This document shows positions 1 to 60,406 of a DNA stretch of 60,406 nt, piece by piece. The first letter of the stretch is position 1. The number at the start of each line of letters is the position of its first letter. The stretch is from positions 1 through 60,406 of the forward strand of contig JAPOTD010000027.1 of the NCBI GenBank assembly GCA_026709365.1, read 5' to 3'. A program made the position numbers and the translations under genes. The notes below the pieces were generated by a model that did not search any database, was not told the DNA's origin, and worked only from the letters and a program-made list of their open reading frames with translations. The stretch is from Gammaproteobacteria bacterium. Lineage in GTDB: Bacteria; Pseudomonadota; Gammaproteobacteria; Pseudomonadales; Azotimanducaceae.

Positions 1-401
1 AACGCCAGCGCCACCATGAGCGCAACCACGCCCGCCGCGCCAAACGCATCGGCGGCGGCGGCGACGTCCGCATCGCTGACCTCATGGTGCCGGAAGGGAA
101 ACTGCTCGGCGATGGCAAGCGCCGCCTGCTCCGCGGATGTGAAGGCGGCAAAGTGCCCGCGCTTCAAGGCCGCTGCCTCAAGGCTGCCCAAGGCGACGCC
201 AGCGTCGCGCACGGCCGATTCGGCGGCGCAATCGTGAATGGCGGCGATCCGCAGGCGGCAGAGCTCAAGAACCCGCCGCGGCACCAGATCACCGTCCCAC
301 AGGGCGCTGTAGAAGGCCTTGTAGCGGTTCAGCAACTCCGGGCGATGGGCGAGGAGCCCTTCAAGCGGCGGCAAGCCTCCGGCGGCGGCGATCCAACTCA
401 T
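1..401 (-). CDS. Carboxymuconolactone decarboxylase (CMD/AhpD-like) family protein, 3' end outside window
   Basis: Reading leftward from the ATG at 401, an open frame of 133 codons runs off the window edge. It begins MSWIAAAGGLPPLEGLL and contains a stretch reading LELCRLRIAAIHDCAAES, which matches the CMD/AhpD core helix where this family normally carries a Cys pair for peroxidase or decarboxylase chemistry. Only one Cys is kept at that position (DCAAES), so AhpD-type CxxC redox chemistry is unlikely. An in-frame stop lies four codons upstream of the ATG, which fixes this start. The C-terminal portion is not visible. Family assignment is by pattern only. Confidence 0.6.
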   Translation of the reverse strand, partial: MSWIAAAGGLPPLEGLLAHRPELLNRYKAFYSALWDGDLVPRRVLELCRLRIAAIHDCAAESAVRDAGVALGSLEAAALKRGHFAAFTSAEQAALAIAEQFPFRHHEVSDADVAAAADAFGAAGVVALMVALA

Positions 402-420
402 CTCATCGGCTCATTGTGAT

Positions 421-486
421 AGGGTTCCCAACGGGTTCCGCAAAAAGAGTTCCCAGAAGGTTTTCCAAAGGGTCCGCAAAGGTTCC
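421..486 (+). repeat. Array of short GGTTCC-like direct repeats before the holin-like gene
   Basis: Six copies or near-copies of G(G)TTCC occur at about 423, 433, 448, 459, 470 and 481, spaced 10-15 bases apart, ending about 17 bases before the ATG at 504. The spacing is close to one helical turn. No coding frame uses them. They could be a binding array or decayed simple repeat; function unknown. Confidence 0.4.
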
Positions 487-503
487 AACTGGAGCATACC
501 ACC

Positions 504-863
504 ATGGCGCGCCTGATTATTCGAGTGCTCGTCACCGCCATTGGCCTGTACGTGGCAACTCTGCTCATTGAGGACATTCGAGTGGACAGCGACGGCACCC
601 TGATTTGGGCGGCCATCGCCTTGGGGCTGGTCAACGCCCTTGTGCGCCCGCTGGTCATCCTCCTGACCCTGCCTGCCACGGTGCTCACCCTAGGGGTCTT
701 CCTGCTGGCGATCAACGCCGCCATGCTGCATCTCGCGGCTTGGCTGGTGTCCGGCTTCCATGTGCAAGGCTTCTTCAGCGCCCTGTTCGGCGCCGTCATC
801 GTCAGCTTGGTCAGCTGGGCAACGGAGTCGCTCATCAAGCCCAAGCCATCAGGTTCGCCATGA
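504..863 (+). CDS. Phage holin 4 superfamily (YvlD-like) membrane protein
   Basis: A 119-aa inner-membrane protein with four hydrophobic segments, at about residues 5-23, 32-50, 54-77 and 85-105. The conserved family block LGLVNALVRPLVILLTLP lies near residues 40-57, typical of PF04020 proteins, which are named for a resemblance to mycobacteriophage holins but are usually chromosomal with unknown function. The length fits the family (110-130 aa). A GGAG sits about 10 bases before the ATG. No phage genes are nearby, so this is not evidence of a prophage. Confidence 0.8.
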   Translation: MARLIIRVLVTAIGLYVATLLIEDIRVDSDGTLIWAAIALGLVNALVRPLVILLTLPATVLTLGVFLLAINAAMLHLAAWLVSGFHVQGFFSALFGAVIVSLVSWATESLIKPKPSGSP

Positions 864-1262
864 GGAATTGATCGCCGCGATCCAGGGCCATGAAGCCGCG
901 CAGGCGCTGCACGGCCTCCGCAGGCCGTCCAATGCGCTCGGCCTAAGCGGTGAAGGCGGCGACTGCGACTGCGGCAAGCGGGCCGGACGTGTTGGTGGAC
1001 CATGCGCAAATGACACCCAAGCCAAGGTTGGCGGAGCCGAAAGCCACGTGCAGCCCCATCGGGCTAGTTGGGGGATCCGGGACCTCATGGCCATTGCCTG
1101 CCAGTTGATCGAGTAAGATGAACGTCAGGCACTAAAGCACTGGGGAGCCTTGAATGGAAGCATCAAGCGACCTTCGCTGCGTCGGCAAGCCGGGCGCAAG
1201 GGGCTGCTCAACATCCAAAGCACCCGCTCGCAGGCCATGAGAGGCCAAGGCAGGACACGCCG
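864..1262. other. 399-bp stretch without a convincing gene
   Basis: Open frames exist on both strands because of high GC, but none shows a recognisable domain or good start. A minus-strand frame ending near 951 encodes a short hydrophobic peptide (GSANLGLGVICAW) with no clear initiation site; it may be gene decay. The stretch presumably holds the promoter of the downstream SnoaL-fold gene. Confidence 0.4.
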
Positions 1263-1763
1263 ATGACGCTCGAAGAATTGCTTGCCAAGCAGGAAATCTA
1301 CGAACTGAGCTGCAACTACATGCGGGGCCTGGACCGCTTGGACGCTGAACTGATGCGTGCCGTCTTCCACGACGATGCGACCGTGGACTACGGCTTTTTC
1401 CAAGGCTCCGGCAAGGACTTCGTGGCCTTCGCGCAGAACGCGCTCAAGGACCATCTGGCCAACCACCACATGATCGGGCAGGTGAACATCAAGGTTGACG
1501 GGAACCAAGCCGTCGGTGAGGTTTACTTTCAGGCCTTCCACAAGATCGTGCGGGATGGGGAAGAGCAGGATCTGTTCATCAGCGGACGCTACCTGGACCG
1601 CTATGAACGGCGCGACGGGGCGTGGAAGATCAGCTTTCGCTCCGAGGTCAACGACTGGGCGCGCCTGGAAGCGGATGCGGACGCCTACTTGGCGGACAGC
1701 GGCTGCCTGATCGGCGCGCGCAAGCCTGAGGACTACTCCTACGGGAAATTTGCAAGGCCCTAG
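1263..1763 (+). CDS. SnoaL-like / NTF2-fold protein
   Basis: A 166-aa cytosolic protein with the alpha+beta cone pattern of the SnoaL-like family (PF13577). It has an N-terminal helix KQEIYELSCNYMRGLDRLD, then FHDDATVDYG near residue 38, HHMIGQVNI near 77 and a C-terminal strand GAWKISFRSEVNDW. Such proteins bind hydrophobic ligands or act as isomerases, hydratases or dehydratases in lipid, steroid and aromatic pathways. It stands alone; a second SnoaL-fold gene is at 51452. The substrate cannot be told from sequence. Confidence 0.75.
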   Translation: MTLEELLAKQEIYELSCNYMRGLDRLDAELMRAVFHDDATVDYGFFQGSGKDFVAFAQNALKDHLANHHMIGQVNIKVDGNQAVGEVYFQAFHKIVRDGEEQDLFISGRYLDRYERRDGAWKISFRSEVNDWARLEADADAYLADSGCLIGARKPEDYSYGKFARP

Positions 1764-1998
1764 TTCGAGGGCTTCATGCGCCAGACCCTCAACGCTCCGG
1801 CTGATGCCATGCCCAAGAGCGGGAACCGGATGCCGTCCAGCCAGCAGTTGAGCCGACGCCATCGGCTCGAGCCTCAATCCTAGCCCCCGAATCAGCCCGC
1901 TGCCGCCCTTATCAACGGGGCGCTTTGCTGATTTAAGTCTATGAATCCCAAGGTTTGCGCCCTCGCCCTGACCTGCGCAAGTGCGAACGAGACGGCAG

Positions 1999-2493
1999 CT
2001 ACGGCGGATTCAGGAACCCGGAATCATCCCCTGCGGCCAGCCGTTCGATCAGTTCATCGCCATTGGGGCAATCAATGATCCAGTCCCCCACTTCGGCCAA
2101 GGCCGCAAGGCCGCGAACGCCGCTAAGCCGCTGAGCCACTTGGCGGGCCGTTTTCGCATCGAACTTTCGCGTGGATTGGCGGACCAGCAAAGCCCTCTGA
2201 TCCGCAACACGCGCTTCAATGCCATCCTGACAACCTTGCCGCCGGCCTTCCGCATGGCCTTCGCGCCAGCCTTCCTCCCGACCAATCGCGCGACCTTGGG
2301 CCTGGCCTGCCACGCGCGCCTGACGGCGGAAGGGGCCGAGCAGCAAGTCGTCATCCGGCCCCGTGCCTTCCAGCTCACCAAGCGCCCGCCCCACTCTGGT
2401 CAATTCCCGCATGGTCAGGCTCGACAACGCCAACATCCGACGAACGGGCCATCCCGTCAAGGGCTGGCCGTTCAGCCCGCCAGCGCCAAGCAA
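1999..2493 (-). pseudogene. C-terminal fragment of an Rpn/PD-(D/E)XK-type transposase-like protein
   Basis: The frame encodes a charged helical region (AIGREEGWREGHAEGRRQG) followed by STRKFDAKTARQVAQRL and LAEVGDWIIDC. This is the usual C-terminal tail of Rpn-like or DUF4351-type proteins. The N-terminal nuclease domain is missing: the frame opens inside the 3' end of the MAPEG gene (overlap 2472-2493). It looks like the 3' remnant of a longer gene cut off by rearrangement. An internal ATG at 2412 is an alternative start for a short peptide. Expression is doubtful. Confidence 0.55.
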
Positions 2494-2849
2494 AGCGCCG
2501 CAACGCCCATGATCGAGAGCAGCAGGAAGGTGCCCTGCGCACCGATCAGCCGCGGATAGTTAGCCCCGGGGTAGGCGCTCATGCCCCAAGCATGGAGCAG
2601 GCGCAGCGCCACCAGAGAGGCGCCCAGCACATGCACGGCGGTCGCACCGGCGCCCGCCGCCTCCAGCAGGTAGAGCAGTACCAGCGCCACGGGCACGTTT
2701 TCGACGAAGTTGGCTTGGGCGCGTTCCGTGGCATGGGGCTTCCAGTCCGGCATCTTACCGCCGCGCAAGCGCACAAAGAGCACTTGATTGGCCAGCAGCA
2801 CGCTAAGCAGCGCCAAGACGCCCGCATAAGCCAGCGACACGGGGATCAT
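2472..2849 (-). CDS. MAPEG family membrane protein
   Basis: A 125-aa integral membrane protein beginning MIPVSLAYAGVLALLSVLLA. It shows the MAPEG pattern of four hydrophobic helices and the loop ATERAQANFVENVPVALVLL near residues 40-60, containing the conserved RAQxNFxExxP motif. Eukaryotic relatives are microsomal glutathione S-transferases; bacterial members are mostly uncharacterised. The ATG at 2849 overlaps the stop of the upstream small membrane gene (ATGA), so the two are translationally coupled. A longer in-frame extension upstream is antisense to nothing useful and was discarded. Confidence 0.85.
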   Translation of the reverse strand: MIPVSLAYAGVLALLSVLLANQVLFVRLRGGKMPDWKPHATERAQANFVENVPVALVLLYLLEAAGAGATAVHVLGASLVALRLLHAWGMSAYPGANYPRLIGAQGTFLLLSIMGVAALCLALAG

Positions 2850-3067
2850 CTCGCCACCCCCGCCACGGCAGCCGCCAGCCCTAGCCCCAGCAGCGTCAGG
2901 CCCAGCCAACCGTACTGGTCGATCCAGAACAGCGAAAACGCCTCCGGGCTGCCCTTGGGCGCGTTGGGCACATCGCCGCGCCGAAGCTGGCGCGGCAGCG
3001 GCGCCACCCAGACGATTTGCCAACCGAGCCAAGCGGCGCCGAGGCCAATGATCAAAAGCCAGTTCAT
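2846..3067 (-). CDS. Small two-helix membrane protein upstream of MAPEG
   Basis: A 73-aa protein, MNWLLIIGLGAAWLGWQIVW..., with hydrophobic segments at about residues 3-20 and 51-71 separated by a basic loop (PLPRQLRRGDVP). The start at 3067 is supported by an AAGGAG about 5 bases upstream. Its stop overlaps the MAPEG start by one base pair group (ATGA), implying an operon and perhaps a physical partner. No family is recognised. Confidence 0.65.
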   Translation of the reverse strand: MNWLLIIGLGAAWLGWQIVWVAPLPRQLRRGDVPNAPKGSPEAFSLFWIDQYGWLGLTLLGLGLAAAVAGVAR

Positions 3068-3202
3068 GGGATCTCCTTCGTTTCTCCTTTTAGACTCTGG
3101 CATTATGACCCCCCAATCGTTCGCGAAGCGAAGGCCTGCACTCATGCGCCAAGCCGCCACCAGGCTGCGTGAACGCCCACCGAACCCTAAGGAGACACCA
3201 AG

Positions 3203-4042
3203 ATGCCCATCAATCCCGAAGCCGTCGGCGCAACCGGCGGCCCCTCATCCCGCAGCTGGACCTCCAAGGATGCCCTGCTCTACGCCGTCGGCGTCGGCGC
3301 CGGCACCGGCGAGCTGCAGTTCACCACGGAGAACACCAAGGACGTAACACAGCGGGTGCTGCCCACCTTCGCGGTGATCATCGGCGGCGGCGGGGTGCCG
3401 ATGCAGGCGGTCGGCAGCTTCAATCCCACCCTCATGGTGCATGGCGAGCAAGGCATTGAACTGCTCGACGAGATTCCGCCGGACGGAGAGATCGAAAGCA
3501 CCGGGAAAATCGCCGCCATCTGGGACAAGGGCAGCGCGGCGGTGCTCGAATTCGAGTCCCAATCGGTCAGCAAGGCCACCGGCAAGCCGCTGTTCAACAC
3601 CCGATCGGTGCTGTTCTGCCGGGGCGAAGGCGGCTGGGGCGGGGAGCGCGGGCCGTCCGAGCGAATCACCTTCCCGGACACCGAGCCCACCCACCAATCC
3701 ACCTACGCCACCAGGGAGGACCAAGCGCTGACCTACCGCCTGTCCGGGGACCGCAACCCCCTGCACAGCGACCCGTCGTTCGCGGCGATGGGCGGCTTTG
3801 ACAAGCCGATTCTGCACGGGCTATGCACCTACGGCTTCACCGGACGGGCGCTGCTGCACGAACTGTGCGGCGGCGACCCGGCCCGATTCCGGGCCATGAA
3901 CGCCCGCTTCTCAAAGCCGGTGATGCCGGGCGACGTGCTGACCGTCTCCATGTGGGCGGACGGAGGCGTTGCGCTGTTCCGCACCGCCAACCAAGCCGGC
4001 GACGTGGTGATCGACCAAGGCCGCTGCCGCTACGAGGCTTGA
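3203..4042 (+). CDS. MaoC-type (R)-specific enoyl-CoA hydratase, double hot-dog
   Basis: A 279-aa protein with two hot-dog halves, like the hydratase-2 domain of peroxisomal multifunctional enzyme 2. The C-terminal half carries the hydratase-2 motif YRLSGDRNPLHSDP (about residues 175-188), supplying the catalytic Asp and His. It would hydrate trans-2-enoyl-CoA to (R)-3-hydroxyacyl-CoA. The start has an AAGGAG eight bases upstream. It converges on the PHA synthase gene (7-bp gap), and (R)-3-hydroxyacyl-CoA is exactly the PHA synthase substrate, so it may feed polymer synthesis. Confidence 0.85.
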   Translation: MPINPEAVGATGGPSSRSWTSKDALLYAVGVGAGTGELQFTTENTKDVTQRVLPTFAVIIGGGGVPMQAVGSFNPTLMVHGEQGIELLDEIPPDGEIESTGKIAAIWDKGSAAVLEFESQSVSKATGKPLFNTRSVLFCRGEGGWGGERGPSERITFPDTEPTHQSTYATREDQALTYRLSGDRNPLHSDPSFAAMGGFDKPILHGLCTYGFTGRALLHELCGGDPARFRAMNARFSKPVMPGDVLTVSMWADGGVALFRTANQAGDVVIDQGRCRYEA

Positions 4043-4049
4043 GCGCCGG

Positions 4050-5744
4050 TTACTTCTGGCGAACGTACTGCCCAGGAGCCTCCTCCAATGGGGGATGGGC
4101 GTTCGAGCCCAAGCTGGCCGGAGCGGCTTTCAGGTCGGAGTGGCCCTGCAGCCAAGCCACCCAATGGCTGCGCCAGTTGCCACGGGTTTCGGTAGCCAGC
4201 GGCATCCAGTCCTCAGCGGATTCCGGCAGCGAGCCGGCCATCCAGTAGCGCAGGTGGCGGTTGTCCGGGCGGGCGCTGATCGTCTGGGTGTGGTTCTGGC
4301 TGGTCAGCACGAAGGTGACCTCGCCGCCGAACAGGTGAACGCTGCGGTAGCAGCCCTTCCAAGGCGTGATGTGATCGGTGGCGCCGGCCATGACGTAGAT
4401 GGGATAGCGGGTGGTGGAGAGGTCCACGCGCCGCCCCAGCACCCGCAACTCCTTCTTCGGCAGGCTGTTGCGGTGCGAAAGGTCGATGAAGTCGCACTGC
4501 ATCTCGGCCGGCACCCGCGTGTAGTCCATGGACCAGAACAGCAGCGGATGGGCCAGGGGCGATTCGCCGCGGAAGTAGTTGCTGCGGATGAAGCTGAAGA
4601 TGCTCTCATCAAGGCGCAGCATGGCGAACATCTCCAGGATGTCCCGTTCCCGCATCATGCCTTGACGGCGAATGGCCTGCTTTTGGGCGGCGACGGACTG
4701 GTCGGTGACGAACAGCGTGAAGTCGCTGTCGCCGGGCCGGTTGTCGAGGATGCTGACGAACAGCGACAGCGAATTGATCCAGTTGTCGCCTCGGGCGTTC
4801 AAGGCCCCGGCCGCCGCCGCTGCCGTGGTGCCGCCCGCGCACAGGCCGATCACGTCAATCCTGCGCTGGCGGCTGACGCTGCGCACCACCTCCAAAGCGG
4901 TGATGACGCCTTCGGCATAGGTGTCCAGCGACCAGTTGGCGTGCTCCCGCCCTGGGTTGCGCCAACTCATGGCAAACACCTGAATGCCGGCATCCAGCAA
5001 TTCCCTGAACAGGCTCCGATCCGGCGTCAAATCCCCTAGGTAGTAGCGGTTGACCTGGCTGAACACATAGAGCAGGGGCCGCTTGCGGACCTTTTCGGTT
5101 GTCGGGTTGTACTGAATCAGCTCGAAGAGTTCGTTGCGGTGGATCACCGCGCCCGGCGTGGCGGCCACGTCCTTGCCCAACTCGAAGGCGCTGCGGTCGG
5201 CCACCGCTGGATAGCCGTGGTTGTTGAGCAGATCGTCGGCGTAGTTGCGCGCTCCCTGGGTCAGGCTCTGACCCCGACTTTTCTGAGCGGCTTTCAAGGT
5301 TTCAGGCGTAAAAGGCTGATTAACAGGAGAAAAAATGTCTTTGGCGGCATCGAGCACAAAACGTGCCCGCTGCCGCTCAATGCCCTCAAGGCCGGACTTC
5401 GCCAGCCAGCCATCCAGTGCATCCGTCCACGCGACATAGGACTGCCGAACCCGCTTGAACCAAGAGTCCTCCGACCAAGCGGCATCCGCGAAACGCTTGT
5501 CGGCGGGTGGTTCGGCATCGCGATTGCCAAACCAGATGCCGAGCATCTCGGCCTGCAGCTTCTGCCCGGTCTCCCAAAGCAGCCGGGGCTGCTCCCAAGC
5601 CTGCGCCACGACCTGCCCCCAAGCCCTAGCCAGCGAGCGCCGATCCGCACCCAAGCCGCTGTTCAGGGCCACGCCCTCGACCTGATCGGCCGACCCGGCG
5701 CCGGGGGTCGCATCAGCTGCTTGTTGGGGTTCGGACTCGCTCAT
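4050..5744 (-). CDS. phaC: Poly(3-hydroxyalkanoate) synthase (PhaC-type)
   Basis: A 564-aa alpha/beta hydrolase-fold synthase with an N-terminal PhaC_N-like region and a lipase-box-like GLCAGG. Likely catalytic residues are Cys302, Asp457 (in GATDHITPW) and His485 (in SQNHTQT). The His motif differs from the classical SGHIQSI of well-studied class I/II enzymes but resembles divergent synthases. Polymerises (R)-3-hydroxyacyl-CoA in granules. No phaE or phaR, phasin or depolymerase gene is adjacent, which fits a single-subunit enzyme. A TATAAT-like -10 lies 60 bp upstream of the start. Confidence 0.85.
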   Translation of the reverse strand: MSESEPQQAADATPGAGSADQVEGVALNSGLGADRRSLARAWGQVVAQAWEQPRLLWETGQKLQAEMLGIWFGNRDAEPPADKRFADAAWSEDSWFKRVRQSYVAWTDALDGWLAKSGLEGIERQRARFVLDAAKDIFSPVNQPFTPETLKAAQKSRGQSLTQGARNYADDLLNNHGYPAVADRSAFELGKDVAATPGAVIHRNELFELIQYNPTTEKVRKRPLLYVFSQVNRYYLGDLTPDRSLFRELLDAGIQVFAMSWRNPGREHANWSLDTYAEGVITALEVVRSVSRQRRIDVIGLCAGGTTAAAAAGALNARGDNWINSLSLFVSILDNRPGDSDFTLFVTDQSVAAQKQAIRRQGMMRERDILEMFAMLRLDESIFSFIRSNYFRGESPLAHPLLFWSMDYTRVPAEMQCDFIDLSHRNSLPKKELRVLGRRVDLSTTRYPIYVMAGATDHITPWKGCYRSVHLFGGEVTFVLTSQNHTQTISARPDNRHLRYWMAGSLPESAEDWMPLATETRGNWRSHWVAWLQGHSDLKAAPASLGSNAHPPLEEAPGQYVRQK

Positions 5745-5804
5745 CGCACCTGCCTTCCACGCAAAACCAAAAGGGCCAAACTCGGCTACTCTTCCAAGCT
5801 GCCC

Positions 5805-5810
5805 ATTATA
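5805..5810 (-). promoter_or_regulatory. Candidate -10 box for phaC
   Basis: On the minus strand the hexamer is a perfect TATAAT, about 60 bases upstream of the phaC ATG. No convincing -35 is seen at 16-18 bp. Position and match make a sigma70-type promoter plausible. Confidence 0.4.
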
Positions 5811-5869
5811 GCCTCAAGCCATGTTCCGGCTTCGCCCGCGCAAAGCCTTGGTCGCACGGGTAGTGTGTG

Positions 5870-5957
5870 GGTTCAAAAGCATGTCGAACTTAACCCACGC
5901 AACGCGACTGTAGTTTCGCGCCAGCGAAACTCCAACCGCGCCCGCTTTGCGGGCGCG
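5870..5957 (-). repeat. Family A double-hairpin repeat, copy A1
   Basis: Contains hairpin AGTTTCGC-GCCA-GCGAAACT (912-931 of the 5 kb block, i.e. 5912-5931) and a second hairpin CGCGCCCGC-TTT-GCGGGCGCG (5937-5957). On the other side is a conserved tail with TTGCGTGGGTTAAGTTCGAC (read on minus). It sits between the divergent phaC and ThDP-enzyme genes. Other copies are near 9.4, 23.3, 23.4, 24.4 and 46.2 kb. Confidence 0.75.
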
Positions 5958-6019
5958 CAGTTGCCCCGCCAGCATCAATTGCTCTACCTTTCGCCTTTCC
6001 CACCCGCCAAGGCAATCCA

Positions 6020-7684
6020 ATGCGCGGACGACAAGTTTTCATGGACAGTCTCATGGCCCATGGCGTTGAGGCCATCTTCGGCAACCCAGGAACGACGGAG
6101 AACCCGCTGCTGGACAGTCTTGCCGACTATCCTGGGATTCGGTACTACACGGCGCTCCACGAAGGGGTGGCGGTCGGCGCGGCCAAGGGATACGCCCAGG
6201 CCAGCGGCAAGGCGGCGGTGGTCAACCTGCACGTCGCGCCGGGGCTCGGCAACGGCATCGGCATGATCTACGGCGCGTTGAAGGGCTGTGCGCCGATGAT
6301 CGTCACCGCCGGGCAGCAGGACACCCGCCTGCGGCTGCGCGAACCCCTGCTGTCCCACGACTTGGTGGCGATGGCGGCGCCAGTAACCAAGTGGAGCGCC
6401 GAGCCGCGCAGCGCCGACGAAGTGGCGGCCACTTTGCGCAGGGCCTTCCGCATCGCCGTTGAAGCGCCCGCCGGACCGGTGTTCATCGCCCTGCCGGTGG
6501 ATGTGATGGAGCAGGATACCGAGCTCGGGGCGGAAGCGCCGGACGGGCTGCACGCCCACCCCCAAGCTAAAGACAGTGGCGTGGCGGCGGCGGTTGCTGC
6601 GCTGCTGGGCAGCTCCTCCCCCGCCATCATCGCCGGGGATGACGTGGCCACGGCAGGCGCACACGGCGAGCTGGCGGCCTTGGCCGAACGGCTGGGCGCA
6701 CCGGTTTGGCATGAGCCGCTGCGCAGCCACGCCGCCTTCCCCAGCCGCCATCCCAACAACCAAGGACGCATTCCCTTCGAGGCGGCAAACATCCGCAAGA
6801 CGCTGGCGAGCCACGATCTCCTGCTGCTGGTCGGCGCCAACCTCATCGAGGAGCTCTGGTTCGATCCCGGCCCCCTGCTGCCGGAAGCCGCCACTGTTGT
6901 GCATCTATGCGAGTCGCCCAGCCGGCTGGCCTTCAACCACCGGGCGGACATTGGCTTGGTCGGCGATTTGCGCGATGCCATGCAACGCATCACGGCGCGA
7001 TGCGGCGAGCTTGCGGGGGAAGCGGCAAGAACCCTGGCCCAAGCGCGCAACGAAGCCCTCATCAGCGCCCAGCAAGCCCGCCAGGAGGCCGCTGCCCAGG
7101 CCATGTCGAAAATCTGGGACGTACGGCCGATGACGCCTCGGCGGGCGCTGCACGAGATCAGCAACATCCTGCCCCGGGAAGCCGTCGTTGTCGATGAGAG
7201 CATCACCGGCTCCTTGGAAGTGGCCACCCTGTTTGACTTTCGCGGCCCCGGCGACTACTTCTCCGGCCGCGGCGGCGGCATCGGCCAAGGCATCGCCGCC
7301 GCGTTGGGCGTTCAGGTGGCGCAGCGCGACCGGCCTGTGGTGGCGCTGTCCGGGGACGGCTCGGCGATGTACAGCGTGCAAGCCCTGTGGACCGCCGCCC
7401 ATTGCCGCCTGCCGGTGATCTTCGTCATCCTGTCGAATCGCGAGTACCGGGTGCTCAAGCTCAACCTTGAAGCCTACCGGCACCGCTTCAACGCTGAATC
7501 GAACCGGCCCTACCCGCACATGGATCTGGCCAACCCGACGTTGGGTTTTGTGGACATGGCTAGGGGGATGGGGATGGAAGGCGAGCAGGTCAGCGAACCG
7601 GAAGCCTTGACGGCGGCGTTGCGCCGCGCCTTGGCGGCCGGCAAGCCCTATCTGATCGACGTCATCGTTTCTGGAACGCAATGA
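6020..7684 (+). CDS. Thiamine diphosphate enzyme, benzoylformate decarboxylase-like
   Basis: A 554-aa three-domain ThDP enzyme. The N-terminal Pyr domain has FGNPGTTENP, the activating Glu in ALHEGVAV (Glu48) and NLHVAPGLGNGIGM, whose His71 aligns with the active-site His of benzoylformate decarboxylase. The C-terminal PP domain has the metal/diphosphate motif GDGSAMYS followed by LSN. The Ser of the benzoylformate decarboxylase GNPGS loop is Thr here, so substrate range may differ. It would decarboxylate a 2-oxo acid in the cytosol. The gene is monocistronic. Confidence 0.8.
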   Translation: MRGRQVFMDSLMAHGVEAIFGNPGTTENPLLDSLADYPGIRYYTALHEGVAVGAAKGYAQASGKAAVVNLHVAPGLGNGIGMIYGALKGCAPMIVTAGQQDTRLRLREPLLSHDLVAMAAPVTKWSAEPRSADEVAATLRRAFRIAVEAPAGPVFIALPVDVMEQDTELGAEAPDGLHAHPQAKDSGVAAAVAALLGSSSPAIIAGDDVATAGAHGELAALAERLGAPVWHEPLRSHAAFPSRHPNNQGRIPFEAANIRKTLASHDLLLLVGANLIEELWFDPGPLLPEAATVVHLCESPSRLAFNHRADIGLVGDLRDAMQRITARCGELAGEAARTLAQARNEALISAQQARQEAAAQAMSKIWDVRPMTPRRALHEISNILPREAVVVDESITGSLEVATLFDFRGPGDYFSGRGGGIGQGIAAALGVQVAQRDRPVVALSGDGSAMYSVQALWTAAHCRLPVIFVILSNREYRVLKLNLEAYRHRFNAESNRPYPHMDLANPTLGFVDMARGMGMEGEQVSEPEALTAALRRALAAGKPYLIDVIVSGTQ

Positions 7685-7931
7685 AGTCGGCGCCGAGTTG
7701 GGGATGCGGCCCTCCAATGGCAGCAACCCGGCGGATTCAGCACCAGCAATTCTCACTTTGGCCGGTGACCGTTTGGCCGTGAGGATGCCCTGACGCCGGA
7801 ACCGCCATGCGGAGCGCGAGTTCGAGGGCGGGACGCCCTGCGAGGGATCCCGCGCCGGATAAGGGCATCCTGTCCTCGATTAGGCAACGGGGGGCGGACT
7901 TGATCCACAATGAGAACCGCTGGATTCAGCA

Positions 7932-8192
7932 ACATGCCTCTAAACCAGCTTCAGCCAACGAAGTTGGGCGGAGTTGCCCGGTTCATTTCGAGGGAGGGAC
8001 GCCCTCCGTAGGCTGTCGCCCGAACCCAGCGGACTCCCGGAGCGAGGGCGTCCCGCCCTCCGTAGGTTGTCGCCCGAACCCAGCGGACTCCCGGAGCGAG
8101 GGCGTCCCGCCCTCGACTGGAAGCCCACCGGGACAACGCAGCGGGTTTGCACACCCACTTAAGTATCGGCTGAAGCATGTTTACAGGCATGT
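7932..8192 (+). mobile_element. Family B MITE-like element, copy B1
   Basis: A non-coding 261-bp element. The left end starts ACATGCCTCTAAACCAGC and runs to TCAGCC; the right end ends GCATGTTTACAGGCATGT, forming inverted repeats of about 25 bp. It is flanked by a perfect 6-bp duplication TCAGCA (7926-7931 and 8193-8198). The interior has GAGGGCG/CGCCCTC palindromes and an internal 69-bp tandem duplication (about 7998-8135) that makes it longer than B2. No transposase is encoded, so mobilisation would need one in trans. Confidence 0.8.
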
Positions 8193-8231
8193 TCAGCAAA
8201 CACCGCACCGCCCTGAAGCGTCCGCCGCCGC

Positions 8232-8237
8232 TATACT
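8232..8237 (+). promoter_or_regulatory. Candidate -10 box, likely leaderless start of the MFS gene
   Basis: TATACT ends only six bases before the ATG at 8244, so transcription would begin at or next to the start codon. No Shine-Dalgarno sequence is present. The -35 is weak. Confidence 0.45.
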
Positions 8238-8243
8238 CGCCAA

Positions 8244-9422
8244 ATGCAGCGCACCAACCTGACCCTCTACTTCCTGGCGCAAGTGATCTTCGTCTCCGGA
8301 TCGGTGCTCATCGTGACCTTGGGCGGCATCGTCGGCAGCGAGATGGCGCCGCACCCGTCGCTGGCCACCCTGCCGCCGTCGTTGATGGTGGTCGGCACGG
8401 CCTTGGCGACGGTGCCGGCGGCGCTGCTGATGCAGCGCATCGGACGCCGCTACGGCTTCGCGGGCGGCGCCGTGCTCGCCGCAGTCGGCGCCCTGCTGGC
8501 CGTCCTGGGCTTGGAGATCAAAAGCTTCGCGCTGTTCACGGCGGCGGTCGGGCTGATCGGCGCCACCCTCGCGTTCAGCGCCCAATTCCGCTTTGCCGCC
8601 GCCGAAAGCGTGGCGCCGGAGAAGGCCGGCTGGGCCATATCCATCATCCTGCTCGGCTCCATCGGCGGCGCCGTCATCGGGCCGGAACTGGCGACCCGCA
8701 GCCCGGGCTGGATTCAGGGCCAGCCCTACCAAGGGGCGCTGCTGGCGATGACCGGCCTCTACGCGCTCGCCGCGGCCCTCCTGCTGCTCACCCGCAACCC
8801 TGCCCCGGCAAGCGATGCGGCAAATCGCGAGCCGGGACGTCCGCTCCTTGAGATTGCCGCCCAGCCTGCCTTCGCGGTGGCCGTTCTGGCTGGGGTGATC
8901 GGACAGGGCGTGATGATCTTCATCATGACGGCCACCCCGATCAGCATGCATGTGGTGGACGGCCACAGCATCGAAGACACCGCCCGGGTGATCCAGGCGC
9001 ACGTGGTGGCCATGTACCTGCCATCGCTGGCTTCCGCGCCCCTGATCCAGCGCTTCGGGGCCTACAAGCTGATGACCGCCGGCGCCGCCGCCCTAAGCGC
9101 AACGGTGGCGGTCGGTCTGGCCGGCCACGAACTGATGCACTACTGGTGGGCGCTGGTGCTGCTGGGCGTCGGCTGGAACTTTCTCTTCGTCGGCGGCACC
9201 ACCGCGCTGGTGGCAGCCTACCGACCGGCGGAGAGGTTCCGCGCCCAAGCGCTCAACGACTTCAGCATTTTCGGCGCATCAGCCCTAGCCAGCCTCATGG
9301 CGGGCGCCCTGCTGCACGGCTTCGGCTGGTCCGCCGTGCTGCTCTCCACCCTGCCCGCCCTAGGGCTGATGCTGCTTGCGGTCATCTACGTTCAAGTCGT
9401 TGGGCGTCAAGGCGCGACCTGA
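8244..9422 (+). CDS. MFS transporter
   Basis: A 392-aa polytopic inner-membrane protein with about 12 hydrophobic segments in two bundles. The loop 2-3 motif appears as QRIGRRYGFAGG (about residues 55-66), typical of MFS carriers, and a central cytoplasmic linker (NPAPASDAANREPGRP) lies near 180-195. Substrate unknown. It is a single-gene unit, preceded by element B1 and ending inside a family A hairpin (the last codons form GCGACC/GGTCGC). Confidence 0.8.
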   Translation: MQRTNLTLYFLAQVIFVSGSVLIVTLGGIVGSEMAPHPSLATLPPSLMVVGTALATVPAALLMQRIGRRYGFAGGAVLAAVGALLAVLGLEIKSFALFTAAVGLIGATLAFSAQFRFAAAESVAPEKAGWAISIILLGSIGGAVIGPELATRSPGWIQGQPYQGALLAMTGLYALAAALLLLTRNPAPASDAANREPGRPLLEIAAQPAFAVAVLAGVIGQGVMIFIMTATPISMHVVDGHSIEDTARVIQAHVVAMYLPSLASAPLIQRFGAYKLMTAGAAALSATVAVGLAGHELMHYWWALVLLGVGWNFLFVGGTTALVAAYRPAERFRAQALNDFSIFGASALASLMAGALLHGFGWSAVLLSTLPALGLMLLAVIYVQVVGRQGAT

Positions 9423-9478
9423 CGGTCGCGGCGGACCTTTGGTCCGCTTAGGTCAGATTCCGAACTGCTTCTGAGCCG
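9414..9478 (+). repeat. Family A double-hairpin repeat, copy A0
   Basis: Two consecutive stem-loops, GCGACC-TGAC-GGTCGC (9414-9429, overlapping the MFS stop) and GCGGACC-TTT-GGTCCGC (9431-9447). They are followed by the conserved tail AGGTCAGATTCCGAACTGCT then TGAGCC. The stem sequences differ from other copies while pairing is preserved. It could also act as a transcription terminator for the MFS gene. Confidence 0.6.
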
Positions 9479-9567
9479 GCGCAGGCGCGATGCGCGGTGC
9501 GGGAGGCAATCCTTAAGCACATTCAACGACCTGATCCGCGCCTGAAACGCCAAGGCGATCGCCGCCT

Positions 9568-10368
9568 TCAGGCTGCGGCACTGATGACATACCGGGAGCG
9601 GAGGCGCTGGCGGGCCGCCCCGTCGAGGCCGATGGCCTGCTCAAGGTAATGCTCCACGCCTGCAAACTCCGTGGCGATGGCGTCATAGGCGGCGCGCAGG
9701 TACTCCGGGCGGACGCCGAACAGCGCCATGGTGGATTCCCGGTCGGCTTCAAGGTCGGTCCACAGCCGGGAGCGGATGCGCTTGTGCACATAGCCTTCGT
9801 AGTCGAGCGCCTCGTTGGTCAGCAGGTAGTCCTCAAGCACCGTGGCTTCGTTTACGCCCAAGGCATGCAGAATGAGGGCGCAGGCGAACCCGGTGCGGTC
9901 CTTGCCCGCCGAGCAGTGGACCAGAAAGGCGCCGTCCTCAAGCGCGAGCAGCCGCTCGAACATCCGGGCGTAGTCCTCGGCGTGGTTGCTGGCCAAGTCC
10001 CGGTTGATGCCGACCATGAAGTCGATGCGCTCCTGCAAGGTCAAGCCGCCTTCGTTGAGCCGCTCGCGCATGGCCACCGCACTGCCGGGATCGATGGGAA
10101 CTTCCAAGCGGCCAGACGCGCCAACCAGGTCCGGGGTGGGCTCGGCGGCCTTCTCATCCGCACGGCGCAGGTCGCAGATCAGCTTGACGCCCAACTTGGC
10201 AAAGGCCCGCTGACCGGCTTGGGTCAGGTCCGCCAAGGTGCCGCAGCGAAACAGCTGCCCGGAGGCCACCCGGCCCCCGTCCTCCGTGGCATAGCCCCCG
10301 AAGTCGCGAAGGTTTACCGCGCCCTCGAAGCGCAGGATGCGCGGCTGCGGGGAGGCGTCAGCGCTCAC
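9568..10368 (-). CDS. Tyrosine/serine protein phosphatase (DSP-like, PF13350)
   Basis: A 266-aa protein with the Cys-based phosphatase loop HCSAGKDRTG (about residues 151-160, matching HCxxGKDRTG of bacterial PTPs such as LipA/MptpB). Its N-terminal NLRDFGGYATEDG motif is characteristic of the family, and the general-acid region is likely around DLRRADEK. It would dephosphorylate proteins or phosphoinositides. Its ATG overlaps the stop of the FAD oxidoreductase gene (ATGA), so the two are co-translated. Confidence 0.85.
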   Translation of the reverse strand: MSADASPQPRILRFEGAVNLRDFGGYATEDGGRVASGQLFRCGTLADLTQAGQRAFAKLGVKLICDLRRADEKAAEPTPDLVGASGRLEVPIDPGSAVAMRERLNEGGLTLQERIDFMVGINRDLASNHAEDYARMFERLLALEDGAFLVHCSAGKDRTGFACALILHALGVNEATVLEDYLLTNEALDYEGYVHKRIRSRLWTDLEADRESTMALFGVRPEYLRAAYDAIATEFAGVEHYLEQAIGLDGAARQRLRSRYVISAAA

Positions 10369-11693
10369 AAGCCCGGCCCCGGCCGCATCGCCGAGCCGTC
10401 GCTGAAACGCGAGAAGCGGAACCGCGTCAGGTCGTGGGGCGGTGGCCGACCCACCACCAGTTCCGCCATCACCCGCCCGGCGCCCGGGCCAATGCCAAAG
10501 CCATGCCCGCTGAAGCCGGTGGCGATGAAAAGCCCGGGATGGCTGGGGGCTTCATCCATGACCGGCACCACATCCGGCGTCACGTCAATCATGCCCGCCC
10601 AAGCCTCTTCGATGGGACAGTCCGCCAAGGCCGGCAGCCGAGCGTTTACGCGAACGCGAATCTGCTTCAAGGCGGCTTGGGAAGGCGCCGGATTGAGCAC
10701 CCGAACGCGCTCAAAGGGGCTTTCGCCGTCGTCCTGCCAGCTCTGCGGGACCATGCGGCCCAACATGCCGCCAAAGCGCAGGCGAACGTAACGCAGGCTG
10801 GCGGCCAAGCTCGGCAGAAACTTGAGGAAGTGGCGAAATGAGTCCAGCCCAATCAAATGCTCGTTGACGTTGGCGGAGGCCAGCGTGTAGCCGCCATCCT
10901 GACGGCGGCGGAAAGCGACATCCGGCGCCGCGGCATTGCCCGCATAGACGTCCGGCGCCGATGCGGTGCGGGCCACGGTGGCGCGCACGGTCAGTTGCGG
11001 CAGGTTGATGCCCATGTGGCGCAGCAGCAGCGAGGTCCAGGCACCGCCTGCGCACACCGCCGCTGAGGCCCGCACCGGCCCGCGCTCGGTGATGACGCCG
11101 GCCACGCGGCCCGCCTCAAGTTCGATGCCGCGCACGGCGCAGCTCTCGATGATGCGTCCGCCTTGGCGTTGCACGCCCCGGGCCAGCGCGGCAACGGCCA
11201 CGAACGGTTCGGCTCGGGCATCGCTGGGGGTGTGCAGGGCGCCGACGTATTGGCCGGGCGGGCCGTCGATCAACTCATCCACTTCGGCGGCGGACAGCAA
11301 GCGGGTGTCCAATTGATGCTGTTGCGCCACATCCAGCCACTCGGCGTGGCCCGCCAGTTGCCGCTCCGTTTCCGCAAGATAGGCGACGCCCCGACGGACG
11401 AAGCCAAGGTCTTCGCCCAATTCGCCGGCCAGCCCCTCCCAGATGTTCTGGCTGTCGATGACGATGGGCAGCTCGTCCGGATCCCGGCACTGCTTGCGGA
11501 TCCAGCCCCAATTGCGGCTTGACTGCTCCCCCGCCACCCGGCCCTTCTCGCAGACCAGGACGCGCAGACCCCGTTTGACGAGAAACCAAGCCGTGGAAAC
11601 GCCGATGACGCCGCCGCCAATGATGACGGCATCGACCGCATCGGGCAGTTCGTCCTGGAACGAGATGGGGCTCCGGTCGCTATGGATCGCCAA
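10365..11693 (-). CDS. FAD-dependent oxidoreductase (DAO family, glycine oxidase/sarcosine oxidase-like)
   Basis: A 442-aa flavoprotein with an N-terminal Rossmann FAD motif VIIGGGVIGVSTAW (about residues 23-36) and a C-terminal ATGFSGHGFGIGPGAGRVMAE block that contacts flavin in the DAO fold. CEKGRVAGEQSSRNWGW near residues 48-64 is typical of amine-oxidising DAO members. Probably oxidises an amine or N-methyl amino acid. It precedes the phosphatase in a two-gene operon. The exact substrate is unknown. Confidence 0.8.
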   Translation of the reverse strand: MAIHSDRSPISFQDELPDAVDAVIIGGGVIGVSTAWFLVKRGLRVLVCEKGRVAGEQSSRNWGWIRKQCRDPDELPIVIDSQNIWEGLAGELGEDLGFVRRGVAYLAETERQLAGHAEWLDVAQQHQLDTRLLSAAEVDELIDGPPGQYVGALHTPSDARAEPFVAVAALARGVQRQGGRIIESCAVRGIELEAGRVAGVITERGPVRASAAVCAGGAWTSLLLRHMGINLPQLTVRATVARTASAPDVYAGNAAAPDVAFRRRQDGGYTLASANVNEHLIGLDSFRHFLKFLPSLAASLRYVRLRFGGMLGRMVPQSWQDDGESPFERVRVLNPAPSQAALKQIRVRVNARLPALADCPIEEAWAGMIDVTPDVVPVMDEAPSHPGLFIATGFSGHGFGIGPGAGRVMAELVVGRPPPHDLTRFRFSRFSDGSAMRPGPGL

Positions 11694-11696
11694 GGA

Positions 11697-12155
11697 TTAG
11701 CCCTTGCGCCCGGCAGCCACCGACTCATCGGCCCGGGGCATCGACTTGTTCGCGTTCTGGAACCGAAGGCGCTCCGGGACGGAGAAGAACCCTCTGGACT
11801 TGCGGGCCTCGGCACAGTCCGCCTTCATCAGGCAACTGTATCCCGAAAGCACTGGGAGCATGGCAAAGGCGGCAATGAGCTGACCTAGCGAGGACAGATG
11901 GACCGCATACCATTCATCGCCAAGGCTAGGGGCCATTTGGAAGAACCCGGCGAAGAAGAACAGCATGCAGCCGGTGGCGCAAACCGCCAGGATGCGGGCC
12001 GGCCAATGCGCGACCCTCCTCGCCAAAGTGATGAAGGCAAGCAAGGCGCCGAAGCAGTACATGCCAATGAGAGCGTGGGGACGCGCCGGCACGCCGAGAT
12101 GCAGCAAGGCCAGCAGTATCAGGCCGACGCCAATCGCTCCGTTGAGGCACTTCAT
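11697..12155 (-). CDS. Four-helix membrane protein of unknown function
   Basis: A 152-aa protein with hydrophobic segments near residues 6-22, 28-45, 52-73 and 85-105, followed by a hydrophilic C-terminal tail (MKADCAEARKSRGFF...). It ends 3 bp before the FAD oxidoreductase start, so it could be the first gene of that operon. No family is recognised. Confidence 0.55.
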   Translation of the reverse strand: MKCLNGAIGVGLILLALLHLGVPARPHALIGMYCFGALLAFITLARRVAHWPARILAVCATGCMLFFFAGFFQMAPSLGDEWYAVHLSSLGQLIAAFAMLPVLSGYSCLMKADCAEARKSRGFFSVPERLRFQNANKSMPRADESVAAGRKG

Positions 12156-12386
12156 CTCTGCATCGTCCGATCAGTCTCCACTGGTGTTGGTGCTCGGCCT
12201 GCCAACTCCCCGCTTAGGGCCACTTGCGGGAAACACGGGCATATAGGTAACGAATAGTCATGGAAGGACGGGCCTAGGTCAATAGATTCATCGTCAAAGC
12301 GGTCGATCGTTACCGATGGTTACGGCGACGGAGGTTTGCGATGCGGGGCCAACCCGTTCAGCCGCGCTTACCCGGCCCCGGCAAGT

Positions 12387-12941
12387 TCAAACCTCCCAGC
12401 CCGGCAAGCCCTCCTCCCCCTGCACGCCAAAGGCGTTGAGCGCCATCGAGACTAGGTTGTACTGGCCGACGGTGAACACCGCATCCATTAACTGCTGCGT
12501 GTTGAGGTGCCGGGCGAGCCCAGCCCAGGTCGCATCGCTGACATGGGCGTCATCATGCAACTCCTCGGCGGCCTGGAAAAGCAGCCGGTCGAGATCGGAC
12601 AGGCCCGGGGTGGCCGAGCCGGTTTGGCAAGCGCGGATTTCCGCATCCGTCATGCCCGCCTGCCGGGCGATGAGCACGTGCTGGCCCCACTCGTAGCCCG
12701 ACTGGCACAGATGGCCGATGCGCAGAATCAGCAGTTCGCGTTCCCGAACCGGCAGCGTGGACTTGCCTAGAATGTGGTTGGCAAACACCATCCAGCGCCG
12801 CATCAGCTGCGGATGCTGAGCCAGGGTGCGCATGATGTTCAGGTTGCGCGCGCTCTCGGCCATGGAGGCCGTGAATTCCTGGGCCTCCGCGCTCTGCCGC
12901 TCCGGTTCAAGGGGTTCGATTCGGGGTTGGTTAAGCCGCAT
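12387..12941 (-). CDS. Carboxymuconolactone decarboxylase family protein
   Basis: A 184-aa alpha-helical protein with the CMD hallmark ELLILRIGHLCQSGYEWGQH (about residues 69-88), where Glu, Cys and His are the usual functional positions. Family members act on lactones or as peroxidase-like proteins and often accompany aromatic or steroid catabolic genes. It lies downstream of the P450 gene with a 126-bp gap on the same strand, so it may be part of the oxygenase unit. Confidence 0.8.
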   Translation of the reverse strand: MRLNQPRIEPLEPERQSAEAQEFTASMAESARNLNIMRTLAQHPQLMRRWMVFANHILGKSTLPVRERELLILRIGHLCQSGYEWGQHVLIARQAGMTDAEIRACQTGSATPGLSDLDRLLFQAAEELHDDAHVSDATWAGLARHLNTQQLMDAVFTVGQYNLVSMALNAFGVQGEEGLPGWEV

Positions 12942-13067
12942 CAGCTAGGCTCTCCGATTGGTTTTCCTGATCGCGGGACATCGCCGGACAAGGTTTCCAC
13001 CCGACCCGACTTGTGCACTCGGCGCCATGCGCCCCGCGCCGCCAAGGCGGCGCATCTTCCTGTTGGT

Positions 13068-14381
13068 CTATCGGAGCCGACGGCGCCGTCGGTAGCAAAT
13101 CGGCAAGGTCGGCAGATTGCGGAGAATGAAGCTCGGCTCCGCCTCGGGGTTTGCGCCATCGGCGAGACGGAAGTCCTCGAACCGATCCAGCAGCGCCGCA
13201 AAGCCCAGGTTCAACTCCTGCCGCGCCAAGGGCGCGCCGATGCAGTGATGCACGCCGGAGCCGAAGGCGAGCTGCATGCCGGCCTTCCTGCGGTCGATGC
13301 GCACTTGATCCGGATCCTCAAACTGCCGTTCGTCGCGGTTGGCGGCGCCGAAGCGGAGCATGATGAGGCTGCCGGCGGCCAGCGGCACCCCGCCGAGTTC
13401 AGTGTCCCGCTTCACCAGCCGAGGCAGGCCCTGCACCGGCGCCTCCATGCGCAGGGCCTCTTCAACAAAGGTGCGAATGCGCCCGGCATCGCCGCGTATC
13501 TCGGCCTGCAGGCCTGGGTTGCGGCACAGCAGCAGCATGCCCCAACCGAAGGCGCTCGAGGTGGTTTCGTGGCCCGCCACCAGAAATTGGTTGAGCACGC
13601 TCAAGGTCTCGCCGTGGGTCAGCAGCCGGTCCTCATCCTCCAATCGGCTGTTGGCAAGAATGGTGATCATGTCGTCGGTCGGCTCCCGGCGCCGAGCCTC
13701 CACAAGGGCAACCAGCAAGTTCTGCAGGTCCAGCGCCAGTTGCGCCCGGTGCAGCATCTGCTCCGGCGTGAGCGGCGACAGCCGCAGCCCCCCAGCCGCC
13801 GCGGTGGCCGCTTCGTCAAAGAACCCCCGCTCCGCAGCGGGTATGCCCAAGCGGTCGGCGATGATGCGCAGCGGCACCGGGAAGGCAAATGCGGACATAA
13901 AGTCCGTGGACATGCCGTCCGCCCCCGATTCCGCATCGGAACCCGATGTGGCAGCCATGGTCTCAACGTAGCGCTCAACCACCTCCCGCACGGTCGGCTC
14001 GCTCTTGCGAACCTCCGAGCCGGTGAACAACTGGGCAACCAAGGACCGATACTTGGTGTGCGCAGGCTCATCCAGGGTCAGCATGGTCGGCGGCAGCGGG
14101 ATCATCTCCTTGTTCAGTTCGATGAGCTTGCGCTGCACGTCCGCCGGCGCCTGCTGAAAGAGGATCTTTCTGGCCCCGTCGAGAAAGTCCCCGAACTCGC
14201 TGGAGTAGGTGGCGGTGTCGCGAATCGCCTCCCGAATCAGGTCGTAGCGGGTGACGATGTAGGCGCCGAAGTTGGGTTCAAAGTGGACCGGCGCTTGGTC
14301 GCGCAGGGTCTTGTAGGCCGCATAGGGATCAATCAGCGTGTCGTGGTCGAACAGCGAAACATCGGGCTGCGGCTGGCTCAT
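13068..14381 (-). CDS. Cytochrome P450 monooxygenase
   Basis: A 437-aa soluble bacterial class P450. It has the I-helix AGHETTSS (oxygen activation, Thr pair), the K-helix ExxR in EEALRMEAP and the heme loop FGSGVHHCIGAPLAR with the thiolate Cys380. The ATG at 14381 overlaps the Rieske oxygenase stop (ATGA), favoured over an upstream in-frame ATG at 14402. It would hydroxylate a hydrophobic substrate with electrons from a ferredoxin; a [2Fe-2S] ferredoxin gene occurs at 35619 but no ferredoxin reductase is nearby. Confidence 0.9.
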   Translation of the reverse strand: MSQPQPDVSLFDHDTLIDPYAAYKTLRDQAPVHFEPNFGAYIVTRYDLIREAIRDTATYSSEFGDFLDGARKILFQQAPADVQRKLIELNKEMIPLPPTMLTLDEPAHTKYRSLVAQLFTGSEVRKSEPTVREVVERYVETMAATSGSDAESGADGMSTDFMSAFAFPVPLRIIADRLGIPAAERGFFDEAATAAAGGLRLSPLTPEQMLHRAQLALDLQNLLVALVEARRREPTDDMITILANSRLEDEDRLLTHGETLSVLNQFLVAGHETTSSAFGWGMLLLCRNPGLQAEIRGDAGRIRTFVEEALRMEAPVQGLPRLVKRDTELGGVPLAAGSLIMLRFGAANRDERQFEDPDQVRIDRRKAGMQLAFGSGVHHCIGAPLARQELNLGFAALLDRFEDFRLADGANPEAEPSFILRNLPTLPICYRRRRRLR

Positions 14382-15724
14382 CGCGCTGGCGCCCCCAGCC
14401 ACTGGTTGAGCAGGCTGTGGAAGTGCCTGATCTTGGTCTCCTGGTAGTTGGCCAGCACCACCTCGTCGTACTGCGCGGCCTCCAGCCCCTTGTGCACCTG
14501 CGGCAGGTTGAAGGTGTCCTGCGTGAAGACCTTCGCCAGCACGCCAAGCTCCGGCGCGTTGGTCCAGGGCTCATCGGCGTCCAGCAGGCGCATGGGTGCG
14601 GGGTCGGGCCGCTCGCCGGCAAAGGGACTGAGGTAGTAGCACTCCATCAGCGACTGATCGCAGCGGTTCTCGTAGGGGCGGAAGCGATAGACGATGCGGT
14701 TGTAGCCGCCCCAGGGATGGAAGTTGGGGAACAGGGTGTAGTAGATGCTGTCGGAGACGCAGGCGTCGGAAATCACCACGTCGTCGCCGACAACGGACTG
14801 CAGGGCGGCCCGTGACCCCGCCGCCATCATGGCCCGGGCGGTGGTGCCCGGCGGCACTTTCGGCGCCGGGGGATCGTCGAGGTTGCGCATCATCACCGAC
14901 TCGAACATCTCCTGCTGGCTCGGCTCATGGCGCAGATGGGGGCTCGGCGTGCCGTTCGGGGTGATGGCGCGGGAGAAGTTGCCCCAAGCATCGTACTGGG
15001 AGTTCTCATCGCCAATGCCGGCAAGTATCTGGGGGTGGGTGTGGATGACATGGAAGGCCTCCATGAACGCCTCCTGGCAGGTCTTCCAGTTGCAGCGCAT
15101 CACCTTGCCCACATGCGCCTCGATGTAGCGCTCCTCCGGGCGCCAGACGGCGAAGTGGGCCGGCAGGTCGCCCAGGAAGTCCATCAGGGGCTCGGCGTCC
15201 ATGTCCATGTTGATGAACACCCAGCCCCCCCAGGCTTCGCAGCGCACCGGCGTCAGCGTGAAGTCGCCGCGGTCGATTTGCGGGAAGTCCCACTCCGAGG
15301 TGACGCCGCGCAAGCTGCCATCGAGATGCCAGCTAAAGCCGTGAAACGGGCAAATGAAGCTGGCCGCATGGCCGGCCCGGTCGCACAGGCGGCGGCCCCG
15401 GTGGCGGCAGACGTTGTGGTGCGCCCGGATGCCGTTGGCGGTGCGCACCACGATGATCGAGTAGCGGCCGACGTCATACACCTGGTGGTCGCCCACTTCG
15501 GGAATCTCCTCCTCCCGGCAGGCCATTTGCCAGACCCGGGGCCAGAGCCGCTCCATCTCCAGCTCATGGAACGCCTGGCTGGTGTAGCGCGCCACAGGCA
15601 CGGAAACCAATGGGGAACGGAAGACGTTCTCCAAGGTCAGGGTATCCGGCGGCGGCACCGGGTCGCGGCTGATCAGCTCTTGGTAGCTGATGCCTTCGGA
15701 GCGCAGGTCTTCGGCTTCACTCAT
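14378..15724 (-). CDS. Rieske [2Fe-2S] aromatic-ring-hydroxylating-type oxygenase, alpha subunit
   Basis: A 448-aa protein. The N-terminal Rieske domain has CRHRGRRLC and CPFHGFSW (Cys-His and Cys-His cluster ligands). The catalytic domain has NWKTCQEAFMEAFHVIHTHP, giving the mononuclear-iron His pair. The start MSEAEDLRSEG at 15724 is chosen because sequence before it is low-complexity and overlaps the 70-aa gene. It is translationally coupled to the P450. No beta subunit or dedicated reductase is adjacent, so it is probably an alpha-only oxygenase such as those acting on steroids, terpenoids or quaternary amines. Confidence 0.88.
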   Translation of the reverse strand: MSEAEDLRSEGISYQELISRDPVPPPDTLTLENVFRSPLVSVPVARYTSQAFHELEMERLWPRVWQMACREEEIPEVGDHQVYDVGRYSIIVVRTANGIRAHHNVCRHRGRRLCDRAGHAASFICPFHGFSWHLDGSLRGVTSEWDFPQIDRGDFTLTPVRCEAWGGWVFINMDMDAEPLMDFLGDLPAHFAVWRPEERYIEAHVGKVMRCNWKTCQEAFMEAFHVIHTHPQILAGIGDENSQYDAWGNFSRAITPNGTPSPHLRHEPSQQEMFESVMMRNLDDPPAPKVPPGTTARAMMAAGSRAALQSVVGDDVVISDACVSDSIYYTLFPNFHPWGGYNRIVYRFRPYENRCDQSLMECYYLSPFAGERPDPAPMRLLDADEPWTNAPELGVLAKVFTQDTFNLPQVHKGLEAAQYDEVVLANYQETKIRHFHSLLNQWLGAPAR

Positions 15725-15773
15725 GGCATGATCCTCGAAGTTCTGGGTTGGTCCACTGACGAAAGCTGGCGCC

Positions 15774-15986
15774 TCAACCCCGGTTGCGGCGGATGTTGTC
15801 GCCGTCGGGGAGCTGCGGTCCGCCCAGCCACAGCAGCATGTGCGGGTCAGCAACGCGCAGTTCCCCCGACACATGTTCGCCATCATAGCGAAAGATGCCC
15901 TTAAGGCCATTGCTGTCCACTTCGACGGTGCCCTCCCCCAACGCGCTGTACACCGCGCCGGTGATCGGGTGCTTCAATTGCGCCAT
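15774..15986 (-). CDS. Small conserved-looking 70-aa protein upstream of the Rieske gene
   Basis: MAQLKHPITGAVYSALGEGT... is rich in Gly and beta-type sequence (VEVDSNGLKGIFRYDGEHVSG, ending ADPHMLLWLGGPQLP). A compact beta domain is suggested. The start is taken at 15986; a longer frame upstream looks non-biological. It lies 49 bp upstream of the Rieske gene on the same strand and is probably co-transcribed with it. No family is recognised. Confidence 0.6.
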   Translation of the reverse strand: MAQLKHPITGAVYSALGEGTVEVDSNGLKGIFRYDGEHVSGELRVADPHMLLWLGGPQLPDGDNIRRNRG

Positions 15987-16227
15987 GCCGTTCGACTCGC
16001 TTGGTTCCTTCAACGGGCCAATCATAGCGCAGAATGCCGCGCATCCCACCGCCATCACTGCCGTCACGCATCCCGCAGCGGCGGCGGACCTCCGGTCGGT
16101 TGGATGTTCGCTGGCGCGAAATCCCGCACCTGTTGCCTGGGTCCGGTTGCGATGGGTTTCTTCAAGCCGCGCGGATGGCGCACAATGCTTCTTGGTTAAG
16201 CGTTCAGGCACTTGGGGGCAATCGCAA

Positions 16228-17964
16228 TTGGCCAGCTTGCGCACCGAAGGCGCCGATCCGCCGCGCCGCAATCGCCGGCGCCGCTATGAGCGGCGGCTCG
16301 CCGTGCAACTCGCGCTGCTGTACCGGCCGGACGCCGCGCGCCGCTTGGCGACCGAACTGCTCGATCTGGCGCGGCCCCCGACCGCAGCCACCGTTGGCGG
16401 ACGCGGCGACGCCATGCTGATTGTCTATGCCGACTCCGTGGTCGCGCGCGGTCGGCCGCCCCTGGAGACCTTGGGGGAGTTCACCAAGCGCCACATCGGC
16501 GGCGCGTTCGGACGCTTGCACGTGCTGCCGTTCTTCCCGTCGTCCTCGGACGACGGCTTCGCCGTCATCGACTACCGGCGCGTGGACCATCGCCTGGGCG
16601 ACTGGGAGAACGTGCGCACCCTGACGCAACGCTACGACACCATGTTCGACCTGGTGATCAACCACTGCTCGCGGGAGAGCCTGTGGTTCGCGGACTTCGT
16701 CGGCGGCCGCGACCCGGGACGGCATTACTTCATCACGCTGCCCGAGGAATCCGACACCAGCGCCGTGGTGCGGCCAAGAACCAGCCCGCTGGTCTCCGCC
16801 GTACACACCTACGCCGGAATCCGCCATGTCTGGAACACCTTCAGCGACGACCAGGTGGACCTGGACTTCACCAACCCAGCCGTGCTGCGCGAGTTCGCGG
16901 ACATCCTCTTCTTCTACGTGGCCCAAGGCGCCCGCCTGATCCGGCTGGACGCGATAGCGTTCCTTTGGAAGCGCCTGGGCACCAGTTGCATGAGCCTGCC
17001 GGAGACCCACGCGGTGGTGAGGATCATGCGCCTGCTGCTCGACTACGCCCGCGCCGGCGTGCGGCTGCTCACGGAAACCAACGTCCCGCACGAGGAGAAC
17101 GTCAGCTACTTCGGCGACGGGGACGAGGCGCACATGGTCTATCAGTTCAGCCTCTCCCCGCTGCTGCTTTACAGCTACGCGTTCGGCAACGCGAGCTACC
17201 TGACGGCTTGGGCGGCAAGGCTGGCGCCGCCACCGGACGGCTGCACCTACGCCAACATGTTCGCCTCCCACGACGGCATCGGGCTCAGGCCCTTGGAGGG
17301 GTTGGTTCCGGACGGCGAGGTCGCGCGGCTGGTGGAGCGAATGCACGAACGGGGCGGCTTCGTCACCCTGCGCCAGGCCTCCCGCCGGGAGACGGGGGAC
17401 GGGCTTAAGCCCTCCGAGATGAACATCGCGCCTTTTTCCGCATTCGGGGGGCGCAGCGGAGACCTGAACGCCTATCTGGCGGCGCACACCCTGCTGGTGA
17501 GCTTTCAAGGCGTTCCGGCCATCTACATCCACAGCCTGCTGGCGACGCCGAACGACCTTGAGCTGGTGGAGGCGACGGGCCGGACGCGGTCGATCAATCG
17601 AGGACAGTGGCAATTGAGCGACCTTGAAGAGCGCTTGGCCGACCCGAGCTCGGACCAATCCCAGGCACTCGATCACTTCAAGCGGATCCTCGCCTTGCGC
17701 AGTGCCCAGGAGGCCTTCGGCACGGCGGCACGGCAGCGGATCCTGCCGAGCCCGCCCGGCACGTTCATCATGCGCCGGGAGGGAGGCAAGCAGGCGATAC
17801 TCGTGATTGCTTCAGTTCTGGACCGCCCCCAGCGCCTGCCGCGCACCGGATTGGGGATCGATCCGGCCACCTACGTCGATCTGCTGAGCGGCTCGGGCCT
17901 GTCCGTGGCCGACGGCATCCCGCTCGGCCCCCATCAGGTGCTGTGGCTCGACGTCAGCGGCTGA
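16228..17964 (+). CDS. GH13 subfamily 18 sugar phosphorylase, probably glucosylglycerate phosphorylase
   Basis: About 578 aa from a TTG start. It has the sucrose-phosphorylase family motifs VLPFFPSSSDDGFAVIDY, the nucleophile Asp in GARLIRLDAIAFLWK, the acid/base Glu in LLTETNVPH and the transition-state Asp in FASHDGIGLRP. The family splits glucosides with phosphate to alpha-glucose-1-phosphate. Glucosylglycerate is the favoured substrate because the synthase and phosphatase genes follow. The start is uncertain: no ATG fits; GTG/TTG codons lie between 16200 and 16250, and TTG at 16228 is used. Confidence 0.8.
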   Translation: MASLRTEGADPPRRNRRRRYERRLAVQLALLYRPDAARRLATELLDLARPPTAATVGGRGDAMLIVYADSVVARGRPPLETLGEFTKRHIGGAFGRLHVLPFFPSSSDDGFAVIDYRRVDHRLGDWENVRTLTQRYDTMFDLVINHCSRESLWFADFVGGRDPGRHYFITLPEESDTSAVVRPRTSPLVSAVHTYAGIRHVWNTFSDDQVDLDFTNPAVLREFADILFFYVAQGARLIRLDAIAFLWKRLGTSCMSLPETHAVVRIMRLLLDYARAGVRLLTETNVPHEENVSYFGDGDEAHMVYQFSLSPLLLYSYAFGNASYLTAWAARLAPPPDGCTYANMFASHDGIGLRPLEGLVPDGEVARLVERMHERGGFVTLRQASRRETGDGLKPSEMNIAPFSAFGGRSGDLNAYLAAHTLLVSFQGVPAIYIHSLLATPNDLELVEATGRTRSINRGQWQLSDLEERLADPSSDQSQALDHFKRILALRSAQEAFGTAARQRILPSPPGTFIMRREGGKQAILVIASVLDRPQRLPRTGLGIDPATYVDLLSGSGLSVADGIPLGPHQVLWLDVSG

Positions 17965-17985
17965 TCGACGCGTTCGCGGACCGTC

Positions 17986-19230
17986 TCAGGCCGTGCCCGC
18001 CCGCGGGGTGGGGCCGAACTGGCCGCGGTCGTCGCGAACGGCGGCCAGCAGATCCCGATGGACGGCCGGGTAAACGCTGGCGACGCGGTGCCAGGAGGGC
18101 AGGAAGGGGATTTCCTCCCCCCCTTCGAGGTACGACGAGCCGGCCTTGAGAATGTTGGTGGCGAAGAGTTCCACGGCCTGCTCCTCGGCATGGCGGTCGA
18201 GGCGCAGGCCGTTCATGGCGGCGTCATTGGCGTAGGACTCGATGAGGTCCAGGGCGATGCGGTAGTAGCAGGCCTTGGCGGTCCTGATCGTTCCCGAATC
18301 AAAGACCACGCCGTAGGTCGCCAGCTTCTTGAACACCGCCTTGGCGATGTCGAGGCTCATGCGCGAAAGCCCGCGGCCCGCATCACCGGGCGAGAGGTCC
18401 TGATGCTTGTGGTCGTAGGCGTCGGCGACCTCGACCTGGCAGATGCGGTTGGTGGCGTAGTTGCGGTACATCTCCGAAAGCAAGCCCACCTCCAGGCTCC
18501 AGTCGGAGGGGATGCGCAGGCCGTCCAGCACCCCGGACTGCATGGCGAACTCCCCGGCCAGCGGATAGCGGAAGCTGTCCAGGTAATCGAGGTAGGGATG
18601 TCCGCCGGTCAACTGCTTCATGGTGCGTATCAGGGGCGAGACCAGCAGGCGGCAAACGCGCCCGTTGAGCTTGCCGTCGGCGACGCGGGCGTAGTAGCCC
18701 TTGCAGAACTGGTAGCCGAAATCCGGGTTCGCCACGGGGTAGATCAGGCGCGCCAGCATGACCCGGTCATAGGTGGTGATGTCGCAGTCGTGCAGGGCGA
18801 TGGCCCGGACGTGGGCGAGCGCCTGCACGAAGCCGATGCAGTGCCAGACGTTGGCGCCCTTGCCCCGCTCCTCTGGCGCCAGCCCCTCGGCGGCGAGCTT
18901 GCCGTGAACCGCCTTGAGCCTCGGCCCGTCGTTCCAGAGCACATGGTGCGTCTGGGGAAGCGCGGAGAAGTAGTCGAGCGCGTGGCGGAACTCCGCCTCG
19001 CTTGCCGCATCGAGCCCGATCACGATTTCGGAGAGGTACGGAACCCGCGCCAGTTCGCTGACGATGTTCGCCAGCGCCGGCTGCGCCAGCTCCGAGTAGA
19101 GGCACGGCAGCACCAGCGCCATCGGGCGCTGCTTGGCGAACTCGCACAGCTGCGGCTCAAGCGCCTCGACGGGCTGGTCGCACAGGTTGTGCAGCGTAGT
19201 GATGATGCCGTTCTGGAAGAAGTCGCTCAT
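17986..19230 (-). CDS. gpgS: Glucosyl-3-phosphoglycerate synthase (GT81)
   Basis: A 414-aa GT-A fold glycosyltransferase with a DxD-type metal motif (Asp148-Cys-Asp150 in LHDCDITTYD) and long GT81-typical blocks such as FQNGIITTLHNLC at the N terminus and GRGLSRMSLDIAK. It transfers glucose from a nucleotide sugar to 3-phosphoglycerate, the first step of glucosylglycerate synthesis. It is convergent with the phosphorylase gene (21-bp gap) and followed upstream by the phosphatase gene 31 bp away on the same strand. A mannosyl variant cannot be excluded. Confidence 0.85.
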   Translation of the reverse strand: MSDFFQNGIITTLHNLCDQPVEALEPQLCEFAKQRPMALVLPCLYSELAQPALANIVSELARVPYLSEIVIGLDAASEAEFRHALDYFSALPQTHHVLWNDGPRLKAVHGKLAAEGLAPEERGKGANVWHCIGFVQALAHVRAIALHDCDITTYDRVMLARLIYPVANPDFGYQFCKGYYARVADGKLNGRVCRLLVSPLIRTMKQLTGGHPYLDYLDSFRYPLAGEFAMQSGVLDGLRIPSDWSLEVGLLSEMYRNYATNRICQVEVADAYDHKHQDLSPGDAGRGLSRMSLDIAKAVFKKLATYGVVFDSGTIRTAKACYYRIALDLIESYANDAAMNGLRLDRHAEEQAVELFATNILKAGSSYLEGGEEIPFLPSWHRVASVYPAVHRDLLAAVRDDRGQFGPTPRAGTA

Positions 19231-19261
19231 TCCGGATTCACCTCCGACGAATTCGATGGGA

Positions 19262-20086
19262 TCAGTTGGCTTGGATTAAGGAGGAGACGCACCGCGACCA
19301 AACGTCCGGCCCGGCCCCGGGCGCATGGGTGACCGTCGGACCCTGGGGCAGGACGTAGCTTCCGTTGCTGCCGGGAAAGACCAGGGCGCGGTCGGCGGCG
19401 CGCATCATGTCCACGTCATTGGGCGCATCCCCGCAGGCGAGGGTGGTCATCGCTGGCCGCCGGCAAGCGGCGGCTCGGCGCCTGATGGCGGCAAGGGCGC
19501 CAGCCTTGCTGCTGTGTCCGGTGACGTGATGGAACCTGCCGCCGAGCGCCAAGCTCAGGCCCAAGCCGTCGAGATCGTCGGCAAACGACCGCAGCGCCGC
19601 CGGGGAGCCTTCCCAGACCAACGGCTCGGAGGCCTTGCGCCGCATCGCGTCCGCTGCCGACTCCGCATCAAGCCCGGTTCGTTCAGCCACTTCGGCGGGG
19701 GACATGTCCCCGAACCCACGGAATCGGTAGTCCGGGATCGAGCGCAGTTTGCGCAAGTGCGCACGGATGCGGCCGTAGTCCATGCCGGCGCACGACCATT
19801 CGTATGCGTCCTCGCCCCCCGCGCCGCCGCGCTTGTCGGCTGCGGTTGGCCAAGCGAGGCCGGCGCCGTTTTCGAAGGCGATGATCGGGCGGCGCGCGCA
19901 CCGCTGCGCCAACCGGACGCATTCCGCCAAGGACTTGCTCGTCGCAAGCGCCACTTGCAGCGTGACGGCGCCCGCCGTTACCGCTGGAAGCCCAAAAAGG
20001 CCGTCGATGGCGGCAGCCGCAGCCGCGACGGGATAGTCGTCATCAAGCAACGTGCCGTCCAAGTCTGTCGCAATCAGCCAATGCAT
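19262..20086 (-). CDS. HAD-IIB phosphatase, glucosyl/mannosyl-3-phosphoglycerate phosphatase
   Basis: A 274-aa HAD enzyme with motif I DLDGTLLDDD (Asp8, Asp10), a Ser/Thr motif II in VALATSKS, the Lys in HSSKAGAL and motif IV GDAPNDVDMM. The family (TIGR01486/YedP) dephosphorylates mannosyl- or glucosyl-3-phosphoglycerate. The start at 20086 was chosen as the last ATG before conserved motif I. It lies first in the operon with the synthase (31-bp gap), consistent with making glucosylglycerate. Confidence 0.82.
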   Translation of the reverse strand: MHWLIATDLDGTLLDDDYPVAAAAAAIDGLFGLPAVTAGAVTLQVALATSKSLAECVRLAQRCARRPIIAFENGAGLAWPTAADKRGGAGGEDAYEWSCAGMDYGRIRAHLRKLRSIPDYRFRGFGDMSPAEVAERTGLDAESAADAMRRKASEPLVWEGSPAALRSFADDLDGLGLSLALGGRFHHVTGHSSKAGALAAIRRRAAACRRPAMTTLACGDAPNDVDMMRAADRALVFPGSNGSYVLPQGPTVTHAPGAGPDVWSRCVSSLIQAN

Positions 20087-20353
20087 TGGGGTGCCTGTCC
20101 TTGACTGCCCGGAGGCTTCGCCGCTCCTCCCATCGGACGCGGCTTTGTCCCCAGAAATCAAGGCAAGGTTTGCGCCAACTTGGCCCCAGTTCCAACGCTT
20201 CCGGTTCAAGTCCATTGCGTCCCATGCGGCTCGCAGCCGCAGGGCGCGCGAGTCGGGTTACGGACCGCAGGTCTAGGGAGTTCACGGCCAACCCATCGGC
20301 AATTCGGCCCATGATGATGCTGCAAACCACCCGGTGGCCGGACTCGACTCACC

Positions 20354-20359
20354 TATAAT
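20354..20359 (+). promoter_or_regulatory. Candidate -10 box, likely leaderless methyltransferase mRNA
   Basis: A perfect TATAAT ends eight bases before the ATG at 20368, so the transcript would begin almost at the start codon. No Shine-Dalgarno element is visible. The -35 region is weak. Confidence 0.5.
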
Positions 20360-20367
20360 CGTTGGCC

Positions 20368-20949
20368 ATGAGCAAAGCGGATGAGACGAAGTGGGACGAG
20401 CGCTACCGGGCCGGGGCCTTTGCGGAGCGCACCCACCCGAGCGCCCTGCTGGAGGCTTGGATTGGCCGCCTGCCATCCGGCTGCGCCTTGGACCTTGCTT
20501 GCGGCGCAGGCCGCAACAGCCTGTTTCTGGCCCGCCGCGGATTCGAGGTGACCGGCATTGACGTCTCAAGCGAGGCCCTTAAGCGGGCTGCCGCCAGCGC
20601 GGAGCGCGAAGGCTTGGAAGTGACTTGGATGCAGCATGACTTGGACGACGGCCTTGCCCTGCCCGGCCCATTCGACGTGATTTGCCTGTTCCGCTATCTC
20701 AATGCGGATGTCATTCGACGACTGCCCAGCCTGCTGGCGCCCAGCGGCATCCTGATGGTCGAGGAGCACTTGGCAACCGACCAGCCCGTCGCCGGCCCCG
20801 CCAACCCCGCGTTCTGCGTCCAACCCGGCGAACTGCGCCGACTGCTGCCGGGGCTTGAGGTTCTCCACCAGGAGGAGGGGGTCATCACCGACCCGGATGG
20901 CAGGCCCATGGCGATTGCGAGGCTGGTCGGCTCGCTGGCCGGCATGTGA
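20368..20949 (+). CDS. Class I SAM-dependent methyltransferase (TehB-like)
   Basis: A 193-aa protein with the SAM motif LDLACGAGRNSLFLARRG (about residues 40-57) and motif II in GIDVSSEAL. The N-terminal WDERYRAG is typical of TehB-like or thiopurine-type enzymes that methylate small hydrophobic or metalloid compounds. Start chosen at the ATG next to the promoter -10; a TTG two codons upstream (20362) is possible. Monocistronic. Confidence 0.8.
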   Translation: MSKADETKWDERYRAGAFAERTHPSALLEAWIGRLPSGCALDLACGAGRNSLFLARRGFEVTGIDVSSEALKRAAASAEREGLEVTWMQHDLDDGLALPGPFDVICLFRYLNADVIRRLPSLLAPSGILMVEEHLATDQPVAGPANPAFCVQPGELRRLLPGLEVLHQEEGVITDPDGRPMAIARLVGSLAGM

Positions 20950-21103
20950 TGGACGCGATTCCGACCAGCGGGACACCCAAAGTGCTCCACCGCACCTCCG
21001 ACCGCGACAGCCTCCGCTGATCTAGCGCCGCCAATTCGGTCATCACCACGAATGGCCTATTGCCGCAAGTCAGAACACCCTAAATGTCAATGCTTCCGCG
21101 GTG

Positions 21104-23266
21104 TTAGTCCAAACGCGTTCGATACGCAGCCGCTTTCTCTTCGAGCTTTAGATCCCGAGCGATGCTGAACGCCGCCCGCAGCAGCCGCTGATCGTTCGGC
21201 CTGCGGCTTAAGGCCTGTTCCAGCACCTCAAGCGCGCGCTCCGACTGGTTGCCCGAATGCAGAGCCACGGCATAAACGTAGGCGTATTGCGCAACGCTGG
21301 GGGCCAGCCGAACGGCGGCGGCAAACAGCGCCAAGGCCTCGCTTTCCCGGCCTTGGCGGACCAGCCACAGCCCCTTGGCCAAATTCACCTCCGCGGACTC
21401 CGGCGCGGTGCTTAACGCCCGCAGCAGCAGTGTACCCGCTTCGCCGTCCCGGCCCGTCGCCCGGTGGAGGTCGGCTAGATTCAACAGGGCCGGCACCCAC
21501 TGCGCATTGAGCCTGAGCGCCTCAGTGAATGCCGCTTCCGCCTCGGCTGGCGCACCGATGGCCATTTGCAAGCTGCCGATGTTGGTCTGCGCTTCGGCGC
21601 GGTCGGCATTGAACGCCTGAACGTCGAGATACTCAGCGATGCCCGCCTCAAGCTTGGTCCGCCCTGCCCCGACCAAGCCGTTCAACGCCGGAGCCAGCAG
21701 CGGCACCGCCTGCGCGCGCACGGCAAGCCGCGCATCGCCGAGCAGGTGCCGGGCTTCCCGCCAACGGCGTTCGGCAGGCCATCGGGCCGCACCGCGCAAG
21801 GCACCCACGCGCACCAAGGGGTGGGCATCATGCAGCCCGGCTTCCAAGGCCAGCCCGCTCACCGCCCGATCATAGTTCGCCATCAGCGACAGCGCCGTGG
21901 CCCGCACGATGGCGGGCTGTTCAGCATCGCCGGCAATGGCCGCCAAGGGCTGCTCCGCCTCGCCGATGCCGGCGCGGGCAGCGGCGAACACCGGACCGAA
22001 ATGGTCCCCCGACGGCGGGCCAAAGGCCTCTTCAAGCACGGCTTGCGCCCAAGCCGAATCCCGTTCCTGATGGCAGCCGGTGCAGGCGTCGGGGGCGTTT
22101 GTGGCCGCATTCAAATCCGGGCGCGGCACCTTAAAGCCATGGTCGCGACGCTCATCGACCACCATGTAGGTTCGGGCTGGCATGTGGCAATTGACGCACT
22201 GGGCACCGGGGCTGCCGGGTTCATGCAGATGATGCTGCGGGCCGTCGTAGCGGCCGCGCGCCAGGCTCGGAAAGTTCGGATTGCCCACCTCGTTGTGGCA
22301 CCCGATGCACAGCGCGTTGCCTTCGGCGCGCAGCTGCGCCGAGTGCGGTTCGTGGCAGTCGCCGCAGGTCACGCCCGCTGCGTGCATCCGGCTTTGCAGG
22401 AAGGAGCCATAGACGTAAACCTCATCGAGCATCTGCCCATCCGCGTGGTAGAGGCCCGCGTCAAGCAGCGCGGGCGAGTAGTGGTCGAAGTAGCTGCGCT
22501 GCGGCGCAAAGCCTTCGGCCAGCTGGCTGCGGCGGCTGTGGCAGGGTGCGCAGGCATTGATTTCGTCCGCTTGATCGCGCGGCAAGGCTAGCGCCGGCCG
22601 GGCGCTGGCTGCCGACGGCACCGCATGCGCGGAGCCGGGACCGTGACAGGCTTCGCAGCCCACGGACACCTCGGAGAACGTGGTCTCGTATCGACGGGCC
22701 TTGGCGTCATAGCCCTTGGACACCGCCGTGGAGTGGCAGTCCGCGCACATGAAGTTCCAATTGTGGCTCGGCTGGCTCCAGTGCAGGACGTCGTCGTGGC
22801 CGATGCTCTCGCCGGGACGCAGATGGAACCAACGGCCTTGTACCGCATCCCAAGCGACGTTGGAGGCTTGCAGTCGGCCGTCCGGCAACGGCAGCAGGTA
22901 TTGCTGCAACGGCGCAAAGCCGAAGGTGTAGCGGACCGCAAAGCTCGCTCGCTCTCCCGTCGGCCCTTCGGTGCGGATCGCATAGCGTCCATCGGCCTTG
23001 GAGAACGCCGTCAATCCCCCGCCATGATGCAGGACGGCGCCGTCAAAGTCGCCGATCACCGTGGCCGGGGAAGGCTCGGACATGGCCAACTGATGGTGGG
23101 AGCCGAGCCAAGCCTCGTGCTGCGCCTCATGGCAGCTGGCGCAGGCGGCGGAGCCGACGTATTCGGCAGCTTTCGCCGGAGCGCTCGGCGGCGCTGGCGC
23201 CGGAGCGTCGCCGCATCCTGCCGCAGCCAAGGCCAGCAATGCGCAAGCCAACCCTCCACACCTCAT
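21104..23266 (-). CDS. Octaheme c-type cytochrome lipoprotein with C-terminal HEAT/TPR region
   Basis: A 720-aa exported lipoprotein: lipobox LAAAGC at Cys18, then about 300 residues with eight CxxCH heme sites (CASCH, CADCH, CEACH, CAPCH, CGDCH, CIGCH, CVNCH, CTGCH) of the cytochrome c554/multiheme family. A HEAT-like helical region follows (from about residue 460), then TPR repeats (AEAQTNIGSLQMAIG onward). Electron-transfer role in the periplasm with a protein-interaction tail is likely. Its hemes would require the ccm operon at 52-59 kb. The ATG at 23266 starts the lipoprotein signal; upstream extension runs through family A repeats. Confidence 0.85.
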   Translation of the reverse strand: MRCGGLACALLALAAAGCGDAPAPAPPSAPAKAAEYVGSAACASCHEAQHEAWLGSHHQLAMSEPSPATVIGDFDGAVLHHGGGLTAFSKADGRYAIRTEGPTGERASFAVRYTFGFAPLQQYLLPLPDGRLQASNVAWDAVQGRWFHLRPGESIGHDDVLHWSQPSHNWNFMCADCHSTAVSKGYDAKARRYETTFSEVSVGCEACHGPGSAHAVPSAASARPALALPRDQADEINACAPCHSRRSQLAEGFAPQRSYFDHYSPALLDAGLYHADGQMLDEVYVYGSFLQSRMHAAGVTCGDCHEPHSAQLRAEGNALCIGCHNEVGNPNFPSLARGRYDGPQHHLHEPGSPGAQCVNCHMPARTYMVVDERRDHGFKVPRPDLNAATNAPDACTGCHQERDSAWAQAVLEEAFGPPSGDHFGPVFAAARAGIGEAEQPLAAIAGDAEQPAIVRATALSLMANYDRAVSGLALEAGLHDAHPLVRVGALRGAARWPAERRWREARHLLGDARLAVRAQAVPLLAPALNGLVGAGRTKLEAGIAEYLDVQAFNADRAEAQTNIGSLQMAIGAPAEAEAAFTEALRLNAQWVPALLNLADLHRATGRDGEAGTLLLRALSTAPESAEVNLAKGLWLVRQGRESEALALFAAAVRLAPSVAQYAYVYAVALHSGNQSERALEVLEQALSRRPNDQRLLRAAFSIARDLKLEEKAAAYRTRLD

Positions 23267-23272
23267 GTGCAA

Positions 23273-23363
23273 GCCCACAAAATATCGGAACCTGACCCAC
23301 GCAACCCCCACGGAGTTTCGCGCCAGCGAAACTCCATTCGCACCCGCATAGTGGGTGCGCGGG
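23273..23363 (-). repeat. Family A double-hairpin repeat, copy A2
   Basis: Hairpin AGTTTCGC-GCCA-GCGAAACT (about 23314-23333) and hairpin GCACCCGC-ATA-GTGGGTGC, with the conserved tail GCGTGGGTCAGGTTCCGA on the minus strand. It directly adjoins copy A3. Confidence 0.75.
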
Positions 23364-23453
23364 CTCAGAGAAATGCCGAACCCGACCCGACGCAACGGGC
23401 GCGGAGTTTCGCGCAGCGAAACTCCATCCGCACCCGCAAAGCGGGTGCGCGTC
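23364..23453 (-). repeat. Family A double-hairpin repeat, copy A3 (tandem with A2)
   Basis: AGTTTCGC-GCA-GCGAAACT plus CGCACCCGC-AAA-GCGGGTGCG; tail with GTTGCGTCGGGTCGGGTTCG on the minus strand. Together with A2 it fills the gap between the divergent cytochrome and crotonase genes, so it lies within both promoter regions. Confidence 0.75.
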
Positions 23454-23510
23454 ATTGCAACCCAAGCTGCGGCGCGGCTAAATGGAAACCCTTTCACCTG
23501 TGAGACCGAC

Positions 23511-24329
23511 ATGCCCTCCCCGTCCAAACTCTACCAAGGCTACGAACGGCTGAAATTCGACCGTCCCGCCGACCGCATTCTGCGCATCACCATCAGCAGG
23601 CCTGAAAAATACAACGCCTTGGACAGCATCGGCCACCGCGAACTGACCTACGTTTGGCGCGAGGTGGACGCTGACGAGGGCATCGACTGCGTGGTGCTCA
23701 CCGGCGAGGGCAAGGCGTTCTCCGCCGGCGGCGACTTCGACATGATCGAACGGATGACCGCCGACTACCGCACCTTGGCCAACACTTGGAAGGAAGCCAG
23801 GGACTTGGTGTACAACCTCATCAACTGCGGCAAGCCGACCATCTCCTCAATCAATGGCCCCGCAGTGGGCGCCGGCCTGGTGGCGGCCCTGCTGTGCGAC
23901 ATCTCCATTGCCGCCAAATCGGTCTTCATCACGGACGGCCACACCCGCTTGGGCGTCGCCGCCGGCGACCACGCCGTCATCCTCTGGCCACTGCTCTGCG
24001 GCATGGCCAAGGCCAAGTACTACCTGATGACCTGCGACCGGATGCCCGCCGAGGAGGCCGAGCGGATCGGCCTGCTGTCCCTGTGCGTCGAGGACGGCGA
24101 ACTTGAGGCCAAGACCCTTGAGGTGGCCACCAAGATCGCCAACGGCGCGCCCAACGCCATCCGCTGGACCAAGTACGCCCTCAACAACTGGCTGCGGATG
24201 GCCGGCCCCAGCTTCGACGCCTCCACGGCCTTGGAAATGCTCGGCTTCCTCGGGCCTGAAGGCCGAGAGGGGCTAAAGGCCCTCCAGGAGAAGCGGGAAC
24301 CGAACTTTCCGAAGGGCTCGCCAGTCTAA
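23511..24329 (+). CDS. Enoyl-CoA hydratase/isomerase (crotonase family)
   Basis: A 272-aa crotonase-fold enzyme with the oxyanion-hole segments [12 protein letters not shown] (about residues 70-81) and [18 protein letters not shown] (about 115-132). The ATG at 23511 follows family A repeats; an upstream extension (to 23355) is only repeat sequence. Catalytic acidic residues typical of hydratases are replaced near [10 protein letters not shown], so it may be an isomerase or hydrolase rather than a classic hydratase. Cytosolic, acyl-CoA substrate. Confidence 0.85.
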
Positions 24330-24370
24330 CCGTGCAATGCGCAAGCCAGCGGAAGCCCATGTCGCGCTCA

Positions 24371-24440
24371 TGCGCACCCGCTTCGCGGGTGCGTTGGCGT
24401 TTCGCTGGCGCGAAACTCCATCCGCGACCGTCAGGTCGCG
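24371..24440 (+). repeat. Family A repeat, copy A4 with three stem-loops
   Basis: GCGCACCCGC-TTC-GCGGGTGCG, then GTTTCGC-TGGC-GCGAAAC, then GCGACC-GTCA-GGTCGC, all within 70 bp downstream of the crotonase gene. It lacks the GGTCAGRTTC tail. The third stem matches that of copy A0. Confidence 0.7.
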
Positions 24441-24551
24441 CAGGCTCAACGGCACGACGTCGGAGCGGCTTAACATGGGGACGGAGGGACGTTCAATGCG
24501 GCAAATGAACGCGGGCAAACGGCTGGCTGCAGCGTTCAGCAGCAGGCCCTG

Positions 24552-26279
24552 ATGATGCCCGACGCGCAGCAGCCCCTCTCCACCCTGCCCCGAATGTTGA
24601 TGCTGGGCATCGCTTTCGGCCAGGGCATCGCGCTCTTCCTGCTGTGGCGGGCGCTGGCCAACAACGTCTGGCCCAGCCAAACGCCCATCATCAACTTCCC
24701 GCTGTGGACGCTGGCGATCGCCAGCCCCACCCTGATGCTGCTTTGCCTCAACCGGGAAAACCTGCCCCGAAGCCTCAAGGCCGTAGGGGCGTTCTCCACG
24801 GTGCTGGCGGCAGCCGCCCTGTACGTGGGCTGGCAGGCTTCGCCTTGGGGCGAGTTCCCCATTGGCCCGCTGTTGACGGCCTACGTCATCACCATGCTGA
24901 TCGCGGGCTTCAAGGGGTTGATGTACTGCCAGCTGTGGATTGGACGGGCCTCCCTCGACTATGGCGCCCTGTTCACCCATTCCTGGCGCAACTTTCTGGT
25001 AGCCGCCTTCTCGGCGCTGCTCACCGGCGGCGTTGCCGTGATCCTGGCCCTTTGGGGCAACTTGTTTTCCGCCATCGGCATCGGCTGGTTCAAGGCGTTG
25101 TTCGAAAGCGATTGGTTCCTCTTTCCGATGCTGGCGAGCGCTTTTGGGGTGGGGGTGCTGATCTTCCGGCAGCTGGTGGGGGTCATCGACGGCGTCGCCA
25201 AGCTGCTCGAAGGCCTCATGCGTCTGCTGCTGCCCCTGACGGCCTTGGTGCTGGTCATCTTTCTCGGCGCGCTGCCCTTCACCGGCCTTCAGCCCTTGTG
25301 GGAGACCGGCAGCGGCACGGCCCTGCTGCTGTGGCTCAGCGCGTTCATGCTCTTCTTCGTCAACGCGGTTTATCAAACCGGCGACGGCTCGCCCTATCCG
25401 CCTTGGGTGCATCGAGCCCTATCCGCCGTCCTGACCCTTCTGCCCATCGTCTCCGCCTTGGCGCTCTACGGATTGGCCTTGCGCATCAATGAGTACGGAT
25501 GGACCGTGCAGCGCTGCTGGGCCTTTACGGTCTTGGCGCTGTCGGCGCTCTTCGCGGTCGGGTACGCTGGGTGCGTCATTCGCTGGCGCCAAGCGTGGCC
25601 AAGCCGCCTCGGCCGGGCCAACACGGCCATGGGATGGTTGGTGCTCGCGGTCATGGTGCTGGTGAACAGTCCCCTGTTCGACTTTCGCGCCATCGCCCTA
25701 GCCAGCCAGATGCAGCGGGTCGAAGCGGGCGAAGTGGAGCTGCGCGACTTCGACTTCTCTTACGCCAGACGGCACCTCGCTCGGCCAGGCCATCTTCGGC
25801 TGCAGGCCCTCATCGCCGAGCACGAGGCCTCAGACCCGGAACTGGCGCGGATCATCAAGGCTACGGAGCGCGGCCAACCCAGCGGCCAGACCTTCGATGA
25901 GCTGTGGGCGCGCCTGAACTACCGGCCGGGGCCATTCGAGGCGCCGCCGGGGCTTCGCGAGGCAGCCAGCGCCACCGTCTTTGGGCGCGTGTCCCAGCGG
26001 CACACCAACCCAACGCTGATCCGCATTGACCTCGACGAGGACGGCGATTTCGAGTACGTGCTCCTCTCCCAGCACCGCGACAATGACAACTTGGTGGAAG
26101 CCGAGCTTTTCTTTCGCGAGGGTGATGCTTGGAAAAACCGGGCGCTGGTCACCAGCCGAGCCACGCCGGACGATGTTGACGTCACCGCATCATTGCGCGA
26201 AGGCGAGATCAAACGGGCGGAGCCCCAGTTCAAGGATCTCAAGCTGGGTGAGCTTAGGTTTCATCAAACCTTCTTTTAA
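24552..26279 (+). CDS. DUF4153-family polytopic membrane protein
   Basis: A 575-aa protein with about ten hydrophobic segments between residues 10 and 400 followed by a hydrophilic C-terminal domain of about 175 residues (from VELRDFDFSYARRHL). The membrane part matches the DUF4153 pattern (for example LPFTGLQPLWETGSGTALLLW). Function unknown. The tail contains an acidic RIDLDEDGDFEY segment that could bind divalent metal. A second ATG two bases downstream of 24552 is in another frame; MMPDAQQ is used. Confidence 0.8.
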   Translation: MMPDAQQPLSTLPRMLMLGIAFGQGIALFLLWRALANNVWPSQTPIINFPLWTLAIASPTLMLLCLNRENLPRSLKAVGAFSTVLAAAALYVGWQASPWGEFPIGPLLTAYVITMLIAGFKGLMYCQLWIGRASLDYGALFTHSWRNFLVAAFSALLTGGVAVILALWGNLFSAIGIGWFKALFESDWFLFPMLASAFGVGVLIFRQLVGVIDGVAKLLEGLMRLLLPLTALVLVIFLGALPFTGLQPLWETGSGTALLLWLSAFMLFFVNAVYQTGDGSPYPPWVHRALSAVLTLLPIVSALALYGLALRINEYGWTVQRCWAFTVLALSALFAVGYAGCVIRWRQAWPSRLGRANTAMGWLVLAVMVLVNSPLFDFRAIALASQMQRVEAGEVELRDFDFSYARRHLARPGHLRLQALIAEHEASDPELARIIKATERGQPSGQTFDELWARLNYRPGPFEAPPGLREAASATVFGRVSQRHTNPTLIRIDLDEDGDFEYVLLSQHRDNDNLVEAELFFREGDAWKNRALVTSRATPDDVDVTASLREGEIKRAEPQFKDLKLGELRFHQTFF

Positions 26280-26385
26280 GTTCGAACCCGGCTTGCTCGA
26301 ACCGAAGGGCCGCGATGGCTTGCAGGCCACGCTTTCGAGGCTTGGTGGATGGCGCCTTCGGGCACCACCCCTTGTCAATCAAGAA

Positions 26386-26571
26386 ACATGCCTATAAACG
26401 AGCATCAGCCGACGGAGTTTGGCGGAGTCCCCGGTTCATTTCGAGGGCGGGACGCCCTCCGTGGATCGTTGCCCGAACCAAACGGACTTCCGGAGCGAGG
26501 GCGTCCCACCCTCGATTGTCGGTCCGCAGGGACAACGCAGCCGGTTGGCTGAAGCATGTTTACAGGCATGT
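26386..26571 (+). mobile_element. Family B MITE-like element, copy B2
   Basis: A non-coding 186-bp element; the left end is ACATGCCTATAAACGAGC... to TCAGCC, and the right end is GGCTGAAGCATGTTTACAGG then CATGT. It is flanked by a perfect 6-bp duplication CAAGAA (26380-26385 and 26572-26577). The interior has GAGGGCGGGACGCCCTC and GAGGGCGTCCC. This is the shortest and cleanest copy and best defines the element. Confidence 0.85.
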
Positions 26572-26623
26572 CAAGAAATCCCGGAGGCTGGGAATAGGGC
26601 TAACAGCAACAGGAAAAGCGGGT

Positions 26624-26654
26624 TTGACTCGGAAGTCCCATTGCCAATAATTGG
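26624..26654 (+). promoter_or_regulatory. Candidate promoter and operator of the antitoxin gene
   Basis: TTGACT (26624-26629) and AATAAT (26646-26651) are 16 bp apart. The -10 lies inside the palindrome CCAAT-A-ATTGG (26644-26654), a plausible autoregulatory operator. A GGAGG follows before the ATG at 26690. Confidence 0.55.
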
Positions 26655-26689
26655 TGCCATGACATCATCATGCAGGAGGTTATGACACC

Positions 26690-26956
26690 ATGCGCAGCAC
26701 GGTGCGTATCGATGACGATCTTATGACTGCGATCAGGTTGCAGGCTCAGGGCGAAGGGCTATCCATTACCAAGATGCTCAATCGCGTGGTGCGCGCTGGC
26801 CTTGAGGCATTGGACCGGAGCGAGAATCAAAAGGAGGTTTATCGGCAGAAGACGTTCCGCATGGGACCTCCCCACGTTGGCCTCGGCAAGGCCTTGGCAT
26901 TGGCGGCCGCTTTGGAGGATGAGGAAGTTCTCCGCAAGATATCCTTGCGCAAATGA
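26690..26956 (+). CDS. Ribbon-helix-helix antitoxin (VapB/CopG-like)
   Basis: An 88-aa protein beginning MRSTVRIDDDLMTAIRLQAQ, the short beta strand then helix of RHH antitoxins, followed by a C-terminal tail that in complete systems neutralises the toxin. It immediately precedes a PIN-domain remnant in the same frame. It probably still represses its own promoter through the palindrome upstream. Confidence 0.8.
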   Translation: MRSTVRIDDDLMTAIRLQAQGEGLSITKMLNRVVRAGLEALDRSENQKEVYRQKTFRMGPPHVGLGKALALAAALEDEEVLRKISLRK

Positions 26957-27175
26957 AATTGGCTCTCGGCAAGACTGGTCACGACTCTAACGGAGAAACC
27001 CAATCATTGGGCCGTATTGCGAAACCTGCTGAGCGAAACGGGCACGGCTGGGAACCTAACTTCTAACGCACATCTGGCAGCCCTTGCCATCACGCACAAC
27101 GCCACTATGGTCTCCTGCGACAATGACTTCTCCAGCTTTCAGCCCCTGCGTTGGGAGAATCCATGCCGAGGATAG
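26957..27175 (+). pseudogene. 5'-truncated PIN-domain toxin (VapC) remnant
   Basis: Continuing in frame directly after the antitoxin stop, the sequence encodes LTEKPNHWAVLRNLLSETGT then NLTSNAHLAALAITHNATMV and CDNDFSSFQPLRWENP. This is the C-terminal half of a PIN toxin, including the acidic DxDF pair. The N-terminal half with the first catalytic Asp and a start codon are absent. Probably a non-functional deletion derivative; the antitoxin remains intact. Confidence 0.8.
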
Positions 27176-27256
27176 ACCTGCGGCGCAAGACTCCCAAACT
27201 ACCTTCATGCAACCTTACCCGCTAAACTGCCGTTTTCGCATCGGCTTGGAGTTGCC

Positions 27257-27883
27257 TTGCTCACCATCGGCCTGACTGGCGGCATCGCCTCCGGGAAATC
27301 CACTGCGGCGCGTCATTTGGGCAAGCTTGGCGCCCATGTGATCGATGCCGATCGCTTGGGGCACCGCGCCTACGAGCCTGGCACCGCAGCGTTCAAGCAG
27401 GTGGCCGATGCCTTCGGCGACGCCGTGGTGGCCGCCGACGGCACCATCGACCGCCGTGCGCTCGGCAGCAAGGTGTTCGGCCAGCCAAGTGAACTGAAGA
27501 AGCTCACCGACATCGTGTGGCCGGAAATTCGCCGCCTGGCCGACTTGGAAATCGAAGCCCGACGGGCGCTGCGACCAGACGGGGTGGTGGTGCTGGAGGC
27601 CGCTGTCATGGTCGAGGCCGGATGGCAGCACAGCTTGTACGAGGTTTGGGTGGTGGCCGTCGAGCCGGAAGTCGCGATCGAACGGGCCATGGCGCGCGAC
27701 GGCCTCACTGCCGAAGAGGTGCGCTCAAGGCTTGCGGCCCAAACCAGCAATGCGGAACGCCGACGCCATGCGGATGTGGTGATCGACAATTCGGCCGGGC
27801 TTGATGAACTGCGCGCCGAGCTTGATCGGCAATGGAAGCGCGTGGCTGGCGCACAGGGCGCCCGGACAGTGGCCGCCTCATGA
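27257..27883 (+). CDS. coaE: Dephospho-CoA kinase
   Basis: A 208-aa P-loop kinase. LTIGLTGGIASGKST is the Walker A (residues 2-16), with DADRLGHRAY, RRALGSKVF, and VVLEAAVMVEAGWQ typical of CoaE. It phosphorylates dephospho-CoA at the ribose 3' position in the last CoA step. The start is a TTG at 27257, since no ATG precedes the P loop. The stop overlaps the start of the first PHP repeat copy by ATGA. An uncommon neighbour set for coaE. Confidence 0.9.
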   Translation: MLTIGLTGGIASGKSTAARHLGKLGAHVIDADRLGHRAYEPGTAAFKQVADAFGDAVVAADGTIDRRALGSKVFGQPSELKKLTDIVWPEIRRLADLEIEARRALRPDGVVVLEAAVMVEAGWQHSLYEVWVVAVEPEVAIERAMARDGLTAEEVRSRLAAQTSNAERRRHADVVIDNSAGLDELRAELDRQWKRVAGAQGARTVAAS

Positions 27884-28110
27884 TCCTCGACCTCCATGCC
27901 CATTCCGTTGTCTCGGATGATGGGCGGGCTAAAGTGCCCGCGCACGATTGATGGGGCTACTGCCATGATCCTCGACCTCCATACCCATTCCGTTGTCTCG
28001 GACGACGGGCGGGCTAAAGTGCCCGCGTACAGTTGATGGGGCTACTGCCATGATCCTTGACCTCCACACCCATTCCGTTGTCTCAGATGACGGGCGGGCT
28101 AAAGTGCCCA
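27880..28110 (+). repeat. 85-bp tandem triplication covering the PHP gene start
   Basis: Three copies start at ATGs 27880, 27965 and 28050 (period 85). Each begins ATGATCCTYGACCTCCAYRC and continues to about GGGCGGGCTAAAGTGCCC. Copies 1 and 2 read MILDLHAHSVVSDDGRAKVP (or HTHS) then stop after three more residues (PAHD-stop, PAYS-stop). Copy 3 continues into the real gene. Because 85 is not a multiple of 3 the duplications do not extend the protein. The unit also contains ATGGGGCTACTGCCATGA, giving overlapping stop-start signals between copies. Confidence 0.9.
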
Positions 28111-28685
28111 ACTACTGCCAGTGGATTCGCGCCCGGGAGCTGCCCATCGAAGGCTTCGTGCTGACCGAGCACCGTCAGTTCGACTTCGCATCCGACTACA
28201 GCGCCTTGGCTCGCCAGTTCGGGCTGACCATCCTCAAGGCCAGCGAAGTGGAGACCGAATACGGCCACGTGCTGGTCTTCGGCGTCACAGAGACCTTGAC
28301 CCAGGCATTCGATTTCGCCGACATTCACCTGCCGCTCGCCCAAGTGATCGAGGAGTCCGAACGTCACGGCGCGGTGCCAGTGCCCTGCCACCCCGGACGC
28401 AAGCGCGTGGGCATGGCGGCGCACATCGACGCACTCGGCGTGCCCGAAGGGGTGCGCATCGTCGAGGTCTTCAACGGCGGCAGCCGCGGCGAGGAGGACC
28501 GAATCGCCGCCGCCATGGCCGACGAGCAGAACTACCGGGGCATCGGCGGCAGCGACGCCCACATCGTCAGCCACATAGGGCGCTGCGCCACCCGTTTTGA
28601 CGGCGCGGTGGGCAGCGAGGGCGAACTGGCCGAAGCGCTGCGCGGCGGCGATTTCGAAGCCTTGAGTTACCGGGAGCAGGCATGA
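28050..28685 (+). CDS. PHP-domain phosphoesterase
   Basis: A 211-aa PHP-domain protein. Metal-binding motif 1 MILDLHTHSVVSDDG, then EGFVLTEHRQF, ASEVETEYGHVLVFG, CHPGRKRVG and the final GSDAHIVSHIG give the usual His/Asp/Glu metal ligands. The family includes histidinol phosphatase, polymerase-associated and RNase AM-like phosphoesterases; the substrate is unknown. The true start is the third repeat copy ATG. It is coupled at its 3' end to the next hot-dog gene (ATGA). Confidence 0.85.
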   Translation: MILDLHTHSVVSDDGRAKVPNYCQWIRARELPIEGFVLTEHRQFDFASDYSALARQFGLTILKASEVETEYGHVLVFGVTETLTQAFDFADIHLPLAQVIEESERHGAVPVPCHPGRKRVGMAAHIDALGVPEGVRIVEVFNGGSRGEEDRIAAAMADEQNYRGIGGSDAHIVSHIGRCATRFDGAVGSEGELAEALRGGDFEALSYREQA

Positions 28686-29134
28686 GCGACGCAATCGACG
28701 TGGAGGCCCTGCGGGCAGCCTACCTGAACCAAGTCTTCGACGAGGTTGAAGTCACGCTGGACGCCGAGGAGACGGCCGCCTACGCGGTCAGTTGCGGCGA
28801 GGTTGCAGCGTGCTTCACCGACCCTTCAGACCCGGACTTCCAGGCCCCGCCGACCTTGCCCGCCCGCCTGCACCCGAGCCGGCGGCGACCCAAGGGCTTT
28901 CCCAAGGTGGTGGGGCTCGGCATGGATGCCGGCAAGGCCGTGCACTGCCACCGTCCCATCCGCCCTGGCATCAAGCTGACCGCCAAGACCCACATGCACG
29001 ACATCTACACCAAGACCGGACGCTCCGGGCGCATGGTGTTCTTCATCAACCGCATGGAGATATTCGACCCCGACGGCCAGCTGCTGGCTTCGGCGGACAC
29101 CAGCAGCGTGGTTCGGGAGCGCCCGGAGCAATGA
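28682..29134 (+). CDS. FAS1-like/MaoC N-terminal hot-dog dehydratase component
   Basis: A 150-aa single hot-dog protein resembling the MaoC N-terminal dehydratase domain (PF13452). It has FTDPSDPDFQAPPTLPARLHP near residues 44-64, VVGLGMDAGKAVHCHRPIRPG, and DIYTKTGRSGRMVFFINR, the last like the hydratase partner. Usually a heterodimer subunit: this non-catalytic-like half pairs with the next gene. It overlaps both neighbours by ATGA, indicating a tight operon with the PHP gene. Confidence 0.8.
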   Translation: MSDAIDVEALRAAYLNQVFDEVEVTLDAEETAAYAVSCGEVAACFTDPSDPDFQAPPTLPARLHPSRRRPKGFPKVVGLGMDAGKAVHCHRPIRPGIKLTAKTHMHDIYTKTGRSGRMVFFINRMEIFDPDGQLLASADTSSVVRERPEQ

Positions 29135-29544
29135 GCGTCAACGGCATCACAGATGTGGAGTTCGGCGACACGCTGCCGGTCTTCGACCCGGACACCAGCC
29201 TCGCCAACGTGGCCCGCTTCGTGGAGGCCGCCCACTGGAACGCCCCGCGCTTCACCGACCACGAAGCCGCCCGTGCCGAAGGGCTGCCCGGCGCCCTAGT
29301 GCCCGGCATCATGAGCCAAGGCTTCCTCGCCGCGATGATCCACCGCTGGGCGCCCAAGGCGGAAATCCTGTACGTCGATACGGTCTTCCGAGCACCGGTG
29401 GTCGTGGACCAGCCCTGCCACATCAACGGCGTGGTCACCGACCTCGACGAGGCCACCGGCGAAGTGGAAATCGACCTGACGGTGACCAACGAGGCCGGCG
29501 AGACGCGGGTGTTCGGCACGGCGCGGGCTCGGTTGCCGAACTGA
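29131..29544 (+). CDS. MaoC-like hot-dog dehydratase, partner subunit
   Basis: A 137-aa hot-dog protein with ALVPGIMSQGFLAAMIHRW (the GHxLM-like catalytic helix region in this family) and a C-terminal strand GETRVFGTARARLP. The N-terminal NAPRFTDHEAARAEG is typical of MaoC dehydratases. The ATG at 29131 overlaps the upstream stop. The two genes probably form a heterodimeric enoyl-CoA hydratase similar to ChsH1-ChsH2 type pairs of steroid side-chain degradation, by analogy. Confidence 0.8.
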   Translation: MSVNGITDVEFGDTLPVFDPDTSLANVARFVEAAHWNAPRFTDHEAARAEGLPGALVPGIMSQGFLAAMIHRWAPKAEILYVDTVFRAPVVVDQPCHINGVVTDLDEATGEVEIDLTVTNEAGETRVFGTARARLPN

Positions 29545-29585
29545 CGTTCCCACTGCCTGCCAACGGTTCCGCCGAGGAGTCAGCC

Positions 29586-30329
29586 ATGCCGCCAGCCGAG
29601 TCACAGCCCGCCCAGCCAGCGCGGCTTCGCGCATCCCCCGTATCGCGACCGCGCCGCATCCCCATGCCAGTCGAGTACCCGGAGTCAGACGGTAAGCCGA
29701 TGGCCGAGTCCATCATCCACCTCCGCGTGGCCATTGACGCGATTACGCCGCTTCAGGACCGGTGCCGGGGGCGTCTGGACGCTTTCGTGGGCGGCAACCT
29801 GATGATGTACTACGAGGAGGGCAACCCGAGGCGTTACGTGTCGCCGGACCTGTTCGTGACCTTGGGAGTGCCGAGCGAGCCGCCGCGGCCGATATGGAAG
29901 GTTTGGGAGGAGGGCAAGCTGGCGGACTTCGTTCTGGAAGTGACGTCGAAGACAACGCGAGGGAATGACGAAGGGCCGAAGAAGCGCCTGTACCAACGGG
30001 TGGAGGTTTGCGAATACTGGCAGTTCGATCCAACAGGCGACTACTTGAACCCAAAGCTGAAGGGCCAGCGGCTGGGGCCGGACGGTCAGTACGCCCCGAT
30101 AGCCCTTGATGAGTTCGAAAAGGGGCTGCTGGGCCGCTCGTCAGTGCTTGGTCTGGAGCTGCGGCTGGAGGGTGACCGGCTTCGCTTCTTCGATCCTAAT
30201 GCTGGCAAGTACCTGCTGACTTCCGCGGAGAAGAGCTTGGCAATGGCGGAACTGGACCGAGACCGCCTTGCCGCCGGGCAGCGGATCGCCGAACTTGAGC
30301 GGCGTTTGGCCGATCTCTCGCCCGACTGA
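29586..30329 (+). CDS. Uma2 family nuclease-fold protein
   Basis: A 247-aa PD-(D/E)XK-fold protein of the Uma2 (DUF820) family, with MMYYEEGNPRRYVSPDLFV (acidic active-site region near residues 73-91) and LADFVLEVTSKTT (Glu/Lys motif near 115-127), plus a C-terminal coiled coil (LDRDRLAAGQRIAELERRLADL). The start is supported by an AGGAG about 8 bases upstream. Uma2 proteins are often near mobile DNA; target unknown. It follows the hot-dog pair by 41 bp. Confidence 0.82.
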   Translation: MPPAESQPAQPARLRASPVSRPRRIPMPVEYPESDGKPMAESIIHLRVAIDAITPLQDRCRGRLDAFVGGNLMMYYEEGNPRRYVSPDLFVTLGVPSEPPRPIWKVWEEGKLADFVLEVTSKTTRGNDEGPKKRLYQRVEVCEYWQFDPTGDYLNPKLKGQRLGPDGQYAPIALDEFEKGLLGRSSVLGLELRLEGDRLRFFDPNAGKYLLTSAEKSLAMAELDRDRLAAGQRIAELERRLADLSPD

Positions 30330-30355
30330 CTTTCAATCGGTTGGAGGCGGAGCGT

Positions 30356-30766
30356 CTAAGCTGGCTCGAATAGCGGCACGCAAAGCGCCTCGTGCTCCTC
30401 CCATCGAACCTTCACCCGCATCCCGATGCGGACGCTTGCGGGGCCTTCAATCGCCACCACGTTCGACACTAGGCGCGGACCTTCATCAAGATCAATCCAA
30501 GCAACGGCGTAGGGCGCCAGGCTGCGGAAGAACGGATGGTAGCTTTGGCGCACGATGCTGTAGGTGTAAACCGTGCCCTGCCCGGCGGATTCCTTCCACA
30601 CTAGGTTGGCGCCTAGGCAAGCCGTGCAGCGGCGGCGCGGGTAGAACACCACCGCGCCGCAGTCCGCGCATTGCTGGTAGGTCAGCCGCTTGTCCTTGGT
30701 CGCCAGCCAAAAGGCTTGGGTATCCAAGTCGCGCAGGCTCGGCAATGGACGGGTTGGATCAGCCAT
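30356..30766 (-). CDS. OB-fold protein with zinc ribbon (DUF35)
   Basis: A 136-aa acyl-CoA-associated OB-fold protein. The N-terminal zinc ribbon has CADCGAVVFYPRRRCTAC (two CxxC pairs near residues 33-50) and the OB fold has GTVYTYSIVRQSYHP. The start at 30766 is chosen because upstream in-frame sequence is antisense to the thiolase-like gene. Such proteins pair with thiolase-like aldolases or oxidases and channel CoA intermediates. The stop of the thiolase-like gene lies 4 bp upstream, so the pair is an operon. Confidence 0.85.
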   Translation of the reverse strand: MADPTRPLPSLRDLDTQAFWLATKDKRLTYQQCADCGAVVFYPRRRCTACLGANLVWKESAGQGTVYTYSIVRQSYHPFFRSLAPYAVAWIDLDEGPRLVSNVVAIEGPASVRIGMRVKVRWEEHEALCVPLFEPA

Positions 30767-30770
30767 GACT

Positions 30771-31967
30771 TCAATCCCTCCCCAAGATGACGGTGCCGGC
30801 GCAGTGGCGGCTGCCCAGCATGCCGCCGTTGCCGTGGGCCACGGCAAGGCGGGCGCCCTCGACCTGGGAGCAGGACTCGCCGCGCAACTGGCGCGCCGCT
30901 TCAATCAGCAGGAAGATGCCCCGCATGCCCGGATGGTTTGAGGACAGCCCGCCGCCATCGGTGTTCAGCGCCGGGCCGTCGTTTGGGCGGTCAAAGCGCA
31001 GGCGCCCGCCGCTGACCCAGGCGCCGCCCTCCCCCTTGGCGCAAAAGCCAAGGTCTTCGAGAATGGTGAGCACGGTGATGCTGAATGAATCGTAAATCAT
31101 GGCGATGTCGATCTCGTCCGGCCGCACGCCGGCCTCGCCGAAGGCCGTTGGGCCGGATTGGGCGGCGGCGCTGGTGGTGAGGTCGCCGCCGTTTTCCGGA
31201 TAGGCCGTAGCCTCCCCGGCGCCGAGCAGCCAGACCGGCGGCTTGGCGCAGTCGCGGGCCACATCGGCGGCGGCGATCACCACCGCGCCGCCGCCGTCGG
31301 AGATCATGCAGCACTCCAGCAAATGCAGCGGATCGGCAATCATCCGGGAGCCCACCACGTCCGCCAAGGTGGTTTCCCGAATGTCGAGAAACTCCAAATC
31401 CTGCATGGCCTTGACCGCCTCGGGATTGCGCATGGCGTGATGGCGCGTGACCACCGAGATCTCGGCAAGCTGCTCGCTGGTGGTGCCGTAGTCGAACATG
31501 TGCCGCTGGGCGACCATGGCGTAGTTGGCCACCAACGTCATGCCGGCGAAGCTGTCCATGTTGTCGGCGGGGTGCCCGCCGCCGCCCCGACCGCCAACGC
31601 CGATGGCACGGGCATTGCTGTGCGCGGTGGAGCCGTAGGTGAGCAGGGCCACCCGCGCCCTACCGCCGGCCAAGTCGCGCTTGGCATGGGCGGCGTGGAA
31701 CTCATAGGAGGAGCCGCCGACGCCAGTGGTGTCGATGACCTTGGGCTTAAGCCCGAAGTACTCAGCGATGTTGAGGCCGGCCATGCCGCCGCCCTCCCCG
31801 GCATCGTAGATGGCATCGACGTCGCCAAGTCCGAGCCCGGCGTCCGCCAAGGCCCGGGCGGCGCATTCCGCCTTGATCTGCAGCGGGCTTAACGCGCCCT
31901 CCACGTCTCGGGAAGGGAATTCATGGATGCCGACGATGGCGGCGTCTCGTGCTTGGGCCAAACTCAA
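30771..31967 (-). CDS. Thiolase-superfamily protein (SCP2-thiolase-like), nucleophilic Cys absent
   Basis: A 398-aa thiolase fold. The N-terminal nucleophile position reads TTGVGGSSYEFHAAHA, with GGSS where canonical thiolases have a Cys. The C-terminal half keeps GLSSNHPGMRG (a His in the usual place) and the VAHGNGGMLGS block. With the adjacent DUF35 protein this resembles Ltp2-DUF35 aldolases that cut side-chain acyl-CoAs in steroid degradation, but this is analogy. Acetyl-CoA acetyltransferase activity is doubtful. Confidence 0.8.
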   Translation of the reverse strand: MSLAQARDAAIVGIHEFPSRDVEGALSPLQIKAECAARALADAGLGLGDVDAIYDAGEGGGMAGLNIAEYFGLKPKVIDTTGVGGSSYEFHAAHAKRDLAGGRARVALLTYGSTAHSNARAIGVGGRGGGGHPADNMDSFAGMTLVANYAMVAQRHMFDYGTTSEQLAEISVVTRHHAMRNPEAVKAMQDLEFLDIRETTLADVVGSRMIADPLHLLECCMISDGGGAVVIAAADVARDCAKPPVWLLGAGEATAYPENGGDLTTSAAAQSGPTAFGEAGVRPDEIDIAMIYDSFSITVLTILEDLGFCAKGEGGAWVSGGRLRFDRPNDGPALNTDGGGLSSNHPGMRGIFLLIEAARQLRGESCSQVEGARLAVAHGNGGMLGSRHCAGTVILGRD

Positions 31968-32165
31968 TCCTTAGTTTTTCTGGGGATTAAAGAAGCTGGG
32001 CGCGGTCCCCGGCTCGCTTCAAGGGCCGCAAGCCACTCTCGCTCCGGGAGTCCGCTCGCTCCGGGCGACAACCCAAGGGCGTCCCGCCCTCGACTGGAAA
32101 TCCGCAGGGACAACGCAACGGCTTTGCGCGCCCGCTCGGCATCGGCTGAAGCCTGTTCATGGACA
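31968..32165. repeat. Degraded family B element, copy B3
   Basis: Interior family B sequence survives, for example GGTCCCCGG near 32007 and GCGTCCCGCCCTCGACTGG near 32080. The right end ATCGGCTGAAGCCTGTTCAT then GGACATC is a decayed terminal repeat (32140-32165). The left end is unrecognisable, so it is truncated. The decayed right end lies beside the CoA transferase stop codon (32166-32168). Confidence 0.55.
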
Positions 32166-33356
32166 TCAGCCAGCGGAAATCACCGCGCCCGCATCCACAA
32201 GCGAGCGAATCTCCGCTGCGGAGTAGCCCAAGCTGCGCAGCACCGGCTCGGAATGCTCTCCCAGAACCGGCGCGGGCGCCTCCACATCCGCCGGCGTGTC
32301 CTCGAAACGGGCCGCTGGCCGGGCCAAGCGGACTTGGCCATAGCCGTCGAAGTCGTAGATGCCCACGGTGTCGTTGGCCATGATCTGCTCATGGTCCAGC
32401 AAATCCAGTCGGGTCAGCAGGGGTGCGGAGGGCACGCCCTCGGCATCCAGGCGGGCGAGAATGTCGTCCCGGTCCCAGTGCTTGAGCGCATCAGCCGTCA
32501 TCGCCTTGCGCTCGCCGGCATTGCGAAAGCGGGCCGATGTGGTGGCGAAGCGGGGGTCATCGATCCAGTCGGCCTTGCGCAAGGCAGCGCACAACCCGCG
32601 CCATTCCTTGTCGCTGACGGCCCCGGCGGTGATGTAGCCGTTTTTGGTCTCGTAGATCAGGTCCATGGTGCCTTGGTACTGGGTCACGTCCACCTCATCG
32701 CCCACGTAAACCAGCCCGCCCATGCCCTCCGGCCAGAAGAAGGCGATCATCGTGTCCAGCATGGAGATGCGGATGTGCTGGCCTTGGCCGCGCTTTTCGC
32801 GGGCATAGAGGGCCGAGGAGACGGCGTGGGCGGCGGTGACCGCCGTCACTTTGTCGGCGATGATGATGCGAAACATGCGCGGCCGCTTAGTTTCGCGGTC
32901 GGCTTGGATGTCGGTGGCCCCTGAGAGCGCCTGGATCACCGGGTCGTACACCCGTTGATGGGCGTAGGGGCCCTGCTCCCCGAAGCCGCTGATGGAGACG
33001 TAGATGAGCCGCGGATTGGCGCTGCGCATGGCTTTGGCGCCCAGTCCCAAGCGATCCATCGCGCCGGGGCGGAAGTTCTGCAGCAGCACGTCGGCCGAGG
33101 CGATCAGCGCCTGCACCGGCGCCAGGGCCTGCGGATTCTTCAGATCGACGCACAGCGAGCGCTTGCCCCGGTTGCAGGCAAAGAAGCCCGGCGGCAAGCC
33201 GTTGCGGCCCGTGCTGATGCGCCGCATCTCATCGCCGGCGGGAGACTCCACCTTGATGACCTCGGCACCTTGGTCGGCCAGCATGGCCGCCGCCACCGGA
33301 CCCGACACCATGGTGGTGAAGTCCACCACCCGCACGCCTTCAAGCGGGCCAGCCAT
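32166..33356 (-). CDS. Family III (CaiB/BaiF) CoA transferase
   Basis: A 396-aa protein beginning MAGPLEGVRVVDFTTMVSG, the standard N-terminal motif of family III enzymes. NRGKRSLCVDLKNP (about residues 61-75) and SGFGEQGPYAHQRVYDPVIQA follow; the Asp in VYDPV is the expected covalent catalytic residue. It transfers CoA between carboxylates. The start at 33356 is preferred; an upstream in-frame ATG starts in an unrelated stretch. The last codons end at the decayed B3 element. Confidence 0.85.
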   Translation of the reverse strand: MAGPLEGVRVVDFTTMVSGPVAAAMLADQGAEVIKVESPAGDEMRRISTGRNGLPPGFFACNRGKRSLCVDLKNPQALAPVQALIASADVLLQNFRPGAMDRLGLGAKAMRSANPRLIYVSISGFGEQGPYAHQRVYDPVIQALSGATDIQADRETKRPRMFRIIIADKVTAVTAAHAVSSALYAREKRGQGQHIRISMLDTMIAFFWPEGMGGLVYVGDEVDVTQYQGTMDLIYETKNGYITAGAVSDKEWRGLCAALRKADWIDDPRFATTSARFRNAGERKAMTADALKHWDRDDILARLDAEGVPSAPLLTRLDLLDHEQIMANDTVGIYDFDGYGQVRLARPAARFEDTPADVEAPAPVLGEHSEPVLRSLGYSAAEIRSLVDAGAVISAG

Positions 33357-33472
33357 CACAGGGATCCCACCAATGCACCAATCTCCAACATGAGGGGGAA
33401 GTGGGTTAGCATACATCCGCCTTGAGGCTCCGCGCCAATCCATCACGCCCACCAACGGATAAGGGCGCCAAG

Positions 33473-33568
33473 ATGGCCACAGCCCAATCGGCAGGCAACG
33501 CAATGCACTACGAGCAGCCGGAAGCCTTCAACGCGCCGCTCGACGAAGTCCTGAGCAGGAGTCACTAA
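33473..33568 (+). pseudogene. Possible alpha/beta-hydrolase C-terminal remnant
   Basis: A short frame of 31 codons: MATAQSAGNAMHYEQPEAFN then APLDEVLSRSH. The segment MHYEQPEAFN...VL resembles the final helix and strand of alpha/beta hydrolases (where HxxxxEQPEAFNxAL is common). The frame ends four bases before the HDAC-like ATG. Probably a relic of a deleted hydrolase, not a functional peptide. Confidence 0.4.
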
Positions 33569-33571
33569 ACC

Positions 33572-34687
33572 ATGAGCCAAACCCACTACTACACCGATGA
33601 GCGCACCTTCTGGCATTCCACCGGCGTCCAGTCCCTGTTCATTCCCATTGGCGGCTGGGTGGAACCCCCATCGGGGAGCTACGGCGCCGACACGCCCGCA
33701 TCAAAGCGGCGCATCATCAGCCTGATCCGCGCATCACGCCTCGATCAGCAGCTCAACGTGCGCTCCGCCGAGCCGGCCGAGCGGGAGGATCTTCTGCGCA
33801 TCCACCCGGCCAGCTACCTCGATGAGTTCAAGGTCCTGTCCGATGCCAATGGCGGCGAGCTCGGCGCCTTCGCGCCGTTTTCCAAGGGCGCCTACGAAAT
33901 CGCCTGCGTGTCGGCCGGGCTGGCGATCGCCGCGCTGGAGTCGGTGGTCTCCGGCCAAGCCCCCAACGCCTACGCGCTCTGCCGGCCCGCCGGCCACCAC
34001 TGCCTGGCCGACGAACCCATGGGCTTCTGCCTGCTCGCCAACATCCCCATTGCCATAGAGGCGGTGCAGGCGCGCCACGGGGTCGGCAAGGTTGCCGTGG
34101 TGGACTGGGACGTGCATCACGGCAACGGCACCCAGTCCATCTACTACGGCCGGGACGACGTGCTGACCATCTCGTTGCACCAGGAAAACTGCTTCCCGGC
34201 GGGATACAGCGGCGCTGAGGAACGCGGCGAGGGGGCGGGAGCGGGCCGCAACCTGAACATTCCGCTGCCTGCGGGCAGTGGCCACGACTGCTATCTACGC
34301 GCCATGGAAAGGCTGGTGATTCCAGCGCTCGAAGCCCACCAACCGGAACTCATCGTGGTGGCCAGCGGGCTCGATGCCAACGGCGTCGATCCCCTCGCCC
34401 GCCAGATGCTGCACAGCGACAGCTACCGCGCCATGACCCGCATGATGATGAACGCCGCCAGCCAACTCTGCGATGGCCGCTTGGCGTTGGTTCACGAGGG
34501 CGGCTACGCGGAAGCCTACGTCCCCTTCTGCGGCCAGGCGATCGTTGAAGCGCTCAGCGGCGTGAACGCGCTCGTTGAGGATCCGATGCTGGACTTCCTC
34601 AACGCCCAGCAGCCCGGCGAACTTGCGCTTAAGTTCCAAAAGGCCTGGGTTGACGACTTGGCCCGGGAACTCGGCACTGTCTCGTGA
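33572..34687 (+). CDS. Histone deacetylase / acetylpolyamine amidohydrolase family protein (class II)
   Basis: A 371-aa arginase/deacetylase-fold hydrolase. LCRPAGHHCLADEPMGFC (about residues 137-153) has the catalytic His pair, VVDWDVHHGNGT gives the Zn Asp/His ligands, and VASGLDANGVDPL gives the second Zn Asp. Zinc-dependent removal of acyl groups from lysine or polyamine is expected. No clear SD motif precedes it (CACTAAACC). Followed by the YjbR-like gene 17 bp later. Confidence 0.85.
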   Translation: MSQTHYYTDERTFWHSTGVQSLFIPIGGWVEPPSGSYGADTPASKRRIISLIRASRLDQQLNVRSAEPAEREDLLRIHPASYLDEFKVLSDANGGELGAFAPFSKGAYEIACVSAGLAIAALESVVSGQAPNAYALCRPAGHHCLADEPMGFCLLANIPIAIEAVQARHGVGKVAVVDWDVHHGNGTQSIYYGRDDVLTISLHQENCFPAGYSGAEERGEGAGAGRNLNIPLPAGSGHDCYLRAMERLVIPALEAHQPELIVVASGLDANGVDPLARQMLHSDSYRAMTRMMMNAASQLCDGRLALVHEGGYAEAYVPFCGQAIVEALSGVNALVEDPMLDFLNAQQPGELALKFQKAWVDDLARELGTVS

Positions 34688-34704
34688 ACAATTCAAGCTA
34701 AGCC

Positions 34705-35472
34705 GTGGGCAGAAACGTCAGCCAAGCGGTTCGGGAACTTTGCCTGGCCTTGCCGGAAGCCGAGGAGCGGCCTTCCAGAGGTTCCCCGGACTTTCGGGTG
34801 GGCGGCAAGACCTTCGCCACCTACGTCATCAACCATCATGGCGACGGCCGGGTGGCTTTGTGGCTGAACGCCCCGGACGGCGCCCAAGCCTTCTACACGG
34901 AAAACGAACCGGAACACTACTTCGTGCCGCCCTACGTCGGCCCCAAGGGCTGGCTTGGCGTGAATCTGGACCGGGGCCTGCGCTGGACCACCATCGCCGA
35001 TCGGGTGCGCGAGGCCTACGGGAAGTTGGCGCCCGAAAGCCTGAAGGCCCGGTTGGCTGGGACGCCGGCGGTCGAGCCGCCCAGCGAACCGCTGCCCCTC
35101 GAGGAGTTCGACCCCATGGCAAGGCCCCGCGCGCAGACGGTGCTCGGCATGCTTCGGGACATCTGCCTGGCACTCCCGGAAACCAGCGAGGGCACCCGCT
35201 TCGGCGATCCGGTTTTCCGGGCCGGAAAGAAGGCCTTTGCCTTGGCGCACGGCCGTCGAGGACGGATCCGGCTGCAATTCTGGGTGGGCGCGAACCGGCA
35301 GGATGCGCTTTGCCTCGATGAGCGCTACCGGATTCCACCCTACATCGGCCACCAAGGCTGGATCGAACTCGATGCGGAGGACTTCGCGGATCGGGATGAA
35401 GTCTCCGCGTTGGCCTTGGACAGCTACCGCCACTATGCGCTCAAGCGAATGCTCAAGGCGCTTGGTTCCTAA
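34705..35472 (+). CDS. Tandem MmcQ/YjbR (DUF419) domain protein
   Basis: A 255-aa protein made of two YjbR-type domains: residues about 6-115 (CLALPEAEERPSRGSPDFRVGGKTFAT, ending VREAYGKLAP) and about 150-255 (CLALPETSEGTRFGDPVFRAG, ending SYRHYALKRMLKAL). YjbR proteins are small DNA-binding-like folds of unknown role, usually single-domain (110-120 aa), so this is a fused duplication. The start is GTG at 34705, 17 bp after the previous gene. Confidence 0.8.
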   Translation: MGRNVSQAVRELCLALPEAEERPSRGSPDFRVGGKTFATYVINHHGDGRVALWLNAPDGAQAFYTENEPEHYFVPPYVGPKGWLGVNLDRGLRWTTIADRVREAYGKLAPESLKARLAGTPAVEPPSEPLPLEEFDPMARPRAQTVLGMLRDICLALPETSEGTRFGDPVFRAGKKAFALAHGRRGRIRLQFWVGANRQDALCLDERYRIPPYIGHQGWIELDAEDFADRDEVSALALDSYRHYALKRMLKALGS

Positions 35473-35560
35473 CTCAAGGCCGGTTGCGAAAAACTTTCCG
35501 AACGCACTCCCAAGGGCCTTTAGGACCGGATGCCGTTCTTCCCCAAGCGGGAAAACCGAG

Positions 35561-35566
35561 TATGAT
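35561..35566 (+). promoter_or_regulatory. Candidate -10 box for the ferredoxin gene
   Basis: TATGAT about 50 bp before the ATG at 35619. A TTCTTC at 35536-35541 with a 19-bp spacer is a poor -35. Confidence 0.3.
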
Positions 35567-35618
35567 ACGCGGCTTTCCAAATCCAACCGCAACCCAAACC
35601 GCACTCAAGGTCCACGCC

Positions 35619-35939
35619 ATGCCCACACTCACCTACATCGAATTCAACGGAACCGAGCACACAGTCAACGCCGAGCCGGGCATCTCCGTGATGCGCGGCG
35701 CCATCGACAACGGCGTGCCCGGCATTGACGCCGATTGCGGCGGCGAATGCTCCTGCGCCACCTGCCACGTCATCGTCAATGACGAGTGGATGGATGCCGT
35801 GGGACGCCCCGGAGAGGACGAGGAGGCCATGCTGGACCTCAACCCGGAGCGCGAGGCGAACTCCAGGCTCTCCTGCCAGATCGAAGTCAGCGACGCCCTG
35901 GACGGGCTGGTGGTGAAGCTGCCCGAATTTCAGATGTAG
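35619..35939 (+). CDS. [2Fe-2S] ferredoxin
   Basis: A 106-aa plant/adrenodoxin-type ferredoxin with DCGGECSCATCHVIV (cluster Cys residues near 40-49) and the distant fourth Cys in SRLSCQIEV. EDEEAMLD is the usual acidic patch. It resembles ferredoxins that serve P450s and Rieske oxygenases, and the window has one of each, though 20 kb away. The start at 35619 follows an AT-richer leader. Cytosolic electron carrier. Confidence 0.88.
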   Translation: MPTLTYIEFNGTEHTVNAEPGISVMRGAIDNGVPGIDADCGGECSCATCHVIVNDEWMDAVGRPGEDEEAMLDLNPEREANSRLSCQIEVSDALDGLVVKLPEFQM

Positions 35940-35947
35940 CGCCCCTG

Positions 35948-36106
35948 GTGCCCTGTCCCGTAGATAAGTGGGTTTTAGGCGCTAGGCCGTTTCGGTTCCC
36001 GGCAAGGCGCGACGCCGCCGTGTGGCAGGCCCCACACAAGAAGGAGCAACGCAGCCGAGGGCCGAAACGGCCACGAATAATCACACTTATCTACGGGACA
36101 GGACAC
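35948..36106 (+). mobile_element. 159-bp inverted-repeat element (family C), MITE-like
   Basis: The left end GTG-CCCTGTCCCGTAGATAAG and right end, read in reverse, match at 19 of 19 bases from CCTGTCCCGTAGATAAGTG (35952-35970 and 36084-36102), with one mismatch just outside. A second inner pair GGCCGTTTCGG/CCGAAACGGCC lies about 15-25 bases in. It is not coding. No target-site duplication is obvious. It lies between ferredoxin and SDR genes and could also form a strong RNA hairpin. Confidence 0.7.
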
Positions 36107-36125
36107 TAGACGCACGGTGACGGCT

Positions 36126-36998
36126 ATGCGACTGAACAACAAAGTGGCCGTCATCACCGGCGGCGCCAGCGGCATGGGCCGGGCGACGGCGCTCCGCTTC
36201 CTGGCCGAAGGCGCGAGCGTGGTCATCGCCGACTACAACGCCGCAACCGGGACAGAAGCCATGAAGGAGGCCGCCGACCAAGGCTTCGGGGAGCGCACCC
36301 GATTCGCCCGCACTGACGTGGCCGAGGAGGCGCAGGTGGAGCGCATGATCGCCACCGCCATCGATGCCTTCGGCCACCTCGACATCGTGTTCAACAACGC
36401 CGGGGTGGGCGGCGCCATCGGCCCGTTGGGCGCCACCCGGACGGAGGACTGGGACTACACCTTCGACGTGCTGGTGAAGGGCGTTTTCTTAGGCATCAAG
36501 CACGCCGCCCGGGTCATGCAGGCGCAAGGACGCGGCGGGGCCATCATCAACACCGCCTCGGTGGCCGGACTCAGCGGCGACGCGGGACCCATCGCCTACT
36601 CATCGGCCAAGGCGGCGGTGATCAATCTCACCCGCGGCGCCGCCGTGGAGTTGGCCCCGGACCGCATTCGCGTCAATGCCATCTGTCCCGGCTTCATCGC
36701 CACGCCCTTGGCTGAGCAGGGACGCCCGGAGTCCACCCGCGCCGCCTTCGCCAAATCGCAGCCCTGGCCGGACTACGGCCGCGGCGAGCACATTGCCGGG
36801 GCGGCCCTGTTCCTGGCCAGCGAAGACGCCGAGTTCGTCACCGGGGAGGCCTTGATCGTCGATGGCGGCCTAAGCGCCGCCGGGCCGGAGCTGTCGAAAA
36901 AGTTCAGCCACATCTCGGCCAAGGGAGCGGGCAAGGCCGGCATCACCCGAGGGTCCACGGGCGAGCCGCCAATCCTGCGGCCAATCGATGAGTCCTGA
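36126..36998 (+). CDS. SDR family oxidoreductase
   Basis: A 290-aa short-chain dehydrogenase. The nucleotide motif is GGASGMGRA (about residues 12-20), with NNAGVGG near 87-93 and the catalytic Ser ... Tyr-x-x-x-Lys as TASVAGLS and AYSSAKAA. The C terminus has a GEALIVDGG block. NAD(H)-type Asp near the end of strand 2 (ADYNA) suggests NAD preference. The ATG at 36126 is chosen over a GTG at 36117. Probably a 3-hydroxyacyl or alcohol dehydrogenase. Confidence 0.85.
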   Translation: MRLNNKVAVITGGASGMGRATALRFLAEGASVVIADYNAATGTEAMKEAADQGFGERTRFARTDVAEEAQVERMIATAIDAFGHLDIVFNNAGVGGAIGPLGATRTEDWDYTFDVLVKGVFLGIKHAARVMQAQGRGGAIINTASVAGLSGDAGPIAYSSAKAAVINLTRGAAVELAPDRIRVNAICPGFIATPLAEQGRPESTRAAFAKSQPWPDYGRGEHIAGAALFLASEDAEFVTGEALIVDGGLSAAGPELSKKFSHISAKGAGKAGITRGSTGEPPILRPIDES

Positions 36999-37089
36999 GC
37001 GATTCGCCAAATGAGCGGGGTTAAGTCTCAGCGGATTTAAGTTGCGGCAGCATGGATTGTCAGCAGAAGCTCCGGATCATCGATTCGGA

Positions 37090-37920
37090 TCACCTCTTAT
37101 CGGCGGTTCGATAGTCCCCATAGGCTTGGTCGCGCTTGCTCAAGGCTTGGGTCAGTCCTTCGCGCATGTCGGCGAAATGGGCTTGGGTGGAGGCGGTGAA
37201 GGTGGCGAGCTGCTGCATCTCGGTGCCGGCGCGAATGCCGGCGCGGATGCCCATGACATCCATCTGCCGATGCACTGCCCGTTTGTTGATCTGCTGCAGG
37301 TCGGTGGGCGTCATGGCCACCCGTTCGGCGATGGCGAGCACCTGCTCCTCCAGTTCGGCCTCCGCAAAGGCGCGGTTGGCGAAGCCGCTTTCCGCCGCCT
37401 CCCTGCCGGACATGTGGTCGCCGGTGAGCATGAGCTCCATGGCGCGGCGCAGGCCGACGATCCACGGGTAGAACTGATTGTCCGGCGGGCTGATGGCGCG
37501 CACCACCGGATAGCCGATTTTGGCGTCGTCGGCGACATAGACCAAATCGCAGGCGGTGGCGAGCTCGGTGCCGCCGGCCAAGCAGTAGCCATGCACTTGG
37601 GCGATCACCGGCTTGGCCAGGTCCCAGATCTTGAAGAAGCCCTCCACCACGTGGCGCGGCCAGTTGCCGAGGCCGCCGGCGGTGTAGAAGGGCTGCTGCC
37701 GGCGCACGTCGGACTTCAGGTCGTAGCCCGCCGAGAAGCAGCTGCCCGCCCCGCGAATGACCATGACGCGCACGGACTCGTCCACGTCCGCCGCCTCCAA
37801 GGCGTGAAACAGCTCCGTGCGCAGCTCGTTGGACAACGGATTGCGCTTTTCCGGCCGGTTCAGGGTGATGCGCCGAATGCGGGGGCGCGGCTCGTCAACG
37901 ATGATCTTTTGGTAGTCCAT
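37090..37920 (-). CDS. Enoyl-CoA hydratase/isomerase (crotonase family)
   Basis: A 276-aa crotonase with RITLNRPEKRNPLSNEL at the N terminus, GAGSCFSAGYDLKS (oxyanion hole) and QVHGYCLAGGTELATACD. It lies in the same orientation as, and 32 bp after, the LLM oxidoreductase. The ATG at 37920 begins MDYQKIIVDEP. The acidic residue pair of hydratases is not obvious in the central helix, so isomerase or hydrolase roles are also possible. Confidence 0.85.
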   Translation of the reverse strand: MDYQKIIVDEPRPRIRRITLNRPEKRNPLSNELRTELFHALEAADVDESVRVMVIRGAGSCFSAGYDLKSDVRRQQPFYTAGGLGNWPRHVVEGFFKIWDLAKPVIAQVHGYCLAGGTELATACDLVYVADDAKIGYPVVRAISPPDNQFYPWIVGLRRAMELMLTGDHMSGREAAESGFANRAFAEAELEEQVLAIAERVAMTPTDLQQINKRAVHRQMDVMGIRAGIRAGTEMQQLATFTASTQAHFADMREGLTQALSKRDQAYGDYRTADKR

Positions 37921-37952
37921 GGGGCCGCTCCTGCGGTTTTGGGGGATGCGGC

Positions 37953-38957
37953 CTACTGCCGCAATTGAAACCGATCGGCAGTGAACGCATCGAAAGTGCG
38001 CTGCACGGCCTCCAAGGAGGCGCCGATGGGCGCGACGATGTGGGTGTGGACGCCGCCGTCGGCATCCGCCTGGATGCGCTCCCGGATCTCGTCCTCGGTG
38101 CCGATGATGGCGATCTCGTCGATCAGGGCATCGCTCAGGGCGCCGGTGGTGCGGGCGCGGTCCTTGGCGGCCCAGCCTTCGGTGATCACGTCCGCCGCCT
38201 CCGCATGGCCTGACCAAGCCAGGAACTTGTTGTACACCGGCGTCGCGTAATAGGGCGCAAAGGCGGCGCGGAACAGGTTGCGGGCGGCGGGCTTGTCGTC
38301 CGTGGCCAGCACCATGGCGCGGTTGACGATTTCCACCTCCCGCCAGTCCTTGCCCGCCCGCTGCGCGCCGATGCGCACATGTTCCATCATCTTCGGCAGC
38401 GCACTCTGCGGCCAAAGGTTGAAGATCACCCCATCACCCACCTCGGCGGCCATCTCGATCATCCTGGGCCGCAGCGCGGCGATGTAGATGGGCGGCGGGT
38501 TCTCCAGGGGCGCCTGGCGGTAGCCCCGGCTGTTCAGGGTGACGCCTTGGAAATTCGACTTCTCGCCGCTGAGCATGGAGCGCACCATCAACGCGGTCTC
38601 CCGGACCCGGGTGACGGGCTTCTCAAGCGGGATGCCGTTCCAAGCGCCCATGATGGTCTGGCTGGAGGAGCCAATCCCCATGACGAAGCGGCCCGGCAGC
38701 AGTTGGCCAAGCACGTTGACGCTGGCGGCGATCACAGCCGGCGTGCGGGTGTACACCGGCGTCACGGCAACGCCGATGCGGATGGAGGTGGTGTGGTGCG
38801 CCACCGCCGCAACTTGGGTGAGCGTGTCCGGGGCGCCTGAATCGGAGAACCAAGCGTCCGGGTAGCCTTGATCCTCCGCCCACTTGAGCCGTTCGACGGT
38901 ATGCGGAATATCCGGTCCCGCCGGCAGGGTCACCGCCATTCGCTTGCTAGGCACCAT
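37953..38957 (-). CDS. LLM-class flavin/F420-dependent oxidoreductase
   Basis: A 334-aa TIM-barrel protein (bacterial luciferase-like). GIGSSSQTIMGAWNGIPLEKP (about residues 95-115) is the pattern of F420-dependent-type LLM proteins. The Shine-Dalgarno GGAGGG precedes the ATG at 38957, so the earlier ATG at 38972 is rejected. It probably reduces or oxidises an acyl-CoA-derived or ketone substrate. F420 versus FMN use cannot be settled here. Confidence 0.82.
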   Translation of the reverse strand: MVPSKRMAVTLPAGPDIPHTVERLKWAEDQGYPDAWFSDSGAPDTLTQVAAVAHHTTSIRIGVAVTPVYTRTPAVIAASVNVLGQLLPGRFVMGIGSSSQTIMGAWNGIPLEKPVTRVRETALMVRSMLSGEKSNFQGVTLNSRGYRQAPLENPPPIYIAALRPRMIEMAAEVGDGVIFNLWPQSALPKMMEHVRIGAQRAGKDWREVEIVNRAMVLATDDKPAARNLFRAAFAPYYATPVYNKFLAWSGHAEAADVITEGWAAKDRARTTGALSDALIDEIAIIGTEDEIRERIQADADGGVHTHIVAPIGASLEAVQRTFDAFTADRFQLRQ

Positions 38958-39166
38958 TTTTCGTCCCTCCATCGGCCTTCCAATCCGGCGGAAATTCCGT
39001 GTTTGAACCCAAGAGCACCCGTGGACCCAGACTCATTCGGTCGATGACTTGGGGGGCTCGTTCGCCTCTTCCTGCACCGCTGCATCGGAGGCAGTGGTGC
39101 CGTCAGTGGTTTTCTCCCCCGTTCGCAGTGGTTCCAAAGTCACGCTTCTGGCTTAGGCAATTCCAT

Positions 39167-40204
39167 CTACAGCATCGCCTCGGCCACCATCGCCAAGGCC
39201 TCCGGCTGCTGGCAGCCGAGCAGCATGCTCGACACCTCGCCGCGGCCCGCCGCCTCCCGCCAGCGCTGCAGGCGGTCCTTGATGCGCGCCGCCGGGCCGA
39301 CGAGGTGGCAGGCGTCGATCAGTTCAGCCGGCACCTCGGCCATGGCCTCGTCCTTGCGTCCGGCCAAGTAGAGATCCTGGATCTTCACCGCCGCCGCCTC
39401 GAAGCCGAGCCGCTTGGCGTAGTCGTTGTAGAAGTTCCTGCCGCGCGCGCCCATGCCGCCGATGTACAGGGCCATGCTGCCGCGAATGGGCATCATGCAC
39501 TGCTCGACGTCGTCGCCCATCACCACCGTGACGAAGGGCGCCACGTCAAATTGGGTCATGTCCTTGCCGCCCGCCTTGGCGAAGCCGCGCTCGATGGGTT
39601 CCTTGAAGACCTGGAACTGGCCGGGGTCCATCCAGACCGGGAAGAAGCCGTCGGCCACCTCAGCGGCGGCCGCCACGCCCGCCGGGGTGATGCTGGCGGC
39701 GTAGATGGGGATGTCCTCCTCGCAGTGCAGGATGCTCTTGAGCGGCTTGCCAAGGCCGGTGGCGCCTTCGCCCGAGTACGGGAGCTGGTAGAGGCTGCCC
39801 TCGAAGGTGGACGGCGCTTGGCGGGCGAAGATCTGCTTCATGATCCGCACGTACTCCTTGAGCCGGGTCACCGGCTTGCCATAGGGCACGCCGTGCCAGC
39901 CCTCCACGACTTGGGGCCCCGATGCACCCAGGCCGCAGATGAAGCGCCCGCCGGAGAGTTCCGCCAGGCTCATCGCGGTCATCGCCGCCATGGCGGGCGT
40001 GCGGGCCGGCATCTGCATGATGGCGGTGCCCACCTTGATGGTCTCGGTTTGCGCCAGAATCCAAGTCGCCGTGGTCACGGCATCCGCGCCGTAGGCTTCC
40101 GCGGTCCAAACCGATTCGAAGCCCAAGCTTTCCGCATGGCGGATGGCGTCCATTGGCAGGCTCAGCTTGCGGCCACCGTAGCCGCCCAAGATGCCTAACT
40201 TCAT
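39167..40204 (-). CDS. LLM-class flavin/F420-dependent oxidoreductase (second)
   Basis: A 345-aa protein beginning MKLGILGGYGGRKLSLPMDA. Family block GLGASGPQVVEGWHGVPYG (about residues 89-107) parallels the neighbouring LLM gene, with the same KPVTRLKE run. A long upstream extension seen in the same frame lacks any initiation support. It is close to but not clearly in one operon with the other LLM gene (about 210 bp gap). Probably paralogous. Confidence 0.82.
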   Translation of the reverse strand: MKLGILGGYGGRKLSLPMDAIRHAESLGFESVWTAEAYGADAVTTATWILAQTETIKVGTAIMQMPARTPAMAAMTAMSLAELSGGRFICGLGASGPQVVEGWHGVPYGKPVTRLKEYVRIMKQIFARQAPSTFEGSLYQLPYSGEGATGLGKPLKSILHCEEDIPIYAASITPAGVAAAAEVADGFFPVWMDPGQFQVFKEPIERGFAKAGGKDMTQFDVAPFVTVVMGDDVEQCMMPIRGSMALYIGGMGARGRNFYNDYAKRLGFEAAAVKIQDLYLAGRKDEAMAEVPAELIDACHLVGPAARIKDRLQRWREAAGRGEVSSMLLGCQQPEALAMVAEAML

Positions 40205-40304
40205 TGTGTACCCCCAAGTGTCGAGATGTCGAAACAGTCGAAATAAAGCAACGAACGGCGCAAAATACCAACCCCGGTCACTTGGCACAACACCTGTCGA
40301 AACG

Positions 40305-41522
40305 ATGAGCGAAACGCAACCCAAGGACATCGCTGAGGCGCCTGCGGACGGGGGCGGCGGCCAGCTCAGCCCCCTGTCCATTCAGGCGGCGGCCTTGGTG
40401 CGTTCCATTGATTCGCTCTCATCGGTCTTTTGGATCGGCTTTGCGGGCACCTTCCTGTCGATGTTCTTCGCGGGACTGAGCCAACTGGAGGCCAATGCCG
40501 CCACCGACCACATCTACCTCGGCGAGTACCAGGTCCCCAAGTCCATCCTGCCGCTGATCTCAGTGGGATTCGCCGGCTTCACCTTCTGGCTGACCGGCAA
40601 CCGCATAAACATGCTCAGCGAAGCGCTGCGCAGAAGCCATCTGCCCGCCGCCACCGTACACGAGATCTTCCGCCTCAATCCGCCGGTGCTCAACATCTTC
40701 GACGCCGACAACGCCAAGCCTTGGAAGCCCACCACCGGCGTCAACGTGTTCATCATCAACTGGGCCATCTTCTTCGGCAACAGCTTGGCGTTGACCTGGT
40801 CCTCCGCGCTGCAGCGCGGGGCCTCCCTCGGCAACTTCGATCCGGCGCTGCTGGGGCTTTACCTGCTGCTCACCCTGCTGGTGATCGCCTACGGGGGGCG
40901 CGCCACGGGGCCTCCCCTCACGCGGATACACCACGCCCTGCACGGCATGGCGCTGCGGGTGGGCTGGCCGCGATACTTGATTTCCGGGGCCATCATCGCG
41001 GCCGTGTTCGTCATCAACCACTGGAACCAAGTGGCGGCACCCATGGAGCAGACCGATGATCTGCTGGGCCCGGCGCCGGGCAATGCCATCGACGGCGGCA
41101 CCCTGCTGCTGCGCGGGGTGGAGGTGCAGCTGTTCGGAATGGACGCGATGGAGGCCGATCAGGCCTGCCAGGACGCCGCCGGCGCGGACTACCCCTGCGG
41201 CCGCCGCGCCGCCCATGCGCTGCAGACCCTGCTGCAGACCGGGGAGGTGGTGTGCTTTCCGCTGTTCGCCATCAACGAGAGCCGCGTGGTCGCCGTCTGC
41301 GAGCTTGCCGAGGACGGCGCCGACGTTCCGACAGCCCCCGGCGACTTCATGCGGGCGGGGCGCGAGCGCAACCTTTCGCGGCTGATGATCGCCCAAGGCC
41401 ATGCGTTGAGCATCGGCATCGGCTCGGAGTACTTCCACGACGAGCAGAACGAGGCGCAACGGCAGCGCATCGGCATTTGGCAGGGATCGTTTCAACCGCC
41501 CAGCGCCTGGCGGCGGCGCTGA
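40305..41522 (+). CDS. Membrane protein fused to a C-terminal SNase-like (thermonuclease) domain
   Basis: A 405-aa protein: five hydrophobic segments at about residues 33-55, 80-100, 144-165, 176-195 and 218-238, then a SNase-like domain (about 255-400) with NAIDGGTLLLRGVEVQLFGM, CGRRAAHALQTLLQTGEVVC and GIWQGSFQPP. In canonical thermonucleases a DGDT motif and an Arg follow; here D-G-G-T and V-E-V-Q occur, so the classic metal and Arg positions are altered. The enzyme may be inactive. The next gene (DsbA-like) starts 22 bp downstream, perhaps one operon. Confidence 0.7.
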   Translation: MSETQPKDIAEAPADGGGGQLSPLSIQAAALVRSIDSLSSVFWIGFAGTFLSMFFAGLSQLEANAATDHIYLGEYQVPKSILPLISVGFAGFTFWLTGNRINMLSEALRRSHLPAATVHEIFRLNPPVLNIFDADNAKPWKPTTGVNVFIINWAIFFGNSLALTWSSALQRGASLGNFDPALLGLYLLLTLLVIAYGGRATGPPLTRIHHALHGMALRVGWPRYLISGAIIAAVFVINHWNQVAAPMEQTDDLLGPAPGNAIDGGTLLLRGVEVQLFGMDAMEADQACQDAAGADYPCGRRAAHALQTLLQTGEVVCFPLFAINESRVVAVCELAEDGADVPTAPGDFMRAGRERNLSRLMIAQGHALSIGIGSEYFHDEQNEAQRQRIGIWQGSFQPPSAWRRR

Positions 41523-41544
41523 GCTTCCACTGGAGGAGTCGCAC

Positions 41545-42273
41545 ATGGCAAAGCAAGGTTCGCAAGGCAAGTCCCGCCGAAGCAGGCAAAGCGCCCAGGA
41601 GCGGCGGATCAGCCACCTGCGCCGAGGCATCGTCATCGGCATCGGCTTCGTCGTCTTCGGCGTGACGATCGGGGGCCTGCTGTACAGCACCGGATCGGTG
41701 GACAGCGATGACATCGTCGAGGGCGAACACTACGAGGTGGTGGCGGATGCCCCCCGGCGCCGTCCCGGCGCCCCGGTCACCGTCACCGAGTTCTTCTCCT
41801 ACGGCTGCGTCCACTGCCGAACCTTCGATCCGCTGATCGAGGACTGGCGCAGGGATCTAAGCGAGGGCGCGGCCTTCGAGCGGGTGCCCGTGGCGTTTTC
41901 GCCCGAGTGGGCCATCCTCGGCCAAGCCTATCTGGCCCTGGAACGGGCGGGGGCGCTGGCGCAGAACCACGAACGGCTGTTTCGCGCCATCCACGACAAC
42001 GGGCGGCAGTTTCTCAGCGCCAGCCAACTCGCCCGCTTCGTGGACGGGCACGGCATCAGCGGCCAGGACTTTTTGGCAGCCTACAACTCGCCTGAGGTGC
42101 GTCAGGTCCTGGCCCGCAACGAGGCGCGGCAGAGCCGCTTGGGCATCGCCTCGGTCCCCAGCCTCACCGTCGCCGACAAGTACCGTATCAACATGGATGT
42201 CGGCCGCCGCCAAGCATTGGAGGTGGCCGACCACTTAGTGGCGCTGGAGCAAGCCGACCCGAGGCCGGAGTGA
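41545..42273 (+). CDS. DsbA-family thiol:disulfide interchange protein
   Basis: A 242-aa membrane-anchored periplasmic protein. A transmembrane helix occupies about residues 27-48, then a thioredoxin-fold domain with FFSYGCVHCRTFD (active site CVHC, about residues 87-90) and the cis-Pro loop ASVPSLTV. The ATG has a GGAGG about 10 bases upstream. It converges on glnE with a 4-bp gap. Probably helps disulfide formation or cytochrome maturation; role of neighbour SNase fusion is unclear. Confidence 0.85.
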   Translation: MAKQGSQGKSRRSRQSAQERRISHLRRGIVIGIGFVVFGVTIGGLLYSTGSVDSDDIVEGEHYEVVADAPRRRPGAPVTVTEFFSYGCVHCRTFDPLIEDWRRDLSEGAAFERVPVAFSPEWAILGQAYLALERAGALAQNHERLFRAIHDNGRQFLSASQLARFVDGHGISGQDFLAAYNSPEVRQVLARNEARQSRLGIASVPSLTVADKYRINMDVGRRQALEVADHLVALEQADPRPE

Positions 42274-42277
42274 TCGG

Positions 42278-45229
42278 CTAGCCGACATGCTTCCGCAAGG
42301 CGGCAAGAGCCAGCTGCTGGGCGTCGCGCAGCCGCACCTCCAGCGCATCGAAGCCATCGCACGCCAGGGCATGGGCCAGTCTCGCCTTGAGCGCGCCGGG
42401 CGCATCCCGCACCGGGGCCTCATGGCTCCACGTGAGCCTTAGGTAGGCCTCGACCCCCCGCTGCAGGCGCACCGCGCCAGCCAACGACCGGCCCTCATCA
42501 GCGGTGATCACCTGGGCGCCGGCCAAGGCCTCGAAGGCGGCCGCCACCCCGCCGGCCAACACGGCGGGCGACCGGTGGGCATGGGTCCATTGCAGATGCC
42601 GGGCGAGGACTTCGAGGTCTCCAAGGCCGCCGGTCACGTTGCGCAAGTCGAATGGATCTTCGGCCGCTGCTGCAGCCGCCCGCGGCTGGCGCATCGCCGG
42701 CAAGGCTCCGGCAAGGCGAGCGGCGTCCCGCGGAGCGCAAAGGATGCTGCGGATCGCAGCTGCGGCGTCCCGCATGGCCTCGGGGTCACCGCCGATCACG
42801 GCGGCTCGGCTCAAAGCCGTCAGACTCACCGATTGCTCGCCGGGGCCATGATCCTCAAGCCGCCGGTCCGCAGCCGACGCGGCAGCCGCCTCCAGCGCGG
42901 CAAGCGGCATCAGCGTCAAGTCAGCCTCGTAGAGGGCGCCCACCCGCGTTCTTCTGCGCAGCGCGGCGCCGAGCCGCCGAGCCGTCCAAGCGTGCAGGTT
43001 CCGATCCGCCTGAGCCCGGCCGGAACCGGCCGCCGGATCGAAGTCGGCCACCAAAAGCAGCTGCAGCGGCGAGCCAAAGGCCATCTCCTGCGCACCCAAG
43101 TCGCCCAGCGCCACGATCGCGCAGCCGCGCCCTGCCGGCACCCCGCGGCGACGGCGAAGGTCGGCCGCCGCTTCGCGGTGCAGAACCTCGGTGACGGCGC
43201 GGGCGATGTGGGACCGAGACGCGCCGGCCTCGTCGGGCGTGACCAGGTTCTCAAGCGCCTGAACGCCCACTTGGAATTGGCGGTCGCCCGCCCAAGCTGC
43301 GGCCCGATCGACCCGCTCGCGCAAGCTGCCACCTTGGCTAAGGCGCTCCTTAAGCTCCGCAGCCAACGCGCCTAGGTCCGGCATCGGCAGAAAAAAGGAC
43401 GGGTCCAACGCCGCCTGCAGCAGCTTTGGGTTGGCGTCAAGCAAGTCCGCCATGCGCGGCGCAACGCCCATGACCACCGCAATCAGGTTGGCCAGCCAAG
43501 CATTGGCCCGGAGCATCGGAAACAGCGGCAGGTCGTCCGGCAGCCGCGCCAGGAAGGCGTCCAAGCGGGCCAGGGCGCGATCCGGATCCGGCGTCCGGCC
43601 AAGCGCCTCGACAACATCCTCCAGCACATCGCCCAAGGCGGCCCGCACGGCTTCGGGTGCGGTTGACGGATGGCGCCCCGCCAACCAACCGCGCAGGGTC
43701 TCAGCCGCCGCCTCCGGCTCGGCGAATCCCGAGGCCCGCATCGCTGAAACCGCATCGGAGGCCCCTTGGCGTCCGGCAAGAACCGCTGCCGCGATTCGTC
43801 GTTGGCGTTCCGGCACGTTGAAGCGGGCGCGATAGAGCGCGTGAACCCGGCTGCAAACATCGCCCAGCAGAGCGCCAAGCTCCTCCTTGGAGGCGAGGTT
43901 CATGAACGTCGCAATGTGGGCCAGCCCGTCATCCGACTCCGGCAGGGTTTGCGTCTGGTTGTCGTTGACCATCTGCAGCCGGTGCTCCACCCGCCGCAGC
44001 AGCACATAGGCGGTCCTCAGCGTTTCGGCGTCCTGGGGCATGAGATGGAGCTCCCGCTCCAGGACATCGAGCATGGTGAGCACCCCGGCGCCCCGCAGCC
44101 GCGGATTGCGGCCGCCGTGGGCCAGCTGGTGCATGTGGACGAAGAACTCGATTTCGCGAATGCCGCCGCGGCCCAGCTTGACGTTCTGGCCCGCCAGCTT
44201 GACCTCGCCGTGGCCATGAAAGTCGTGGATCTGCTCGCTCATGGCACGAATGTCCTCGACGGAGCGGAAGTCCAGGGCTTCGTCCCAGACGAAGGGCTTC
44301 ATGCGCTCCAGAAATCGCCTTCCCGCATCCAGGTCACCTGCCACCGGGCGGGCCTTGATGAACGCCGCCCGCTCCCAAGTGCGCCCTCGCTCCCGGTAGT
44401 AGTCGAGCGCGAAGTCGGCGGTGATCGCCGCCGGGGTGGAGGCCGCATCCGGACGCAGGCGCAGGTCGGTGCGGAAGACGTAGCCGTCGGCATTGCGCGA
44501 CTCCAGGATGCTGACCATGGCGTGGGTCAGGCGGGAGAAGTGCTCGCGAGCGGTTTTGGGGCCTTTATGGCGGACGCGCTCGGGGGCATATAGGGCAATC
44601 AGATCAATGTCGGAGGAGTAGTTCAGTTCACGCGCGCCCTGCTTGCCCATCGCCAGCACGAAATAGCCCCAACTGCCATCTTCGGAAGGGGCGAGGTCGC
44701 CTTGGGCCACGCTTTGCGCCAGCAGGTGCGACACCGTCAGGCGCACGGCGTGGTCCGCAAAGTCCGACAGCAGGCGGGCGCAGCGCATCACCTCCCAAAT
44801 GCCGAAGCAGTCGCAGGCTGCAGCGATGAGGGCCACCCGGTTGCGGCTGACGCGCAGCAACCGCATCAAGTCCGCACGGCCCATGCCGGAATCGGCCTCG
44901 GACAGTTCCCTCAAGATGTCGGTTGCGATGCCGTGCGGAGCCTGGGTGGCCACGGCCTGCGCAAACCCAAGGTCGCGCATCAACAACCCGCCCAGGAAGG
45001 GGCTGTTGCCGAACAGGAACGCGAAGAAGCGTTGGCCGGCGGAGGTGTCCAGGGCCGCTGCCAGGGCGTCGGCGCCGGCCCGCGCGGCGGCGGTGCGCAA
45101 GCGGTTGAGGCCGGCTTGGGCGGCCGACTCACGAAAGGGCCTTAAGCGCTCAAAACCCGGCTCCGCAGCGGCCAACGCCAGGACGCTTCGCGCCCCAGGC
45201 GAGTCGGGGACAGGCGGTTCGGTCACCAC
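42278..45229 (-). CDS. glnE: Bifunctional glutamine synthetase adenylyltransferase/deadenylase with degenerate C-terminal domain
   Basis: A 983-aa GlnE. The N-terminal nucleotidyltransferase domain (deadenylylating, AT-N) is intact: LNYSSDIDLIALYAPE keeps the DxD pair (about residue 210). The C-terminal adenylylating domain (AT-C) reads EMAFGSPLQLLLVADFD where the family has a GSDLDL core, so both Asp residues are gone, and the RLRP element is replaced by TLMP. Length is close to the E. coli 946 aa. If AT-C is dead, adenylylation of GlnA would be lost while deadenylylation could persist. Confidence 0.85.
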   Translation of the reverse strand: MVTEPPVPDSPGARSVLALAAAEPGFERLRPFRESAAQAGLNRLRTAAARAGADALAAALDTSAGQRFFAFLFGNSPFLGGLLMRDLGFAQAVATQAPHGIATDILRELSEADSGMGRADLMRLLRVSRNRVALIAAACDCFGIWEVMRCARLLSDFADHAVRLTVSHLLAQSVAQGDLAPSEDGSWGYFVLAMGKQGARELNYSSDIDLIALYAPERVRHKGPKTAREHFSRLTHAMVSILESRNADGYVFRTDLRLRPDAASTPAAITADFALDYYRERGRTWERAAFIKARPVAGDLDAGRRFLERMKPFVWDEALDFRSVEDIRAMSEQIHDFHGHGEVKLAGQNVKLGRGGIREIEFFVHMHQLAHGGRNPRLRGAGVLTMLDVLERELHLMPQDAETLRTAYVLLRRVEHRLQMVNDNQTQTLPESDDGLAHIATFMNLASKEELGALLGDVCSRVHALYRARFNVPERQRRIAAAVLAGRQGASDAVSAMRASGFAEPEAAAETLRGWLAGRHPSTAPEAVRAALGDVLEDVVEALGRTPDPDRALARLDAFLARLPDDLPLFPMLRANAWLANLIAVVMGVAPRMADLLDANPKLLQAALDPSFFLPMPDLGALAAELKERLSQGGSLRERVDRAAAWAGDRQFQVGVQALENLVTPDEAGASRSHIARAVTEVLHREAAADLRRRRGVPAGRGCAIVALGDLGAQEMAFGSPLQLLLVADFDPAAGSGRAQADRNLHAWTARRLGAALRRRTRVGALYEADLTLMPLAALEAAAASAADRRLEDHGPGEQSVSLTALSRAAVIGGDPEAMRDAAAAIRSILCAPRDAARLAGALPAMRQPRAAAAAAEDPFDLRNVTGGLGDLEVLARHLQWTHAHRSPAVLAGGVAAAFEALAGAQVITADEGRSLAGAVRLQRGVEAYLRLTWSHEAPVRDAPGALKARLAHALACDGFDALEVRLRDAQQLALAALRKHVG

Positions 45230-45312
45230 GGGCAGAACCCCTGCAATGACGGCTCAGCGGACGAGCGAATCAAGCTGCGGGACGGCGCATCCAAGTTGCG
45301 CAGCAACTTGAA

Positions 45313-45356
45313 CGCCTCCGCATGAGGGGTGGCCCGCCACCCCTCATGCGGAGGCG
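45313..45356. repeat. Perfect 20-bp palindrome overlapping the SDR stop
   Basis: CGCCTCCGCATGAGGGGTGG, loop CCCG, then its exact complement. Arm 2 includes the last codons and the TGA (45344-45346) of the minus-strand SDR gene. It lies between the SDR stop and glnE start. No run of T follows on the minus strand, so it is not a classical terminator; it could form a strong stem-loop in the mRNA. Confidence 0.7.
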
Positions 45357-46162
45357 CGTTCGGCGTAGCCCGGCGGGCGTTTGCCGTGCTCGTCGAGCAG
45401 GTCAAACTCCTCGCCCAAGTCCTCCACCCACTGAATGGTGCCGGTGCGCGACATCAGGTTGTCGCTGCCCAGCAGGGCGCAGACCGAGCGCCCGACGAAG
45501 AGCGGCGTCTGCGAGTTGGACAGGTCCATGCCCCGCTGGGCGGCGACATCGGCAATGAACTCCGTGGCCACCGAACCGGGATAGAGCGCCACCGCGGCGA
45601 CGCCCTTGGGCTTAAGTTCGATCGCCATATCGGCGGTCAGTCGGTCAAGCCCCGCCTTGCCGGTGCCGTAGGAGCAGGAGAAGTGGTACTTCTGGCCACC
45701 CGGGGAGGAGACGTTGACGATGGCGCCCCCCGGTCCGCCCTTGAACAGCAGTTCAGCCGCATGCCAACTGGCCACGTAATGGGCGCGCAGGCCAATGCCC
45801 ACTTGGTCGTCCCAGATTTGGATGGGGTGGTCCCAGAAGCCGCCTCCCCAGGCCGGCGGGTCGGGAATCTTGTAAACGTTGTTGATGAGATAGTCGATGC
45901 GGCCAGCCTCCTCGCCGATGCGCGCGAACAGGGCGCCAATGGCGGCATCGTCGCCGTGATCGCAGCGAATGGCGCGCCCCTCGCCGCCCGCCTCGCTCAC
46001 CATTCGGGCGGTGGTGTCGATGGTGCGGTCCCCTTCCCCGGTGGTGCGCCCGGTCACATAGACGATGGCGCCCTGCTCGCCCAAGGCCCGGGCGATGCCC
46101 TTGCCAATGCCCCGGCTCGCGCCGGTCACCACGGCCACCTTGCCTGCAATCGATGACGGCAT
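45344..46162 (-). CDS. SDR family oxidoreductase
   Basis: A 272-aa short-chain dehydrogenase with TGASRGIGKGIARALGEQG (about residues 14-32), the NNVY motif, SSPGGQKYHFSCSYGTGKAG (Ser, Tyr and Lys catalytic residues) and ALYPGSVATEF. The Arg of GRTTGEGD after strand 2 suggests NADP. Start at 46162 is the ATG before MPSSIAGK; an upstream longer frame has no support. It ends in the palindrome described above. Confidence 0.85.
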   Translation of the reverse strand: MPSSIAGKVAVVTGASRGIGKGIARALGEQGAIVYVTGRTTGEGDRTIDTTARMVSEAGGEGRAIRCDHGDDAAIGALFARIGEEAGRIDYLINNVYKIPDPPAWGGGFWDHPIQIWDDQVGIGLRAHYVASWHAAELLFKGGPGGAIVNVSSPGGQKYHFSCSYGTGKAGLDRLTADMAIELKPKGVAAVALYPGSVATEFIADVAAQRGMDLSNSQTPLFVGRSVCALLGSDNLMSRTGTIQWVEDLGEEFDLLDEHGKRPPGYAERASA

Positions 46163-46228
46163 GGGATCAGTCTCCTTGATTGGATTCAAAGCCGCTAACT
46201 TAGCAAGCATGGCGAGTCGGGAACAAGC

Positions 46229-46322
46229 GCCTCTCGCCCAGAGGGCGAGAGGCGGTTGGAGTTTCGCCACGCGAAACTGCGCGCTCGCCGCGTAGGTCAG
46301 ATTCGAGATGTTTGTGAGCCAG
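46229..46322 (+). repeat. Family A double-hairpin repeat, copy A5
   Basis: Hairpins GCCTCTCGCCC-AGA-GGGCGAGAGGC (46229-46253) and AGTTTCGC-CAC-GCGAAACT (46260-46278), then the tail GCGTAGGTCAGATTCGAGAT and TGAGCC. The stem of the first hairpin differs completely from other copies, while pairing is kept. Confidence 0.75.
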
Positions 46323-46437
46323 CGCGCCATCGACCGCTCGCTGCAATCCGTGGCGGTTCCCCAGCAAAAAGGATTTGCATCCTGCCAAAGCACCCGCGAC
46401 AGCCGACACCAAAAGGGGGACAGCCCAATGAACGCCA

Positions 46438-46467
46438 TTGACAATGCGCTTAAACTCCCATTAGCAT
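46438..46467 (+). promoter_or_regulatory. Candidate sigma70 promoter for the PIN-toxin operon
   Basis: TTGACA (46438-46443) and TAGCAT (46462-46467) are separated by 18 bp, about 45 bp upstream of the ATG at 46511. Confidence 0.45.
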
Positions 46468-46510
46468 GTTGAACAAAGATACTTGGAATACCAAAAACAA
46501 GGATACTGAT

Positions 46511-46996
46511 ATGCCATCAACCCATATAAAAGTCGCCGATGAAGTGTGGCTTGCCACGGCAGCCCTGCACCTAGAGCATCCAAACCAAATGGATTTCTCC
46601 ATTGGCGAAATCATGGCCAAAGTTGAGAAGGAGTCCGCAACGGGCAAGCCCCTCAGACCGGGCGTTCGGGTGCATGTGCATTTGCATTGCGTTGCCAACA
46701 AGGCGCCGAACCCTGGTCGATATCGGATGCTGTACGAATCCGCACCGGGTCGAAGGCGCCTGTTTCGACCGGGCGACCCCTGCCATCCGCAGCGGTTAAC
46801 CGGCAAAGAAGTCCCCACCCGGGACGCGCTTCCGGCGCAGTACCGCAGCTTGGTCGATTGGTACTGTCAGCAGTACGCCAGTGCGAACGGCCAAACCACC
46901 GATCCGGTTCTGGCCCTGCGCGGCCTTGGCAAGGAAATCTGGGCCAACGAGGATGCCGACGCCTATATCCGCCGCCAACGGGCCGACTGGCAATGA
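46511..46996 (+). CDS. Putative antitoxin-like protein upstream of a PIN toxin
   Basis: A 161-aa protein with HIKVADEVWLATAALHLEHP (a winged-helix-like N-terminal segment), RPGVRVHVHLHCVANKAPNP and RMLYE...GRRRLFRPGD blocks resembling DUF7669-type restriction/defence-linked domains. The start at 46511 has an AAGGA about 8 bases upstream; an earlier ATG at 46466 is possible. It overlaps the PIN gene by ATGA, so it is probably its partner. The start region is lower in GC, suggesting transfer. The function is inferred from neighbourhood only. Confidence 0.6.
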   Translation: MPSTHIKVADEVWLATAALHLEHPNQMDFSIGEIMAKVEKESATGKPLRPGVRVHVHLHCVANKAPNPGRYRMLYESAPGRRRLFRPGDPCHPQRLTGKEVPTRDALPAQYRSLVDWYCQQYASANGQTTDPVLALRGLGKEIWANEDADAYIRRQRADWQ

Positions 46997-47415
46997 GCCG
47001 CATATTCTGGGACACGAACCTGTTTGTGTACCTGTTCGAGGACAAGGGTGAGCTCACCGAGCGGGTCGTGACGTTGCGTGAGCGGATGATCGAACGCAGT
47101 GACGAGTTGTTCACTTCCGCGCTTGCCCTCGGCGAAATTCTGGTTCGGCCTGTTGAGGCAGCGGACAATTCCTTGGCTCGCCGATATGAGCAGGCGATTC
47201 TAACTGCCGCAACCGTGCTGCCCTTCGACCAAGGCGCAGCATTGGCGTTCGCAAGAGTCCGCCAAGACCGATCAATCAAGCCGCCCGATGCCATCCAACT
47301 CGCCTGCGCTTCCGCTGCCGGCGTGGATCTGTTCATCACCAACGATGCGCGGCTCAGCCGCAAGGTCGTGCCGGGAATTCACTTCATTCAACCACTCGCC
47401 AACGCGGCGCTTTAA
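46993..47415 (+). CDS. PIN-domain toxin (VapC-like ribonuclease)
   Basis: A 140-aa PIN protein: FWDTNLFVYLFE (first catalytic Asp near residue 7), SALALGEILVRP (Glu), PPDAIQLACASAAGVDLFITNDARL (second Asp pair). Complete PIN core, Mg-dependent RNase predicted. It is coupled to the upstream gene by ATGA. Unlike the relic at 27 kb this copy is intact, with a different type of partner. Confidence 0.85.
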   Translation: MSRIFWDTNLFVYLFEDKGELTERVVTLRERMIERSDELFTSALALGEILVRPVEAADNSLARRYEQAILTAATVLPFDQGAALAFARVRQDRSIKPPDAIQLACASAAGVDLFITNDARLSRKVVPGIHFIQPLANAAL

Positions 47416-47417
47416 GT

Positions 47418-47434
47418 CAAGAGGAACTCTCCGG
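47418..47434. repeat. 17-bp direct repeat, left copy
   Basis: CAAGAGGAACTCTCCGG, identical to 50287-50303. The two copies bracket the secreted modular protein gene and element B4. Confidence 0.7.
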
Positions 47435-47529
47435 CAGAGACCCGGCCCGGTCCCGCCTTGCGCTCGGCTCCGTTGCAGGGACGGCCAGGCGCGGCGGGCT
47501 TCAGGTCCGGACGCCGCCCAGCCTAGCCG

Positions 47530-49986
47530 TCAGCGAAGCTCCGCCGGGGCCAGCGCGTCGCCCGCTGACTCGATGAGGCCGCCCGGCGCGACCAAGTAGG
47601 GCAGCACCTCGATGTCCAGCCCGCTGGACACCTCCAGCCGCCAGTCGCCCACGCCCGGCCCCGCGCTGCCGGCAAGGCCCTTGGCCGCGTTGCCCAGCTC
47701 CAGGTCCCAGGCGTCCAGGCTCGCCGAACCGCCCGCGCCCAGCGTCAGCGTCAGCGGCGGGTAGGCGTTGCCCAAGGCGTCATGGGGCACGATGCGCACC
47801 GTGCCGCCGCGCGGCGAGTGGTTGACGATGCGCAGCAGGCCGTGGCGACCCGACCCGCCCACCGCGGACGGGAACCAGGCCACCTGCCGCGCCCCGGCCC
47901 CCGCCGGCGCCGCCGCGTCCAGGGCGCTCCGCGCGCCGTCGGCGCCGAGCTCATGGGCGCCCACCTCAAGGTCCAGCCCGCTGGACAGCTCAAGGCGCCA
48001 GTCCCCCGCGCCCGGCCCGGCAGCGCCGTCAAGGCCCTTGAACCGGTTGCCCCGCTCAAGGTCCTGCGAACTGAGCGAGACGGACGCGCCCGCCTCCATG
48101 TCGAGCGTCAGGCCCCCCCGGCGCCAGCCGCCGTCGTCGATGGCCGTGATGCGTACCTGGCCCGCCTGGGGGCTGAGGTTCGAGAGCGTCAACACCCCCG
48201 GGGCCGGGCTGGACGCGCCCGGCACCAGCGGCACGTGCGCCTGGGTGCCGGAGGCCCGCGCCTCAAGGCACCTGAGCGCCTCAACCACCGGATCCCAGCG
48301 GCTCCAGCCCCGGTCGGCGTAGGTCTGCGCTTCGGCGGCCGTCATCGGCTCCTGGCCGTTGTCCTCGCCGAAGGCGGCGAGCACCTGCAGCCAGCGGCCC
48401 ACGTGCGCTTGGCCCTCGTGGGTCTCCTGGGAGTAGCCGGACACGTCGGAGCGAAGGTCGTCCGAGACGCAGGGCGCGGGCTCCGGCTCAGGTTCGGGTT
48501 CCGGCTCAGGCTCCGGTTCCGGTGTTTGCAAGGCTTCGAGTTTGGTCAGCAGGTCGGCGACGGTATCCCAACGGATCCAGCCCCGGTCGGCATAGGTCTG
48601 CGCTTCGGCGGCGGTCATTGGCGTGTGGCCGTTGTCCTCACCGAGGGCTGCCAGCACCCGCAGCCAGCGGTCAACATGCGTCTGGCCATTTTCGGTCTCG
48701 GCCGCGTAGCCCCTGATGATATCAATGGTAAGGGGAGTGTCAGTTGATTGCTCCGGGGCGGGGTCGCTTGACTCCTCCTCCGAACGCTGTGGCTGGGGTG
48801 CGTCGTCATCGATCACCTTGACCTTGGCCATGGCTGCCGCGCCAACCGTGTAGCCGGAACCGGGCGTCACCGTGGCCTCAACGACCTCTTCGTACCTGTC
48901 GTACACGCCCGACTCGTCCCTGTCGTTGTCCACCGTGGGGACGGTGAAGGTCGCCGTGCCGCTGGTGTCGATGATCACCGTGCGCAGGCCCCGCGCGCTC
49001 GGTTCGGTGATGGTGTTCGACCGGCTGGCCTGCTCGGATACCGCCACCGAAACCGACACCGCCGCGGCGGGGGCGGGCGTGGCCGTCAGGGTGAAAGTCG
49101 CAGCGCCGCCCTCCACAACCGCATCGCCGCCCGAGACGGTGATCGAAGGCTTTTGCGGCGATGGCGAGGGTGGGTTTGCGGCATCCCTGGCGCACTCCTC
49201 AAGCGCCTCGAGCTCCCGACGCAGCGGGGGCCAGCCGCCCCAGCGGCCATACCGATCCCTCACCTCGCTGGTCCAGGCCTCGGCCGCGGTGTATGGCTCG
49301 AGCGTTTCGTGGGTTTCCGCACCGAAGGCGATCAGTATGCGAAGCCAGGCATCGCCGTAGTTCAGGAGGTTGCCCTCGTGGTAGCCGCGGACCCGCTGCA
49401 CGAGGTCCGCCGAGGTCGCGTCGCAGGTGGCTGGCGCATCGTTGTCCCTGACCAGCCCCCAAGTGTATGGTCCGTAGTACCTCGCGCCAAAGGGTTCCGC
49501 ACTGGCACCAAGGCGAAAAGGGCTTCCGCTGACCCACCTCGGCGTAAACTCGATCCAGGCGCCGTCCTCGTCCTCATTGTCATCAATGGTGGGAACGCTC
49601 ACGATAACCGAGCGCGTGTTGGCCGGAATGGTGGCCGTGATCAGTTGTCCGCGCCAGGAGTTGGAGTCAAGGACCCTTCCCCTCCCCCGCGTGTCATCCT
49701 GCAGCCGTATCGACACTTCAAGATCCTGCGGATGCAGTGCTCCCCGAATGCGAAGGGAGAACTCCATATTCTCGCCCTCGGTGACATAGGCCACGGGAGC
49801 GACCTCGATTACCGGGAGCGTTTGGGCGGCAGCCCGGGGCGCGAAATCCGCCAGCAGCGGCGCAAGGAGCAGCATCGCGGCGACGAAACCGCGGCGGAGA
49901 AGCCGCGGACCGCCGGGGCCGGCCGCGATGAAGGATGAAGAATGGTCAAACCGAGGGGAATCGCCGCTGTGAACACCGTTCATCAT
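47530..49986 (-). CDS. Large secreted modular protein with Calx-beta-like and repeated helical modules
   Basis: An 818-aa exported protein. Signal peptide about residues 27-55 (LLRRGFVAAMLLLAPLLADF ... AAAQ). Two Calx-beta-like domains follow (about 60-185 and 275-380). Three copies of a 60-70 aa module with GY....GQ.HV.RWLxVLAAxGED and TAAEAQTYADRGWxRWDPV occur at about 190-265, 430-500 and 525-590, then a Pro-Glu linker. Two C-terminal beta repeats of about 90 aa (GDWRLELSSGLDLEVGA and GDWRLEVSSGLDIEVLP) close it. Likely cell-surface or released; role unknown. The gene is flanked by 17-bp direct repeats. Confidence 0.75.
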   Translation of the reverse strand: MMNGVHSGDSPRFDHSSSFIAAGPGGPRLLRRGFVAAMLLLAPLLADFAPRAAAQTLPVIEVAPVAYVTEGENMEFSLRIRGALHPQDLEVSIRLQDDTRGRGRVLDSNSWRGQLITATIPANTRSVIVSVPTIDDNEDEDGAWIEFTPRWVSGSPFRLGASAEPFGARYYGPYTWGLVRDNDAPATCDATSADLVQRVRGYHEGNLLNYGDAWLRILIAFGAETHETLEPYTAAEAWTSEVRDRYGRWGGWPPLRRELEALEECARDAANPPSPSPQKPSITVSGGDAVVEGGAATFTLTATPAPAAAVSVSVAVSEQASRSNTITEPSARGLRTVIIDTSGTATFTVPTVDNDRDESGVYDRYEEVVEATVTPGSGYTVGAAAMAKVKVIDDDAPQPQRSEEESSDPAPEQSTDTPLTIDIIRGYAAETENGQTHVDRWLRVLAALGEDNGHTPMTAAEAQTYADRGWIRWDTVADLLTKLEALQTPEPEPEPEPEPEPEPAPCVSDDLRSDVSGYSQETHEGQAHVGRWLQVLAAFGEDNGQEPMTAAEAQTYADRGWSRWDPVVEALRCLEARASGTQAHVPLVPGASSPAPGVLTLSNLSPQAGQVRITAIDDGGWRRGGLTLDMEAGASVSLSSQDLERGNRFKGLDGAAGPGAGDWRLELSSGLDLEVGAHELGADGARSALDAAAPAGAGARQVAWFPSAVGGSGRHGLLRIVNHSPRGGTVRIVPHDALGNAYPPLTLTLGAGGSASLDAWDLELGNAAKGLAGSAGPGVGDWRLEVSSGLDIEVLPYLVAPGGLIESAGDALAPAELR

Positions 49987-50071
49987 TGCTCCTTGATTTC
50001 ATCTATGCGCGCTCGGCGCGTTGGCATCAGCGGCATCCTATTCGAAACTCGCCGAAGGGCACAATGCGGAT

Positions 50072-50280
50072 TCATGCCGATAAACATGCTTCAGCCGACC
50101 CTGAGTGGGTGTGCAAACCCGCTGCGTTGTCCCTGCGGATTTCCAATCGAGGGCGGGACGCCCTCGCTCCGGGAATCCGCTTGGTTCGGGCAACGACCCA
50201 CGGAGCAAGCGCGTCCCGCCCTCGAAATGAACCGGGGACGCCGCCAAACTTTGTCGGCTGAAGCTCGCTTATAGGCATGT
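50072..50280 (-). mobile_element. Family B MITE-like element, copy B4
   Basis: A 209-bp element in reverse orientation relative to B1 and B2. The left end TCATGCCGATAAACATGCTT and right end GGCTGAAGCTCGCTTATAGG then CATGT are the inverted ends. The interior has the same GGGTGTGCAAACCCGCTGCG segment as B1. The flanks show no 6-bp duplication, so it may have moved or decayed at its ends. Confidence 0.75.
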
Positions 50281-50286
50281 ACAGAC

Positions 50287-50303
50287 CAAGAGGAACTCTC
50301 CGG
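50287..50303. repeat. 17-bp direct repeat, right copy
   Basis: CAAGAGGAACTCTCCGG, identical to 47418-47434, six bases after the right end of B4. Confidence 0.7.
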
Positions 50304-50377
50304 AATGCAAAAAAAGGAACCTGGCCCACGCAACGGACGCGCCTGCGACTTCAGGCTATCCGCTACGGCAGGATGGA

Positions 50378-50405
50378 CTCCAACCCCAACAAGTTGGGGT
50401 TGGAG
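50378..50405 (+). terminator. 13-bp-arm hairpin
   Basis: CTCCAACCCCAAC-AA-GTTGGGGTTGGAG, a perfect stem with a 2-nt centre. No T-run follows. It could be a terminator-like or protein-binding palindrome; its place is downstream of element B4 and upstream of an SDR gene. Confidence 0.4.
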
Positions 50406-50610
50406 GGTCAGTCGGAAAGCCCATCCAGTGGCCCGTCCAGTGGCTTGTGCGCCCTCCAGCACTTTCGGCATAATTTCCTTTTCGAGGATAGCGTCCGGCA
50501 TCCAATTCAGCGGGGAGATGAAGCGCGGATCGCCCCCACGCCCGGCCCAAGCCACCAATCGGCCTGGTGCAGGCGCGGTCCCCGCGCAATAAGCAACCCA
50601 GGGAGGCAAC

Positions 50611-51447
50611 ATGGGATCCAGACTCGAAGGCAAGGTGGCGGCCATCACCGGCGCCGCCAGCGGTTTTGGCGCGGCCACGGCACGCTTGTTCGTGGCCCAG
50701 GGCTGCAGGGTGGCCTTGGGCGACATTCAGGAGGAGGCCGGGCGAACGGTCGCTGACGAACTCGGCGATGCTGCGGTGTTCACCCGCTGCGACGTCACCG
50801 CCGAGGCCGACGTGGCCAACTTGGTGGACGCGGCGGTCAACGCCTTCGGCCAGCTCGACGTCATGTTCAACAACGCCGGCATCGTCGGCGCGGTCGGCCC
50901 CATCGAAAGCACCCCCGCCCAGGAGTGGAAAGCCACCTTGGACATCCTGCTGAACGGCGTCTTCTACGGGGTCAAGCATGCGGCTCGGGTAATGAAGCCC
51001 CAAGGGTCGGGCGCCATCGTCAGCATGTCGAGCACCGCCGGCATTCTCGGCGGCTTGGGGCCGCACACCTACACGGCGGCCAAGCATGCGGTGGTCGGCC
51101 TCACCAAGAGCGCCGGGGCGGAGCTGTGCCGCTTCGGGATCCGCGTCAACTGCATCTCGCCCGCCGGCATGGCCACGCCCATGGTCGCCAACGTCACCAC
51201 CGGCGACCCCGCCGCCATTGAGGAGACCAAGCGCAGCCTTGCCGCCGCTTCACCCTTGAAGGGACGGCCTGGGCTGGCCGAGGACGTGGCCAACGCGGCT
51301 CTCTGGCTGGCCAGCGACGAATCCGGCTACACCAATGGCCACACGCTCACCACCGATGCCGGCATGACCACCGGCTCATCGCCCAACCCACCAGCCTTCG
51401 ACCAGTACCAGCCGATGATCCGCGAAGCCGGCAAGAGCGGGCTGTAG
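50611..51447 (+). CDS. SDR family oxidoreductase
   Basis: A 278-aa short-chain dehydrogenase: TGAASGFGAATARLFVAQG (residues 14-32), NNAGIVG, MSSTAGILGGLGPHTYTAAKH (Ser, Tyr, Lys) and HTLTTDAGMTTGS. Aspartate in LGDIQEE suggests NAD preference. Supported start with a GGGAGG about 8 bases upstream. Followed 4 bp later by the SnoaL-fold gene, which may process the same substrate. Confidence 0.85.
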   Translation: MGSRLEGKVAAITGAASGFGAATARLFVAQGCRVALGDIQEEAGRTVADELGDAAVFTRCDVTAEADVANLVDAAVNAFGQLDVMFNNAGIVGAVGPIESTPAQEWKATLDILLNGVFYGVKHAARVMKPQGSGAIVSMSSTAGILGGLGPHTYTAAKHAVVGLTKSAGAELCRFGIRVNCISPAGMATPMVANVTTGDPAAIEETKRSLAAASPLKGRPGLAEDVANAALWLASDESGYTNGHTLTTDAGMTTGSSPNPPAFDQYQPMIREAGKSGL

Positions 51448-51451
51448 GGGC

Positions 51452-51961
51452 ATGGCCAGCGCAACGGACATGGCCATCGCCCGCCAGGAGATCGAGTACC
51501 TGCGCCGCCGCTACGCTCGGGCCACGGACTTGATCGGCGAGGGAAGCTCGAACTCGCTGGCCCAAGGCCGGCGCATCTACCACGAGATATTCACTGCCGA
51601 TGCCCGGATACGCACATCGCTGGACGGCGAGGTGCAACTCCAGGCCGAGGGGCCGGACAGCTGGGTGGACGTGGCCCACGAGGCGCTCAAGGAGTACGTC
51701 GCCACCCAGCATCTGGTCGGCAGCCAGCTCGTTGAGCTGGTTCGCCTAGAAACGGACGCCAACGGCCAAGTGAGGGCTGGCGAAGCGACCATGACCAGCT
51801 ACCTCCAGGCTTGGCACGCCCGTGCCGACAGCGTGTGGGTCTTCATCGGCAGCTACGTGGACCAAGTGCGCCACTTCGACGGCAGGGGTTGGCAAATCCA
51901 CGACATGGAACTCATCCAACTCTCCAGCGAGGACCGGCCCCTCGGGAGCCTGTCCCGCTAA
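51452..51961 (+). CDS. SnoaL-like / NTF2-fold protein
   Basis: A 169-aa protein with an N-terminal helix (ARQEIEYLRRRYARATD), HEIFTADARIRTS, HLVGSQLVEL and a C-terminal strand RGWQIHDMELIQLS. It is probably coupled to the preceding SDR. The last bases overlap the ccmI stop on the other strand: both stops share a CTAA. The function is inferred only at fold level. Confidence 0.75.
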   Translation: MASATDMAIARQEIEYLRRRYARATDLIGEGSSNSLAQGRRIYHEIFTADARIRTSLDGEVQLQAEGPDSWVDVAHEALKEYVATQHLVGSQLVELVRLETDANGQVRAGEATMTSYLQAWHARADSVWVFIGSYVDQVRHFDGRGWQIHDMELIQLSSEDRPLGSLSR

Positions 51962-53235
51962 AGCGGCGGCTGAAGCTCGGCCCGCAAGGCAATGGGCGCT
52001 GTAGCGTCGGCGACAGACAAGGGTTCGGATCGCCACTGCCAATCGCCGGGGTGGGCGGCGGCGGTGCCCGCGCGACTGACCCGCACCACCACCTCAATCC
52101 TTTCCGCCATCGACAGCGGCAGGGCCGGGTTCATGCTCACCGCATCGTCCAAGCGAAAGGTGTCCGGCAACTGCGCAGCCGGGCGTCGCAGCACGGCATA
52201 GGGCATGCCGCCTCCGGGCGGGCGGGCAATGACGAACAGCGTCGCGTTTTCGGGCGGCGGCGACATCGCGGTGACCGCCACGTCAATGGCCGGAAGCAGG
52301 TCGCCCAAGCGGGCGCGGGCCTGTTCAAGACCGGTCAGCAGCACTCTGCGGGAAAGCGGTTCCAATGGGTTTGACAGCGCTCGGTTGAACAGCGTCACCG
52401 CCTCCCGGTAGTCCCCGCGGCGGAAGGCTTCAAGACCGAGCAGTTCCAGCACCATCGGCTGGTTCGGGGTTCGCGCCAGAATGCGCTCGGCGATCACGGC
52501 AGCGCCCTCGTCAAGTCGTCCGCCCGCCGCCAAGTAGCGGGCTTGCAGCCAGTACAGATCAATGCCGGGATCCTCGCCGGTCAGCGCATGGGCGTGCTCA
52601 AAAGCCGCAGCGGCGGCAGCATGGTCGCCATCGGTCAGGTAGATCTGGCCCAGCAGGAACCAACTGCCCGCATCGTTGGGACGCTGCCGCACCCGCTCGC
52701 CGAGCCGGGCGCGCCAGCGGTCGAGTTCGATTCGGTCTTCAGCGGGATCAAGGCGCATCACTTGCGATGCGCCCGCCAGCATGGGCGCATCAGGTTCGCC
52801 GATGCCGAAGTAGAGGGCGATGGCGGCCAGCGGAGCGCAAAGCGCTGCAAGCAGCGGCGCCCAGTTCTCAACGAGGCGCTGGCCCAGACTGGCGGGGGGT
52901 TGGCCTGAAGGGGCGGAAGCTGAGTCCTGCGGCTGCCCAGCCTCGCGATCAGGATTGCCGGACGCCCCGGCCCAGGGCGCCGCAGCATCGGACGCGGACG
53001 CCTCCACATCAACGTCGGTCAGCAGCGCCCGGCCCAGTTCCGCCTCCATGGCCTGCCGTTCGCCGGCCTCCAAAACGCCGGAGCGGGCCTCGTCATCCAG
53101 TTCATCGAGCCGCTGGCGATACAGCGCCCGCAGCGTCGAGGCGCGCTCCGTGCCGCGGCGGCCAGCGAGAAAAAACGGCGCGGCAGCAAACATGGCGGCT
53201 GCCAAGCCCAGCAGCGCGGCCCACAGCCAGAACAT
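51958..53235 (-). CDS. ccmI: Cytochrome c biogenesis protein CcmI (TPR)
   Basis: A 425-aa protein: N-terminal [18 protein letters not shown] transmembrane helix, a second at about 120-135 (PLLAALCAPLAAIALYFGIG), then TPR region with NDAGSWFLLGQIYLTDGDHA and EPLSRRVLLTGLEQARARLGD. C-terminal apocytochrome-binding-like beta region follows. It presents apocytochrome c to CcmFH. The ATG is overlapped by the ccmH stop (TGATG). It shares its stop with the convergent SnoaL gene. Confidence 0.85.
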   Translation of the reverse strand: MFWLWAALLGLAAAMFAAAPFFLAGRRGTERASTLRALYRQRLDELDDEARSGVLEAGERQAMEAELGRALLTDVDVEASASDAAAPWAGASGNPDREAGQPQDSASAPSGQPPASLGQRLVENWAPLLAALCAPLAAIALYFGIGEPDAPMLAGASQVMRLDPAEDRIELDRWRARLGERVRQRPNDAGSWFLLGQIYLTDGDHAAAAAAFEHAHALTGEDPGIDLYWLQARYLAAGGRLDEGAAVIAERILARTPNQPMVLELLGLEAFRRGDYREAVTLFNRALSNPLEPLSRRVLLTGLEQARARLGDLLPAIDVAVTAMSPPPENATLFVIARPPGGGMPYAVLRRPAAQLPDTFRLDDAVSMNPALPLSMAERIEVVVRVSRAGTAAAHPGDWQWRSEPLSVADATAPIALRAELQPPL

Positions 53236-53753
53236 CAGGCTTCGTCCAGAATCTTCGCCAAGCGCGCTTGGTCCGCATTGCTCAACTGGGCGCTGCGCTG
53301 GTGCCGCAGGCGCCAGGCGATCAGCCCAAGCCCGGCCAGGACAAACAGGAGCGGCCCACCCCAGAGCAGCAGCGTGGCGGCCTTCAACGGGGGGTCGTAG
53401 AGCACGAAATCGCCGTAGCGGGCCTGCAGGTAGTCCCTCACCTGCGCATCGGAAAACCCTTCGCGCACCACCAGCCGATGCACCGCCGCCCGCAGATCCT
53501 GGGCGATGGGCGCATCGCTGCCCGCTAGATTGGTGTTCAGGCACTTGGGACAGCGAAATTCGGCAATCAAGGCGCGAAATCGAGCCTCCGTCCGGACATC
53601 GGGAAACTCATGCACATCCACCGGACTGGCCCCCCAGGCAGGCCAGCAGCAGAGCAGCAGCACCAGTGCCGCAGGAGCGGCCAGGGCAGGTGCCGCAGGA
53701 GCGGCCAGGGCAGGCGCCGCGGGAGCGGCCAAAGCCTGCGCCCTAACCCGCAT
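53235..53753 (-). CDS. ccmH: Cytochrome c maturation thiol-reductase subunit CcmH
   Basis: A 172-aa protein with the reactive [11 protein letters not shown] motif (CxxC) and [25 protein letters not shown] typical of CcmH/NrfF, plus a C-terminal transmembrane segment. Its signal peptide contains an Ala/Pro-rich expansion encoded by a 24-bp DNA unit repeated nearly three times (53668-53731). Starts at 53753 or 53771 are possible; it overlaps the ccmG 3' end by a few bases. Confidence 0.85.
53668..53731 (-). repeat. 24-bp tandem repeat in the ccmH signal peptide
   Basis: Units of GCCGCAGGAGCGGCCAGGGC then AGGT, 24 bp each, two and two-thirds copies. Because 24 is divisible by 3 the change lengthens the signal peptide by eight residues per unit without frameshift. 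Possible slippage polymorphism. Confidence 0.7.
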
Positions 53754-54330
53754 CGCCGCGCGCCTGCGCACCCGTCACCGGCATGCCCATGCCCGCCAGA
53801 CGGGGGGCAATCTCCTGCTGCCAAATCCGGCGGTCAATGGCACCCACCTGCTTGAACACCACATCCCCTTGCGCGTTGAGCAGAAAGGTCTCCGGCGCGC
53901 CGTACACGCCCAGTTCAACCCCCAGGGCGCCATCGGCATCGACTAGGTTGAAGTCATAAGGGTCGCCGTAGTCAATCAGCCAACGCCGGGCCTTGGCCGG
54001 ATCGTCCTTGTAGTTGACGCCGATGATGCGCATCGGTGCGCTGGTAGCGGCCATGGCGGCACGAATGCGCAGCAGTTCGTCATGCTCCGCCTTGCAGGTC
54101 GGGCACCAAGTGGCCCAGACGTTGACCAGCGCCGGACTGCCCAGAAGGTCGGCGCGGCGCACCAAGTCGCCGCCCTCGCCGTCAAGCCGCTCAGCGGCGA
54201 AATCCGGGAAAGGCTTGCCGATCAGTGCCGAGGGCAGCCGATGGGGATCCTCAAGCTGGAAGCCGAAGTAGCCGATCGCCAGAATCAAGGCGAACACGGC
54301 CAAGGGCGCAAACAGGCCGGCTCGATTCAT
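53743..54330 (-). CDS. ccmG: Thiol:disulfide oxidoreductase CcmG/DsbE
   Basis: A 195-aa membrane-anchored thioredoxin-like protein, N-terminal helix about residues 5-22, then [18 protein letters not shown] with CPTC active site (about residues 82-85) and cis-Pro in YGAPETFLL. Reduces the apocytochrome disulfide for CcmH. The ATG overlaps the ccmF stop (ATGA). Confidence 0.9.
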
Positions 54331-56285
54331 GCGGGCAAGCCAACGGCGGCCTTGGGGCTTGCGATGCGGCGCCGCAGACGCCGGTAGCGCCGGTCGGCAA
54401 CCGCCACAACGCCGCCCAAGGCCATGAGAATGGCCCCTAGCCAGATCCAGCGCACGAACGGCTTGACATACACTCGAACGGCCCAATCGCCGTTGGCGAG
54501 CGGCTCGCCCAGGGAAACGTAGATATCCTTGAGGAAGCCCGCATCGATGGCCGCTTCGGTCATCACCGAGCCGCTGGCGAGGTAGCGGCGCTTCTCGGGC
54601 GCCAGATTGATGCGGCGCTCCCCGTCCTCGATTGCAAAGAGGCCGCGCTGGGCTCGGTAGTTGGGGCCAGCGGCATCCACCACGCCGTCGAAGCGGAAGG
54701 TCACGTCGCCGTGGGTCGCCGACTCGCCAACCGACATGCGGATGTCCTTCTCCACCGAAAGCTCGTGGGTCAGCGCAATCCCCAGCAAGCTCACCGCAAA
54801 GCCGAGGTGCGCCAAGGCCATGCCCCAGTAGGACAAGGGCACCGAAGCGGTCTTGAGCTGCACGCGCCGGGCGGCGTCAACGGCGTGGGTGCAGACGATC
54901 CATAGGCCCAAGGCGACCGCAGCCGCCGCGCCCCAAAGCTGAAAGCCCTCCAGCAGCAGGGCCGCCAAGGCGGCCAAGCCAAGGCTCGCGCCGAAACACC
55001 AGGCCAGGCGGCGGCGCAGCCGCGCAAAGCCCGAACGCTTCCAACTGAGGAAAGGGCCAACGCCCAAGGCCACTGCCGCGGCAAGCATCAGCGGCACGAA
55101 GAAGCGGTTGAACCAGGGCGGCCCGATGCTGATCTTGTCGCCGCCAGTCAGCGCCTCGTAGGCCAATGGATAGAGGGTGCCCAGCAAAACCACGGCCATC
55201 GCCACGATCAGCAGCAGATTGTTCACCAGCAACGAGGCCTCGCGGCTGAACGGGCCGTAGCGGACCTCGGCGGCTGCGGCGCTCGCCCGCAGCGCGAACA
55301 GCGTCAGACTACCGCCCACCACGACGGCGAGGAAGCCGAGAATGTAGAGCCCGCGGGTCGGGTCCACGGCAAAGGCGTGTACCGACGTCAGCACCCCGGA
55401 ACGCACGATGAAGGCGCCCAGGAGGCTTAAGCTGAAGGCCATGAGCGCCAGCAGCAGCGTCCAAGTCTTGAACGCGCCGCGCTTCTCGGCAACCGCCAGG
55501 GAATGCAGCAGGGCGGTGCCGGCCAACCAGGGCATGAAGGAGGCGTTTTCAACCGGATCCCAAAACCACCAGCCGCCCCAGCCCAGTTCGTAGTAGGCCC
55601 ACCAGCTGCCCAAGGCAATGCCCAAGGTGAGGAACGCCCAAGCCACGTTGGTCCAAGGCCGCGACCAGCGCGCCCAAGCGCTGTCCAGCCGCCCGGACAG
55701 CAATCCCGCCACGGCGAAGGCGAACGCCACCGAGAAGCCGACGTAGCCGGTGTAGAGCATGGGCGGATGCACGATCAAGCCGAAGTCCTGCAGCAGGGGG
55801 TTCAAGTCGGCACCGTCGCTCGGCGGCAACGGCAGCAGCCGCTCGAAGGGGTTGCTGGTCAGCAGCAGAAAGCTCAGGAAGCCCAAGTTGAGAAGCCCCA
55901 TCACCCCCAGCACCCGGGCGAGGATGTCCCGGGGCAGTGCCGCGCCCCGCCAGGCAACGGCGCCCATCCACAGGGTCATGATGAGGGTCCACAGCAGCAG
56001 CGAGCCTTCATGGGCGCCCCACACGGCGCTGACCTTGTACTGCCAAGGCAGCAGGCTGTTGGAGTTGTGCGCCACGTAGGCCACCGAGAAGTCATCGGTG
56101 ACGAAGGCGTTGACCAGCACTAGGAGGCCGAGCGCCACGAACGCCAGCTGCCCGTAGGTCGCCGAGACCGCGGCCTGCATCCAGCGGCCTTGGCCGACAT
56201 GGGCGCCGCCCAAGCCAAAAACCGCCCCCGCAAAGCTCAAGGCGAGCGCCAGGATGACCGAGAGATGGCCCAGCTCAGCAATCAT
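54327..56285 (-). CDS. ccmF: Heme lyase CcmF
   Basis: A 652-aa polytopic protein with about 14-15 hydrophobic segments and the WWD heme-handling motif [19 protein letters not shown] (about residues 225-243), plus conserved His in loop regions (for example [16 protein letters not shown]). It attaches heme to apocytochrome with CcmH. Coupled to ccmE and ccmG through ATGA overlaps. Confidence 0.92.
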
Positions 56286-56728
56286 CCGCCCTTCCCTTGG
56301 CCAGCGGCACCTTGGGCCAAGGGCATCAGTTCCGGCGGCATGTAGGTCTCATCGTGCTTGGCCAGCACCTCCTCGGCTTGAAAGACGCCATCAACGCCGA
56401 GTTGGCCGCGCACCAGTATGCCCTGGCCCTCGCGGAACAGGTCGGGCAGGATGCCGCTGTACGCCACGCGGAAGTCCGAGCCTTGGCGGTCGGTCAGCAC
56501 GAAGGCCACGTCGAGCGAGTCGGCCGCCCGCCGCACGCTGCCCTCCAGCACCATGCCCCCGGCGCGGATGCCGACGCCGACCGGCGCTGCGCCGCCAGCG
56601 ACCCGATCCGGGGGGTAGAACAGGTTCAGGTTCTCATTGGCCGCCCGCAGCATCAGCGCCACCGCCGCCGCAGCGCCGGTGAGCACGAAGGCCACCGTCA
56701 TCAGCCGACTACGGCGCTTCGGATGCAT
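56282..56728 (-). CDS. ccmE: Heme chaperone CcmE
   Basis: A 148-aa periplasmic heme chaperone with an N-terminal membrane anchor (about 9-27) and the covalent heme His125 in [12 protein letters not shown]. Heme binds transiently before transfer to CcmF. It overlaps the ccmD end by about 20 bp and the ccmF start by ATGA. An alternative start one codon earlier exists. Confidence 0.9.
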
Positions 56729-56909
56729 CAAGGCCTCCCGGCGTCCGATTCCCCAATTGGGCCTGCAAGTGGCGGCGGGTTCTGCGCCGTTCCCGATCCA
56801 AGCCGGTCAGGTTGGCGATCAGCAGCGCCACGGCCACCGAATAGGCCATCCAGACGTAGAGCCCGTGCCCGCCCATGGCGATGAACGCCTGCCAATCCTC
56901 GAACATCAT
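56709..56909 (-). CDS. ccmD: CcmD heme-exporter small membrane protein
   Basis: A 66-aa small membrane protein: [21 protein letters not shown] forms one transmembrane helix, followed by a basic tail ([11 protein letters not shown]). CcmD releases holo-CcmE. Starts ATG-ATG at 56909 and 56906; the former has a better-spaced GGAGG. Overlaps the ccmC stop. Confidence 0.8.
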
Positions 56910-57658
56910 GGCCGGACCTCCCCGGCCGCCCAATCGCGCACCCAAGCCGCGCCCGGCTCCTGGCGCAGGATGGCGGTGCGCAGCTTGGCGATGAGGTTGG
57001 CGGCAAACAGGCAATAGGCGCCCAGCACGTTAACCAGCAGCGGCGCCCACATGGACGCCGGCATGGCCGGCGCCTCGGTCAGCTTGAAGGTGGCGCCCTG
57101 ATGCAGGGTGGTCCACCACTCCACGGAGTACTTGATCACCGGGATGTTGATGACGCCGACGACGGCGAGCAGGGCGCAGGCGCGCCCGGCGGCCTCGCGG
57201 CTGGGAATGGCCTGGCGCAGGGCATAAAGGCCGAAGTAGAGGAACAACAACACCAATGTGGAGGTGGTGCGCCCGTCGAATACCCACCAGGTTCCCCAAG
57301 TGGGCTTGCCCCAAACCGCCCCGGTGAAGAGCGCCAAGGCGGTCATCCAGGCGCCGAAGCCGACTAGGTTCTCCAGCACCAGCTGGGCCATCTTCATGCG
57401 CCACACCAGCAACAGCACGCCGGCGACGCCGAGCGTCAGATAGACCGACTGGGCCAGCACGGCGGCCGGCACATGCACGTAGATGATGCGAAAGCTGTTG
57501 CCCTGCTGGTAGTCCGGAGGGGCGAACGCCAAGCCCCAGGTCATGCCGGTGAGCAGCAGCAGCACGGCCAGAACTGCGAAAGCGCCCTGCCACGGGCCGC
57601 TCATGTGGAAGAACCACTTGGGCGATCCCAATCGATGCCAAAACTGCTTCAACGTCAC
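56906..57658 (-). CDS. ccmC: Heme handling protein CcmC
   Basis: A 250-aa protein with six hydrophobic segments and the tryptophan-rich [13 protein letters not shown] motif (about residues 125-137), with likely heme-ligand His in IYVHVPA and TTLHQGA. Starts with GTG at 57658, whose first bases overlap the ccmB stop (GTGA). Adds heme to CcmE. Confidence 0.9.
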
Positions 57659-58320
57659 GACTGCTCCACACTGATGCGCAAGGCTGCGGTGGCCGCGAAC
57701 GGCGCCAGCGTCAGCGCTGCGGCGCTGATCGCCGCCAGCCAGTAGAACTGCGCCGCAGCGCCAACCCCCGCCATTGTATCCAACACGGCGCTGACGCCGA
57801 ACACCAGCACCGGCAGATGCAAGGGCAGCAGCAGCAGCGCCAGCAAAACGCCGCCGCCGCGCAAGCCCACGGTCAGCGCCGCGCCGACCGCGCCAATCAG
57901 GCTCAGGGCGGGCGTGCCCAGCAGCAGGCCCAGCATCAGGGCCGGGAGCGCCGCAGCGGGCAGATTCAACAGCAGCGCGGCCACGGGGGCCAAAACGGCC
58001 ATGGCCGCGCCCGACACGCACCACTGCACAGCCACCTTGCCCAACACCGCGGCGAAGGGCGGCTCCGCCAGCAGCAGCAACTGCTCCAAGGTGCCATCCT
58101 CAAGGTCGCGCCTGAACAAGGCTTCCAACGACAGCAGGTTGGCCAGCAAAACCAAGGCCCAGACGATGGCGGGCGCCAGCTCCGCCAATTGCCGCGGGTC
58201 ACCGCCGAAGGCGATCGCAAACAGGGTCGTGGCCAGAAACAGGAACACCAACGGATTGACGGCCTCATCCCTGGAGCGCATGAGGCAGAGCCAATCGCGG
58301 CGAAACTGCACGGCGAACAT
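57655..58320 (-). CDS. ccmB: Heme ABC exporter permease CcmB
   Basis: A 221-aa permease with about six hydrophobic segments and [18 protein letters not shown], typical of CcmB. Forms the CcmAB transporter that drives CcmE release. Starts 4 bp after the ccmA stop. Confidence 0.88.
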
Positions 58321-58324
58321 GGGC

Positions 58325-58891
58325 CTAGTGATCCATCAGATTCACTTCAGACGCGGAGCAGCCCAGTGGTTGATGGGTCGCGCAGAGCACCGCCCCGCCG
58401 CCGCGGCAATGTACCTCGACCAGTTCCCGCACCAAGCGCTGACCATCGGCATCAAGGGCGGCGAGCGGCTCGTCAAGCAGCCACAACGGCCGGTCCCCCA
58501 ACAGCAGCCGGGCCAAGCCCACCCGGCGCTGCTGGCCTTGGGAAAACTGCCCGCAGGGGACGTCCACGACATCCCCAAGCCCCGTGCGGATCAACGCTTC
58601 GCGCGCCGAATCCCCGCCGGGACGCTCATGGGGCTTGAGGTTCTCCAACGGCGACAGCAAGGCGCTGACGCCATTGCGATGGCCAAGGTAGTGACGCGGC
58701 GCCGCCTCGACGGCGCCGCTGAAGTCGGCAAAGAGCCCCGCGGCAATCCGCAGCAGGGTGGATTTGCCGCTGCCGTTGGCCCCGCGAACCTCCGTGCAGC
58801 CGCCCGCGTCCAAGGTCAGGTCGAAGCCGCCGAACAGCCGCCGCCCGCCGCGGGTGCAGTCAAGGTCGGTCATGGTGAGAGGAGGCGGCAT
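58325..58891 (-). CDS. ccmA: Heme ABC exporter ATPase CcmA
   Basis: A 188-aa ABC ATPase with Walker A GANGSGKST, signature FSQGQQRR and Walker B LWLLDEP. The start ATG at 58891 is used; ATG 58873 is possible. First gene of the ccm operon on the minus strand; it lies 23 bp after the RelE-like stop, which raises the possibility of shared transcription. Confidence 0.88.
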   Translation of the reverse strand: MPPPLTMTDLDCTRGGRRLFGGFDLTLDAGGCTEVRGANGSGKSTLLRIAAGLFADFSGAVEAAPRHYLGHRNGVSALLSPLENLKPHERPGGDSAREALIRTGLGDVVDVPCGQFSQGQQRRVGLARLLLGDRPLWLLDEPLAALDADGQRLVRELVEVHCRGGGAVLCATHQPLGCSASEVNLMDH

Positions 58892-58914
58892 CAAGGCGGC
58901 GGCTCGGCTGGAAC

Positions 58915-59265
58915 TCACTCGAAGAGTTCGGCATGGGTGCCCATGCGGGCGAAGTACACCGAACCGCTGGAACCGTCTGCATCCTCGATGCGATAGGCGA
59001 TTGGAAAATCTCCCCCCACATGGCATTCACGGTACGTTGCCCAAGCGCCCTTTAGGGCGTGATCCTTCCGTTCGGGTTCGAGCGGGGCATCATTTGCGAT
59101 GAGCTGCAGCATGACCGCCTTCGCCCGCTTCATGTCGTATCGCCCGAAGCGTGACAGCCGTTCCCAGTCCTTGAGGAAGTCCTTGGCGCAGTCAGCCCGG
59201 CGTGGCGGATTGGTTCGCCTACTGGCGGGTGGCTTTTTCAAGTTCCGCAAACATCTCGTCCGCAT
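58915..59265 (-). CDS. RelE/YafQ-type toxin-like protein, start uncertain
   Basis: The C-terminal part AWATYRECHVGGDFPIAYRI then FARMGTHAELFE matches the YafQ/RelE toxin fold (YRDxHVxPDxxLIY ... RTGSHADLF). An N-terminal helix ADCAKDFLKDWERLSRFGRY precedes it. An ATG at 59265 lies in the antitoxin frame region; no good start exists between the antitoxin stop and the conserved sequence, so the gene may be damaged or start upstream. Inhibits translation by mRNA cleavage if active. Confidence 0.6.
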   Translation of the reverse strand: MRTRCLRNLKKPPASRRTNPPRRADCAKDFLKDWERLSRFGRYDMKRAKAVMLQLIANDAPLEPERKDHALKGAWATYRECHVGGDFPIAYRIEDADGSSGSVYFARMGTHAELFE

Positions 59266-59332
59266 TCGCGAATCGCGCTCTGCGATTCTTGACCATCTCG
59301 TCCACTTCAGCCACACCCATCGGGTTGCGCAT
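59219..59332 (-). CDS. Short antitoxin-like peptide (37 aa)
   Basis: MRNPMGVAEVDEMVKNRRAR then FANADEMFAELEKATRQ. This matches only the C-terminal helix of RelB/DinJ-type antitoxins (RRARFxxADEMFAELEK), so it may be a truncated antitoxin. It starts 9 bp after the TonB receptor stop and ends inside the toxin region. Too short for an independent DNA-binding domain. Confidence 0.5.
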   Translation of the reverse strand: MRNPMGVAEVDEMVKNRRARFANADEMFAELEKATRQ

Positions 59333-59341
59333 CGGAATCAG

Positions 59342-60406
59342 TCAAAGTGCCAGATTAAATCCCAAGTAGCCTTGGATGGGCATGGCCGGGAAGTAGCGGT
59401 AGCTGCCGAAGGCGTAGTCGGCGCGGTCGGCGTAGCGCTCATCGAGCAGGTTGATCACCCGGGCAAACAGGTCGATGCGCCGGTTCAGCTGGTAGCCGCC
59501 GCGCCAATTGAGCACCACATGGCCTTCGTACTTGGCGGTGTTGGCGGCATTGACGTAGTGCTCGCCCACTTGGTTCAGCTCAACCTCGGAGTACCAGCGC
59601 TCGCCCGGCTGGTAGCGCCAACGGGCATTGGTGAGCCAGCGCGGCGCCGAGTCCATCATGTTGCCGTGCTCGATCTGCTCCCCTCTCCCGGCGGCGCGGG
59701 TGAAGGCGTACTTGTGCGCGGCATAGCTGACCGCAAGACTTAGCGTGTGGCTGCCCCATTGCCAGTCGCCGGAAAACTCAAGGCCCAAGGACTTGGTCTT
59801 GCCGTCGCTGACGTTGAAGCCGCTCGCGTCGCGGAAAATGAAGTTGCGGGTTCGTTCGCTGAATGCGGACAGGGACCACGCGCCCGCCTTGAAGCCCGCC
59901 TCCACGGACAGCAAGCGTTCACTGTCCAAGTCCGCGACGGTTTGCCCGCGCTGCAGGCGGTAGAGCTCCGTGGCTTGGGGGGGGCGAAACCCGGTGCTGA
60001 CCATCAAGTAGCCGGAGCGCCGGGCGCCGAAGTCCCGCTCGACGCCCAAGCGGCCTGCCACTTCGGTGAAATCGTCATCCCGGGAGGCGGGCCTTGTGTA
60101 CAGGCAGCCGCCGAAGCCGCAGGCGGAACCGTCGTCGCGGCTGTTGCCGATGAGGTGGCGGTTTTCATAGTCGTAGCCCAAGTGCTCAAGGCGCAGGCTG
60201 TGCAGCAGGCGCAGTCCCTCCGCCAAGGTTGCGCCAAGATCATAGAAGCCGGCCGCCATGATCGAATCGACCCGGTAATCGTAATGGCGCCCTGGGGGGC
60301 GCGTGGCCACCAGAAACGCTGATCCGGTCGTGGGCCGATCCTGGGTCTGCAGCAGGCTGCCCTGCATGACCTCCAGCTGTGCGCCGAACCGGCCGCTCCA
60401 AGCGCC
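59342..60406 (-). CDS. TonB-dependent receptor, 5' end outside window
   Basis: About 355 residues of the C-terminal beta-barrel: repeated strands such as YLMVSTGFRPPQATELYRL, FVARVINLLDERYADRADYA-like region, and a final LGFNLAL with the aromatic/hydrophobic C-terminus typical of outer-membrane barrels. The upstream part lies beyond 60406. Imports ligands such as siderophores, heme or vitamins. The stop lies 9 bp before the antitoxin-like start. Confidence 0.85.
   Translation of the reverse strand, partial: GAWSGRFGAQLEVMQGSLLQTQDRPTTGSAFLVATRPPGRHYDYRVDSIMAAGFYDLGATLAEGLRLLHSLRLEHLGYDYENRHLIGNSRDDGSACGFGGCLYTRPASRDDDFTEVAGRLGVERDFGARRSGYLMVSTGFRPPQATELYRLQRGQTVADLDSERLLSVEAGFKAGAWSLSAFSERTRNFIFRDASGFNVSDGKTKSLGLEFSGDWQWGSHTLSLAVSYAAHKYAFTRAAGRGEQIEHGNMMDSAPRWLTNARWRYQPGERWYSEVELNQVGEHYVNAANTAKYEGHVVLNWRGGYQLNRRIDLFARVINLLDERYADRADYAFGSYRYFPAMPIQGYLGFNLAL

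Follow-up and report, generated by a model that had tools for sequence, protein, structure and literature searches.

The window, the whole stretch of 60,406 nucleotides analysed here, is contig C130 of genome G000, a 3.7-Mb draft in 144 contigs that is 95.7% complete. It holds several dispersed copies of a short repeat, family B, and raises the questions of how such a repeat is moved and what the palindromes in its interior are. A sequence-only reading had described these copies as non-coding elements with inverted ends of about 25 bp, mobilised in trans, whose hairpins might also act on transcripts.

Family B is a family of small non-coding elements with conserved inverted ends

The element runs from CATGCC to GGCATG, with inverted ends of 24 bp and the end consensus CATGCCTNTAAACNNGCTTCAGCC. 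When up to three mismatches were allowed, this end pattern occurred six times in the window and never in 100 shuffled versions, confirming that inverted ends of 24–25 bp are common to B1, B2 and B4. The ends also recur elsewhere in the genome: at the same threshold G000 contains 66 B-type ends and no match to a reversed control pattern, and B2 used as a query gave at least 64 matches, 40 of 156 candidate places having been scored. B3 proved to be decayed, as had been proposed (Table 1).

We paired ends lying within 400 bp of each other in the loci examined and obtained 25 two-ended copies of 150–354 bp, with single ends, copies cut at contig ends and longer pairings set aside. The mean pairwise identity of these 25 is only 83% (range 65–96%), so family B does not stem from one recent burst. 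The claim that the copies encode nothing holds for the one ORF tested at each of B2 and B4, neither of which matches Pfam. No Rfam family matched the window at gathering scores. We conclude that family B is a real family of non-coding mini-transposons (MITEs).

Table 1. Positions of the family B copies and of an adjoining family X element in the window, with their target duplications and REP matches; REP mismatches are counted against GGAGCGAGGGCGTCCCGCCCTCGA
Feature	Position	Strand	Basis
Family X element, ends CAGCAATTCTCA..., one REP core, B1 adjoining	7744..7922		ends, flanks, core count
Duplication of the X element, ATTCAGCA	7735-7742 and 7924-7931		flank comparison
B1 left target duplication, TTCAGCAA	7925..7932		flank comparison
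B1, 259 bp, CATGCC...GGCATG, three REP cores	7933..8191	+	end pattern, flanks, core count
REP in B1, 2 mismatches	8039..8062	+	REP pattern
REP in B1, perfect	8093..8116	+	REP pattern
B1 right target duplication, TTCAGCAA	8192..8199		flank comparison
B2 left target duplication, TCAAGAAA	26379..26386		flank comparison
B2, 184 bp, two REP cores, folds end to end	26387..26570	+	ends, flanks, folding
REP in B2, 1 mismatch	26492..26515	+	REP pattern
B2 right target duplication, TCAAGAAA	26571..26578		flank comparison
B3, decayed: REP remnant, right arm, degenerate right end, left end not recognisable	31990..32167	+	limits by eye
B4, 207 bp, both ends, flank mismatches 4/8	50073..50279	-	ends, flanks
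REP in B4, perfect	50147..50170	-	REP pattern
Inverted partner REP in B4, 2 mismatches	50202..50225	+	REP pattern

Insertion of B duplicates 8 bp of an AT-rich target

Perfect 6-bp flanking duplications had been reported for B1 and B2. The duplications are there, but their length is 8 bp: the outermost A or T, earlier counted as part of the element, is target sequence (B1 TTCAGCAA, B2 TCAAGAAA). Of the 25 two-ended copies, nine had flanks identical over 8 bp, 15 differed at no more than one position and 19 at no more than two, and no copy matched over 9 bp; we therefore rejected the 6-bp duplication. When the left flank of one copy was instead compared with the right flank of another, perfect matches were seen in 0 of 600 comparisons and a single mismatch in 2 of 600. 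At locus L003 the base just outside CATGCC is G, and the same base recurs in the right flank, which also argues for a duplication of 8 bp. Six of the 25, B4 included, have no recognisable duplication (more than two mismatches), a point that counts against the reading of B given below.

The 15 best insertion sites are 58% AT over 20 bp, compared with 35% in the loci. Pooling of the two strands gave their consensus, AA-TTNNNNAA-TT, and accounts for part of its symmetry. With the strands kept apart, the same 15 sites have A just before the duplication in ten and T just after it in 13, while the duplication starts with T in ten and ends with A in ten.

Several copies are nested in, or lie next to, a second repeat, family X (ends CAGCAATTCTCATT...). 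At L015 and L019 the B copy sits inside a family X end; its duplication is perfect at L015 and has one mismatch at L019. Of 30 X ends, seven have a B end no more than 40 bp away, and at several of these only one B end remains; X ends without B are also present elsewhere in G000. In the window, the left duplication of B1 shares 7 bp with the right duplication of the neighbouring X element. Taken together, the inverted ends, 8-bp duplications far above control, AT-rich targets and nesting in another repeat uphold the proposal of a trans-mobilised MITE, and it is well supported by these sequence features that B copies are non-coding MITEs which a transposase acting in trans would have inserted.

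The interior of B is REP sequence, mostly a doublet

The GAGGGCG/CGCCCTC interior of B is a REP sequence, mostly present as an inverted pair (REPIN). Exactly two REP cores were found in 19 of the 25 copies, three in one and one in five; at L040 and L073 a single palindrome has replaced the pair by collapse, and in B1 two of the three cores are direct copies with a 54-bp tandem step. Judged by eye, most B pairs have a spacer like that of two free pairs (L075, L076), and the spacers of the pairs in a third family, C, and of a few B copies differ from that type. Since every one of the 25 copies holds at least one REP core, usually as an inverted pair, we regard B as a MITE vehicle carrying a REPIN. 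The unit that moves, judged by its duplication, would be the whole element.

We searched 38 genomes for the REP GGAGCGAGGGCGTCCCGCCCTCGA with up to two mismatches. It occurs 93 times in G000, 171 in G002, 228 in G006, 19 in G007 and 40 in G008, that is, dispersed in five of the nine genomes of the genus, and it has no match in the other 33 of the 38, among them G001, G003, G004 and G005. Each of G002, G006 and G008 has a gene of 215–216 aa with adjacent REPs, and all three proteins score above the curated cut-off of NF047646 (REP-associated tyrosine transposase, RAYT). The REPs lie on both sides of the gene in G006 and G002, the downstream one in G002 being degenerate, and downstream of it in G008, whose contig starts a short way upstream of the gene. 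Compared with the G008 protein, those of G002 and G006 show 89% and 82% identity, respectively. A Y1_Tnp profile matched 22 of the 38 genomes, this REP being absent from G003 and from the 18 matching genomes outside the genus; such genes occurring without this REP likewise count against the reading given below. The same 38-genome search gave no Y1_Tnp match in G000 and G007, both of which have REPs. In a RAYT protein search of ten genomes, G007 and G008 not among them, the only match in G000 was 35% identical over 65 aa (E 1.3e-4). Thus no RAYT was found in the 95.7%-complete draft of G000 by the Y1_Tnp profile or the protein search.

The presence of a core in every two-ended B copy is also what an ordinary MITE would show if the interior palindromes were its own and resembled REPs by chance. 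We consider this very improbable, as G000 also has this REP outside B, and as G002 and G006 contain it by the hundred, with RAYT genes next to it and, in G006, with no B ends at up to three mismatches.

Covariation gives no support for a function in transcripts

B copies might alternatively be repeats that act as RNA (as terminators, RNase III elements or stability elements) and are retained for that function in transcripts. The window copies lie outside those flanking ORFs that match Pfam, in line with such a role, and B2, the single copy folded, folds strongly from end to end as RNA (−103.2 kcal/mol, z −7.85), although a long inverted repeat gives a strong fold in any case; folded as DNA, B2 has a z of −5.68. 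In an alignment of 21 copies, 19 from G000 and two from G002, double changes were seen in 5 of 48 predicted pairs and the covariation term was unfavourable (+0.58), so the suggestion that the hairpins act on transcripts found no covariation support. Because the distribution and the duplications are also typical of mobile DNA, we regard this as the least credible of the explanations considered.

Search for an autonomous partner

B ends were found at up to three mismatches in 37 of 145 genomes, G000 included, but only G000 and G002 have a set of them. Elsewhere there are one or two matches per genome, each with two or three mismatches, a level as for the control pattern, and the matches in G008, G067 and G084, inspected as sequence, look like chance. 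G002 has eight matches, one of which is common to G008 and chance-like. At up to one mismatch in 369 genomes of the class, B ends occur in G000 only. The exact end pattern was present in only three contigs, apparently those of G002, among the GTDB 220 contigs (at least 3 kb, near records possibly absent). B2 gave no match to plasmids and phages, and the end pattern gave none in IMG/VR.

The sequence-only reading called for an IS with the same ends; no transposase with such ends was recovered in any genome, which weighs against the reading of B given below. Among 11 single B ends in G000 inspected by eye, with ORFs listed at three loci, there was no IS with B ends: these ends resemble fragments, copies truncated at a contig end or fusions of a copy with X, and at the three loci (L061, L062, L064) the neighbouring ORFs look by eye like ordinary genes. 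Transposase profile searches covered PF01609 and PF01797. PF01609 has three matches in G000, with no B-like end below six mismatches in their loci, and the DDE_Tnp_1 genes of G000 were rejected as partners of B, none having a B-like end. Two of them sit between repeats starting CAGCAATTCCCGCC, which are like family X.

Contig ends of G002, a sister species, point to a longer element with B-type ends. Two contigs, C87 and C178, break off 55 bp inside left ends that are identical and not REP, and C219 breaks off 53 bp inside a right B-type end. The 8 bp outside the end are the same in C178 and C219 (TTCCTGAT), as they would be if a longer, multi-copy element that escaped assembly had inserted there once; the interior of such an element is absent from the G002 bin. 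Joining the C178 and C219 flanks gives an open frame across the junction; this is weak evidence, as the frame continues for just 11 codons on one side and is not the sole open one.

A RAYT might instead move the whole element alone, the outer inverted repeats then being palindromes that received REP dimers. The REP pairs do sit centrally in the long palindromes of B, and comparable cases are described for Anabaena variabilis and Halothiobacillus neapolitanus in passages of PMC3733652. Against this, the 8-bp duplications bracket the whole element, outer ends included, in different targets, and the G002 contigs end in ends of the same type that have no adjacent REP. Single-strand transposition of the IS200/RAYT type is not known to make a target duplication. 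We judge this explanation improbable.

We therefore favour, with high confidence, the reading of B as an IS-mobilised MITE vehicle that duplicates 8 bp of target and carries a REPIN as its cargo. The transposase of a partner IS, presumably of the DDE type and acting in trans, would recognise the 24-bp ends CATGCCTNTAAACNNGCTTCAGCC; the element would insert at sites like AA-TTNNNNAA-TT, giving the 8-bp duplication; and the cargo would be a REP of the family that adjoins the RAYT gene in sister species.

Families C and X carry the same REP core

Family C has the ends GTAGTGGCTCAGTTTGAC, 97 of which are present in G000; its end copies, 24 bp apart, may point to an IS21 origin. With shifts of up to 2 bp allowed on either side, and one C locus counted twice because of internal end copies, perfect 8-mer duplications were found in 6 of 13 C copies (control, 1/156) and 8 of 15 X copies (control, 0/210). 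The REP core of B (25/25) is also present in 12 of the 13 C and 13 of the 15 X copies examined, the C sample having been chosen partly for holding REPs and some X copies containing a B. When C elements in G000 were taken by their ends alone, 24 of 33 pairings contained a listed REP and nine did not, with three places counted twice. C-type ends can also exist without cargo, as 68-bp C-type elements without REP occur in G006 and G092. Since C and X carry the same core, REPs may spread as passengers of IS-type elements, judging from the anatomy of the three families.

At up to three mismatches G000 has 123 REPs, of which 100 were listed. The nearest end was B for 35 of these, C for 33 and X for seven, while 25 had none of these ends within 250 bp. 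With 75 listed REPs within 250 bp of such IS-type vehicles, G000 offers a natural setting for the question of REP persistence in the absence of a RAYT.

We also typed 23 REP pairs in G000 loci by their arms. Both arms were of type B in ten, both of type C in six and one of each in one, while two had one recognised arm and four had none. An ordinary MITE with palindromes of its own would require the free REPs to be B remnants; B arms were seen twice in ten pairs, once in two and not in 11. In the mixed pair, L205, the REPs stand between a C arm and a B arm. This pair is possibly a hybrid of C and B, or a remnant of one, as no B end lies nearby. Tentatively, the REPs of G000 may, after loss or silencing of the RAYT, have spread as cargo of at least three unrelated MITE vehicles (B, C and X), moving from one vehicle to another by recombination at the core that these have in common, although we think this doubtful. 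On that reading, a RAYT-type REPIN would have been freed from dependence on its own transposase.

Comparison with known systems

MITEs and REPINs are themselves known kinds of element; B would combine the two, with a REPIN as cargo of a MITE vehicle. We found no description of REPINs carried in MITEs with duplications among the listed titles and opening lines of abstracts in the open-licence literature. Two unrelated non-autonomous elements would share one body, whose exact ends and duplications allow vehicle exchange to be traced.

RUP, NEMIS, Nezha, MITEPsy1 and MITEAba12 are given in passages of PMC3733652 as small non-coding MITEs with inverted ends and no transposase of their own, and a passage of PMC3189936 gives MITEPsy1 a 4-nt target duplication. 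B is likewise small and non-coding, with inverted ends and without its own transposase. Unlike those MITEs, its copies hold a REP doublet that belongs to a RAYT system, and the core is common to three types of end in G000. With the REPINs tied to a single-copy RAYT in the relevant passages of PMC3116915, B has in common the inverted REP pair, a palindrome headed GGAG or GGAC and, in sister species, a RAYT beside REPs; unlike them, B surrounds the pair with arms and with ends bordered by an 8-bp duplication, and G000 yielded no RAYT.

GTAG-15 of A. variabilis and CGTC-1 of H. neapolitanus, as presented in section 7 of PMC3733652, are REP dimers within longer palindromes, and B similarly has its REP dimer at the centre of a longer palindrome that is conserved. 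That section gives the outer palindrome no duplication or transposase, in contrast to B. A MITE of Porphyromonas gingivalis described in a passage of PMC4596501 resembles B in holding a second kind of repeat, but its inner repeat is a minisatellite, whereas that of B is a REP.

Further inverted-repeat families carrying the REP core

The REP core of family B (the GAGGGCG/CGCCCTC palindrome) recurs in family X and in many family C elements; many of family C also show 8-bp duplications. A genome search allowing at most one mismatch located 30 X ends in G000, the genome containing the window, where the GTAGTGGCTCAGTTTGAC ends of family C number 97. Inverted repeats beginning CAGCAATTCCCGCC flank two DDE_Tnp_1 genes (L133 and L134), which are possible partners of family X. 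In two other genomes, G006 and G092, C-type elements of 68 bp without REP (L239 and L227) are flanked by repeats of 8–9 bp; no flanking repeats were found at L245, a third such 68-bp element.

Repeat features in and outside the window
Feature	Position	Description
Family X element	7744-7922	ends CAGCAATTCTCA; 8-bp duplication ATTCAGCA; one REP core; immediately adjoins the two-ended family B copy B1
Family C elements, ~177 bp	G000 C10, C49, C130:73371-73547, others	outside the window
85-bp tandem repeats	27879-28133	three copies, sharing 74-93% identity with the first copy; located where a PHP-domain ORF begins
GTTTCGC...GCGAAAC palindrome	5910, 23312, 23402, 24396	dispersed; separate repeat family
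Mixed-arm locus L205	G000:C91:600-1200	REP pair between a family C arm and a family B right arm

Collapsed and mixed REP loci

In two family B copies, L040 and L073, the REP pair has collapsed to a single palindrome, resembling a footprint of excision or slippage. The arms of L205 suggest that this locus is possibly a vehicle hybrid of families C and B.
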